Below are positions 1 to 64,000 of a stretch of 64,000 bases of DNA, in pieces. The number at the start of each line of letters is the position of its first letter. Position 1 is the first letter of the stretch. This stretch comes from Dactylonectria macrodidyma (lineage: Eukaryota > Ascomycota > Sordariomycetes > Hypocreales > Nectriaceae), in assembly GCA_020744425.1 (NCBI GenBank), contig JAGMUV010000014.1, forward strand, positions 186,001 through 250,000, given 5' to 3'. The position numbers were made by a program, and so were the translations under genes. The notes under the pieces are model-generated. The model searched no databases and was not told the origin of the DNA. It worked only from the letters and a program-made list of their open reading frames with translations.

Positions 1-3000
1 CTATCATGTGAACAGGCAGGAAGAATCGCCGGAAGACAGATTCCGCTGGTACAGCTCTGCGTGCTAAGACAGTCATCGGAGGATGAACAAGTCACCACCG
101 TAGATGGTAGACAGAGACCAGCCTCACAAACTTCGCCAGTAGCCGCGCAATCTGCGACAGTCGAGCATGAAGGAATAACTGTTGGAAGACAGACCCCACC
201 AGTGCAAGTCTCCGACTCATCGCAGTCGGTAGATGCCGTACAGACAGTGAGCGTGCGAGGGATGCAAACGCCCAGTCGACAGATGTCATCGCCAGTGCAG
301 TCTGCATCACCTGTGCATATAGGAAGAACAACAGGCAGGCAGACGCCACTGGTACAAGCTTGATCCGCGGCGCAGTCATCGGCTGTCGAACAAGTGTTGA
401 CTTCGACAGGTAGGCAAGTACCTGCCTCACAAGACTCTCCAGTAGAACACTGAGAATCATTGGTGCAAGTTGGGAAAACTGTAGGGAGGCAAATGCCAGC
501 CGTGCAAGATTCCGTGATGGCGCATTGAGAATCATCGGTGCAAGTGTTCAAGACTTCAGGAACACAAACGCCGAGCCTACAGACGCCGTTCTCGCTGACG
601 CAGTCAGAGTCGTCTGTGCAATCCGGCAAGACTGTCGGGAGACAAACGCCGCCGGTGCATGTCTGGCCTGTCGAACAATCGTCCGAAGTCGTGCAGGTGT
701 CGATGGTAGCGGGCAGACAAATACCAGCTTGGCAAGACTCCCCGTTGAGGCAGTCGGTATCAGCCTCGCAGGCAGGGAACAACGTGGGAAGGCAGAAGCT
801 AGCAGTGCAAGTTTGTGACGAAGTGCAGTCATCCGACGTACTGCAAATAGCGAGAGCGCTTGGCAGGCAGACACCTAGACGGCAGACATTACTGCTGGCG
901 CAATCGGTATCAGCCGTACATACCGGAAGATCCGCTGGTAAGCATAGTCCGTTGTTGCAAGTTTGTCCAGTAGTGCAGTCAGTATCAGCAGTGCATGTTG
1001 TGATGCCTGAAGGCAAGCAAGTATTGGACTGGCAAGTCAGGCCTGAAATACAGTCTGAATCTTGAGTGCAGGCAGGGAAGACACTTGCTAGACAGATTCC
1101 AGCCGTGCAAACCTGTCCATCAGAGCATTCGCTGTCCTCCGTGCAAGTGTTGAGATCTCGAGGAACGCAGACACCCAGTCGGCACACCTCGGTCTGATCA
1201 CAGCTTGCGTCATCAGCGCACTGAGGCAGCGTCGATGGAAGACAGACGCCACCAGTGCAGGTCTGAGTCGACAAGCAGTCAGAGTCAACGGAGCAGGTGT
1301 CGAGGGCATCTGGAAGACAGACGCCGCCAGTGCAAACTTCACCAGTACCGCAACCAGCGTTATCAGTGCAGACAGGGAAAACTGTGGGGAGACAGACTCC
1401 AGCAGTACAGGACTGGCCGGTTGCGCAGTCTCCATCAGTCGAACAGAGGGAAATGTCGCGAGGAACACAGACGCCCAGTCGGCAAACATCAGTACCGCTG
1501 GTGCAGTCTGTATCAACTGAACATGTGGGTAGAATAGCTGGCAAGCATACTCCACCAGTACAGGCCTGGCTTGTTGGACAGTCGTCTGTAGTCGTGCAGG
1601 TCGTAATGCCTGAAGGAAGACAGAGACTGGCCTGGCAGACTTGGCCAGTAGCACAGTCCGTGTCAGTAGTACATGCAGGGATGACTTCAGCCAAGCACAG
1701 TCCGCCAGTGCAGACCAGTCCATCTGTACAGTCGTCATCGCCAGTGCAAGTATTTACGACGTTAGGAACACAGACTCCAAGCCGACAAACCTCATCCTCA
1801 CCACAGGAGCTGTCTGTTGTGCAGTCGGGTAAAACAACTGGCAAGCAGACACCACCAGTACACGTGGTCTGGGGAGTTATGCAATCTGTATCTGTCTGGC
1901 AGTTTGTCAAGGTTGATGGGAGACAAACACCGGCAGTACACGTTTGGTCTTGATTGCAATTGCTGTCCGTAGTGCAGGGTGGGAAAACGGCAGGGAAACA
2001 CAGGCCTGCTGTACAGACCTGGTTGGCACCGCAGTCCGGATCCGTTGCGCAAGTCGTGACGACCTCAGGAAGACAAACGTTGAGTCGGCAAACCTGTTCA
2101 CTACCGCAGTCGCCATCGACAGTGCAGACAGGCAAGGCATCAGGAAGGCAGACCCCAGATGTACATGTCTGACCAGTTTCACAGTCAGCATCGTTTTGAC
2201 AGGTGTTTAGGCCTGATGGAAGACAAATACCCGCCAAGCAGGTATCGCCAGCAGCGCAGTTGGTATCGGTGGTGCAGTCAGGGAAGATGGCCAGGCAGAC
2301 TCCGCCTGTACAAGTTTGACCAGTGGAGCAGTCAGAGTCTCCAGTACAGGGAGTCAGAGTCTCGGGGATACAGACTCCGAGTCGACAGATGAGGGTGTCT
2401 CCAATACAGTCGCTATCAACAGAGCAATCAGGCAGGATAGTGGGCAGACAAACACCCGAGGTGCAAGTCTGTCCGTCGGTGCAGGCCGAGTCCTCAGTAC
2501 AGGGCGTCAGGCCCGATGGGAGGCAGGTACCCCCAAGACAAGATTGTCCTTCGTCGCAATCTGTATCGGCCGCACAAGTAGGGAAGATCGTTGGCAAGCA
2601 GATTCCAGCGGTGCAAGATTGGTTCTCGCCACAATCGCTATCCGCGGTACAGGTCGTGAGGGCTTCAGGAATGCAGACTCCAACGCGGCAAACCTCGCCT
2701 TCGCCTGTGCAGTCGGTGTCGATAGCACATGTGAGCAAGGTATCCGGAAGACAGACTCCCGCAGAAGAGCAAGTCTGGCCAGTTGGGCAATCGTTACCTT
2801 CTCCACAGGATTGTAGGCCTGCGGGCAAGCAAGTTCCTGTGAAGCAAGATTGGCCAGTTCCGCATTCGCTATCGTCGGCACAGTCAGGGAAGATCTGAGG
2901 CACACAGATGCCAGCAGTGCAGGCTTGTCCTGTGCCGCAATCTGCGTCCGCAGTACAGACATTAAGAACCTCGGGGATACAAACTCCAAGTCTGCATACC

Positions 3001-6000
3001 TGGCTCTCCCCAGTGCAGTCAGTATCGACAGTGCAGGTAGGTAGCTCCGCGGGAAGACAGGCGCCAGACACGCAAGTCTGGTCAGTGAGGCAATCGCTGT
3101 CGACTGTGCAGGTATTCAAGGCTGATGGAAGGCAGACTCCACCAAGACACGATTGATCAGTTGCGCAATCGGAATCCGCGGTACAGTCGGGGAAGACCTT
3201 GGGGATACAGATGCCAGCGGCGCAAGACTGGTTGTCATCGCAGCCGTCATCAGCAGTGCATGGAGTGAGAACCTCAGGAAGACAGACTCCAAGTCTACAG
3301 ACTTCCTGAGTACCCGTGCAGTCAGTGTCAGCAGTGCAAGTAGGCAGTTCCGCAGGAAGACATGCACCAGACACACAAGCCTGGTCAGTGAGGCAATCAC
3401 TATCGACTGTGCAAGTGTCCAAGGCTGCTGGGAGGCAAACGCCACCAAGACAAGACTGATCGGTTGCACAGTCTGCGTCAACACTGCAGTCTGGGAAGAC
3501 GATAGGCACACAGATGCCAGCAGCGCAGGACTGGTTGCTGTCGCAGCCGTCATCAGTTGTGCATGGAGTCAAGGTTGAGGGAATGCAGACGCCAAGTCGG
3601 CATATCTCTTGCTCGTCCGTGCAGTCCACATCTGTAGTGCAGGTGGGGAGATCAATCGGAAGACACGCTCCAAGCGTGCAAGTCTGGCCATCCGCACAGT
3701 CAGAAGGTTGAGTACATGTGTTAATTGTTGCGGGAAGGCAAACTCCGCCAACACAGGTCTGTCCCTGGTCACAGGTGGTATCATCCTCACAGTCGGGGAA
3801 GATGTCAGCAATGCAAATACCGCCAGTGCAGGACAGGTTCTGGTCACATTCATCGTCCGTTGTGCAGGGAGTGAGAGTTGCGGGGATGCAAACGCCCAGT
3901 CGGCAAATTTCTTGAGTGCCAGTACAGTCCGTATCAGTGGTGCAAGCAGGCAGGTCAATCGGCAGACAGGCTCCGAGTGTGCAAGTCTGGCCGTCATCAC
4001 AATCAGTTGGCTGTGTGCATGTTGGAAGAGTATCAGGGAGACAGATTCCAGCCACGCAAGACTGTCCTTGGCCGCAGGTTGTATCATCCTCGCAGTCGGG
4101 GAAAACCTTGGGAACGCAGATGCCCGCAGTGCAAGACTGATCAGCGTCACAGTTATCATCGGTTGTGCAGGAAGTCAAGGCCTCGGGCAGACAGACCCCA
4201 AGACGGCATACTTGTGAGTCGCCAGTGCAATCGCTGTCGACTGTGCAGGCCGGTAGAGTGACAGGGAGACAAACACCAGATGTGCAAGTCTGCCCTTGAC
4301 CGCAATCAGGATCTGCAGTACATGTCGGGAGGGTGTCAGGAAGACAAACTCCACTAACGCAGGACTGATCCTGACCACAATTGTCATCAGTGGTACAGCC
4401 AGGGAAAACTTGGGGCAGACAGACACCAGCAGTGCAGCCGAGGCCATCACCACAGTCAGTATCTGTTGCGCAGGTCGCAAGATCAACCGGGAGACAAACA
4501 CCCAGTCGACAAATCTCCTGGTCGCCAGTACAATCACTGTCGCCAACGCACGTAGGCAGGTCGACGGGAAGGCAGACTCCGGCGGTACATTGCTGGCCAG
4601 CAGCGCAGTCAGGAGGACAACCCTCCAAGCCTGACGGGAGACAAATTCCACCGAGACAAGATTCGCCATCGCCACAGTTGTCGTCTCCAGTGCAAGCACC
4701 GAAGATGGGCAAACAGAATCCACCGGTGCAAGCTGTGCTTGGGGCAGTGCAGTCGGAGGCTTGAGAACAGCCAGCGAGGGTAGTTGGGATACAGACTCCA
4801 AGTCGACAGACTTGATCCGCACTGCATTCGCTGTCGAGAGCGCACAGAATGAAGGCGTCAGGAAGGCAGACTCCTCCAGTGCAAGTCTGTCCGCCAGCAC
4901 AGGATTGGTTATCGCCGCAAAAATCCAAGACTGAAGGCAAGCAAACACCACCAAGGCAAGACTCGCCGTCGCCACAGGTCTGGTCGGATGTACAAACAGG
5001 GAAAACCTTGGGCAGGCAGATACCTCCAGTACATGACCGGTCTGCTTCGCACTCGTCGTCAGCCGAGCAGACCGCGAGAGTCTCAGGGAGACAGACTCCG
5101 AGGCGGCAAATCTGGCCAGTGCCACATCCGCTATCGGTTGTGCATTGACGAAGGTCGATGGGAAGACAGACTCCAGCGGTGCAAGTCTGGCCTGTGCCGC
5201 AGGTTTCCTCGTTTCCGTCACAAGATTCAAGACCTTGAGGCAGACAAGTACCGACGAGACAAGATTGGTCAGAAGCACAATCAGTATCGGCCGTGCAGTC
5301 GGGGAATAGCTTAGGAACGCAAATGCCGCCAACACACGATTGATCAGCAGTGCAGTCAGCTTGTCCGGTGCAAGTTGCGAGCTCTCCAGGTACGCAAACA
5401 CCTAGTCGGCAGACTTCACCGGTTCCAGTACAGTCGCTATCGCCACTGCAGGTGGGGAAGGTTGTGGGAAGACACACGCCAGCTGTGCAAGTTTGTCCGC
5501 TGGGGCACTCATCGCCATTCGGGCAAGAAGTGATGCCGGTTGGGAGACACACTTGAGCTGTGCAAGATTGGCCGGTGGGACAGTCCGTATCTTCAGTACA
5601 GGCCGGGACGACTGTAGGCAGACAAAGCCCGCCAGTGCAGGACAAGCCGGTGCCACAATCAGAATCGGCCTCACAGATAGAAATGACTTGAGGAAGACAG
5701 AATCCAAGTCTGCAAACTTGCTCAGTTTCACAACCGCTATCGGCTGTGCAGGCGGTCAAAGTAGACGGAAGACAAACGCCAGACACGCAGTCCTGACCAG
5801 CGTCGCAGTCTGAATCGACCGAACAGGTCGGTAGGGCTGACGGCAAGCAAATGTTGGCGGTGCAAGTCTCGCCAGTGGCACAATCTGAGTCTGCTTGGCA
5901 TGGAGGAATGAATTCAGGCACGCAAAGTCCAGCAGTGCAAACTTGACCACTCTCACAGTCGCTATCTCCAGAACAGAGCAGCTTGGTGATGCAAACGCCA

Positions 6001-9000
6001 CCTGTGCAGGATTCTGACGTAGTGCAGTCGCTGTCCGCTTGGCAAGTCGTAACCAGCGGTGGCAGACAGACGCCAAGTCGGCAAACAAGTTGACTGAGAC
6101 AGTCCGAATCGGCTTCGCATTCAGGCAGGACAGATGGCAAGCACACTGTGCCGATGCAGCTTTGGTCGGTGGTACAATCCGAGTCGGTTGTGCATGTCTG
6201 TAGGGTAGCTGGTAGACAAACACCAGCGGTGCACGTGTCACCATCAGAACAATCGTCATCTGTGGTGCAGTCGGGAATTATATCCGCCAGACACAAGCCG
6301 CCAGTGCAAGACTGACCTGTTTCACAGTCGCTGTCGGCGGTACAGGTCGTGAGCGGGTCGGGTAGACAGACCCCCAGAGTTGAACACTCGAAGTTATTCG
6401 CACAATCGGAATCAGCTGTGCATGCCGGCAAAATGGTGGGTACACAGACACCAGCGGTACAAGTCTGGCCTTCACCACAATCTGTACCCGAGGAGCAAGT
6501 GTCCAAAACAGAGGGAACGCAGAGTCCGGCCACGCATTGCTGGTCAGTCGTGCAATCCGAAGCATCTGTACAAGTGGGCACAAGTGAGGGCAAGCAGACA
6601 CCCGCTGCGCAGGTCTGATCCGTGGCACAGTCACTAGTAGCCTGGCACGTCACGACAGGATCGGGAAGGCAGACGCCCAGCGTAGAGCACTGAAGGTCGT
6701 TGACGCAGTCAGCATCAGTTGTACACGCGGGCAAGGCTGTGGGAACGCAGACACCCGCGGTGCAAGTCTGATCCTGGGCACATTCAGTTCCTCCTGGGCA
6801 AGTATCCAAAACCTCAGGAACACAAAGTCCCGCCACGCAGCTCTGCGAGTCGGAACAGTCCGAGTCGGCCTGACACGTAGGAATGACCGAGGGCAGACAG
6901 AAGCTAGCTGTACAAGTTTGTCCCGAGGAACAATCCGTGGTGTCCTGGCAGGCCGTGACAACTTCGGGAAGACAAACGCCGACTGCAGAGCACTGGAGGC
7001 TGTCTCCGCAGTCGCTATCAGCTGTACAAGCCGGGAGGATGGTTGGGACACAGACACCTGCGGTACATGTTTGATCCGAAGCACAACCCGTACCGTCGGG
7101 GCAGGTAACTAAGACGGAAGGAACACAGAGGCCAGCCACACATGACTCGGTCGTCTCACAGCCTGAATCGTCCTGGCAACTAGGTAGGGCTGAAGGAATA
7201 CAGATTCCGGCGGTGCAGGTCTGCGACTCCTCACATTCGCTGGCGTCCTGGCAACCAGTAATTGGATCAGGAAGACAGATACCAAGGACGGAACACTTGA
7301 GATCGTTGGTGCAGTCGGTATCGGTTGTACAAGCGGGGAGGACGCTAGGAACGCAAACTCCAGCAGTGCAAGTTTGACCGGCGTCGCATGAGTTATCAGT
7401 GCATGGATCCAAGATAGATGGAACACATAGATTGGCGATACATTGCTCGGTTGTATCACAACCGCTGTCGTCCTGGCATGTCGGGAGAATAGAGGCTAGG
7501 CAGATGCCGGCTGTGCAAGTCTGATCACTTGAGCAGCCTGTGTCGTCTTGACAAGAGGTAATAACTTCAGGCAAGCAAACGCCAACGGGAGAACAAGTGA
7601 GGCTGTTCCCACAATCTGTATTCGTCGTACAGCCAGGAAGAATGCTAGGAACACAGACTCCAGCCGCACACGTTTGGTCCGCGCCACACGTACCGTCAGG
7701 GCATGTGGTTAGAACAGACGGGAGGCAGAGGCCAGCAACGCATTGCTCAGTCTCATCACACGCAGTATCATCTGCGCATGTTGGCAGAACCGAGGGAATG
7801 CAGACGCCCGCTGTGCAAGTTTGATCAGCGGCGCATCCAGTGTCGTCCTGACAAGCGGTGATAGGGTCTGGCAAGCAGACGCCGAGGGTGGAACACTTGA
7901 GGCTGTTGCCACAGTCTGCGTCCGTCGTACAAGCGGGCAAGACAGTAGGAACGCAAACTCCGGCGTTACAAGTCTGGCCGTCGCCACATTCTGTACCCTG
8001 GGGGCAAGTATCCAAGACTGACGGGACGCAAATACCTCCGATACACGTCTCAGTGGAGGCACACTGGCTGTCCTGAGAGCATGATGGAAGCACGGAGGGA
8101 ACACAGAATCCAGCGGTACATGTCTGATCTGATGGGCAATCGGTCGCTTCCTGACAAGCGTTGATAGGATCCGGGAGACAGACGCCAATAGATGAACAAG
8201 ACAGAGAATCGCTGCAGTCAGCATCAGAGGCGCACGGAGGTAATATAGTCGGGACGCAAACGCCAGCCGTACAAGATTGGCCAGCGTCACAGTCCGAGTC
8301 ACTGGTACAAATATCAAAGATCGAGGGGACACAGAGCCCAGCGACACACTTTTCGTCGGCGCCGCACTCGGTGTCGACCTGGCAGGTGGACAAGAGGGAG
8401 GGGAGACAGAGACCGCCAATACAGGTTTGGTCTGTTCCACATCCGCTTGTATCCTGGCAGGAAGTAATGGTAGGGGGAAGACAAACGCCGACAGCGGTTG
8501 AGCATTTGAGGCCAGCTCCGCAGTCAATATCGCTTGTGCAGGCGGGAAGAATGGTCGGAACGCATACTCCGGCAACGCAAGACTGGCTTTCTGCGCATTC
8601 TGTGCCGCCTGGACAAGTTGTCAGAGCAGCCGGAAGACAAACGCCAGCAACGCAAGCCTCTTCAGAACCGCAGTCGGTGTTGTCTTGGCAAGTTGGCACG
8701 ATAGGCGGGACGCAGAGACCCGCTGTGCAGGTCTCGCCAGTAGAACATGTGGTGTCGTCAACGCAAGAAGTGATAATTTCAGGCATACAGACGTTGAGAA
8801 CGACTGAACACTTGAAACCTGTACTGCATTGGGCATCACTTGTGCAGGGAGGTAGGACAGTTGGCACGCAGATACCAGCCGTACAGGTTTGGTCTGTCGC
8901 GCATTCTGTGCCTTGAGGGCACGTATCAAGGGCAGAGGGAACGCAGAGCCCAGCCACGCAATCTTCGCCAGTATCACATCCGGAGTTATCCTGACATGTG

Positions 9001-12000
9001 AGCAAGGGAGAAGGCAAGCAGTAGCCGCCGACGCAGGTATCGCTACCAAGGCAAGCAGTGTTGTCCTCGCAGTTGGTGATGACGTCTGGCAGACAGAGGC
9101 CGAGAGCGGCTGAACAAGTAAAGCCAGTTGCGCATGGAGTGCCGCTCGAACAGCTAGGCAAAACAGTAGGCACGCAGACGCCCGCTGTACAAGTCTGCTC
9201 TGCCGCACACTCTGTGCCTTGAGGGCAAGGTTCAAGGATAGATGGCACGCAAAGTCCAGCGATGCAAGCCTCAGTGGCATCGCAGTCGCTGGTCTGTTGG
9301 CAGGTGGGCAAGACACTAGGTAAGCAGATGCCAGCTGTGCAAGTCTCTCCATCAGCGCAGGCAGTGGGGTCAGTACCGTCGCAACCTGTGATAGGATCCG
9401 GCAAGCAAATTCCCAAAGCCTGAGAGCACTTGAGATCGCCAGTACAATCCGCGTCGTTGGTACAGGCTGGTAGAATAGTCGGGACGCATACTCCTACTGT
9501 ACAGGTCTGGTCAGTTTCGCAACCAGAGTCGTCAGTGCATGTGTTCAAGACAGAAGGCACGCAAAGCCCGGCGACGCAGGCTTCAGTCGTGGCACAATCG
9601 GTAGCGCTTTCACAGGATGGCACGAGTGAAGGCAAGCATAGGCCGGCAGTACAAGTCTGGTCGGTGCCACAATCGCTTGTATCTTGACAAGATGTAACGG
9701 GGTCCGGCAAGCAGATTCCGAGCGCTGCAGAGCATTTGAAGTTACCCGTGCAATCGAGATCGCTCGTACAGGCGGGCAGAACTGTGGGAACGCAAACACC
9801 AGCTGTACAAGCCTGGTCCGTCTCGCAATCAGAGTTGCCAGTGCATGTATCCAATACTGAAGGCACGCATACACCACCAACACAAGCCTCCGAAGTGTCG
9901 CAGTCGCTGGCACCTTGACAGCTCGGTACCAAAGAGGGCAAGCAGAGGCCAGCAACACAGCTTTGTTCGTCACCACAATCGGTCGGACCTTGACAGGCGA
10001 TGAGGGTCTGTGGAAGACAGATTCCTAGAGCAGCAGAGCATTCGAAACCACTCGCGCAATCAGAATCAGCCGTACAACTAGGCAAGACAGTTGGGACGCA
10101 GACTCCAGCCACACAGGTTTGTTCCGTAGCACAGCTGCCGTCAGTGCAGACGTCGAGAACGGACGGCACGCAAAGGCCAGCCACGCAATTGTTTCCGGTT
10201 TCACAATCGGTGGCATCTTGGCAAGTAGGCAAGGCTGAAGGCAAGCAAATGCCAGCAGTGCAAGTCTGGTCGGTGCCACAATCACTAGTACTCTGACAAG
10301 CCGTGATAGGATCTGGGACACAGGTTCCCAACGCGGCAGAGCAGACAAGACCACTGCTGCACTGGGCATTGGAAGTGCAAGGAGGGAGGACTGTAGGAAC
10401 ACACACTCCAGCTGTGCAGGTTTGGTCCGCATCACAATCTGTTGTATCGGTACATGTATCCAGAACTGAAGGCACGCAGATGCCGCCGACACAAGCTTCC
10501 GTGGTATCACAATCGCTTGCATCTGTACATGCCGGCACAACGCTCGGTATGCAGAGACCAGCAGCGCATGTCAGACTGTCACCACAGTCAGTAGTGTCCT
10601 GACAAGTAGTAATGATTTCAGGAAGACAGGTGCCGAGTGCCACAGAGCACGCGAATCCAGTAGCACAGTCAGTGTCAGCTGTGCAAGCAGGCAAGATAGT
10701 CGGGATGCAAACTCCCGCTGTGCATGCCTGGCCGGCATCGCAAGTACCATCTGGACAGGTGTTTAGAGCTGAGGGCACGCAAATGCCGGCGACGCAGTCT
10801 TCACTGGTCTGGCAATCGCTGGCATCTTGGCAATATGGGGTGAGTGGAGGCAGACAGAGGCCGGAGACACATGTGAGACCATTGCCGCCGCATTCGGAAT
10901 CATTTTCGCAGAGTGCGATGGGCTCAGGAAGACAGAATCCAAGAGACGTAGCACACCCGAATCCTGTAGAGCAGTCGGAATCAGAGGTACAGGGTGGCAG
11001 AACTGTCGGAATGCAAACCCCAGAAGTGCATGTCTGGCCTGCAGCGCAGGTGCCGTCTGGGCAGGTATTGAGAGCCGATGGCACGCAGAGACTGGCAACG
11101 CAAGCCTCGCCGGTCTGGCAATCGCTATCACCTCCACAGCTTGGCACGACTGTAGGCAGACATAGCCCTGCAGTACAAGTTAAGCCTGAACCACAGTCGC
11201 TCGTGTCCTGGCAAGTAGTCACAACAACCGGAAGGCATGTTCCCAGGGCTGTAGAGCATGCGAAGCCATCGCTGCAGTCAGTATCGGTTGTGCAAGCAGG
11301 CAAGACCGTAGGGACACAGACACCAGAGGTGCAGGTCTGTCCGTCGTCGCAGTCTGTACTTGTGGTGCATGTGTTCAAGGCAGACGGAACACAGAGACCG
11401 GCAACGCAAGCCTCACTCGTCTGACAATCGCTGTCACCTTGACAAGTTGGCACAATAGTCGGGAGGCACAATCCAGCGACGCAAGACTGACCATCCCCGC
11501 ATGTGCTAGAATCTTGGCAAGTTGCGAGAACCACGGGCAGACAGGTTCCAAGATCTGTGTTGCACTGCAGCCCATCTCCACAGTCAGTGTCGGAAGTGCA
11601 AGAAGGCAAAATTGAAGGAACGCAGACGCCTGCTGTGCAGATTGAATCTGTAGGACAGCTGCTGCTATCCTGGCATCTGTCGAGAATATCCGGGAGGCAT
11701 AGTCCAACAACACAGCTTTCTCCAGTACCGCATCCGCCATCATTCTCACACGAGGGTACGACTGATGGGAGACAGATTCCGGCCGTGCAAGTCTCGTCGT
11801 TACCACAGTCAGTGCTGGCCTGGCATGTGGTGATGGTCTGGGGAAGACAAACTCCAAGAGCAGTCGAGCACTGGAGGTCATTCTCGCAATCGGAATCTGC
11901 TGTGCAGGCCGGCAATAGGGTAGGGACACAGACACCAACGATGCAGGTTTGACCCTCGCCACAACCGGTACCACTGGGACATGTATCGAGAGCATCGGGA

Positions 12001-15000
12001 AGACACAGACCTCCGATGCAGCTATCACCGGTGTTGCAGTCACCATCTGCTTGGCAAGATGCAATGATTGATGGCAAGCAAATACCAGCGGTGCAACTCT
12101 GGTCAGTGCCACACTCAGTCGTATCCGCGCATGAGATGATGACCTCGGGTAGACAGATTCCAACGGTAGCTGAACATTTCAATCCGCTGTCGCAATCGCT
12201 GTCGCTCGTGCAGGTAGGTAGCAGAGTTGGGACGCAGACGCCGGCTATGCAAGATTGACCTTCGCCACAGTCTGTTCCATCCGAACATTGCTGTAGGGTA
12301 TCTGGGATACAGACACCACCAACGCAATCTTGACCAGTGCTGCAGTCGCTATCCGTCTGACAGGTAGGGGCGACTGTGGGCAAGCAAAGACCAGCTGTGC
12401 ATGACAGACCGTCTCCACAACCACTGCTCTGTTGGCAAGTTGTAATGACTTCAGGGAGACAGGTTCCAAGGGCAGCGGAACATTGAAGACCGCTGTCGCA
12501 GTCGGCGTCGGTCGTACAGGCAGGTAGAATCGAGGGAACGCAAACACCGGCTGTGCAGGTTTGGTCCGTCTCGCAAGATCCATCAGTGCAAGTCTCCAAC
12601 AGAGAAGGAAGACAGACCCCGGCGACACACTGTTCTGTGGCTGAGCAGTCTGAATCTCCAGTGCAACCAGAAACAACTTCTGGAATACAGAAGCCGGCAG
12701 TACATGACTGGCCGTCTCCGCAATCACTGTCCTGTTGGCAGCTTGTGATAACCTCAGGAAGACAGGTGCCAAGGACAGCAGAGCATTGGAAACCGCTACC
12801 GCAGTCGCTGTCAGTTGTGCAAGCAGGGAGAATTGACGGAACGCAGACTCCAGCTGTGCAGGTCTGGCCGTTGTCACAAGAGTCGTCAGTGCAGGGCTGT
12901 AACACAGAAGGAACGCAAGCCCCTGCAATACACTGTTCCGTTGAATCGCAATCCGATGCGTCGGTGCAAGTAGGAACAATTGTTGGAAGACATAGGCCGG
13001 CAGTACATGACTGACCATCTCCGCAATCGCTTGACTGCTGGCAGACTGTAAGGACTTCCGGAAGACAAGTTCCGAGCGCAGCAGAACATGCGAGGCCAGT
13101 GGCACAGTCGGAGTCGGACGTGCAAGCGGGCAATACCGTTGGGACGCAGACGCCGGCTGTACAGGTTTGTTCAGCGGGGCAAGATCCATCTGTACAAGTG
13201 TCGAGAACTGAAGGGACACAAAGTCCTGCAACACATTGTTCGTTTGTGGAGCAGTCAGATCCAGTAGTGCAGCCCGGGATGACTGAAGGGAGGCAAAGGC
13301 CAGCGGCGCAAGTTTGTTCGCTGCTGCATTCACTGGTCTGCGTACAAGCAATAATGGCTTCGGGCAGGCAAGTTCCAAGTGCAGCTGAACACGCGAGACC
13401 AGTGGCACAGTCACTGTCAGACGTGCAAGCAGGCAATACCGCTGGGATACAGACGCCTGCAGTACAGGTTTGACCTTCGGCACAAGTGCCCTCGGGGCAT
13501 GTATCCAAGAGTGAAGGAACGCAGAGACCAGCCACACATTGCTCGTTGGTAGAGCAGTCAGTTGCACCAGTACAGAAGGGAATGACAGTCGGAATGCATA
13601 GGCCTGCGGTGCAAGTTTCGTCCACGCCACATTCGCTGGTCTGAGCACACGTGGTGATGGGATCTGGCAGACAGGTTCCAAGGGTGACCGAACACTTGAG
13701 GCCACCAGCGCAGTCAGTGTCAGTTGTACAAGGAGGCAAGACTGTCGGCAGACAGACTCCAGCTGTGCACGTTTGGTCCTGGGGGCAGGTGCCGTCAGGG
13801 CATGTATTCAAGACCGAGGGCACACAGAGTCCAGCAACGCACTGCTCAGTAGTAGAACAGTCAGAAGCGTCAGTGCAAGCGGGAACGATCGAGGGAATGC
13901 ATAGTCCTGCCGCACAAATTTGGTCCGAGCCGCAATCGCTAGCCTGCTGACATGTTGTCACAATTGCTGGGAAACATACTCCGAGAGTCGTTGAGCATTC
14001 GAGGCCGTCCGTACAGTCTGTATCACTTGTGCAACCTGGCAAGATAGTTGGTACGCAAACGCCTGCTAAGCATGTCTCATCTGGGCCACATGTTCCATCA
14101 GGACATGTATCAAGGACTGAAGGCAGACAATCGCCAGCAACACATTGCTCAGTGGTGGTACACTGGGAGCTGTCTGTGCAGGAAGGCAAGGTGGAAGGAA
14201 GGCAAAGACCAGCTGTGCAGGTCAGACTATCTCCACAGTCGCTCGTCTGCTGGCAGGTTGTGATAATCTCAGGTAAGCATGTGCCGAGCGCGACTGAACA
14301 CTTGAGGTCATCTGTGCAGTCTGTATCGCTCGTGCAAGCGGGCAGAATGGTTGGCACACAAACGCCTGCTCTGCATGACTGTCCATCGGAACAGGTACCG
14401 TCAGTGCAGGATTCCAAGACCGAGGGCACACATAGGCCGGCCAGACATTGTTCAGTCGTAGCGCAATCTCCGTCATCCACACAGGTAGGCAGAATCGAAG
14501 GAAGGCAGACACCAGCTGTGCAAGTCTCAGAATCACCACAGTCAGTTGTATCTTGACAGGCAGTAACTGGATCAGGTAGACAGATCCCTAGAGCAGCGGA
14601 GCATTTGAGATCAGCTGTGCAGTCCAAGTCGCTGGTACAGGCAGGCAACACCGTGGGGACGCAGACGCCTGCCACACATGATTGACCCTCGCCACATGTT
14701 CCGCCTGGACATAGGCCAAGGACTGAAGGAACACAGACGCCCGCTACACACTGGTCTGTTCCAGACGTGCAATCTGAACTGGTTGTGCAGGCTGGTACGA
14801 CTGAGAGCAGGCAGATGCCAGCTGTGCAGGCTTGCTCACCAGGACAATCGGTTGTGTCCAGGCATGAGGTGACAATTGACGGGAAACAGACGCCTAAGAC
14901 AACGGAGCATGCAAAACCGTCAGTGCAGTCTGCGTCGCTGGAGCAGCTGGGAAGAATAGCAGGGACGCAAACTCCCGCCGTGCAGGTTTGATCCTGTGGG

Positions 15001-18000
15001 CAGCTACCCTCAGTGCAAGTATCCAAGACAGAGGGGACGCAGACCCCGGCAACACACTGCTCAGTGCCAGTTGCACATTGCGTGTCGTCTGTACAAGCAG
15101 GCGGCACAATAGATGGCAAGCAGAAACCAGCTGTGCAGGTCTGATCGCTAGGGCATTCGGTAGTATCCTGACAACCAGTGAGAACAGCCGGGAGGCAGAC
15201 ACCAAGAGCTGCAGAGCATTGCAAGTTTTCAGTACAGTCCGTGTCGATTGTGCAAGAGGGTAGCAGCGTTGGCACGCAGAGGCCTACGACACAAGATTGA
15301 CCTTCGGCACAGTTGCCATCGACACAGCTGTTCAAGGCCAATGGGACGCAAAGGCCAGCCACGCATTGTTCGGTATCGGCATCACAGTCAGAGGCGTCTG
15401 TGCAGAAAGGTACAGCCGAGGGAACGCAGAGACCTGCAGCGCAAACCTCTGAGTCCTGGCAATCGCTGGCATCCTGACAACCAGTAATAACTGTGGGTAG
15501 GCATGTACCGAGGGAAACGAAGCACGATAACCCAGTGCTGCAATCGGTATCCGATGTGCAAGTCGGAAGGATAGTGGGAACACACACACCAGCAGTACAG
15601 GTCTGACCGTCGTCACAAGAGCCGTCGGTACAGGGGTTCAAGCCCAATGGTACACATAGGCCTGCAACGCATTGCTCCGTACCAGAGTTGCAGTCTGCGA
15701 CAGTTTGACATGTAGGAACCAGGGACGGAAGACAGAGCCCTGCTGTACAGGTCTCGCCATCTCCACAGTCGTCGACAGCCTGGCAAGTTGTAAGAACCGA
15801 GGGCAAACAGGTACCAAGGGCAACAGAACAAGCAAATCCAGTGGTGCAATCGGTATCTGATGTGCAAGCTGGAAGAACGGTAGGAATGCAGATTCCAGCT
15901 GTACAGGTCGAGCCCGTGTCGCAAGAACCCTCGGTGCAGGGTTCCAAGACAGATGGCAGACACAAGCCTGCGATGCATTGCTCAGTACCAGATACGCAGT
16001 CAGAGTCACCTTGGCAACCGGACAGGACTGCAGGAAGACAGAGTCCTGCTGTGCAAGAGTCACCATCTCCACAATCGCTGTCTGCCGTACAAGTTGTGAG
16101 AACCACTGGCAGACAGGTTCCAAGAGCAGCTGAACACTCAAAGCCGGTACTGCAATCGGTTTCTGAAGTACAAACCGGCAGGACGGTCGGAACACAGACT
16201 CCGGCAGTGCAAGTCTGTCCTTCAGCACAGGTTTGGTCGGGGCAAGTGTCCAATAGCAACGGGACACACAATCCTGCCACACATTGCTCAGTGCCAGAGG
16301 TACAGTCGGAAGCACTCTGACAGGTAGGCACAACCGTGGGAAGACATAGTCCTGCCGTGCATGCCAAGCCGGTATCTCCGCAATCGCTAGTATCTTCACA
16401 GAGAGCGATGACCACGGGGAGACAGGTTCCAAGGGCGACAGAGCACTGGTATCCCGTGCTGCAATCATTGTCTGAAGAACATTCAGGCAGAATAGTAGGG
16501 ATACAAACGCCTGCTGTGCAAGACTGTCCCGCGGCACAAGTGCCATCTGGGCATGTAGTCAAGATCGATGGCACGCAGAGGTCGGCAACACACTGTTCAG
16601 TACCATCTGCGCAGTCAGAGTTACCTTGGCAAGTTGGGAGGAGCGAGGGAAGACAGAGACCAGCAGTGCAGGTCTCGCCGTCATTGCAGTCGTCGGTTTG
16701 TTGACACAGGGCAACGACCTCTGGAAGACAGATCTGGAGCGCAGTAGAGCATGCAAATCCTTCCGTGCAGTCGGTGTCTGACGTACAGGCCGGCAAGATG
16801 CTAGGAACACAGACGCCTGCGACACAGGTTTGGTCTGTAGTACATCCAACTCCACCCGGACAAGTGTCGAGGATGCTAGGAACGCAGATGCCTCCTAAGC
16901 AGGTCTCAGTCGAAGAGCAGTCCTCATCCTGACCGCAGTTAGACAGAACGGAGGGGATACAGAAACCGGCTGTGCATGTCTGGTCGGTTCCACAGTCGCT
17001 AGCATCCTGACAGGATGTAAGGACTTCTGGAAGACACGTTCCGAGGCCGGTATCACACTGAAGACCCTCTGGGCAATCCGTGTCGGCCGTGCAAAGAGGG
17101 AAGACTGTGGGAACACAGACTCCTGCCGTACAGGTCTGGCCTGCGGTACACTCGGTTCCTTCAGGACAAGTGGTCAAAACGGATGGAACACAGAGGCCTG
17201 CCACACATTGCTCTGCAGTATCGCAGTCGGAATCGCCTGAGCAAGCAGGCAAAACCGAGGGTAGGCAGAGGCCGCCAGTGCAAGACTCGCCATCCGCACA
17301 ATCGGTGGCATCCTGGCAGGTTGTGAGAACCTGGGGAATACAAACACCGAGGGTAGTAGAGCATTCGAAGTCGGTAGCGCAGTCGGTATTTGATGTGCAG
17401 GAAGGTAAGACTGTTGGAACGCAGAGTCCGGCTATGCATGTCTGATCGTCTTCGCACTCGTTTCCGGTGGGACAGGTGTTGAGAGCAGAGGGAACACATA
17501 GTCCTGCCACGCATTGGTCGGTACCGGTGCAGTCAGATGCGTCTGTGCAAGAGGGTACAATCGAAGGAAGACAGAGACCAGCCGTACAGGACTGGCCATC
17601 TGCGCAGTCTACGCCCTGTGCACAAGTAATGAGAACGTCGGGAAGGCAGATGCCGAGAGCAACCGAACAAGAGAAGCCGTCGGAGCAGTCGGTATCTGCA
17701 GCACACTGAGGCAGAATGCTTGGGACGCAGACACCAGCCGTGCAAGTCTGACTGGTCTCACACTCGTTTCCAGTGGGACAAGTAGTCAAGATAGAGGGGA
17801 CGCAAATGCCGGCCACACACTGTTCAGTGCCAGAGCAGTCAGACGCATCTAAGCAAGCTGGTAGAACTGACGGGATACAAAGCCCAGCTGTACAGGTCTG
17901 TTCCTCTGCACACTCTGTGTCATCTGCACAGCTGATAGTAATCTCTGGAAGGCAAACGTTGAGACCAACGGAACACTTGAAACCGCTGGTGCAGTCGCTA

Positions 18001-20880
18001 TCCGAGGTACAGGCAGGCAGAACCACTGGAACACAAACTCCCGCGGTGCATGTCTGATCCTCTGCGCACTCATTTCCAGTTGGACAAAGATCCAAGACAG
18101 CAGGTACACAGAGATTTGCAACACATGACTCGCCAGTCTGGCAGTCGGAGTCACCATCACATGACGGGACCAGTGAAGGTAGGCAGAAGCCAGCTGTGCA
18201 CGCCTCGCCGTCTTGACAATCACTGGCATCTGTGCAAGTTGTGATGAGTTCCGGAAGACATGTGCCAAGAGCTATAGAGCATGCAAAGCCAGTACTGCAA
18301 TCAGAATCGCTGGTGCAGGCAGGCAAAACGGTAGGGATGCAAACGCCTGCAGTGCAAGTTTGATCCTGTGCACACTCAGTTCCCTGCGGACAGACAACCA
18401 AGAGTGAAGGCACACAAAGGCCAGCAACACACTGCTCATCAGTTCCACAACTGGCGTCGCCATCACAAGCAGGGATGAGAGAAGGCAGGCAGAGACCAGC
18501 CGTGCAGGTCTCCCCACTGCTACAATCACTCGTGCCCGAACAGGTGGTGATGACCTCAGGAAGGCAGGTGTTGAGAGCCGTGGAGCATTTGAAGTTGGCG
18601 GCACAATCGGCATCTGATGCGCAAGAGGGCAGGACGGAAGGAACACAAACACCTGCGACACAGGTCTGATCCGAGGTGCATTCATTGTTGTTGGGGCATG
18701 TGTTGAGGACTGATGGGACGCAGAGTCCCGCAACGCAGTCTTCGGAGGTGTCACAGTCGCTGGCAGACTGACAAGATCCAACGATAGTAGGAATGCAGAA
18801 ACCACCTGTGCAGGTTTCGCCCGTGTCGCAAGAAGAAGAGTCTTGGCAAGTTGTGAGGGTCGATGGAATACAGACTCCAAGATCGGAACAAGTCATGCCT
18901 GCACCACAGCTCGCGTCGTTCGTACAACCGGGCAGGATGGCGGGGATACACACACCCAAGACGCAAGTCTGACCGCTTCCGCACCCAGTGCCTAGTGGGC
19001 AAAGAGTGAGGATGTTGGGAACACAGAGCCCTCCCACGCATTTTTCGCTTGTTCCGCACTCCGAATCCCCTGAACATGTGGGAACGACAGTAGCGAGGCA
19101 AAGGCCGGCAACGCAAGACTGGCCTGTACCACAAGCGGCATCGCCTTCGCAGGGAGTGATGATGGTAGGTAGACAAACGCCGAGTACAGAGCATGTCTCT
19201 CCGGTGCCGCAGTCCGCATCGTTTTCACATGCTGGAAGAATAGAAGGAATACACACTCCTGCCGTGCAGCTCTGGCCTGCGCCACATTCGTTGCCTTGAG
19301 GGCAAAGCGTGAGGGTATCGGGAAGACAAAGGCCTGCCACGCAGTTCTCGCCAGTTCCACAATCCGAATCGCCTGTACACGTTGGCACGATTGAATCGAG
19401 GCAGATTCCAGCAGTGCAAGACTGGCCGTCACTACAGTCTGCGACGCCTGTGCATGTGGTTATGATGCTGGGGAGGCATACTCCAAGTACCGAGCATGTC
19501 TGACCAGATGTACACATGGAATCGCTAGTGCAGACTGGCAGGATTGATGGAAGGCAAACACCCAAGGTGCATGTTTGGCCTTGGTCGCATTCAGTTCCCT
19601 GTGGACAAAGAGGAAGCACGTCTGGGACACAGAGGCCGCCAACACAGTTCAGGTCGGTTCCGCAATCAGACGACGTCGAACAGACGGGCAAGATTGCGGG
19701 GAGGCAGAAGCCACCAGTACAGCTACTGCCAGTGGTGCAGTCTGAATCTGTTGTACAGCTAGTGATGGGCTCAGGGAGACAGTATCCCAGAGTTGAACAG
19801 GTGAGGGGAGCAGTGCAGTCGGAATCAGATGTGCAAGCCGGCAGAATAGTAGGAATGCATACACCTGCAGTGCAAGTCTGACCCTCAGAGCATTCGGTAC
19901 CCTGAGGACAGACTGTAAGAACGTCAGGAAGGCAAAGGCCTCCGACGCAGTTGAGGCTATTACCACAATCCGAATCAGCCTGGCAAGTTGAGACAAGCGT
20001 AGGCAAGCAGAAACCTGCTGTGCAGGTGTTGTCACCAGTGCAGTCTGGATCTGTGGTACAGGTTTCAATGACAGTCGGAAGACAGTATCCCAAGACTGAA
20101 CACTGCGTAGAACCTTCACAGTCAGAATCAGTGGTGCAAGGGGGCAAGACGTTGGGAAGACAAGCTCCAGCCCGGCAGGACTGGTCCGCTCCACAATCGC
20201 CATCGCCAGTACAAAGAGGGATATTGGCATCGATGCAAAGTCCCGAGACGCAATTCTCGCCAGTGTCGCAGTCGGTGTTGGTCGAACAGAGGGGCAAGAT
20301 GTCGGGGAGACAGAGTCCAGCAGTGCAAGCCTCAGTGGCGCCGCACTCAGAGGCATCGGCACAGAGGGTGATGACGTTAGGAAGACAATATCCGATAGGC
20401 GAGCATGCAAAAGCAACGCCGCAGTCTGCATCAGTTGTGCAGGTAGGTAGGAGCTGTGGCAGACAAACTCCAGCTTGACAAGCTGCGCCGCCTTGACAGT
20501 CCTGGTCAGTAGTACAAAGAGGAAGTAGACTGGGGAGACAGATGCCTCCGACGCAGTTTTCACCATTGCCACAGTCATCCCCAGTGCTGCAAGTGGGCAC
20601 AAGAGAGGAAGGGACACAAATATTGCCAAGGCAACTGTTATCCGCGGGACAATCGCTATCCGCATCGCAAGTTGCGATGATTGCTGGGAGACAGACTCCA
20701 AGAGTGCAAGTGAAACCATCTCCACATTGATCGACTGCTGTGCACTGATCGAGCACAGAAGGCAGACAAACGCCTGAGGTACAAGTTTGTCCACTAGAGC
20801 ATTCGTCCCCCACAGGACAAGCAGATAGCACATCAGGGAGACAGGTGTTGGCCAGGCAGCTCTGACCAGTGCTACAATCT
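1..20880 (-). repeat. Class F higher-order repeat: four modules per ~303-nt (100-101 aa) unit, ~68 copies
   Basis: One marker module recurs near 268, 568, 870, 1166, 1471 and so on to 6069, then 6349, 6652, 6955, 7258, 7558, 7859, 8160, 8465 and so on to 20672, with mean spacing ~305 nt. Reading one unit (about 7859-8160) gives modules of 25, 25, 25 and 26 residues: one with DQTCTAGFCVPSVLPS, one with CIGGICVPSVLDT, one with PQGTECGDGQTC, and the marker CSTLGVCLPDPITA. Each module has four cysteines. Left of about 6.1 kb the marker is the 25-residue CRLGVC type. The array continues past the window edge. Confidence 0.9.
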
Positions 20881-23800
20881 GAGTCCTGAGAACACTGGCC
20901 CAAAAGTAGGTTGGTGAGGGTGCATAGACCGTCAATACAAACACAGAAGCCGCCACCAACGAGGCAAAGGTTGACCTGCTCGTTGCAGACCGAGTCAACT
21001 GTGCACTCGATCGAAGTCATACAGACGCCACTCTGGCAGTCCTGGCCAGTAGGGCAGTCTGATTCACTCTCGCAGAGAGTGATGCCGTCGGCGATGGTAC
21101 AGAAGCCATTGGTACAGACACAGAGGCCGAAGACGCAGATTCCGATACCAACAGGACAATCGGCATTCACAGCACAACGAGTGGCAGATTCCTCGGGCGT
21201 ACAGACTCCACCCTCACAGATCTCTCCAGCACCACATTCGGCAGTAGATGTGCAAGTCGTGGGGGGCGTGCAAGTTCCCGAGACGCAAGTTTGTCCAGAG
21301 CTGCAATCATCATCCGTAGTGCAGTCACTTGTAGGAGGGGTGCAAGCGCCAGAGACACAAGTCTCTCCGGAATCGCAATCAGTGTTGACCGTGCATTCAG
21401 GCGGCGGAGTGCAGGTTCCTGAGACGCATGTCTGCCCTGATGCACAGTCGTCATCTGTAGTGCAGTCGCCTGTAGGTGGAGTGCAGGATCCCGAGACGCA
21501 CGTCTCTCCCGTCTCGCAATCGTCATCTGTCGTGCAGTCGCCCCCTGTGGGCGGGGTGCAGGTGCCAGAGACACAAGTCTCTCCGGAATCGCAATCAGTA
21601 TCGACTGTGCATTCAGATGGTGGAGTGCAGGTTCCTGAGACGCAAGTCTGTCCGGAGCTACAGTCGTCATCTGTAGTGCAGTCACCTGTAGGCGGCGTAC
21701 AAGATCCTGAGATGCAAGTCTGTCCAGACTCGCAATCGTCGTCTGTGGTGCAGTCACCTGTGGGCGGGGTGCAAGTGCCAGAGACACAGGTTTCCCCACT
21801 ACTACAGTCGTCATCTGTAGTACAGTCACTGGTTGGAGGCGTGCAAGTGCCAGAGACACAAGTTTCCCCGGTACCGCAGTCGTCGTCTGTGGTGCAGTCA
21901 CCTGTTGGAGGTGTGCAGGTTCCGGAGACACAAGTTTGTCCAGAGCCGCAATCGGCATCAACAGTGCATGCCGCAGGCGTGCAGGTTCCTGAGACGCAAG
22001 TCTGTCCAGACGGACAGTCGGTATCGGAGGCGCAGTCGATTGTTGGCGGGGTGCAAGTCCCAGAGACACAAGTCTCTCCAGAGTTGCAGTCATCATCTGT
22101 GGTGCAGTCACTTGTTGGGGGAGTGCAGGTACCAGAGACACAGGTTTCTCCGGTGCCGCAGTCGTCATCTGTGGTGCAGTCGGACGGGAGAGTACAGGTT
22201 CCTGAGACGCAAGTCTCCCCAGAACCGCAGTCGGTATCAACGGTACATTCAGATGGAGGATTGCAAGTACCGGATATACAAGTCTGTCCGGACGCACAGT
22301 CGGTATCAACGGTGCATTCGGATGGAGGGGTGCAAGTGCCGGATACACAAGTCTCCCCAGAGCCGCAGTCGGTATCAACCGTACAGTCAGACGGCGGAGT
22401 ACAAGTGCCAGAGACACATGTCTGTCCAGAGCTACAGTCAGTATCGACAGTGCAGTCGCCTGTTGGCGGAGTGCAGGTTCCCGAAACACAAGTCTGTCCA
22501 GAGCTGCAGTCGTCATCTGTGGTGCAACCAGACGGAGGTGTACAAATCCCAGAGACGCAAGTGTCTCCAGGGGCGCACCCATCGTCTGTAACACAGTCGA
22601 CCGGTGAAGTGCAGGTTCCTGAGACACAATTCTGTCCGTCACTGCAGTCATCGTCTGTAGTGCATTCGGGTGGCACAGTGCAAGTTCCTGAGAGACAAAG
22701 TTCTGCGCCAGTGCAATCATCGTCGGTAGTACAGTCGGTCGGTGAAGTGCAAGCTCCGGAGACGCAAGTCTGTCCAGTTGCGCAATCTTCATCGACAGTG
22801 CAGGGCAAAGGTGTACAAGTCCCTGAGACACAGGCTTCCCCGGTGGAACAGTCGGGGTCCGAAGTGCAGGGAGGAGAACAGGTTCCGGAATCGCAGGTTT
22901 GATCGGCGCCACAGTCATCATCGGTTGTGCAGCTAGGTGGTGAAGTGCAAGTCCCAGAGACACAAGTCTGTCCGGTGTCACATTGATCATCAGTGGTACA
23001 GCCAGTTGGTAACGTACAAACCCCGGAGACGCAAGTCTCGCCAGAGACACAATCAGCGTCCACGCCGCAAGGAGGAGAACATATTCCAGAAACGCAGGTC
23101 TGGTCAGCGCCACATTGATCGTCAGTTGTGCAGTCAGGCGGTGAGGTGCAAACCCCAGAGACACATGTTTCCCCAGAGATACAATCAGTGTCCACGCTGC
23201 AGGGAGGGGAACAGCTTCCAGAAACGCAAGTCTGTCCCGAACCGCATTGATCGTCGGTTGTGCAGCCAGGTGTTGTAGTGCAAGTCCCAGAGACGCAGGT
23301 TTCTCCAGTGCTACAGTCAGTATCCAGAGTGCAAGGAGGAGAACAGATTCCAGAATCACAGGTCTGTTCGGCGCCACATTGATCGTCGGTTGTACATTCG
23401 ACCGTAATTGTACACGTTCCGGAGACACAGGTTTCTCCTGGGCCACAGTCATTGTCAGTCGTGCAAGCAGGAGAGCAGGCTCCGGATACGCAAGTCTGCC
23501 CGGCGCCACACTCATCGTCTGTTGTACAGCCAGTTGAGCCGGTGCAAGTGCCAGAAACACAAGTTTCCCCAGATGCGCAATCGCTGTCGACAGTACACGG
23601 GGGAGAACAGGATCCTGATACACATGTCTGACCGGTACCGCACTCTGCGTCCGTTGTGCAGCCGGTTGGAGCAGTGCAAGTTCCGGAGACGCATGTTTCC
23701 CCAGAACTGCAATCGCTATCAGTAGTGCAAGGCGGGGAACAGGCTCCAGAGACACAAGTCTGTCCAGTACCACACTCGTCGTCAGTCGTACAGCCGGTGC

Positions 23801-26800
23801 TTGGAGTGCAGGTGCCGGATGTACAAGTCTCTCCAGTTGCACAATCGCTATCAGAGACACAGGCGGGGGAACAGGCTCCAGATACACATGTCTGGCCTGT
23901 ACCGCATTCATCGTCGGTCGTACAACCAGCACTCGGGGTACAGGTGCCAGACACGCAAGTCTCTCCAGATGCACAATCGCTGTCAGCGGCACAGGCTGGA
24001 GAGCAAGCTCCGGACACACAGGTCTGAGTTGAACCACAATCATCATCAGATGTACAGCCTCCCGTGCTTGGAGTACATGTTCCAGAGTTGCAGGTCTCTC
24101 CCGTTGCGCAATCACTATCAAAGGCACAAGGGGGAGAACAAGTTCCAGACACACAGGTCTGGCCGGTACCACAGTCATCGTCGACTGCACACCCAGTGCC
24201 TGGAATGCATGTTCCAGAGGTGCAGGTCTCTCCAGTTGCACAATCGCTATCAGTGGCACAGCCAGTACTCGTAGTACAGGTACCGGAGACACAAGTCTGT
24301 CCAGCAATACACTCATCATCAGTTGTGCAATCGGTGTTGGGGGTACAGACACCAGAGACACAGCTATTTCCGACGTCACAGCCATCGTCAGTCGTACAGC
24401 CTGTGCTCACAGTGCAGATTCCAGAGACACAAGTCTCTCCAGAAATACACTCGTCGTCAGTTGTACAATCGGTATTGGGGGTACAGGTACCAGAGACACA
24501 ACTGTTTCCGATATCACAGTCATCGTCAGTGGTGCAGCCAGTGCCCGCTGTGCATGTTCCAGAAGCACAAGTCTCTCCGGTAGCACAATCAGCATCAGTG
24601 GTGCATGGCGGAGTGCAGACGCCTGACTGGCACGTCTGGCCTGTACCGCAGTCGGTATCCAAGGTGCATCCTGAACCAGATCCAGGTGTGCAAGTTCCCG
24701 AAATGCATGTCTCGCCTGTCTCACACTCGTCATCCGATGTGCATGGGATGTCCACAGTACAGAAGCCAGAGACACAAATAGATCCAGGGTCACAGTCTGC
24801 GTTTTCAATGCACGTACAGGCTCCAGACACACAGGATTGACCCGGCAGACAGTCGCCGTCACTTGAGCAAGCGGGAGGCGGAGTGCAAGTACCGGAGACA
24901 CAGGTTTCACCGTCGCTGCAGTCTGTATCAACGGAGCAGCCGCCGGTCGGAGTTTGGCAAGTTCCTGATGTGCAGACTTGACCTGTTTCACAGTCCGAGT
25001 CAACAGAACAGTCGCCAGTCGACGGTTGGCACGTTCCTGATGTGCAAACTTGGCCGTCAGCACAGTCAGTGTCAACAGAGCAGGAAGTCGCGGGTTGGCA
25101 GGTTCCCGACGTGCAAATCTCTCCGTCTTCGCAGTCCGCATCAACGGAGCAGGTGTTGGCCGGAGGTTGGCAGGTTCCTGATACACAGGTTTCACCTTGA
25201 CCGCAATCGGTATCGACGGAGCAGGAATTCGAGGGCTGGCAAGTTCCCGACGTGCAAATCTGACCATCAGCACAGTCTGTATCGACTGAACAAGAACCTG
25301 ATGGCTGGCAAGTTCCTGATGTGCAAATCTGGCCATCAGCGCAATCCGTATCAACGGAGCAGTCGCCTCCTGTGGAGGGTTGGCATGTTCCCGACGTGCA
25401 AACTTGGCCATCAGCACAGTCCGAGTCGACAGAGCAAGAACCAGATGGCTGACAGGTTCCGGATGCACAAATCTGGCCATCGGCACAATCCGTATCAATG
25501 GAGCAAGCACCCGACGGTTGACAAGTTCCAGACGTGCAAACTTCGCCTTGGCTACAGTCTGCATCCACAGAGCAGTCGCCTCCTGTTGGGGGCTGACACG
25601 TTCCAGACGTGCAAACTTGACCGTCAGCACAGTCACTATCCACAGAGCAGTCGCCTCCTGTTGGGGGCTGACACGTTCCAGACGTGCAAACTTGACCGTC
25701 AGCACAGTCACTATCAACGGAGCAGTCGCCTCCTGTTGGGGGTTGGCATGTTCCGGATGTGCAAACTTGGCCGTCGGCACAGTCACTATCAACGGAGCAG
25801 GAATCCGATGGCTGACAGATTCCAGACATACATACTTCTCCTTGGCTACAGTCCGCATCAACTGAGCAATCGCCTCCTGTTGAAGGTTGGCATGTTCCAG
25901 ATGTGCACACTTGACCGTCGGCACAGTCAGTATCAACGGAGCAGGAATCTGAGGGCTGGCAAGTTCCTGACGTGCAGGTCTCGCCGTCGCCACAGTCCGT
26001 ATCGACGGAACAGTCATCTGGAGGTTGGCATGTCCCAGAAACGCAGATATCGCCATTGCTGCAGTCGGTGTCCACAGAGCAACCGCCGCTAGTCGGCTGA
26101 CAGTTTCCGGAAATACAAATTTCGTCGGAGTTGCAATCAGTGTCGACAGAGCAGCCGCCTGATGGCTGACAGACTCCTGATACGCATGTCTCGCCAGACT
26201 GACAATCGGTGTCAACTGAGCAGTCGTTAACGGGCGAGATTTGACAGGTCCCTGACACGCAGGTCTCGCCAGAAGCACAGTCGGTATCAACTGAGCAATC
26301 GTTTCCAGATGAGGTTTGACATGTTCCTGACACGCAAGTCTCGCCAGCAGCGCAATCTGTGTCGACTGAACAATCGGTTCCTGCAGGGGTTTGGCAAGTT
26401 CCTGATACACAAGTCTGGCCAGACTCACAATCGGTGTCAACCGAGCAGTCGGGCCCTGTGGGTGGTTGGCAAGTTCCTGCTACGCAGGTCTCTCCAGAAG
26501 CGCAATCTGTGTCAACTGAACAATCGGTTCCTGCAGGTAGTTGACATGTCCCTGATACACAAGTCTCGTCATCTTCGCAGTCCGTGTCAACTGTGCAATC
26601 AGTTCCGGCGGGTGGTTGACATGTCCCTGATACGCAGGTCTCACCATCCTCACAGTCCGTGTCAACTGTACAATCGGTTCCTGCAGGTGGTTGACAAGTC
26701 CCTGCGACGCAGGTCTCTCCCGAAGCACAGTCCGTATCAACTGAACAGTCGGTCCCCGTGGGTGGTTGACAAGTTCCTGCTACGCAATTCTCGCCTGAAG

Positions 26801-29800
26801 CACAGTCCGTGTCGACAGAGCAATCAGTCCCTGAGGGCGGTTGACAGGTTCCTGCGACGCAAGTCTCTCCAGAAGCACAATCAGTGTCAACTGAACAACC
26901 GGCTCCCGCAGGAGGTTGACAGACTCCGGCTTCACATGTCTGGCCGCTGCCACAATCTGAGTCCACGGTGCAACCAGCTGATGGCTGGCAAGAACCAGAG
27001 ACACAAATTTCGTTTTCAGCACAGTCGGTGTCAACTGAGCAATCGGTTACAGCGATGCAAATACCAGCGATGACATTGCATGTTTCCAAAATGTTGCAAT
27101 CAGTGTCAGCAAAGCATGCAGGGGTGCAAATTCCAGCAGAACAAGTCTGACCACTGCCGCAATCTTCATCGCCGGTGCAGTTCGGGGGAGGTGTACACGT
27201 TCCAGATACGCAAGTTGAACCGTCGCTACAGTCGGTGTCAACAGAGCAACCTTCTGAGGGTTGACAGGTTCCAGACACGCATGTCGATCCGTCAGCACAG
27301 TCAGTGTCGACGGAGCAACCACTTGGAGGCTGGCAGGTCCCCGATTCGCATGTGCCGCCATTAGTACAGTCAGAATCGGTAGAGCAGCCGGCTGGGGGCT
27401 GACAGGTTCCAGATACACAAGTCTCGCCGTCAGTGCAATCGGTATCAACAGAACAGCCGGCCGGGGGTTGGCATGTTCCGGAGACGCATGTTGAGCCGTC
27501 CGCACAGTCAGTATCGGTAGAGCAGCCAGCTGGTGGTTGGCATGTCCCAGATACGCATGTTGAGCCGTCAGTGCAATCGGTATCTATCGAGCAACCGGCT
27601 GGGGGTTGACATGTTCCAGATACACAAGTCTCGCCGTCGGCGCAGTCAGTATCTGTAGAGCAGCCGGTCGAGGGTTGGCATACTCCAGATACACAAGTTG
27701 AACCGTCAGTGCAGTCATCATCCACAGTGCAGCCTGCCGGGGGTTGACAAGTGCCAGAGACACAAGTTGATCCGCCAGTGCAATCGTCGTCCACGGCGCA
27801 ACCTGCTGGAGGCTGGCAAGTGCCAGATACACATGTTTCTCCGTTGCTGCAGTCTGAATCAAGGGAGCAGCCAGCTGGAGGTTGACATGTGCCAGATACG
27901 CAAGTCGAACCGTCAGTACAATCATCATCCACAGCGCAGCCAGCTGGAGGCTGACATGTGCCGGATACACATGTTTCTCCGTTGCTGCAGTCTGAATCGA
28001 GGGAGCACCCAGCCGGAGGTTGGCAGGTGCCAGATACACAAGTTTCGCCGTCGGCACAGTCGGTGTCAGCCGTACAGTCCGTTCCAGGTATACAGATTCC
28101 AGAAGAATTGCACGTTTCCTCCTCACTGCAATCCGTATCGGATGTGCAGGGAGGGTTGCAAACGCCAGATTCACAGAGTTGACCAGTGCCGCAATCAAAG
28201 TCAACTGAACAACCACCAGTCGAGGGCTGACAGCTTCCTGATACGCACGTTTCTCCGTCGCCACAGTCGGTGTCGGTAGAACAACCCGCGGGCGGTTGGC
28301 AGGTTCCTGATACACAGACATCGCCGTTGCTGCAATCAGTATCAATAGAGCATCCTGCGGGTAGTTGACATGTTCCGGATTGGCACGTCTCACCACCACT
28401 GCAATCGCTGTCAGTAGAACAGCTTGCGGGAGGTTGGCAAGTTCCTGACTGGCACGTCTCGCCATTGCTACAGTCAGAGTCAACTGAACAATCGCCTCCT
28501 GCTGGCGGTTGGCAGGTTCCTGATACACAGACATCGCCGTTGCTGCAATCAGTATCAATAGAGCATCCTGGGGGTGGTTGACAAGTTCCGGATTGGCATG
28601 TCTCGCTGCCACTGCAATCGCTGTCGGTGGAACAGCCTGCGGGAGGTTGGCAAGTTCCCGATTCGCAAGTCTCGCCATTGCTACAGTCAGAGTCAACGGA
28701 ACAATCACTTCCTGTCGGTGGCTGACAGACACCTGACACGCATGTGCCGCCGTTGTTGCAATCAGTATCAACGGAGCAGCCTGCGTGTGGTTGGCAGGTT
28801 CCTGATTGACACGTCTCGCCGCTGCTGCAGTCGCTATCAACTGTGCAGCCAGCCGGAGGTGTCTGACAGGTTCCCGATTGACACGTCTCGCCATTGCTGC
28901 AGTCGCTGTCAAGTGTGCAGCCAGGCGGGGATTGACAGGTTCCAGACTGACATATCTCGCCGCTATTGCAGTCGCTATCGACTGCGCAGCCTGTTGGAGC
29001 CTGACAGGTTCCTGATTGACATATCTCGCCATTGCTACAATCGCTGTCAACTGTGCAGCCTGTTGGAGCCTGACAGGTTCCTGATTGACATATCTCGCCA
29101 TTGCTACAATCGCTGTCAACTGTGCAGCCGGCTGGGGCTTGACAAGTTCCGGACTGACACGTCTCGCCGTCATTGCAGTCGCTGTCCACTGTGCAACCAG
29201 CCGGGGCTTGGCAAGTTCCTGATTGACAAGTCTCGCCGCTATTACAGTCGCTATCGACTGAGCAGCCAGCCGGGGCTTGACAAGTTCCTGACTCGCAGGT
29301 CTCGCCGTCGTTGCAGTCACTGTCGACTGTGCAGCCAGCAGGGGCTTGACAAATTCCTGACTCGCAGGTCTCGCCATCGTTACAGTCACTGTCCACTGTA
29401 CAACCAGCCGGGACTTGACAAGTTCCAGACTGACACGTCTCACCGCTATTGCAATCGCTGTCGACTGTACAACCAGCCGGGACTTGACAAGTTCCAGACT
29501 GACACGTCTCACCGCTGTTGCAATCGGAATCGACTGTACAATCACCGCCGCTTGTAGGCTGGCAGCTACCCGATACACAAATCTGGTCTGTATCGCAGTC
29601 GGTATCAACAGTACATCCAGTAGGTTGGCAGGTTCCAGAAACGCAGGACTCGTTGATGTCGCAATCGTCGTCAACTGAGCATGTACCGCCATTCGAGGGC
29701 TGGCAGATTCCAGAAACACATGTTTCTCCGTCAGCACATTCATCATCGGATGAACAGCCGGTGCCAGCAGTGCAGATACCGTTAGAGGCACACGACTCAT

Positions 29801-32800
29801 CAGTGTCACAGTCGGAATCGGACACACACGCGGGTGTGCAGACGCCAGCATCACAGGTCTGTTGGGCACCGCAGTCGGTATCAACTGTGCAGCCGCCTGC
29901 TGGTGGTTGACAGGTTCCAGAGGTGCAAATATCACCATTGCTACAATCTGAATCGACTGTGCAACTTCCGCCTGATGGAGGTTGACAGGTTCCAGAGGTG
30001 CAAACATCACCATTGCTACAATCGGAGTCAGTTGTACAGCTTCCGGCTGGTGGTTGACACGTTCCAGATGTGCAAACTTCGCCGTTGCTGCAATCTTCAT
30101 CGACCGAACATCCTCCAGCTAGAGGTTGACATGTTCCAGATATGCAAACATCGCCGTTGGTACAATCGGAATCAACTGTGCATCCTCCGGCTGGGGGTTG
30201 ACATGTTCCAGATGTGCAAATATCGCCATTGCTACAGTCTGAATCAGTTGCACAGCTATCACCGGGGGGTTGACAAGTCCCAGATATGCAGACGTCGCCG
30301 TTGCTACAATCGGAATCAACTGTACATCCTCCAGCTGGGGGTTGGCACGTTCCAGATGTACAAACGTCACCGTTGCTGCAATCTTCATCAACCGAACACC
30401 CGCCAGCCGGAGGTTGGCAAGTGCCTGAGACACAAGTAGCACCATCGGTACAATCTTCATCAGCGGAACAACCACTCGTCGGAGGCTGGCATGTGCCTGA
30501 TACACAAGTCGCGCCGTCGGTGCAATCAGTATCGACCGAGCAGCCTGGTGCAGGTTGGCAGAATAAATCAACGCATACTTCGCCATTGCCGCAGTCAGTA
30601 TCAACAGAACACCCAGTCAAGCAAACACCTGATACACAGGTGGCACCGTCGGTACAGTCATCATCAACCGAGCAGCCACCAGTCGGAGGTTGACAAACCC
30701 CGGAGGTGCAAACGTCTCCACCTGTGCAGTCCGTATCAACTGAACAACTGCCAGTGGGAGGTTGGCAAGTCCCAGAGGTACAGACATTTCCATCAGTACA
30801 ATCGGTATCATCTGAGCAACTGCCTGTTGGAGGCTGGCAAGTCCCAGATGTGCAAACATTTCCATCCGTGCAGTCTGTGTCAACTGTGCAGCCTGCTGGA
30901 GGTTGACAGACCCCAGAAACACAAGTATCGCCGTTACTGCAGTCAGTGTCGACAGAGCAACCGCTAGAGGGAGGTTGGCAGGTTCCAGATGTGCAGATGT
31001 TTCCATCCGTGCAGTCGGTATCCACGGAGCAACCTGCTGGGGGTTGGCAAGTTCCGGATACACAAGTTGAACCTTCAGTGCAATCGCCATCTACAGAGCA
31101 TTCGTTGCCACTTGATGGCTGGCATGTGCCTGATACACAAGTCTCATCGGTTCCACAGTCTTCATCGCCAGCACATTCAGTTCCAGCAATGCAAATTCCA
31201 GAAGCATTGCAAATCTCGTCAGTACCGCAGTCTGTGTCAGAGGAGCATGCTGGAGTGCAAGTGCCAGATTGGCAAGTCTGAGTGCTACCGCAATCATCAT
31301 CTGTAGCGCAACCTGCCGGGGGTTGGCAGGTTCCTGATACACATGTCTCACCGCTTGCACAATCAGTATCGACAGAGCAGCCGGTTGAGGGCTGACAAGT
31401 TCCTGATACACAAGTGTTGCCGGTATCACAATCGATGTCGGTAGTACAGGTGTTGCCTGTAGCAGGTTCACAGCTTCCTGATGTGCAGATTTCTCCCTGG
31501 CCGCAGTCCGCATCAACGGAGCAGCTGGCTGAGGGTTGGCAAGTTCCTGATACGCAAGTGTCACCGTTGTTACAATCGGTGTCAACACTGCAGTCACCAC
31601 CTGTGGTAGGTTGGCACGTTCCAGAAACGCAAGACTCGTTGGTGCCGCAATCGGCATCATCAGTGCAGTCACCTCCTGTGACGGGCTGGCAGGTTCCAGA
31701 GACGCAGGACTCATTGGTCCCGCAATCGGTGTCAACAGAGCAACCGCCACCTGTGGATGGCTGACAGGTTCCTGAGACACACGTGTCGCCAACGTCGCAG
31801 TCATCATCAACAGTGCATCCGCTACCACTTATACAGATGCCGTTAGAGTCGCAAGACTCTCCAGTAGCGCAGTCTGAATCAGATGAGCATGAGGGTGTGC
31901 AAGCACCAGAGACACATGTCTGAGTGCTGCCGCAGTCCGAATCGACCGAGCAGCCACCAGGTTGCTCACAAATTCCCGCGACGCAAGTTTCCCCGGTGCC
32001 ACAGTCAGCATCAACAGAGCATCCTCCGACAGTTGTGGGCTGGCAGGCGCCAGAGACACAGACCTCGTTAGTACCGCAGTCAGTATCGACAGAGCAGCCA
32101 CCTGAGGGCTGACAAGTTCCAGAGATGCAAGATTCATCAGAACCACAATCAGAGTCGACAGTGCAATCGCCACCGCCAACAATGGGTTGACAAGCACCGT
32201 TTTCACAGGTTTCGTCCGTGCCACAATCGCTATCGACAGAACAGGCTGAAGTCGAGGGCTGACAAGCCCCAGATACGCATGTCTCTCCGGCGCTACAATC
32301 ACTATCCACTGAGCAATCGGTAGTGGAAGGCTGGCAAGTACCCGAAACGCAGGTCTCGCCAGTGGCGCAGTCCTCGTCAACAGCGCAGCTACCAGTTGTG
32401 GGTTGACAGGTTCCAGAGACACAAGACTGATCAGTTTCACAATCGCTGTCCACTGTGCAGCCGCCAGTTGTGGGTTGGCAGGTTCCAGAGACGCAAGTTT
32501 GGTCAGTGCCACAATCACTATCAACGGAACAGCCGCCATTCACAGCCTGGCAAGTGCCTGAGACACATGTCTCGTCGGTTCCGCAGTCGCTGTCGACAGA
32601 GCAGTCGCCTCCATTTGAAGGCTGGCAGGTTCCTGACACGCAAGTCTCATCACTTCCGCAGTCAGAATCAACCGAGCAATCACCTCCCGCAGATGGCTGG
32701 CAGGTGCCGGATACACATGTTTGATCGGCGGCGCAGTCTGAATCGACAGAACAGCTACCTGCTGAAGTTGTTTGACAAGTTCCGGATACACAGGTTTGAT

Positions 32801-35800
32801 CAGTATCGCAATCAGCATCAACGGAGCAGCCTTGGCTTGGCTGACAAGTTCCCGATACACAAGTCTCTCCGGCGGCGCAGTCGCTATCGACGGCGCATTC
32901 ACCTCCAGTCACAGGCTGACAAGTGCCAGAGACACAGCTCTCGCCATCGCTACAGTCATCGTCAACTGTACAGCTGGTGGAAGTTTGACAGGTTCCTGAG
33001 ACGCAAATCTCGCCGGCTTCGCAATCGGCGTCGGCTGAGCAACCGCCAGATGCTTGACAAGTGCCCGATACACAAATCTCATTGTCAGCGCAATCGGTGT
33101 CGGCGGAGCAGGGAACATCAACGATGCAGACCCCGGAAGAATGGCATGTTTCTTCAGAGGCACAGTCCTGATCGGAAGAGCATGGAGGGGTGCAGACGTT
33201 GGCGACACAAGTCTGGCCGGTGCCGCAGTCATCATCGGTAGAGCAACCGCCTGCTGACGGTTGGCAAGATCCTGATATACAAGTCTCGCCAACGCCGCAA
33301 TCAGCATCAGCAGAGCAACCGCTGCTTGGTGGCTGGCATGAGCCTGATATGCAAGTCTCACCAGTGCCGCAGTCGCTATCAGTCGAACAACCAGAGGGTT
33401 GACACGTGCCAGCGACACAAATCTCATCAGTACCGCAGTCGTCATCGACAGAGCAATCCCCGCCACTCGCGGGCTGGCAAGAGCCTGAGACGCAAATCTC
33501 TCCGTTATTGCAGTCGTTGTCGACAGAGCAATCTCCCCCACTCGCGGGCTGGCAAGAGCCTGAGACGCAAGTCTCTCCGGTACTGCAGTCGGCATCAACA
33601 GAGCAGCCTCCTCCTGGTATGACAGGTTGACAAGTCCCAGATACGCAAAACTCGCCAGTATTGCAGTCGCCGTCAACAGAGCAGCCTGTTGGTGTGGCAG
33701 GTTGACAGGTCCCAGATACACAAGTCTCATCAGCACCGCAGTCACTGTCGACAGAGCAATCTCCTCCACTTGCGGGTTGACAAGAGCCTGATACACAAAT
33801 TTGGCCGCTGCTGCAATCATCATCAACGGAACAATCTCCTCCAGTTGTGGGTTGGCAAGTACCCGATATACAGGTTTCGCCGCTGCCGCAGTCGCCATCC
33901 ACAGAACAACTGCCGCCTGGGGCAGGTTGGCAAGTTCCTGATACACAAGTCTCGTCGACACCACAATCGCTGTCTACTGAACAGCTGTTAGGCAAGGGCT
34001 CACACACTCCGGAATTACAGGTCTCTCCGTCTGCACATTCATCGTCTGAGGTGCAAGGCGTGCCGACGATACAAATTCCAGAAGTGCATATCCCTCCATT
34101 GAGGCAGTGCGTATCGAGAGGGCAGGTACAGATTCCGGATTCACAGACAAAACCTGAGGCGCAATCACTGTCTGATGTACACCCAGTTTGGGGAGTGCAA
34201 GTGCCCGATACACAGGTCTCGCCTGTGCTGCAGTCACCATCAACAGAACAGCTGCCTCCCGGATCTGGTTGACATGTCCCCGACACGCAGATCTCGCCCG
34301 TGTCACAGTCACCATTGACGGAACAGGTGCCTCCTGACGTTGGTTGACATGTTCCTGATACGCAAATCTCGCCTGTTCCACAGTCGCCGTCAACGGAACA
34401 GCTGCCTCCACTCGAGGGTTGGCAAGTCCCAGAAACGCAGGTCTCATCTGCAGCGCAGTCGCTATCGGTAGAACAGCTACCTCCAGTCGAGGGTTGGCAT
34501 GTTCCGGAAACACAGGTCTCGTCGGTGCCGCAATCATTATTGGTAGAACAGCCACCTCCATTCGCAGGTTGACAGGTTCCGGAAACACAAGTTTCGTCGG
34601 TGCCACAGTCGCTATCAGTAGAACAATCGCCTCCCGAAGACGGCTGACAGGTACCAGAAACACATGTCTCGTCCGTGAGGCAGTCGCTGTCAGTAGAACA
34701 GCTTCCTCCAGATGAAGGCTGGCAGGCTCCGGATATACAAGCCTCGCCAGCATCGCAATCAGCGTCAACGGAGCAAGTTCCCCCAGTTGGTGGCTGACAA
34801 GTTCCTCCGACGCAGACCTCGTTGGTGCCGCAGTCTCCATCGACGGAGCAAGCGCCTCCGGTCGAAGGCTGGCAAACCCCGTCTTGACAAGTCTCGTCGG
34901 TACCGCAATCGCCGTCGTTGATGCAAGCAGTCAGGACTTGACATGTTCCAGATACACACGTTTCACCGACATCGCAGTCGCTGTCAGTAGAGCAGTCACT
35001 GCCACCGTTGACAGGTTGGCAAGTGCCAGAAACACAAGTCTGACCGGTGCCGCAGTCGGCATCAACAGAGCAATCGCCTCCAGTCGAAGGCTGACATACT
35101 CCAGCTTCACAAGTCTCGTCGGTACCACAATCACTATCGGCGGTGCAAGCGGTCGGAACTTGACATGTTCCAGATACACACGTTTCACCGGCGTCGCAGT
35201 CGCTGTCGGTAGAGCAATCGTTGCCGCTATTGACAGGTTGGCAAGTGCCAGAAACACAGGTCTCGCCCGTGCCACAGTCAGCATCAACAGAGCAGCTTCC
35301 AGTCGAAGGCTGGCACGTTCCGGATACACAAATCTCGCTGGAGTCGCAATCGGTGTCAACTGAGCAAGCACCTCCAGTTGACGGCTGACATGTTCCTGAT
35401 ACACATGTCTCGTCGGTACCGCAATCCGCATCAACGGAGCAGCCACCGCCAATCGTCGAAGGTTGGCAGACTCCAGAGATACAGACCTCGTCGTCTGCAC
35501 AATCAGCGTCGACGGAGCAAGCACCACCAACTGTAGGTTCACATGTGCCGGATACGCAAATCTCAAACTCTCCGCAGTCAGCATCAGAGCCGCAGGGGGT
35601 TTCAGAAGTGCAGGTCGAAGAGACGCAGCTCTCGCCCTCGGCGCACTGATCGCTTGAGGTGCAGCCAGATGGGCTGCAAGAGCCGGACACACAACTCTGT
35701 CCGGTAGGGCATTGGCTACTAGATGTGCAGCCTCCAGAGGCAGGTGTGCAAGCCCCAGACACGCAGGTTTCGCCAGTAGGACAGTCTTTGTCAAGGGCGC

Positions 35801-38800
35801 ATCCAGATGAAGTGCAGGTTCCAGACACACAAGTCTCTCCACTGTTGCAATCATCGCTGGACGTACATTCATCTGGCGTGCAAACTCCTGAGACGCAGCT
35901 CTCACCTGTGCCGCACTGGGAGCTTGATGTGCATCCAGACGGTGTGCAAGTACCATCGACACAGCTCTCCGACGAGGCACATTGATCGCTAGAAGTGCAG
36001 CCAGAACCAGGGACACACACTCCATTCTCGCAGGTCTCGCCAGCATCACAGTTCGCGCTGGAAGTACATCCCAGTGCACACTGTCCATTTTGGCAAGTTT
36101 GACCATCGCCGCACTCGCTGTTGGCTGCACAGGGAACTGGCACACAGATTCCGGCTTCGCAAGTCTCATTCTCAGCACATTCGTCGTTTGATGTGCAAAG
36201 GATTTCAACAACGCAGATGCCGCCAGAGCATTTGAATCCAGATTCACAGGCCTCGCTGTCCACGCAGGGGGTGACACAGCTTTGCTGCTGACAGATCTGT
36301 CCGTCTGTACACTGGGCGTCGGTAGTACATTCTGGCGCGGCAACACAACTGCCAGCCTGACAAACCTGTCCATCAGAACATTCAGCGTCAGCAGTGCACG
36401 CTGGTGCGGCAACACAACTTCCAGACTGACAGACCTGTCCGTCAGCACAGTCGGCGTCAGTCGTGCATACTGGCGCGGCAACACAACTTCCAGACAGACA
36501 GACCTGTCCGTCTGTACAGTCGGTGTCAGTCGTGCACGTTGGTGCAGCAACACAACTCCCATCCTGACAGAGCTGTCCATCCGTGCACTGGGCGTCAGTC
36601 GTACACTCTGGCGCGGCAACACAGCTTCCGGCCTGGCAGACCTGTCCGCCCGTACATTGAGCGTCAGTCGTACATTCCGGTGCTTCAACGCAGCTCCCAG
36701 CCTGGCAGACACGTCCAGGCTGGCATTGGGAATCTATTTGGCAGTTGGGGGTAACGCAAGCTCCATTCTCGCAGACCTGACCATCGTCACATTGGTCGGC
36801 GGTCGTACAGGAGCCAACGACACACACTCCCGCCACACAAATCTCACCAACGGGGCAGTTGTTGTTAGTTCCACATACGGTGAAGCATTGTCCTGCGGAG
36901 CAGATCTGACCGGTGCTGCACTGGGCATTTGTCTGACATTCGGGGCCAGTAACGCAGGCGCCGTTCACACATGACTGACCAGATTCGCAGTCACTGTCAA
37001 CCGAGCACGAGGGAACGCAAGCTCCGTCCTGGCAGATCTCGTTTGCACCGCAGTTTTCATCTGCCGTGCATGGGGAGGTAGGGGCGGTGCAGGTTCCATC
37101 TTCGCAAGTCTCACCAGCAGGGCAGTCGGCATTGGTATTACATCCTGAAATACACTCATTGTTCTGGCAGATCTGGCCGACGTCACACTCGTTGTCAGAT
37201 GCACAATCGCCCGAGGTGCAAATTCCAGATTGACAGCTGCCTCCGAGTTCGCAGTCATCATCTGTAGCGCAATTGCTAACACATTTTCCAGATTCGCAGA
37301 CTTTGTTGAGACCACAGTCATCGTCTGAAGTGCATCGGGGGGTGACACAAGCTCCAGCCTGACAAACCTGGTCAGTGGCACATTGGCTGTCTGTGGTACA
37401 TCCAGTAGGGGATGTAACACAAACGCCCGACTGACAGGTTTGGCCGGCTGCACACTCGCTATTTGTGGTGCATCCAGTCGGAGCAGTAACACAGACACCA
37501 GCCTGGCAGGTTTGACCCGCGGCACATTGGCTGTCTGTAGTGCATCCATTGGTAGTTGGAACACAGGCGCCGGACTGGCACGTCTCGCCAGCGCCACAGT
37601 CGTCGTTCTGGGTACATATGGTCTGGCATCTTCCGTCTTGACAAATTTGACCAAGATCGCAGTCATCGTTCATTGTGCATCCAGCTCCAGCGACGCAGGT
37701 TCCGGACTGGCAAATCTCGTTGGTAGCACAGTCAGCGTCGGATGAACATTCATCGACGACACAAACTCCATCCTGACAAGACTGACCAGTGCCGCAATCA
37801 TCCTCTGTCGTGCATGGGCGATCAGTACAGGTTCCATCTATGCACTGCTGGCTTTCCAGGCACTCGTCATCACGGTTGCATCCACCCGAGATACAGATTC
37901 CGTCCTGACAGGTGCCATCCGGGCAAAGATTGTCTTCCGAGCATTCTGTGACACAGTTTCCCGATTGACAGATCTGCCCAGGGGAACACTGACTATCCGA
38001 GGTACATGCAGTCGGGTTGACAACACAGAGACCTCCAGTGCAAACCTGGTTCGTGGCACAATCGGTGTTGGTGGAGCATGGCTTTGTGATACAGACTCCG
38101 TCTTGGCATATCTGGGTCGCAGAACAGTCGTTGTTAGTGGTACAAGCTGGCGCCGTGACACAAGCTCCGTTCGAACAAACCTGTCCTGAGTCGCAGTCCG
38201 AGTTCTGGGTACAAGCTGGTGGTGTTGTAACGCAAGCTCCGTTCGAACATACTTGTCCCGAACCACAATCTGAGTTCTGAGTGCAAGTTGGTGGCGTTGT
38301 GACGCAAGCGCCGTTCGAACACACTTGTCCTGGACCACAATCTGAGTTCTGGGTGCACGCTGATGGATTTGTGACGCAAGCTCCATTAGAACAGACCTGG
38401 CCCGAGCCGCAGTCCGAGTTCTGAGTGCAAGCTGGTGGTGTTGTCACACAAGCACCATTGGAACATACTTGACCTGATCCACAGTCCGAATTCTGAGTGC
38501 AAGCTGGTGGTGTTGTGACGCAAGCTCCGTTTGAGCAAATCTGCCCAGGGCCGCAGTCTGAGTTCTGAGAGCAGGTCGGGTTGCCACCAACACAAGCCCC
38601 ATTCACACACCTCTGTCCCGCGGGACAATGGTTATCCTGGGTGCAGATACCCGGGGCTATAGCCACACAGACGCCGTCTACGCAAGTCTCGTCGTCGTCG
38701 CATCCGTTGTCATTAGTGCAGTCTTCGCCTGAGACGCAAATGCCGCCATTGCAAATCTGCTGACCATTGCAGTCAGTCGCATCCTCGCAGGCAGGCTTGC

Positions 38801-41800
38801 AAGTGGTTCCACTGCAAATTTGGTTAAGCGGGCAGTCGGTATTGATACCACATTGGACACAAACGCTGTTTAGGCAGAGCAAGACGCCGGGACAGTCTGA
38901 GTTGTCGGTGCATCCAGTCGGCGATGTGACACATCTGCCATTTTCGCAAACTTGACCGAGTATACAGTCGGAAGACGTGCTGCATCCTGCCACACAAATT
39001 CCATTCGTGCAAATGTTGCCAGTACCACAGTCTGAGTTGACGGAGCATGTGCCAATCGGCGATGTAACACAGCTTCCATCTTGACACACCTGGCCCAATG
39101 TGCAGTCAGAAGATGTGCTGCATCCTGCCACGCAAAGGCCATTCCTGCAAATGTTGCCGGTGCCGCAATCTGAATTGGCAGAGCATGTCCCGATCGGCGT
39201 GATACAACGGCCGTCCTGACAAACCTGGCCTGCCGCACAATCGGAAGCCGTGCTGCATCCTAGCACGCAAAGGCCATTCCTGCAAATGCTGCCGGTGCCG
39301 CAGTCTGAATTGGCAGAGCATGCTCCGGTCGGCGATGTGATACAGCGGCCATTTTGACAAACCTGGCCCGCTCTACAATCGGAAGCCGTGCTGCATCCTG
39401 GCAGACAAATGCCATTCCTGCAGGTCCCGCCAACGCCACAGTCGGAGTTGAACAGACATGTAGTGGGGAGACCAACGCATAAGCCGTGGGAACAAATCAA
39501 GTTGGCAGGGCAATCGGAGTTTCTCGAACATTTGCTCGACGGAGGAGGCACACAAGTGTTATCCTCACAACTGTCCTCGGCAAGGCAGTCCAAATCACTA
39601 TTACACGTCGTAACACATTCGCCCGACTGGCAAGTGCTAGGCTCGGTGCAATCGGCGTCGCTAGAACAGCCTCCGGAGGTGTTGGGGACACAAGTGCCAT
39701 CCTCGCAGATTGCGTTGTCGCAGTCTACATCGTCTGTGCAGTCCTGTCCTGCCACGCAGAGGCCGCCTTCGCAGATAAGAACGCCGTCGCAGTCAACAGT
39801 TCGAGCACACTCAGCTACACAGCTGCCATCGTTGCAAACCTCGCTGGCGGCGCATTGGGCATCGGAGGTACATTGTGAGTTATTACCGCCGCCGCCGTTG
39901 TTGCCGCCGTTGTTGCCGCCGTTGTTGCCATTGCCGTCGCCGCCGTCGCCGTCACCATCACCATCGCCGCTGCCACTGCCGTCGATGCCGGTACAATAGT
40001 CGAACAAACAGGTCTGGCCAGTCGGACAAATCATGCCGTCGCAGTTGGTAGGGTCACCCAGTTCGACACAGTTCTGGAGAACGCAGACGTTGTTCGGAGG
40101 GCAGTCCGCACCGGATGCAGTACAACCAGTGGCCTTGACGATGGGGGCGCAGACACCGTCGACGCAAGCTTCGTTAGTTGGGCACGCTTGCCCCTGTTGG
40201 CGCGCGAAGAATCGGAGCAGGCGGCTTGAAGAGGCACCACATGTTGAGGGATCTGAAACAGGAACGCACTGGTCGTTGACGCAGAGAGTATTGGAAGCGC
40301 AACTAGGGCTGCACGCGGAGGAGCTGCCTTGGTTGCTTCCGCCATCACTCCCATTGTCACTCCCGTTGTCACTCCCATTGTCACTTCCATCATCGCTCCC
40401 ATCAGACGGCCCTGAGGTCCCTTGGTCGCCGCCGTTGCCGGAAGAACCTGAGGAGGTCTGTTCAGGGGTTTGACCGTCATCACTCCCATTATCACTTCCG
40501 TCATCACTCCCATTATCACTTCCGTCATCACTCCCATCAGATGATCCCGAGGTTCCTTGGTTGCCACCGCTATCCCCGGAGGAATCTGAGGAAGTCTGTT
40601 CGGGTGTCTGGCCATCATTTACGGAGCTGCCTTGGTTGCTTTGGTCACCGCTTCCGTCATTGCTGCCATCAGATGATCCTGAGGTTCCCTGATCGCCACC
40701 GCTGCCGTCGGAAGATTGATTGGAAGTCTGTTCGGGTAGTTGGCCGTCATTTACGGAACTACCTTGGTTGCTTTGGCCATCGCTTCCATCGTCGCTGCCA
40801 TCAGATGATCCCGAGGTTCCTTGGTCGCCGCTGTTGCCGTTAGAGGAATCTGAAGAAGTCTGTTCTGGTGTCTGGCCGTCATCGACGGAGCTGCCTTGGC
40901 CGTTCTGGCTAGCACCACCATCATTGCTGCCATCAGATGATCCTGAGGTTCCCTGATCGCCACCGCTGCTGTCGGAAGATTGATTGGAAGTCTGTTCGGG
41001 TAGTTGGCCGTCGTTTACGGAACTACCTTGGCCGCTCTGGTCATCACCACCATCATTGCTTCCGTTAGATGATCCCGAGGTTCCTTGGTCGCCGCCGCTG
41101 CCCCCGGAGGAACCTGAGGAAGTCTGTTCAGGTGTCTGATCGTTATTCACAGAGCTGCCTTGGCCGCTTTGACCATCACCTCCATCATTACTCCCATCAG
41201 ATGATCCTGAGGTTCCTTGATCACCGCCACTGCCCACAGCAGAGCTCTGTTCCGGTGCTTGGCCGTTGTTAGCCGCTTGAGTCTCGTCGGAACCTTGGCC
41301 AAGGGTCGTAGTAATCGTAGTAGTAACCGTAGTAACTGTAGTTTCACCAGCGCCGTTGATGATTTCGACAACGGTGGTGACGACTTCTACAACAGTAGTG
41401 AAAACCTGTTCGACGACGGTATTTCCTCCTCCACCGCCACCTTGTTGACCGAGAGTTCCTTCGCTGGACTCGCCGTTGTTACCTCGAACGCCGGTCGTGG
41501 ACGGGGGGACTTGGCCATTATTGTTAGCTCCGCCAGTAGAAGCAGCTCCGCCGTCGCCTCCATTGTCGCCTCCAACCTCACCGCGGCGAGTACTGGTGAG
41601 TCCATCGTTGTTATCACCGACAGCTGTGCTCCCAGGAGTCGTGCTTCCCGGAATCCGTGAGTTTCCTGTAGACCCGGCGTTATCGTCGGGAGGAGTACTA
41701 CTAGCAGAATCGTCGGTGGAGCAAAACGTGAGGCCTGGAGGCGGCGGTCGGCGATCCCAAAGGTGGTTTACACAGACTCCAGTGACACAAACCTGGGACT

Positions 41801-42674: not shown

Positions 42675-42702
42675 TATGCCACCTTGAAGACTGTAGATGT
42701 TG

Positions 42703-42756
42703 CTATGCAGCTATAATCGTAGGTGAGGACTCAGTCTCGGAGCTTGAGCACGCCAT
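42703..42756 (-). other. Possible upstream ORF of the giant gene (17 codons)
   Basis: An ATG at 42756 opens a 17-codon frame ending in TAG at 42703, 28 bp before the main ATG. It would matter for translation only if transcription starts at or above 42756. With the TATA box at 42763-42768 the start is expected downstream of this ATG, so the uORF may be absent from the mRNA. Confidence 0.2.
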
Positions 42757-42762
42757 GTTACC

Positions 42763-42768
42763 TATATA
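42763..42768 (-). promoter_or_regulatory. Putative TATA box of the giant gene
   Basis: TATATA lies 89 bp upstream of the ATG at 42674 in an otherwise mixed sequence, at a distance typical of a core promoter with a short leader. No other clear core element was seen in 42.68-43.2 kb. Confidence 0.4.
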
Positions 42769-42774
42769 CATCAA

Positions 42775-45700
42775 ACCTCTGCCAACTCCTACGCCTTCTC
42801 ATTCCCTAGATGGGAAGAAGGGCCAAGGCGCTCCGGGGACCCATCTGTCGGGAGGGGGTGGTTCAATCAACTGCTCTGGCCAAGCTCAGGCTATGCCCTT
42901 TGAGTGTTGGGCATTCCAATACCTTGTGCTTTGCGTCCGGAGGAGGCGTCTATCGAGACGGCCGTGGTGAGGCCAGCTGCGGGACAGATCTTCCTAGACT
43001 TCGGGTATCTCGCATGGTTAAACTCTACTCGTCACTTGGGCGCCAGCATCCAGCCACTTGGCAGGCTGTGGAAGCCTATCTTGGCCGTGCCGCCGCCGTT
43101 TTCTCTCTCTGCTTGGAGGCCGGGACATAGTCTTGCCCGAGTGGGAGGTCGATTTCCATTTCAGAAGAGTCACTTCAACACAAGGTTCAGATGGTCTGAT
43201 GTTCCACGGCAAGGTTCAGTCGCTGCTCCCGGGCTGTCAGCGTGGTGACCAAAGATGCTCATTTGGGAGGCTGGAAGGGGACGTGTCCGGATCGGAACGC
43301 CGCTGTGCCTTGCAGCAGTGCAACTGCAAAGGGGTACGGAGCACAAAACGAGGTGGTTCATGCGGCACACACTGGGTATAATTGCGAGACAATCCAGGCA
43401 CAATGTCTTGAAGGAGATTTGCGTGGACCTGCATAGTACATAGTTAGTAGTCGGTGCAGGCACCCCGAACAAGCCGAGTGAGACACAACACAAATCCGGG
43501 CCGTGTTTGGACACTGGAGTGAGTAGGGGCTGCACAAGATCTGGGGATCGTAACACCTCAGAGAGGCGAAGAGTTAGATAGCGGAGTCCATCCCCCGTGA
43601 GTGAAGTGCCAAGCCAGCGCGAAAGTACAGGCGTCACAGAGGAGACACTAGAGGCGGGTAGAGAGACAAGCTTGAAGCTTGAGAGAGCAGATAGAGGCAC
43701 AAAAAAGAGGCACGCAATATTGGCTTTCACGAAGCTCGAGGGAGGCCGAGGAACCTTCCCAAACACCCCACGCGCGTGTGATGAGTGCACTGTGCAGGGC
43801 AGGCGCGACGCAGCACAGCCACACTGTTATGATTCGCACCGTAAACACCGTGTGGACCCCTCAGGGCTCGGGTCTCGGGCGCTGGAGGGAATGTGGCTGC
43901 TGTCACTTGGCACGCCCCCACTCACCCGCATCAGCTCCACCTCGCCAATCTGCCTAGGTCTGGCCAATCGGGTTCTATGCTACAAACATCTCCACCAGCA
44001 GAAAAGCCCGGAGTATGGAGTCTTTACATCACACCGGAATGCGGAATGCCTTGCAAATAAGCTCACTTGCTCTAGGCCCTGTCAGTAACTCTCGATGCAT
44101 CCGTTATTTCAGTCCTGAAATCCGGGGTCCTGCTCGCCACTGTCCAATTTTGGTCAAGATTCGGAGCTGTAGTTCGGAACTCGGGCATCGTATTTTTCAC
44201 CTTTGACGTTCTTGATTTATATCCTCCATTAAGCATCAATCGTAAGCAGACACCCTGTCAGCGTAATTTTAGTTAATGAAAGGTCATAATTGGTTTCTTC
44301 ACATACCTATTCCGTCATAAGTCAATCAAAAAGAACATTTCTGGTCAACGACTGAGATTAAATGCATAAAATTGCACGGACACCTCTTCCTACTTCCTAC
44401 CCTAGAGCATAAATTGGAAGACCCTTGTGATGCAGATCCAAGCTGAAAAAGCTGCACCTCGCCGATGACAAGCTTAGTTTGTACAGTCCGATTGGCTAGT
44501 CCAACACCTGTGGCAACAAAACTTGGGCGGTAGGACCTCCTAGTCAATTCCTGCGATGTGATGTGGGACTATGGGAGGGAGGACGGCAGAGTGTCGGTGC
44601 AGAATTAGCATGCCTAAAATGGCCTCTAGATCCACAATATCATCGATCCTGACTCCATGATCAAAACCGTGCGACACATATTGATTCTAAGAATTCCCAT
44701 TGGGCTCGCAAATCTACGTGTTGGCCAGCGACAACTGCCATTCTTGCTTCAAGCATATCTGCCAAGCGAATCATCGAGTCACCGTTTTTATGAGATTGGC
44801 GCCTTATCCGAATCCGTCAGTGCTTACTCACAACCTTATTTACCAAGATCCTACCTGCGACTCCCGAAGAGTGGGAGAGAACCAGTGCGGTGTTCCAGAC
44901 TCGTATTCGACCGCGGTGCGGTTGAGGCGTCGGCCTGCATCTGGTTGTAGAGGGAATTCGGATCATGGAACAGAGTCTCGAATCAGAGGGCGGCCAATCG
45001 CTGGTCTCCCGATTTCCCCGAGAGGCTCACCCGCAAATCACCACCAAAAAAAGGTAGATCAATGCAGGCCCAACAACGCCCAGCTATGACATGCAGACGA
45101 AGGACGGAACTGAAGCTGTCCAGAACCTCTATGATCTACTTACCTAGGTCCGTAGTAGTTGCTCCGTAAAACCACCACCGTTCAAAGGCGCATGGGCCCA
45201 TTTCGGTCCATCGCGCATCTGGCGTCTTCGTTCCGCTCGCCGTCCATGCCGATTCCGGCCCGGTCGGTAGAGTGGATCGGACCTAGCCCCGACCGATCAG
45301 CAAGCGCAACGGACCTGGGCATTCGTCCCTAGCCTAAGCGTTAATTGGGCGCGTAAGGCTATGATTGATGAGTGCACTTACTTATATCGCACCTCCCCAA
45401 ACCGTGATTCCAAATTGATGAGTTTCTTTCATGCCGTTTACAGACAACCTCGAAATCACGTCAGGCCACTGAGAACGCGGTAATTGCGCCAAGGGGTCAA
45501 TGACATAACGAATATTTCCCTAAATGTCTGTGCTGAAACTAAAAACAATTATGACAAGAAAATTAGAAGGGGGCGCGACCCAGTGCCTGAAATTAGAGGG
45601 CCTCCCTTTGCATCATTGTCTCTCGTAGACGACAAGACCAGCTGAAAGCCGTGTGCAAGGCCCAAGCCCGATGGCCCTCACTGGACCTACACGGCCCTTG

Positions 45701-46520
45701 CCATTGTTGTTAGTCTACACAAGCGTTAACGTTTGTCATCGGAAATCCCATCTCAGTTAAAGGTCATCAAACTGGTTACTAACTGATTCATCGTCTAGCT
45801 TAACAGTAAATGTATTCACGATGAGTTTTGACGTGCTAGTATGATTGCTCAAAGGTTAGCTGGTTCGGTGTCCAAAACTGTTTATTGTTCACTTTTGAGA
45901 TACTTGAACGACCAGTATGGACTCGGCCGAACCAGGTGATGTGTCTTACGCGTCTTGTACAATTTCCTTCCAGAATGAAGGAATGATATCTACAAGGTAC
46001 ATGTTACTCAGCGCCGTACTCCGCAGTCGGTGAAACCCCTGCGTTAGCACAATAAACGAATAGCATTCCTTGAAGTGGTGATGCGAAGTTTGGACCGTGA
46101 ACCGGCAATAGTGTCTCAGTCGTGGCTATTTCTTTTTTACTGCCATTCAAATTCGAGTACGTAGGTGAATCCATCTCCCCTTTTGCATTTCTGGAGTCCC
46201 TAAGAGGGCAAGTTGTTGTGGTCCAACTTATGACTGCAAGCTGCAATTCTCAGTTCTTATGTCGCCGCTTGGCGCTCGGGGTTGAGAAGGCAAATGGCCA
46301 AGTCTAGGCACATCATCGCAATTACTGCAGTAACATCAGCCAGTCTCAAAACATTATGACCCCAGATACTTGAAGTTTGACGAATGGAGGCGAATTTTGC
46401 CTCCATGGAGATGAGACGACTGATCAGCAACTGATAATTCATAGGGCCCCTGTGTAATTTTCCCCAATTTATTAGGAATCAATTGCTTGTAGAGGTACTG
46501 ATGGGATGGTCTAGACAAAG
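42775..46520. other. Gene-poor region right of the giant gene
   Basis: Nothing here can be supported as a gene. Open frames of 100-206 codons exist (for example 43170-43790 minus and 43597-44088 plus), but they begin with non-ATG codons, overlap each other and show no recognisable domain. It includes the presumed promoter of the giant gene (42.7-43.5 kb). From about 44.2 kb the base composition becomes AT-richer. No tRNA or rRNA pattern was seen. Confidence 0.6.
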
Positions 46521-46532
46521 TTGCTTATGAGC

Positions 46533-46970
46533 TCAGCTGGCTGTTGAAGTGAGCTTGTCCGTCTCTAATTCGACATCGAAAGTGCAGTATGCGCCTCCTG
46601 TAGCCAGAATATGCATAGAATGATCTTTGATACAGGTCTCACCCACGTCGATCGATCGGCTGCACACATCACCAGTCGCACACGGAAGGAGAACCTCGTA
46701 GGCGTCTGGATCGATGAATAGCACCCCTCCTGGGTGTGTTTTACACCCCAAATCTTCATCCGTCCGTCCGGACAAGCCACTGTCTTTGTAAAATGAGACT
46801 TCCCCGCTCACAGCTGTCGGAGTGGCGTAATATCCTTCGGGGTTCAGCTGTGGGAACGGATAAGGCAGCAAGAACACGCACGCTGCAAGCACCACTGCGA
46901 GGTGTGGTACCGAGTGACTAACGGAAACGCTTATGGCTAGGCTGGGCTTCGTGAAAGTAAAGGGAAAGGG
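46533..46970 (-). CDS. Doubtful small secreted-like open frame
   Basis: The frame ends with a stop at 46533 and is open to about 47090, but no ATG precedes the interesting part; the only listed start would be TTG at 47088-47090. From about 46940 it codes for a hydrophobic stretch (HLAVVLAACVFLLPYPF) followed by about 115 residues with five cysteines (GCKTH, LPCAT, VCSRS, TCIKD, YCTF). That layout fits a small secreted fungal protein, but a start codon would have to come from a spliced upstream exon, such as one using the ATG at 47204-47206. It may equally be a broken gene or chance. I do not recognise it. Confidence 0.2.
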   Translation of the reverse strand, partial: PFPFTFTKPSLAISVSVSHSVPHLAVVLAACVFLLPYPFPQLNPEGYYATPTAVSGEVSFYKDSGLSGRTDEDLGCKTHPGGVLFIDPDAYEVLLPCATGDVCSRSIDVGETCIKDHSMHILATGGAYCTFDVELETDKLTSTAS

Positions 46971-47209
46971 GGTCGGATTAGAGAATGTCTTCCCCTTGTT
47001 TGCGGGTGAGGTAGTGCCGCCGCTTTCACAAAGGACTTGGCTAGGTTGAACTCTGCTGCACAATGGGTGGGTGTCGGGCTTCGAACTCAACGGACAGGCT
47101 GGCTGTTGCTAATTAATAAGGGGTCGGCGAGCTGAGTGAAGTTAGATGGCAAGGACAGGAACTCGGAGAGACGCACAAGTGGCGAATACCGAGTGTTGAG
47201 TGTCATCTG

Positions 47210-50200
47210 CACTCCACAGCTGGTATTGTAGGGAGTAAATTTTCATGAACACACAAACCTAGAGCTCATGCTTGACTACGAGCGAGGAACTCTGGGTGAC
47301 AAACTCCTGATCAAGCGGTGGAGTTCATCGTATTCGACTTTCAGCCGCTGTCTCATCGGCCCACTTGCCTGGAGACTCGTGCCCCTTTTCGGCGTAATTT
47401 GTCCTTTCGTTCTTATTCAGTAGCAGACTATTGATGAAGGGGGCATGTATCCATTTGATAGACTAGTCACATTGCTCGTGGCATGGGCAGCGAAAATACT
47501 GGGTGACAAGGACCAGCTGGCATCACATATCAAGGCACCAGGCTTAATTTTACCCGCTTGCTACCAACTACATTAGCTTCAGCTTTCATCGGCAGCTACT
47601 ACGTAAAACGATGAACTATCTCCCTTGATAGCTGAAGTAACGTCATAGATTCTTGATGAAGAATATGGCTGGCTTGGCGACTAATCCACAATCCGTCGTG
47701 GGTTCGCTCAAAGCCCGTTTTAAGTACACATTAGCTCAAGGTCTAGTTCTTTGTACTCATCAACGGACCGCAGTACATCTTGGACCCTATGGCCAACGCA
47801 GCTTTGTCGCTGCTAAGTGGCAAGGGGAAACCTAACTGTTGTCATAATTGTAGGCTGTGTCGCCCTCTCGCCCCCTGCCTAAAACAGATGCCGCTTCTGG
47901 CGGCTGATCAACCCAAATGTCTTAATTGGATACTGTTTTTTCATGATGTATTGTCTGATGAATCTTTTTTTCTCCTTCATCCTTGTTTTGCCACTTGCCT
48001 CATTTGGTCTTCTCGCAGTCCGGTTTGTGGTTCCGATCCCGAGATCGTAGTGGCGTTTAGCCACAAACTCTCTAAAGGCCCTCACTCATCACATCAAATC
48101 TAGATGAGCTCAAGGTTTGGAAGAGACCGAACTAGCCAACCAGAGGTGCATATGACCGGACTTACGGCTCTTGTGATTCAGGTCTTGTCAAGTCTTGGCG
48201 TGGTGATCGTTCAAGTTGGCATGGCCAATCAACGGTTGCGAAGTCTGCGGCTGAGTTCTTGAACTCCCCGCACGCTCTTGACCGACATGTCAACGGCGAT
48301 CAACAAACTCAACACTTAACTTGTGTGACAGTCAAATCGATAAAGCACTGGTCACGGGATCTTCAGGAGATCCTAGAACGAATGCGTCCATGAAACTAAT
48401 AATAGCTGCAGTCCCATCTTGCTAATCGGCTATTCCTTGACTATCTCACCCCCGACCCTCAGAGTGAGAATCTTCGCTCGCGTCAACTTTAAACAAAACC
48501 CATTCCAATTCTATCTTACTCCGAAAGAAGAATCAGAACATTGAGCTCCCGGCAAGTGTGGGCTGATGTGACTCCACTGAAGAGTCATCGGCGTCTACGG
48601 GTGGATGGATGGCATGGCAAGTCCCTGATTCAGATGATCATGGAAGCCATCTATCAAGGTCAAAATCGCCACAGGCCTCCAAAACCAGATGCCCAGACGC
48701 AGCAGAACACCGCAAATGTGACAGCTTATCTGGGTGCCAAACGTGGATTGAGGCTCTGGAACTTTCGAGGACCATGTCCCCAACCAAAGTTGTGCCGATC
48801 ATTGTACCTAGACTGGTTTTGAAGCGTTCCCGGACACTGTTTGTATTTAGCTTACCCTCCAACTACTGAGTTATGCCGTGCCGAGTAGCTTCCTATTAGG
48901 AAAAGGAGTTTCACACGACTTCACATCTTTTTGTGTTCAGTTCATGAACAGTCCCCAGATCGTGTAACCATGGCCATTGTCATCCAGTTTACTGATTTTA
49001 TGGGAGTATCTAATACCCTGAAGTCCGCATTCTGATCTCTTTATTGCCATTCTCACTTTGTAGGAACCCTTTACATTTCATCGTCAGCCTTACAAGCAGC
49101 GTGCTATATGTTCTCGTAGTTGTCGCCTAACTTCCAGCGTCTAAAGCTCAATGAGGGGCTTGATCGCAGACATATTGCCTAAGCCCTGCTGTTGGCTCTG
49201 CCAAAGAGGTCACTTCTTACTCCGCTGGAAGCAACGTACCCCAAGGATCGGGTTTGAGCTTGATAACGGAGCTGACATTTTATTCTGATTCGCAACTCAG
49301 TCCGTAGTCGATGGCATGGACCAACTGGGTTATTGACCGCCCATTCGTAGCTTGACCTCGGTGTATTCGTAGTAAGAACGGGAAAGTAAAGCCATTTTGA
49401 AAGATGAGCTCAAGCGCAAGTATCGTGGAAATGTATTACGACAAAGTCACGTTTAAGATCAGTTCTGAGCCTATTCTTACATCATACCGTCACCTCTTCC
49501 CAATCTGACCGGTCATGCATAATCCGGAAAGGCTAGCATGGGTGATGAGCTCTTATGATAACGTATGCAAACATGTATTGGTGCACTTGTCCGCACTGTC
49601 CATGACTGTTGAAACAACCCACTTGAGTGCCCTATATCATACAAATCCGTGCTATTGAGTATTTGTTCTGGCTCATCCAGCTAGTTAAGTAACACACTTT
49701 GTGTCCGGTTGCGCCCGGAAGACGATAAATATATAACAACATATTACAGGTTTCTTTCACGATCCTTATTCTCTCGTTTGAGATCCTTTCTGGTCAAATG
49801 AAGAATTTCGTCGTGACTGGTATCGTTGGTGCTTCGAGCGGCTTCTCATGACACTTTTGATCGAATGTTGACGAGACTCTCAATAGCCAAGAGTCAATCG
49901 AATGTCTTTCAGTTTTGAAACCGCTGAGCACGAAGATCACAAAGCCTTGGCATGACACATATGCTATATAAACTGAGCAGCCTTAGCCAGCGAGCTTGAT
50001 AATATTGTAGTACATTGAAGATGCCTTATGTCTCCACAAAAGTCTGCGAAAGGGAATAATATGCCACGTTGGGAGTAGGAATTGAGGCTGACCTCACAGT
50101 TACTTGACGTGTAAGGAATATTGAGAGTATGGGCATCTCCGACATGCGCGCTGAGCCGTCCGCCATATTGTCATGGGCATCAATTGACAAGCATCCTTGA

Positions 50201-51500
50201 ATTAATAACAACACATTCATCATGCTTTGTTTCCATTTGACGCCATGCAACAGTTACAGGCGTGAGCCAGTTAGGCTCGCGAGACGTTGAGAGATGATAC
50301 GCCCAGCACATCAAAATCCATTCCAAGAATTGAGCGCATGGCTCTATTGTTTATGCTTCGACATGGGACTTCCGTGACATTGCACTTGGTTGGCCTCTCA
50401 TAACAAAAGCCGCATATCGGATAATGGGACTGGGGCGGTAATGGTGGTATAACCTTAGGAGAGCTCACATCCTTCATGCTCGCCGTGCTGTACGCTGTTA
50501 CTTACGTTGGCGGAACATGTGTACTCTCACTACGGCAAAGCAACTAGCCGCGTGATGGCAAGCTTCCAGAATACATGACGTAACGACGGGAGTGCAAGGC
50601 TCAAGCTATAACGAAATATGGTGGATATAAATAGTAATGATTGATGCCTTCAAAATGATTTCGCATTGACGTAAGACACAACTGTGAGCAAGCCTGGGAT
50701 TCAAACGAAGTTCTGAGTCTCTCTCGTCCTAGTACCTAGAAATCCACGAAACACCAGATGAAAACAAGAGGGGGTTCTGCGTGTCCATCTTTGGCCTGAC
50801 GTAACTTGGCCTTTTTGGGCGTGTAATCCGGGCATCTCCTCTCCCCGTTGAAACGTTTCACACTGTCTACCTCCTATCTCAAGTTCTCATGCTTTATTAG
50901 CACAACGTTAGCCATGAGCGACAAGCAAGAAACATTGGCAGCGCTCCGTCTTACAGGTAATTTAATTACAGGGATGCCGACAAAAGCGGGTGTATTGAAT
51001 GAGACGGACAACTCGCCGTGTCGCTGCACGGCCCATTTCCCCGCATTATTAGGAGCCGATGGCCGAGATCCCTATTCCTAGATCCGGATCTTCCGTGGCG
51101 TCCGTGACCTTATTATGACGAGGGTCCGTTCCCTTGCCACTACTTTTTCACGATCCCCTCTTTCCCCTCCCTCTCTCATCAACGTTCATTTCTTCAACAC
51201 GAAAACAAAACACCGAAAACGCCTTGGTTGGTCGAAGAAGTTTGGATTTCGTCAGGTCCTTCTATCTGCTCTATCATCTAATCGTATCTTGATTTCTTGT
51301 CGAGATTTTCATCCATTGCATTCACTCCGATCCTTCTCCCTCTCTTCTTGTCCCGCGGGATCCTGGCAGAAGAACATCGACCGCATGCGTCATTCACGAT
51401 GCGCATTTTGCGACGGCGAGACCGGTCTCGCTTGACCCAACCGATTCCCGTGACCAAACGGAACAATCAACGCTGACAACACTGCAAAATACCGTCCACT
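47210..51500. other. Gene-poor, AT-richer intergenic region
   Basis: About 4.3 kb with no open frame over ~110 codons and stops frequent in all frames. No domain, repeat array, transposon end or RNA gene could be recognised. The short ORFs at 47780-48103 and 51115-51435 (plus) have no supporting features. The right end, 51.1-51.5 kb, probably holds the 3' untranslated region of the desaturase. Confidence 0.6.
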
Positions 51501-51531
51501 CATTCATCACAATCTGTCAAGAGCCAGCCAT

Positions 51532-53077
51532 TTACTCGGGCTTGGGCAGGACAGCAGGCTTGGTGCCCAGGCCGTTGCGGTTGCGGAAGAAGAGAATACC
51601 CTTGCCGGCACCCTCAGCCTCGGCGCTGGGCTCGACCCACTGGCACATGCGGGCGCTGGTGTACATGGCCCGGATGAAGCCCCAAGGGCCATCCTTGACG
51701 TCAGCACGGTAGTGCTTGCCCATGATGGGGCGGATGGCGTCGGTGGCCTCGTCGGCGTTGTAGAAGGGAATGGAGCTAACATAGTGGTGAAGGACGTGGG
51801 TCTCGATGATGCCGTGGAGGAGATGGCGACCGATGAAGCCCATCTCACGATCGATGGTGGCGGCGGCGCCACGGACAAAGTTCCACTCGTCACCGGTGTA
51901 GTGGGGCAGGGTAGGGTCGGTGTGCTGAAGGAAGGTGATGGCAACTAATGGAGCAAGTCAGCAAAGGCGCATATTTCGCATTGATCATGGTCCAAGCGGA
52001 TCATATCGATCATGATCCAAGTGGATCGGAATGTCACTTACCAAGCCAGTGGTTGACCCAAAGGTAGGGGATGAAGTACCAGACGAGCATGTTTTCAAAG
52101 CCAAAGGTCTTGCTGAGGTAGACGAGACCGGCGATGGCCAGGCCGATGCCGATGTCACTCAAGACAATCAGCTTGGCGTCACGGTTCTCGTACAGGGGGC
52201 TGCGGGGATCGAAGTGGTTGACACCGCCGCCGAGGCCGTTCTTCTTACCCTTGCCGCGGCCCTCACGCTGGCGCTCGTGGTAGTTGTGGCCGGTGACGTT
52301 GGTCATGAGGTAGTTGGGCCAGCCGACGAGCTGCTGCAGAACCAGCATCATGAGGCTGAAGGCAGGAGTCTCCTCGGTCAACTCAGACAGCTCATGGACG
52401 AGCTTGCCCAGGCGAGAAGCCTGCTGCTCGCGGGTTCGGGGGACGAAGACCATGTCGCGCTCCATGTTGCCAGTGGCCTTGTGGTGCTTGCGGTGGGAGA
52501 TTTGCCAGCTGAAGTAGGGGACGAGGAGAGACGAGTGCAAGAACCAGCCCGTCACATCGTTGATCAAGGTGGAGTCAGAGAAGGCGCCGTGGCCGCACTC
52601 GTGGGCTATGACCCAGAGGCCGGTGGCGAAGAGGCCCTGGAGGACGGTGTAGAGAGCCCAGAGGCCGGCGCGAACACCCTTGGAGGGGACGTACTCGGGG
52701 GTGACGAAGTTGTAGAAGATGGCAAAGGTGGTGGCCAGGCAGGTGACGTCGCGGAGAATGTAGAGGTAGCCCTTGAAGGCGGAGCGCTTGAAGCAGTGCT
52801 TGGGGATGGCATCGTAGATGTCCTTGATGGTGAAGTCGGGAGGGGTGAACTCGTTGCCGTATGTGTCGAAGAGACGGCCGTAGTTGCTGCCGGCCTTGGG
52901 CTTAGGAGCGGATTCCGAGGCGAGCGAGGAGAGGGAGGTAGAGGAAGCCGAATGCTGAACAGACTCGGAAGGCGAGACAGCAGCTGAAGCCTCTGAATCG
53001 GTGGCAGAAGCCGAAGCGACGTTGCGACGCTGGGCAGGCTTCTGCCGGGGGGCGGCCGAGGTCGAGACGGAGGCCAT
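51532..53077 (-). CDS. Delta12 fatty-acid (oleate) desaturase, membrane-bound, ER
   Basis: Two exons, 53077-52042 and 51944-51532, join to 482 codons. The 97-bp intron (51945-52041) has GTAAGT at its start and TTAG at its end and rejoins HWL-VAITFLQHTD in frame. The protein introduces a cis double bond at C12 of oleoyl chains to make linoleate, using a di-iron site held by three histidine boxes: HECGH (159-163), HRKHH (195-199) and HVLHH (395-399). Hydrophobic segments near 110-155, 172-190, 230-260 and 310-345 fit the family's membrane topology. The first ~60 residues are Ser/Ala-rich and disordered. Length matches Sordariomycete Delta12 desaturases (about 470-490 aa). HECGH favours Delta12 over the fungal Delta9 class; a Delta12/15 bifunctional enzyme cannot be excluded by eye. 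Confidence 0.93.
51945..52041 (-). other. Intron of the Delta12 desaturase
   Basis: The donor GTAAGT is perfect, the acceptor is ATTAG, and removal restores the HWLVAITFLQHTDP segment expected just before the third histidine-box region. The intron contains two near-identical ATGATC(C/A)A(A/T)G(T/C)GGATC copies around 51986-52026, a small internal duplication. Confidence 0.92.
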
Positions 53078-53235
53078 GGTGGGTTGAGTTGGGGAGGTTT
53101 GACAGAGAGGGTGTCAAAGAGGAAAATTGACAGACGAGTAGTCAAACTCGAGCCAATTGGTCCTTGGGAAGGAAAGGGAGAGGATCAGTCAAGCTGAAGA
53201 GAGGAAGAAGGGGAGAGAGTGTCCAGAGGACTGAT
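53078..53235 (-). promoter_or_regulatory. CT-rich promoter/leader of the desaturase
   Basis: On the coding strand the 150 bp before the ATG are strongly pyrimidine-rich (runs such as CTCTCCCCTTCTTCCTCTC and CCTCTCCCTTTCCTTCCC), as in well-expressed filamentous-fungal genes. The palindrome CCAATTGG lies at 53153-53160. The start context is CACCATGG, a good match to the favoured fungal context. No single TATA box is evident; TTTTAA occurs near 53235. Confidence 0.5.
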
Positions 53236-55732
53236 AGTTAAAAGGGGACGAGGAGGTTGTTAAAGCATGCCCGAGGTGGAGCGGCGGGAGCTATTATGGG
53301 ATTTCGCTCGGCAATGTTTTGTTGGGGGGGGGGGAAGGTAAGGAGGCCCATCCCATGGATGGACTCGTGGAGCCAGGGTCCAGGGCCGCCCATGCCCGCC
53401 TGGAGAGAGTGGGACAGGGCGCGGCAGCGCATTTGGACAGCGGGCAGTTACAGTGGGACAGGGTACCTACAGCGGACTGCGGCCACTGCGGCCACAGCGG
53501 CGCACCCACCGGGACGACGACCGCTCTTCGCATTCAACCCGCCTAGGGAAGAAAAATCAAGGAATCAGGGATGCGAGACCGAGACATGGCGGCGGGCGAT
53601 CAACGCCAGGCGCTGCACGTTTCGAATCGGGCCAAGGAGCGACAATGCATCCTTGAGAGCATGGTAACTGGTGGTCGTTCACTGTTCTCCTTCTCCTTTT
53701 GACCCTGTCTCTTCAAGGGTGAGGGTCCCCGTCGCCACCACTAGAGGCCGCTCGAAAGGAAGACTGACATGACTTCCCTGCTACCCAAGACAAAACCTCG
53801 AATCCGACCACCACGAACCTAGCAAAAAGAAAATACAGACGAGGGAAGAAAAGTCCCGGAGCCGACGCTAGAAAACGGGTCCCCTTGTCTTTGGAAGAAA
53901 AAAAAAAGAGGGTGGCACTCTGCAAGTCTGTACACGGGTCGTACACCGGTTATGGTATCCGGCCAGCAGCAAGTGACGGCAGCCACTGAACGCGGAGCAA
54001 AGCCGGCCATGTTTCACAACGCCTCGAAGACGAGACCTGTGGAGGCGCGGAGAGGACCATACAGAAGAGGCATGTACAGTATGTCATGTCGATACATATC
54101 CATACCCTTCTCTACTCGCGTCGACTCACTCGACGGCTGAAGGCAATGGAATGACGAATCTCTGATAGGATCCCCGGGTGCTTCTACATGTACCGGTACC
54201 GTCTCATCCACCTGCAGTGCCCCCATTCCTGCTTCAGTCGTTCGTTTCTTCTCTCGATGCCGCGTCTCCAGGATCCCGAAAATGCTTGGATGTATATGCC
54301 GAGCGCGGCCATATGGCTTATACCCCTCTCCCGCCCCAGACAGCGACCCAACGAGCAGGTTGCAAGTGGCACGATGCTCCAGGACTGTTCTCGAGGAGTT
54401 CCCCGCCATGGCGCCAACACAAGGCAATGGACCAGGAAGAAGATTCAAGGACTTCGATCCTGCACGTTTTCTACACTGGCCGGCCTGGGTTCTGTAATGC
54501 AGTACTCGTGGGACCGTGGCCTATGTACCGCCCCGTAGCTCACTGTACATCAACATCCCCCCTTCACGACACACACGGCTTTTCTCATCAGCTGCATGGC
54601 GTCCGTCAGCTTTCAAGCAAGCCCGCCCCCTCTGCGGCCTCACCGCCTGCTCTATGTATTACACTTGTTCGTGTGGAGAGCTTGTGGTGCAGAAGGGACA
54701 GAGCAGTGGTCGGACGGCATGGCGGGTTGACGCACGAGATTGGCCCGGGCCCCGCAATCCCTTGCCTCCCATGGCCCATAAGACTAAGTTGCGTGCGCCC
54801 TTTTAGCAGAAAAGAGGCCAAGAGGGCGGCCGGGCTGGCTGCTGGCTACTGCGTGTCTTGGGGCGGGGACTCCAGTTGGCCGCCAAGCGGTGCCCCCGAG
54901 TCGGGCTTGCTTGCTTGGCTAGCTAGCTAGGGCTGGAGATCATCGACATGTGAATCACCTCGTTCGACAGCCACGGGGCAAATCGGAGACGGGGAGTGGG
55001 AAAGCGGGACGAGAAGGCCCAAGCCCGCTCAAGGCCCCATGCCCGAAAGCCACCTCTCCCCCCCAGGCTTTTTGCCATGATAGAGGAGACGAGATGGGGC
55101 TTGTCTCTGGTGTCCATGACTGAGGCGAATTGCACTCGAGGCCATTGGCTCTCACCGAGCCTCAGCACACGGACGAGAAGGCGGCACTGTAGAAGTGTAA
55201 GGAAGAAGCGATTTGCGTGTGGCGTGCTGTAGGTTGGAGACGATAAGGGATGGCTGATGGATAAGATTCCAGACCGGCGCAGGCTTCACAATCACATGTG
55301 GGTGGGCATTGCATTCGAATACCTACCTTCTCAAGACGAAAGGGTTGAACAATGACCGCCTCATCCCGCAATAGCCTTGCTGCACTGTGTCTTGTCGCTG
55401 CATCATTCCGTCATGTGCCTCGTGTCCATGGAGGATGAGGCAGCATCTCGATGACCACATGGCTACCTCCCATGAGTCCAGCCAGCCAGCCAGCTAGCCC
55501 GTGGTATCATGACTCTTGGATAGCACAATGGCACAAGGGAATGTGATGATGATGTGGGACAGCAGCCAAGTGCAGTCGATCAAAGAGGGGTGGGATAAGA
55601 CCACATGTCAGAGAATTAGGAAAAATGCCGAGGCGCAATTTTTGATTTTCGGTCTCTGCATCAATTGGATGGGTTGCGGTGCCTGATCTCGAGACGAGTA
55701 GTCGACACAAGCGTGAAGAATATCTCGGTACC

Positions 55733-55756
55733 AGCTTCCCAGCTTCCCAGCTTCCC
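55733..55756. repeat. Three tandem copies of an 8-bp unit
   Basis: The unit agcttccc is repeated three times without interruption. It is a simple-sequence tract, probably polymorphic, with no visible functional context. Confidence 0.8.
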
Positions 55757-55864
55757 TCCCCTTCACTGGGAAAATCCAGGTACGTACCCCTCGACAATTG
55801 TCCAGATCGGGTACGGACATGGATCCCGTCAGGGTCCAGCAAGATTCGCGCAGTTCTTCCGCCC

Positions 55865-55894
55865 GGGGGGGGACACTTTTTTTTTTTTTTTTTT
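55865..55894. repeat. G8 and T18 homopolymer tracts
   Basis: A run of eight G (55865-55872), the bases ACAC, then 18 consecutive T (55877-55894). It may be a poly(dA:dT) nucleosome-free element or a slippage-prone tract, or simply a sequencing-length uncertainty. No TPRT-type retroelement body is seen beside it. Confidence 0.7.
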
Positions 55895-57213
55895 CTGTTG
55901 GGGAAATTTTTATGTTGAGCGGGTCCTCTATTCTCTTCAGGGTTCTTGGTGGCCACGGCCCAAGGGTTCGAAAGAAGCCGGGCTAGGTGGGGGTCTATTT
56001 TTTTTCGGTTCCGACTTTTGGACCGCGCCTCTGATCTGATACAGTTGTGATGCCTGTACGCACCGTGTTACGGGATCCTCGCAGGGCTATTGTGCCACTC
56101 ACGGCTGTCAAGCGCACAGTACGCCGGTGAATGCACACTGAGAAGCAGAGTGGACACGAGTCAAATCGCCGGGCAAAGCACACCAGCAAATGACGCCGCC
56201 TCCTATCAGATGCTCCATCGCAGGCTACCAATGTTCGGGCGATGGATGGGAACAGAATTGCAACATAGGCCTAACATCCAGTGCTAAAAGGCAGCTTATT
56301 GCGGACAAGGTTCAGGCTTTGGTTCAGGCCATGGCATCCTTATCATTCAAACAACCCACCATTGATTGGTTATAGTTGACACGCAAAGGACGCCCCTCTC
56401 TTGGGTCTCTCTCTCTTTCTCCATGTCCACTTCTGTCACCTCCGTGTCCTCCCCTGGTCTGTTCTCTTGGCTGTGCAGTCTCCCCCAGACCAGGTTGTAA
56501 AGCTCCGCTTCCAGCCCCCTAACGTGGCACGGTTCCGGTTCCAGTACAACATGACAATCCCCAGCACCCTTTCTATGAAGTACGTATCATCTAATTAGCC
56601 TGCCTTCTTCCACTTCTTGATTGTTCTCCTTCTCGCCGTATTCCTGCTCCGCTGCGGAGGTCCGTGACCCACCCCGCCTTCCAGCTCCTGCCGAACCCTG
56701 GCGCTTGTCCGGCCCCTGTCTCGCAGAGCCGCTTCCGGGTCAGGTCATGGTGGTTCGAGAAACTCCCAACAACACGGACGAGATGTCATTTATCTTGAGT
56801 CTTGTACTGGTTCATTACCCTACATCTCCGATCTATCAGGTACCTATCGTTCGTGACATGCCACTTTCTTGCACTGCCGTGCTGGTTGGGCATGGATTCT
56901 TCATCAACCGCCAGGGACCAAACTTCCTTGCTCATCTCGGGACTTGTCGAGATCCTTTTGTTGGGGCAAACCAGGAAGCCGGCAATTCGTTATGAGAAAG
57001 CAACAGAACAATCAGTCCGCCGTATTCGTACCTGTCCGACACAATCCCGAGAGCAAATCGTTCCATGGAGCACTTCTGACCCTGCATCCGTCCTGTCCCA
57101 ATGAGGCTGCATGTGTTCTCGTAGCTGTAAGCAAGAACAACAATCGAATGGACAACATCTCCAGACCTTCCGCGAATAAGCCGGTCAACCGTATATGCGC
57201 CCCTGAAGGATTG

Positions 57214-60200
57214 TTACCAATGACGGCGTAGTTGGGCCTGTCGGACGTCCTTGAGTGCCTGAAACATCATAACTTCTCTTTCCGCCGGTTTCATGGCTTG
57301 AAAGTCGACAGTGCTTTCCCGAAACCTCGATGGATTGGGCGATCGCACGGGTTGCCTGTTCCAATCCTGTCGGCCCATCCTACTCTGATGGTTCTGGTGC
57401 GGTGTGCGCCAGAACGAGCCGCTGGTCGAGTTATGTGAGCCACTGGTCGAGTCGTTTCGGTGCCTAGAGTTGTTGTAGTTCTTCCAAACACGATGACCTT
57501 TTGGTGTCTCTGGCCATCTTGGAGTATGGTACTTTCGATGATGGTTAGCCGTCGGCGCACGCTGCTGAGTTGACTCGGGTCGCCTCTCTCTCGAATCTGT
57601 GTCTTCGAAATCAATCCTTGAGCCTGCCCATTGGGTTGACACCATATCTCGACGCTGTGGTTTTTCGTTTCCATAATGCGTTCCAGGCCTGCCGCTGTTG
57701 CGAGCTGGAGATTTCGGATTCGGCGTGGCCATAACGCCCCGACTCTGCGTGTTTTTGCTAGCATAGGGGGCTCTGATCTTGCCGCTGTCTGGGACTGGGA
57801 AGCTTTCGTTCGCTGTGGCTATTGAATTTTGATCCTCATTCCCATGAGGCGCTTTGGGCTTGTCCCTATTGCGGATCGGAAAGCTGAAACTAACCTTGTC
57901 CCAGCTCCGTGCCGTCTCATTCCCATGCGGTGCCTTTGAAATGCCGCTACCGCGAGCTGGGGAGTTGGCCATCGGTGTCGCCATGATAATCTGACTAGGC
58001 TTCCCGGAACCTGGACTGTCTATAGCGTCCTCATTCTGCGCGGGCTCATTCCCATGAGGCTCCTCTGATTCGTCGTGGTTGGGAGCTGGAGAACTGGCAT
58101 CTGGTGTGGCCATCACATCCAGACTAGGCTTATTGGAGCTTTTCAGCTTCTTCGACCGCCTGATGCGTTCACCCCCGCTGCGTGCTGGAGATCCGAGATT
58201 CAATGCAGCAACAGCTAGTGTCTCTGGCTGGCCATGGTGCTCAGAGTCGGGCGAGGTGAGGTCAATGGGCGGCTCAAAAGAAGCCGAGCTTGAGAAAGTG
58301 CCACCCCTCTTGCGTTTGTTGGCCTTTGGACTCGATTGTTGAGTGCTAATATCGCCTACTGCTTTCTTCTTGGGTGTTCGTTCCTTCTTCCGATTCTTGC
58401 TCGGTGTATCAATTGGTTCCCCATTGAATAGATCGTCATCAAGTAGCTGCCGCTGCTTCTCTGCCTGGTCATCCCGTAGAGCTTGCCGGTACATCTTCCC
58501 GAACTCTTCCAGTCGCTTTCGAACTTCAGGCGACACTTCTGGAGTCCGGACCTCAATAGTGGGAAAGACTGTCTCGCTCTACGATCGGCCGATTTCACTA
58601 TCAGTGTCTTGCGTGTCTCCCCTAAGCTCGAGCTCGGGTTCAGGCTCATAAATAGCTTCTCCGTTAATGTTTTTGCGGTCCATGTGCCCACGAATGATTT
58701 TCTCCAAACTAGGCCGGATTTTCACCATCAAGGACATGATGGCCTCGGACTCCCGGACCTCGAAGGCTCTGCGGCCGCCCAGCTTAATCACATCGTGCAG
58801 GTGTCCAAAGGTCTTGGTGTACTCGTTGTCGTTGTCATTTCCCTTGCGTGACCCGTCCCGGCAGCGCGTGTCGAAGGTATCTCTCCGCTTCTGTAAAGTA
58901 GCGTTGATCCAGTCGTAGAGCTCATTGTGTACATATGACAGCACCCTGGTCTCCACTGCCGTCCAGATGCTCGCCTGGAAATACCCCTTGTGGATGGTGG
59001 TGAACCGTTGAACCCAGATCTCATTCCAGCCATCAACGGCGATGTCGAAGTCTATGTGTGACTCCCGTGGCGGGGGCAACGCGCACTCCCGGAGCGCCTT
59101 TCGGCGCCCTTCGCACCAAGCGGACACAGACAACCTGAGATGCTTGTAGTCGGTGAATTTTCTCCGAACAGTTGGTTCAATTCGCTGCAGGATGGCAGCC
59201 CAAAACGTCTCTTCTGTGTGATTCGACATCTCTGGCAGACCGAAGTAATCTTTTCGGGATCCAATGCACAATTTGAGAATCACGGTCCTTTCAAAAATGG
59301 TCGGTAGGCGACTAGAAGGCGATTCAACGGTGATCGGTTGTCGCACAACCAAGGGCGGCACGTCTCCTCGTTGGGAACGATGGGGGACTTCATCCCACTA
59401 AGTGTCTAGTTAGCAAGTGAGGCTTTGGAGTTGATGAGAAGTACAAACATTTGTGATCTTCGCAAGAGGCTCTTTCTCGAGGTTCTTGGCTTCCTCGGCC
59501 ATGTTGTGGCCATCGGAGGCTGTCACCGATGCCCGTGCTGGTGACTTCGAAGCGTCTTTGTCCTTTCGCTTCGATTTCTTCCTCTCCTTTCCGGAGTTTT
59601 CTGGTTCCTCGCTGAATTCACGGCGATCCGAGGTCGACATCGATGACTTGGTTGGGGACTTTGACTTGTCCTTTCGTTTTTCTCTCTCCTTCTCCTTTTT
59701 CTTTTTCTTCGTCTCCTTCTTCTCCGGATTCATTGGTTCTTCGACTATGTCGTTGAGTCCCGAGGCTGGCAGCGAGACTTGGGTCGATGACATTAAATCA
59801 TTGTCGTCCTTCCGCCTTTTCTTTTCTCTTTCAATGGCTTTGCGAATCCCATTGGGGGTTTCGACAACCATGCCGCTGCCTCGCCGCAGCGATACCCCTC
59901 GGTAGTTGCCCTGAGAGCGCGCGAGAGAATCGTCGTGCACCCCTGTGCCTCTAATGGCAGATGAATTCGGTGGTTTGCCTTGTGTATTCTGGGCGTGGGA
60001 ATGGGAGGCAGACAAGACATCGCTGGCGCTGGTTGCGACAACAGCTGCGGGCTGGCCTTGGGAGACACGGGCTTGATCCGTCACACGCAACGGCACCAGC
60101 CTGCCCCCATTGGAAGGCAACTTTGGAGTTGGAGTGTCCGCCATTTGAGTAAGAGCATCGCCGACCCAAGAAAAGGCGGATGCTTCTCGATCGTCTGTCG

Positions 60201-60315
60201 AAGGCGCCAAGGGGGAGGAGGGAGCCTCGAAATCCGAAAAAGGACGGTGGGTGAATTCAATCGAGTCTCGCTGTTTGGAATGTTTCTTCGGTTTGGATGA
60301 TGGAGGAGTCTTCAT
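57214..60315 (-). CDS. Hypothetical Lys-rich, largely disordered, probably nuclear protein (three-exon model)
   Basis: Model: exon 1 60315-59449, intron 59398-59448, exon 2 59397-58599, possible intron 58539-58598, exon 3 58538-57214, giving 996 aa. Exon 1 codes for a disordered N-terminus with a Lys/Glu/Arg-rich stretch (about residues 165-280; runs such as KKETKKKKKEKEREKRKDK) that looks like nuclear localisation signals. Exon 2 holds the only globular-looking part (about residues 300-500, with TIFERTVILKLCIGSRKDYF and regular Trp/Leu spacing, then helix-like segments near ESEAIMSLMVKIRPSLEK). Exon 3 is disordered with degenerate ~33-aa repeats. If the second intron is not real, an in-frame TAG (58579-58581) splits it into a 561-aa protein and a downstream frame. 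I do not recognise the family; nuclear location is inference. Confidence 0.6.
57672..58116 (-). repeat. Degenerate ~33-aa repeats in the hypothetical protein
   Basis: Four to five copies of a pattern (V/I)MATPxxxSPAxxSGxxxAPHGNE can be followed, with copies starting at VMATPDASSP, IMATPMANSP, SFSFPIRNRD, ESFPVPDSGK and VMATPNPKSP. HGNE or a variant (YASK, YGNE) ends each. The block is charged and Pro/Ser-rich, likely disordered. Confidence 0.7.
58539..58598 (-). other. Possible intron 2 spanning an in-frame TAG
   Basis: 60 bp from a weak donor GTGAAA to acceptor CCAG, with a pyrimidine stretch (GTCTTTCCCACT) but no good branch site. Removing it keeps the frame and eliminates the TAG at 58579-58581. 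Because unspliced reading is also in frame on both sides of the TAG, retention would give a 561-aa truncated product. Confidence 0.4.
59398..59448 (-). other. Intron 1 of the hypothetical nuclear protein
   Basis: 51 bp, donor GTTTGT, perfect branch site TGCTAAC and acceptor CTTAG. The alternative donor GTACTT five bases downstream would create an immediate stop, so GTTTGT is preferred. The join is in phase 0 (N-WDEV). Confidence 0.85.
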
Positions 60316-61105
60316 CCTAGGTAATTCAAGCTTGGGGTGGCCAAGGCCATGTGATGAGGTTGCGTTGAAGCAAAGGTGTGTTGCGGAATGGTGAGAAGGT
60401 GAGGTTCACCTGCAGCGGAGCAACGCGCTCGTGTGAGAAAAACGCGGGTGGTCTTTTTCCCGTGCCTCAACGGCGCGTCGGGCTGCATATGGCCAGCTGC
60501 AAACCGTTATTGGCCTTTTATGAACTTATCCGAGGCCATGCTGAGAACCATGTCAAGGCTTGAGCGTTGTTGTACTCCTTGACAGATGTTGAACAATTCG
60601 GCATGGCCCCACGGCATAAGACTGCCGGGCTGTAGAAACACTCATGGTGGGAATCATGAATCCGTGAGGGGTATTTAGTTTCTTCGGGAACTCAAACAGC
60701 TAAATGGTTGCATCAATCATGTTGAGTTGATTGCATGACACAGATTGATGAAAGGGGTTGTGTTTGGCACAAGCCCACCTGCCACCCAGCGACCTAGACG
60801 TTAACAAGCAGACAACTTATCAATCACGGCACCCATGGACAACGAGAATAGAAATTTGATAAGGCGAGGACTGATCGAGTGTTGTGGCCAGTCCAAAAGA
60901 GTGAAGAAGACGGTATGTGCTGGGACGGATATATGTCGAAATTTGCTGTGATTGCCCCTTTCGAGACGAGAGACCAACGGAAAGACAAGAAGGTCAAGAA
61001 TAAACACATAGAACTAGCCTAAACGCCAAAAGCTGCTCGATTCACAACTCCCAAAATCATCAATTGCTCCGAGCCTTCATACCATTGTAGAAATTTCCTT
61101 CACTC
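60316..61105. other. Intergenic region between the hypothetical gene and the transposase
   Basis: Nothing supportable was seen. The first ~200 bp (60.3-60.5 kb) would contain the promoter of the minus-strand gene ending at 57214. Short frames of 60-70 codons overlap on both strands at 60.8-61.0 kb with no features. No terminal inverted repeat matching the far side of the transposase gene was found here. Confidence 0.5.
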
Positions 61106-61110
61106 GCAGC

Positions 61111-62220
61111 TCACCACGACACCAGCTTACCCTCGGTGTCGACAACCTGCCGTAGACGCTGCGGCATAAAATCAACCCAGACGTTGATACGTTCCTGGTC
61201 GAGGCCGGCCCAAGCGTCGCGCACCATCTGGCGGAGCGTCTCATCGTCCCAGTCCTTGGGCACGTCGACGGTCCACTGCTTCCGGACCGGCCAGAGCGAG
61301 TCGAGCGGGCTCAGGTCCGGGCTCTCGCCGCAGTTGAAGTGGCAGCGCAGCCCGTTGTCCTCCTTCCACTGCTGCACCATGTTTATCTTGCTGGCGCTGC
61401 CGTGCGCGAACGAGTCGGCATCCTCTTCCAGGATAAAGGCCTGAGCGCCGAGGTCGGCGACCCACGGCTTGACCACCTTGTTGAGGATCTTGTCGCGATA
61501 CTCGGGCATGGTCATGACACCCATGCAGTTGGGATTCGTCGTCTCCTCGTAAAAGACGAGCTCGCTCTTGAAGCCGTACCCCACGGCAGCCCAGGCGTGA
61601 GTCTTCTTGACGTCGCGCGGCCAGTTTGCGTCGGGCTGAGGCGCACACGTCGAGCAAAACTTCTCGCCGGCCCTAGGCATCAGGCGCATCTTGCCATCTA
61701 GGCCGAAGCCAAAGTGTAGCTCACCGCTAAAGCGCACATGGCGCCAGTCATGCGGCTGGGGATGAGCCTCAAGCATGCGGCGGGCGTACTCGGTGCGCTT
61801 CTCCCTAGCCTTCTTGTGCACCCAGCAGCGCGAGCACCCCAGGCAGCGGCGGTAGCCGAGGGTGCCCATGGTGCGGTGCAATGTACGTGGGTTGCATTCC
61901 ATCTCAACGCCGGCCTCCTTGGCGAGCCCACTCCAGTTGAGGTTGACGGCCTCGTACCGCTCATCCCATAGGATGCTCTCCATCTTCTGCTGGTCGTCTT
62001 CGGAGATCTTGCTGGGCCTACCGCGCGTCTCTTCCCACTCGGGATCGTTGCGTTTCGAGGCAGGAATGTTTAAGGCCGCGTAGCCCTGGGACCGAGACAG
62101 GTCAAAGTGCCGAAAGATAGCCGACTTGTTGACCGGTAGACCCTGGGACTCGAGGTAGGAAATGGTGCCCCGGACCATGGCCTTCTTGGGGGTGTCGCCA
62201 TGCTTGTACCCGGAAGGCAT
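61111..62220 (-). CDS. Tc1/mariner-type DDE transposase, fungal DDE_3-like family, probably catalytically defective
   Basis: An ATG at 62220 gives 369 aa beginning MPSGYKHGDTPKKAM, which fits the usual N-terminus of this fungal transposase family. The frame is open upstream to an ATG at 62463 (450 aa), but those 81 residues are low-complexity and atypical. A helix-turn-helix region (residues about 15-120, with SQGYAALN and RTLHRTMGTLGY) precedes the DDE core: FSGELHFGFG (165-173), EEDADSFAHG (265-274) and SPDLSPLDSLW (300-310). CxxCxxC (127-133) and CxxC (189-192) could bind metal. Family members normally have Asp in the first motif (SDE) and Glu in the third (SPIE); here they are Gly166 and Asp307. 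The frame has no stops, so it is either recently disabled or retained for another role. No TIRs found. Confidence 0.85.
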   Translation of the reverse strand: MPSGYKHGDTPKKAMVRGTISYLESQGLPVNKSAIFRHFDLSRSQGYAALNIPASKRNDPEWEETRGRPSKISEDDQQKMESILWDERYEAVNLNWSGLAKEAGVEMECNPRTLHRTMGTLGYRRCLGCSRCWVHKKAREKRTEYARRMLEAHPQPHDWRHVRFSGELHFGFGLDGKMRLMPRAGEKFCSTCAPQPDANWPRDVKKTHAWAAVGYGFKSELVFYEETTNPNCMGVMTMPEYRDKILNKVVKPWVADLGAQAFILEEDADSFAHGSASKINMVQQWKEDNGLRCHFNCGESPDLSPLDSLWPVRKQWTVDVPKDWDDETLRQMVRDAWAGLDQERINVWVDFMPQRLRQVVDTEGKLVSW

Positions 62221-62519
62221 CTTGACAGTAAGACTAACTGGGCAGTCCGTTTCCGATGGCCGGCTCCGGGTTTCGGTCTCCCGTATCCCGCGTCCCGTGT
62301 GCCGTCTCGGCAAGTTTCCACCGGTCGGTGGAGAGGATCGTATAAGACGGCCGTGGTGGGTGGTTGGTTCTTTTTGTCTGCTTGCTGGGCCTGCTGACCT
62401 AGAGCAACACGAAGGGTGGGCGGGGGTGCCGACTGACTCGGACTCACGTGACTGGATCGGCACCTTTCAACCCACCATCCAAGGGGTGGCAGAAAAACAC
62501 CACACACGAGAGAGAATCA

Positions 62520-62665
62520 CCATACTCTGCACCCTTAGTATTAGTTTAGTAAATCTAATGTAGAATGATAATTAAAGCTATATACAGTTTGCTTATGATG
62601 TTTTTTATTTATACTTTACATTCTACTTTATTAATAATTTAGCTATTATAATTTACTTCTTCTTT
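62520..62665. other. AT-rich island with an inverted repeat
   Basis: About 145 bp of strongly AT-rich sequence contrasts sharply with the GC-rich transposase gene beside it. It contains gtagaatg (62560-62567) and its inverse complement cattctac (62619-62626), and similar AGCTAT-containing AT stretches on both sides. It could be the decayed end of the transposable element or a small insertion; no target-site duplication could be fixed. Confidence 0.5.
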
Positions 62666-63350
62666 GATAGCTGTCGTTGATGTGTGCAGTACTTTCCATG
62701 TCCCGGAAGCCAACTTCAGTGCCCCAATTGGCAGGCAAGTCGACAACAACAACCAAAGCCACACAAACTGGAATGATCCATTGCCAGGGCATCCGTTCCA
62801 AGTACCTGTACCCCTTGCATACGTCGGCACCAAGCTATGACGAGGCGTTTCAGATTCATCACGTCACAAGGCTGAGACATTCTCATCCCAGGTTTCACTT
62901 TGTCTCTATATATCTTGCATGAAAGGCACTCCTGATACGTGCGAGAACTGGACCCTTTTGTTCTAGAAGTCTACTAGTTGTTGGGATAATTCAGTCACTA
63001 AAGAGCTCGCGCTTGGGTGTGTAGAATGAATCTAGATTTCTGATTCAAGCGGTTGTCCATCCATATTTTTGGATGATAATACAATTACGAAGTTAAAATA
63101 ACCCACTCCCATCTCCTCCCTTTCCGTCCATCAAACACCTCTATACAAGAGAGCCGCTCCTCTGCTCGAGTTTCCCAAGATGTCGCCCCAGCATCAAACG
63201 CCGAGAAATGGAGCCGCGTATGTCCTCGTCTATACCAAATATACATGTCTGCCCCAAAGGGACGTAAATACCACCCACCTATGTAATCGCCATCGAAAAT
63301 GTGCCTTCAACATTATAAATCGGCTGCCGTTGTCTGCTCTAGACAGGCTG
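62666..63350. other. Intergenic region before the TBC gene end
   Basis: No gene is supported. Small overlapping frames (60-81 codons) on both strands at 62.64-62.92 kb have no recognisable features. The right part, 63.1-63.35 kb, would hold the 3' untranslated region of the TBC-domain gene. Confidence 0.5.
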
Positions 63351-63351
63351 C

Positions 63352-64000
63352 CTAAGCCTTGCCGGCATCACGAACCGACATCATGAACCGGTCTTCCGCA
63401 CCGACCTCACCAGCGGGTCTCGCAGATCGCACGTTGGCATTCTGCACCAAGAGGACGGCCTTCACTTCCGCGGCCGTCTTGGTGCCGAGCAGAGTCATTT
63501 CCCTGCTCAATAAAAAGGCCACAGCAGCTCGAACCATAAGGCCATCTCCCTCAAAGACGTATACGTCCCATAGCCTTGCAGCCTCGTCGATAGCCAGTTG
63601 AGCGGTGAACATGCTCGTGAAAATATTGCGAAGGTAAGCCTCCAGAGTGGTTGGATCAACATTCATGGTGAGATGATGGTGCAGCGTAGGGGATTTGAGG
63701 GCCAGCGTTTGCAGCACCAGATTGCAGGCCGAGGACTGCGCTCCTGGATCCGATGCGTAGAAGGATAGCGGTAACGGTCGGTTCAGAACGTTGCAAAGCG
63801 CAACAAACGCTGCCGCGGGAGTTGGCAAGTTAAGGAGAAACAGGGCGGCAATTGTCTGGCAACTAGTTAGTTCCACGTACACAAATGAGTTCGTCCACAC
63901 TTACGTTGCAGCCGAAGACGTAGCCAATGTCACTTCGATACATGGCATACGCGCTCAACACGTCGACCAAGCTCTGATTTAGCGGCCCGTTCACTTCAAA
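63352..64000 (-). CDS. TBC-domain (Rab-GAP-like) protein, C-terminal part; 5' end outside window
   Basis: Two exons are visible: 64000-63905 (open at the edge) and 63855-63352. The 49-bp intron (63856-63904) has GTAAGT, a CTAAC branch site and CCAG, and joins GYVFGCN to TIAALFLLNLP in frame. The 200 visible residues match the second half of a TBC domain: SDIGYVxG, then AAxxLLNLP, then AFVALCNVLNRPLPLSFYASDPGA, then the RLWDVYVFEGDGLMVRAAVAFL signature, ending about 45 residues later. TBC proteins stimulate GTP hydrolysis by Rab GTPases in membrane traffic. The Arg-finger motif lies outside the window. The Gln-finger position (YxQ) reads YVF here, so conventional dual-finger catalysis is doubtful. 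Confidence 0.88.
63856..63904 (-). other. Intron in the TBC-domain gene
   Basis: 49 bp with donor GTAAGT, branch sequence AACTAACT and acceptor GCCAG, phase 0. The join reconstructs the continuous TBC core helix expected at this point. Confidence 0.92.

What the first reader, a model, noticed from the sequence alone, without database searches (positions are those of the whole stretch)
1..42674. A single intronless open frame of at least 14,224 codons
The sequence shows one phase open from the ATG at 42674 to the window edge, with no complete ORF of 60 or more codons in that phase. Sampled translation at the right end, 37 kb, 20.9 kb, 8 kb and 0.3 kb stays in the Cys-module pattern. An uninterrupted coding run of this length is exceptional for a fungus, where only the largest NRPS/PKS genes compare, and the product would be among the largest known secreted fungal proteins. 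Its family is not one I recognise.
Basis: partly seen in the sequence, partly recalled or inferred. Interest (0 to 1): 0.92.

Follow-up and report, generated by a model that had tools for sequence, protein, structure and literature searches.

The report
Giant cysteine-rich secreted fungal protein
One uninterrupted fungal gene encodes a 19,312-residue, 1.9-megadalton, probably secreted protein built from about 767 small cysteine-knotted units, which looks old and carefully maintained and may be an extracellular fibre.

Summary
The frame from the ATG at 42674 runs off the window and ends at C6:170736 of the window's own contig: 19,312 codons, no internal stop. Predicted product: 1.90 MDa, pI 4.05, 3,092 Cys (16%), about 767 four-Cys modules (consensus CTTDSDCGTGQTCVSGTC), 746 distinct. 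The fungus is probably Dactylonectria macrodidyma, named from a neighbouring paralog.

Coding evidence is strong: synonymous sites between neighbouring repeats are near saturation while replacements lag, and the 680 modules of zones A and B hold exactly 2,720 Cys. No exact DNA repeat reaches 80 bp, so misassembly is unlikely. A 1,503-codon paralog 55 kb away has the same zone order with 43 modules.

Family: Stig1-like head, then DUF7107/Dickkopf_N modules. They also resemble Dumpy DPY modules, myxobacterial Cys repeats and squash inhibitors, but several small-knot families match, so no single likeness is specific. Best explanation: a secreted, acidic, disulfide-stapled fibre or tether. Function is inferred; no transcript or protein evidence. 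Not the longest fungal protein reported: a Trichoderma synthetase has 21,879 aa (PMC8512731).

The parts
1..42674 (-). Giant open reading frame, codons 1-14,224 of 19,312; continues left of the window to C6:170736 (the window is C6:186001-250000)
   Evidence: 0 stops in the window part and none up to the terminal TGA
41769..42674 (-). N-terminal part, residues 1-302: signal-peptide-like start (by eye, no predictor), then 8 Stig1-like modules with 11-12-residue linkers
   Evidence: PF04885 71.4 bits against cut-off 24.1; module list; homologous to the paralog's N-domain
40314..41768 (-). Low-complexity linker rich in Ser, Gly, Asp and Asn, residues 303-787
   Evidence: The 486-residue gap between modules; 132/264-bp tandem repeats in the DNA
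39810..40313 (-). A few modules with a second Gly/Asn/Asp-rich linker, residues 788-955
21177..39809 (-). Zone A: 266 four-Cys modules, variable linkers of mostly 3-8 residues, residues 956-7166
   Evidence: 1,064 Cys = 4 x 266; PF23416 in 43 of 43 eight-module windows scanned
20745..21176 (-). First junction cassette, residues 7167-7310: modules with an extra C-x-C ending around an ordinary module
   Evidence: Aligns with the second junction at residues about 17756-17900 and with paralog sequence
1..20744 (-). Zone B, window part (from residue 7311; whole zone to residue 17749): 414 modules with 7-residue linkers (L/V/I)-P-x-x-(L/I/F)-x-x in a four-module super-repeat of about 101 residues
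   Evidence: 405 of 414 linkers have 7 residues; 1,656 Cys = 4 x 414; identity peaks at lags 4, 8, 12
42763..42768 (-). TATA-like hexamer 94 bases upstream of the ATG (possible core promoter)
   Evidence: Pattern match only

Best explanation
One intronless gene encodes a secreted protein of 19,312 residues: signal peptide, Stig1-like head, flexible Ser/Gly/Asp linker, then about 750 disulfide-stapled hairpin modules in three zones separated by junction cassettes. Each module is most likely a cystine-stabilised beta-hairpin with disulfides 1-3 and 2-4, by analogy with squash inhibitors. Regular linkers, few Lys/Arg and aromatic residues and a large acidic excess in zones A and B would give a protease-resistant, polyanionic filament, about 1-2 micrometres long at an assumed 1.5-2.5 nm per module (my estimate, not measured). 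It most likely works as an extracellular tether, adhesive stalk or sheath fibre on hyphae or spores. SHOWN: the frame, modules, zones, selection on the protein, the plan shared with the paralog. INFERRED: one transcript, secretion, disulfide pairing, fibre shape, role.
For: Continuous frame. Protein-level selection: 100 of 100 position-chosen zone-B pairs and 263 of 264 zone-A adjacent-module pairs have pN<pS, median pS 0.75-0.76; 48-62% of differences fall on codon position 3 in each of ten segments, the last four segments resting on only 45-255 differences. 680 modules with exactly 2,720 Cys. 405 of 414 zone-B linkers of 7 residues. 190 Lys+Arg against 2,472 Asp+Glu. Same zone order in the paralog. 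Predicted hairpin in each module. Zone-A windows match the Dumpy DPY module in 35 of 43; [quoted passage not shown] Module matches TIGR04201 over its cut-off; [quoted passage not shown]
Against: No transcript, protein or phenotype evidence. No signal-peptide predictor run. Models have pTM 0.24 and 0.28, so rod shape is not supported by structure prediction. Zone-A windows also match EB (43 of 43), a conotoxin family (30 of 43) and WAP (16 of 43), so the Dumpy likeness is not specific. No EGF, ZP or PA14 domain listed in the parts scanned. Zone C is hardly acidic (41 Asp+Glu, 24 Lys+Arg). Lys/Arg poverty could be compositional drift.
Confidence: 0.5

Rival explanations
1. A multi-headed binding or protease-inhibitor scaffold: modules resembling squash inhibitors each present a loop (LPxxLPx in zone B) that binds proteases, a glycan or a host protein; the giant is a multivalent sponge or decoy, not a mechanical fibre.
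For: Single-module profile matches squash trypsin inhibitor 1mct_I, E 0.0033; zone-B model has squash inhibitors among its matches (1w7z, TMt 0.75, rmsd 2.4, probability 0.89, but E 0.73); Pfam Squash in 4 of 42 zone-B windows; conserved linker, Pro at position 2 in 93% of 7-residue linkers.
Against: No match with E <= 0.001 in the fold search. The module lacks two of the six knottin Cys. The residue aligned by eye with the inhibitor's reactive position is mostly Ser/Thr/Glu/Asp, not Arg/Lys (inference). The DNA-free likeness is shared by other small knots.
Confidence: 0.12
2. A secreted matrix, gel or coat component that is cross-linked or cut after secretion, so that length as such is not the function (bulk disulfide-rich, protease-resistant material).
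For: Extreme composition: 16% Cys, few Lys/Arg/aromatics; many repeats.
Against: Exact retention of four Cys per module and of linker length in zone B and ordered zones shared with the paralog suggest a defined architecture.
Confidence: 0.16
3. A precursor cut into many small Cys-rich peptides, like Kex2-processed repeat proteins.
For: Hundreds of similar small modules after a signal-peptide-like start.
Against: Only 4 dibasic ([KR]R) sites in 19,312 residues, so no Kex2-type site between modules; other proteases not excluded.
Confidence: 0.05
4. The frame holds several genes or transcripts (for example breaks at the two junction cassettes), and no cell makes the whole chain.
For: Junction cassettes separate the zones, and the paralog ends at such a cassette; no RNA evidence of one transcript.
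Against: No in-frame stop at the junctions; only 12 Met codons in 19,312, 1 of them in the first junction stretch and 1 in the second, and no new signal peptide seen there by eye.
Confidence: 0.12
5. Artefact: a non-coding repeat or assembly error that happens to be open.
For: Other frames of the repeats also have few stops in places, and long secondary frames occur.
Against: Selection signal throughout, 746 of 767 modules distinct, no exact repeat of 80 bp or more.
Confidence: 0.02

Closest known systems
Paralog, frame C6:110759-115288, public model P0001 EDB81DRAFT_762333 (Dactylonectria macrodidyma)
   Same: Stig1-like N-domain (50% identity over residues 58-199), low-complexity linker, A-type modules, junction, B-type modules with LP-linkers, terminal cassette, in the same order
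   Different: 1,503 codons and 43 modules against 19,312 and 767; less Lys/Arg-poor (63 of 1,503); no zone C
DUF7107 (PF23416), Dickkopf_N (PF04706), Stig1 (PF04885)
   Same: Segments score over the curated cut-offs
   Different: Domains of about 50-85 positions; here hundreds of copies in one chain. No paper in the library names DUF7107
Drosophila Dumpy (DPY module PF21164)
   Same: Giant extracellular protein with small four-Cys modules; 35 of 43 zone-A windows match PF21164 at E <= 0.01; 2.5 MDa and filaments of at least 1 um predicted (PMC4574473, passages)
   Different: Dumpy's EGF repeats and ZP domain (recalled) were not found in the parts scanned; other four-Cys families match equally often or more often
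Myxobacterial Cys-rich repeats (TIGR04201) and TraA
   Same: Zone-A segment 103.7 bits and C-terminal segment 86.4 bits against cut-off 25; [quoted passage not shown]
   Different: The TraA model itself scores 21.1 against a cut-off of 750; no PA14 domain listed; only 20 of 42 zone-B windows match TIGR04201 at E <= 0.01, the first of them under the cut-off
Giant fungal synthetases such as Tex1_Ta of Trichoderma atroviride
   Same: Comparable length in the same fungal order (order recalled): 21,879 aa (PMC8512731, passages)
   Different: Enzyme assembly lines; no synthetase domain listed in the parts scanned here
Giant proteins of Omnitrophota
   Different: Bacterial; described there with 42 predicted transmembrane helices; no sequence comparison made here

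Membership tests
DUF7107 (PF23416) | Score over the curated cut-off (24.6 bits) | tested here: met
   40.4, 284.7 and 305.3 bits in three segments, 281.1 and 117.3 in two more; first member of each window set 57.9 and 54.2 bits
Dickkopf_N (PF04706) | Score over the curated cut-off (25 bits) | tested here: met
   140 and 62.7 bits, 50.3, but 23.3, under the cut-off, for the first zone-A window; not listed for the N-terminal 400 or C-terminal 1,554 residues
Dickkopf proteins proper | C-terminal colipase-like Cys domain (recalled) | tested here: inconclusive
   None listed in the segments scanned, which do not cover the whole chain
Stig1 (PF04885) | Score over the curated cut-off (24.1 bits) | tested here: met
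   71.4 bits in residues 1-400; 5 matches in the genome, in the giant and the paralog only
Dumpy | DPY module over the cut-off (27 bits) | tested here: met
   36.2 bits in the first zone-A window; 35 of 43 windows at E <= 0.01. Not specific: EB 43 of 43
Dumpy | ZP domain near the C-terminus (recalled) | tested here: not met
   C-terminal 1,554 residues: only PF23416 listed
Dumpy | EGF domains (recalled) | tested here: inconclusive
   None listed in the segments scanned, not the whole chain
TraA (NF033759) | Score over the family cut-off (750 bits) | tested here: not met
   21.1 bits
Myxo_Cys_RPT (TIGR04201) | Score over the cut-off (25 bits) | tested here: met
   103.7 bits (a zone-A segment) and 86.4 bits (C-terminal segment); not met by the first zone-B window, 16.9 bits
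Squash inhibitors / knottins | Six Cys, three interlocked disulfides (recalled) | tested here: not met
   Modules have four Cys; profile match to 1mct_I covers four of the six
Kex2-processed repeat proteins | Dibasic sites between repeats (recalled) | tested here: not met
   4 [KR]R sites in 19,312 residues
GPI-anchored fungal adhesins | C-terminal GPI attachment signal | not testable with these tools
   No predictor; by eye the tail resembles the junction module
Giant NRPS/PKS | Adenylation, condensation or ketosynthase domains | tested here: not met
   None listed in the segments scanned; the module pattern fills the chain

The most novel reading that the evidence does not exclude
Zone B is one molecule displaying about 400 copies of a squash-inhibitor-like binding loop on a fixed 25-residue spacing with a four-module super-repeat: a giant multi-headed inhibitor or lectin-like scaffold kept at this size over long evolutionary time, with no fungal counterpart known to me.
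Probability: 0.1. Interest if true: 0.92.

Novelty: new variant of a known kind. Interest (0 to 1): 0.75.

Why it matters
If expressed as one chain it would be among the longest fungal proteins and, as far as I could search, the only giant fungal one built of Cys modules. It raises testable questions: how a fungus translates, oxidises (up to 1,546 disulfides) and secretes a 1.9-MDa chain; why every zone-A and zone-B Cys is kept while synonymous sites are nearly saturated; and whether fungi evolved a micrometre-scale single-molecule extracellular fibre. Tryptic proteomics would hardly see it (190 Lys+Arg, about one per 100 residues), which may be why such proteins go unnoticed.

Tried and rejected
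Module types: my first regular-expression parse (766 modules) gave three spacing types. That was a register artefact; the scored parse (767 modules) shows one module, 619 of 767 with spacing 5-5-4, and different linkers. The lag analysis used the old register; lags count modules, so the periods stand.

Selection: windows chosen by protein identity bias pN downwards, so I rely on position-chosen pairs. Neighbours need not be nearest relatives: ungapped comparison at in-frame shifts up to 30 kb found at most 85% DNA identity over 400 bp. Zone A does hold some recent duplicates (19 of 264 adjacent modules with pS<0.5, one pair with pS 0).

RIP as the cause of fast divergence: four-fold sites differ more by transversion than by transition (zone B 1,061 against 767; zone A 628 against 523), and RIP indices resemble the flanks. 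Rejected as main cause.

Protein database (3 of 3 searches): the paralog found only its own record among 5,123 candidates. Giant N-domain, candidates of 5,500-17,500 aa: none of 168 passed. Module region, same lengths: 3 of 733 passed, none with a name; I read two (P0003, P0004), giants with modules scattered among other sequence that look prokaryotic to me; P0005 was not read. A model of 19,312 aa lies outside the band, so whether this gene is already annotated, whole or in pieces of other sizes, is untested. No fungal genome other than G000 could be searched. The DUF7107 search of the genome scored 150 of 643 candidates.

Rows dropped: alignment A1 used 42 of 47 zone-B windows, A2 43 of 45 zone-A windows, A3 37 of 62 modules; windows in A1 and A2 overlap by half.

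Full report
OBSERVATION. The minus-strand frame from the ATG at 42674 has 14,224 codons without a stop up to the window edge. The window is C6:186001-250000 of a 77.3-Mb, 77-contig genome. Joined with its own flanks the frame ends at C6:170736-170738: 19,312 codons, 57.9 kb. The other five frames carry 118 to 1,059 stops, and about 508 would be expected in the true frame from its base frequencies. The open frame begins 12 codons before the ATG. A TATA-like hexamer lies at -94; seven ATGs lie in the 400 bases upstream, two of them (-97, -82) near that hexamer.

ORGANISM. The neighbouring 1,510-codon frame matches P0001, 'EDB81DRAFT_762333 [Dactylonectria macrodidyma]', at 100% identity over 98% of the query, on a contig of 1,626,943 bases; C6 is listed as 1,620,000. 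I take the species from that label alone. The draft genome of another isolate is 58 Mb (PMC4400431, whole text) against 77.3 Mb here; not resolved. A TCP-1 chaperonin frame lies about 29 kb beyond the gene's start, which speaks against a dispensable region (inference).

ANATOMY. Product: 1,901.6 kDa, pI 4.05, 3,092 Cys, 2,472 Asp+Glu, 190 Lys+Arg, 3 Trp, 12 Met. The scored parse gives 767 four-Cys modules, 746 distinct, and 24 Cys outside modules: in the head and linker, both junctions, one place in zone C and the tail. Order: signal-peptide-like start; Stig1-like head; Ser/Gly/Asp/Asn linker; zone A, 266 modules; junction; zone B, 414 modules, 405 of 414 linkers of exactly 7 residues; second junction; zone C, with 2-3-residue linkers; Cys-containing tail. 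Zone B has a four-module super-repeat: in five stretches identity at lag 4 is 0.56-0.65 against 0.40-0.45 at lags 1-3; in the last stretch (modules 620-690) it is weaker, 0.50 against 0.40-0.41. Zone C has a three-module period (0.51 against 0.45-0.46 at lags 1, 2 and 4).

SELECTION AND AGE. Pairs chosen by position only: zone B four-module neighbours, n=100, median identity 0.57, pS 0.75, pN 0.29, pN<pS in 100, none with pS<0.5; zone A blocks, n=65, pS 0.76, pN 0.23, none with pS<0.5; zone A single neighbours, n=264, pN<pS in 263, 19 with pS<0.5; zone C, n=16, pS 0.71, pN 0.34, 1 with pS<0.5. At columns with the same residue pS is 0.75-0.79, against 0.853 for random synonymous codons. Four-fold sites agree in 1,088 of 2,916 (zone B) and 814 of 1,965 (zone A), against 28% expected at saturation. 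In pairs chosen by DNA identity (n=432) 48-62% of differences lie on codon position 3 in each of ten segments; the last four segments have only 255, 45, 90 and 86 differences. Zones A and B hold 1,064 and 1,656 Cys, exactly four per module; the zone-C stretch counted holds 232 for 57 modules, four more than that. I conclude that the zone-B array is old, has not recently expanded and is kept module by module, while residues outside the framework change freely. Age in years is not estimated.

ASSEMBLY. The gene has repeated 60-mers but no repeated 80-mer, so repeat collapse or expansion is unlikely. I have no reads. A study of Arabidopsis-root fungi used PacBio reads and transcript-supported annotation (PMC8664821, passages), but 'macrodidyma' does not occur in its main text, so I cannot say the contig comes from it.

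PARALOG. C6:110759-115288 has 1,503 codons from its ATG and 43 parsed modules, in the order head, linkers, A-type modules, junction, B-type modules, terminal cassette. The N-domains share 50% identity over residues 58-199. The giant's second junction aligns with the paralog's last 113 residues. The common ancestor therefore probably had A, junction and B already (inference). The 136 DUF7107 matches reported (150 of 643 candidates scored), the 5 Stig1 matches and the 95 matches of the C-terminal segment lie in these two genes; two weak N-domain matches lie on C56 and C76. So two genes is a lower bound.

STRUCTURE. AlphaFold2 on alignments of the protein's own repeats gives a short helical turn (in most modules) and a hairpin per module; mean pLDDT 78.3 (zone A; two of the five models only 35.5 and 33.3) and 69.6 (zone B), pTM 0.24 and 0.28. 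The module fold is moderately supported, the arrangement of modules is not. No fold match reached E 0.001. A single-module profile matches squash inhibitor 1mct_I at E 0.0033; the four Cys fall on Cys 2, 3, 5 and 6 of the knottin, hence the predicted pairing 1-3, 2-4 (inference; knottin numbering and pairing recalled).

RELATIVES. Bacterial and archaeal arrays exist: 4 of 22 pattern-matched stretches in prokaryote genomes encode relatives, among them a Woesearchaeota frame of 1,643 aa with 49 modules and a proteobacterial one of 2,190 aa with 45; the two others gave 9 and 0 by the same pattern. Family scans covered five segments (5,154 residues) and 85 overlapping eight-module windows, not the whole chain. 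Besides DUF7107 and Dickkopf_N, which match every window, zone A matches EB (43 of 43), DUF5885 (37), Dumpy_DPY (35), Toxin_19 (30) and WAP (16 of 43); zone B matches DUF5885 (24 of 42), EB (11) and Squash (4). Such short Cys patterns are shared by many families, so none of these likenesses proves descent.

FUNCTION. I favour an extracellular fibre or tether: regular linkers, intact Cys framework under selection, Lys/Arg-poor acidic composition, and likeness in module and size to Dumpy (PMC4574473, passages) and in module to the repeat region of TraA (PMC3820747, passages). These are likenesses, not membership: the ZP domain of Dumpy and the TraA model were tested and not met. Rivals are listed. 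Nothing here tests expression, secretion or shape.

NOVELTY. The modules are of known kinds; a fungal protein with some 767 of them is not in the papers I could find (in one search Stig1 appears only in a list of domains of a nematode-trapping fungus, PMC3828140, passages). Subscription papers are largely absent from that library. The length is exceeded by a reported fungal synthetase of 21,879 aa.

Noticed in passing
G000:C6:110759-115288 (left of the window); P0001: The public model of the paralog (1,872 aa) agrees with the open frame for most of its length, then departs near the end into sequence without Cys modules; probably a prediction that fuses two genes.
   Followed up: partly
window 20890-22899 (+) and minus-strand frame 21170-24406: Long secondary frames (670 and 1,079 codons) overlap the giant in other phases; I read them as by-products of its repeats.
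   Followed up: no
window 57217-62466 (-): Four long minus-strand frames (454, 272, 331 and 451 codons) in one phase, some separated by a single stop or a short gap, with no Pfam match; a spliced gene or antisense frames.
   Followed up: partly
window 52037-53113 (-); 63355-63900 (-): Fatty-acid desaturase frame with DUF3474; RabGAP-TBC frame.
   Followed up: no
G000:C6:101491-166067 (left of the window): Copia-like polymerase frame, NACHT-type frames, pectate lyase with CBM_1, Spherulin4, ankyrin-repeat and zinc-cluster regulator frames near the paralog and the giant's 3' end.
   Followed up: no
L053 and L054: A Woesearchaeota frame (1,643 aa, 49 modules) and a proteobacterial frame (2,190 aa, 45 modules) carry similar four-Cys arrays, by descent or convergence.
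   Followed up: partly
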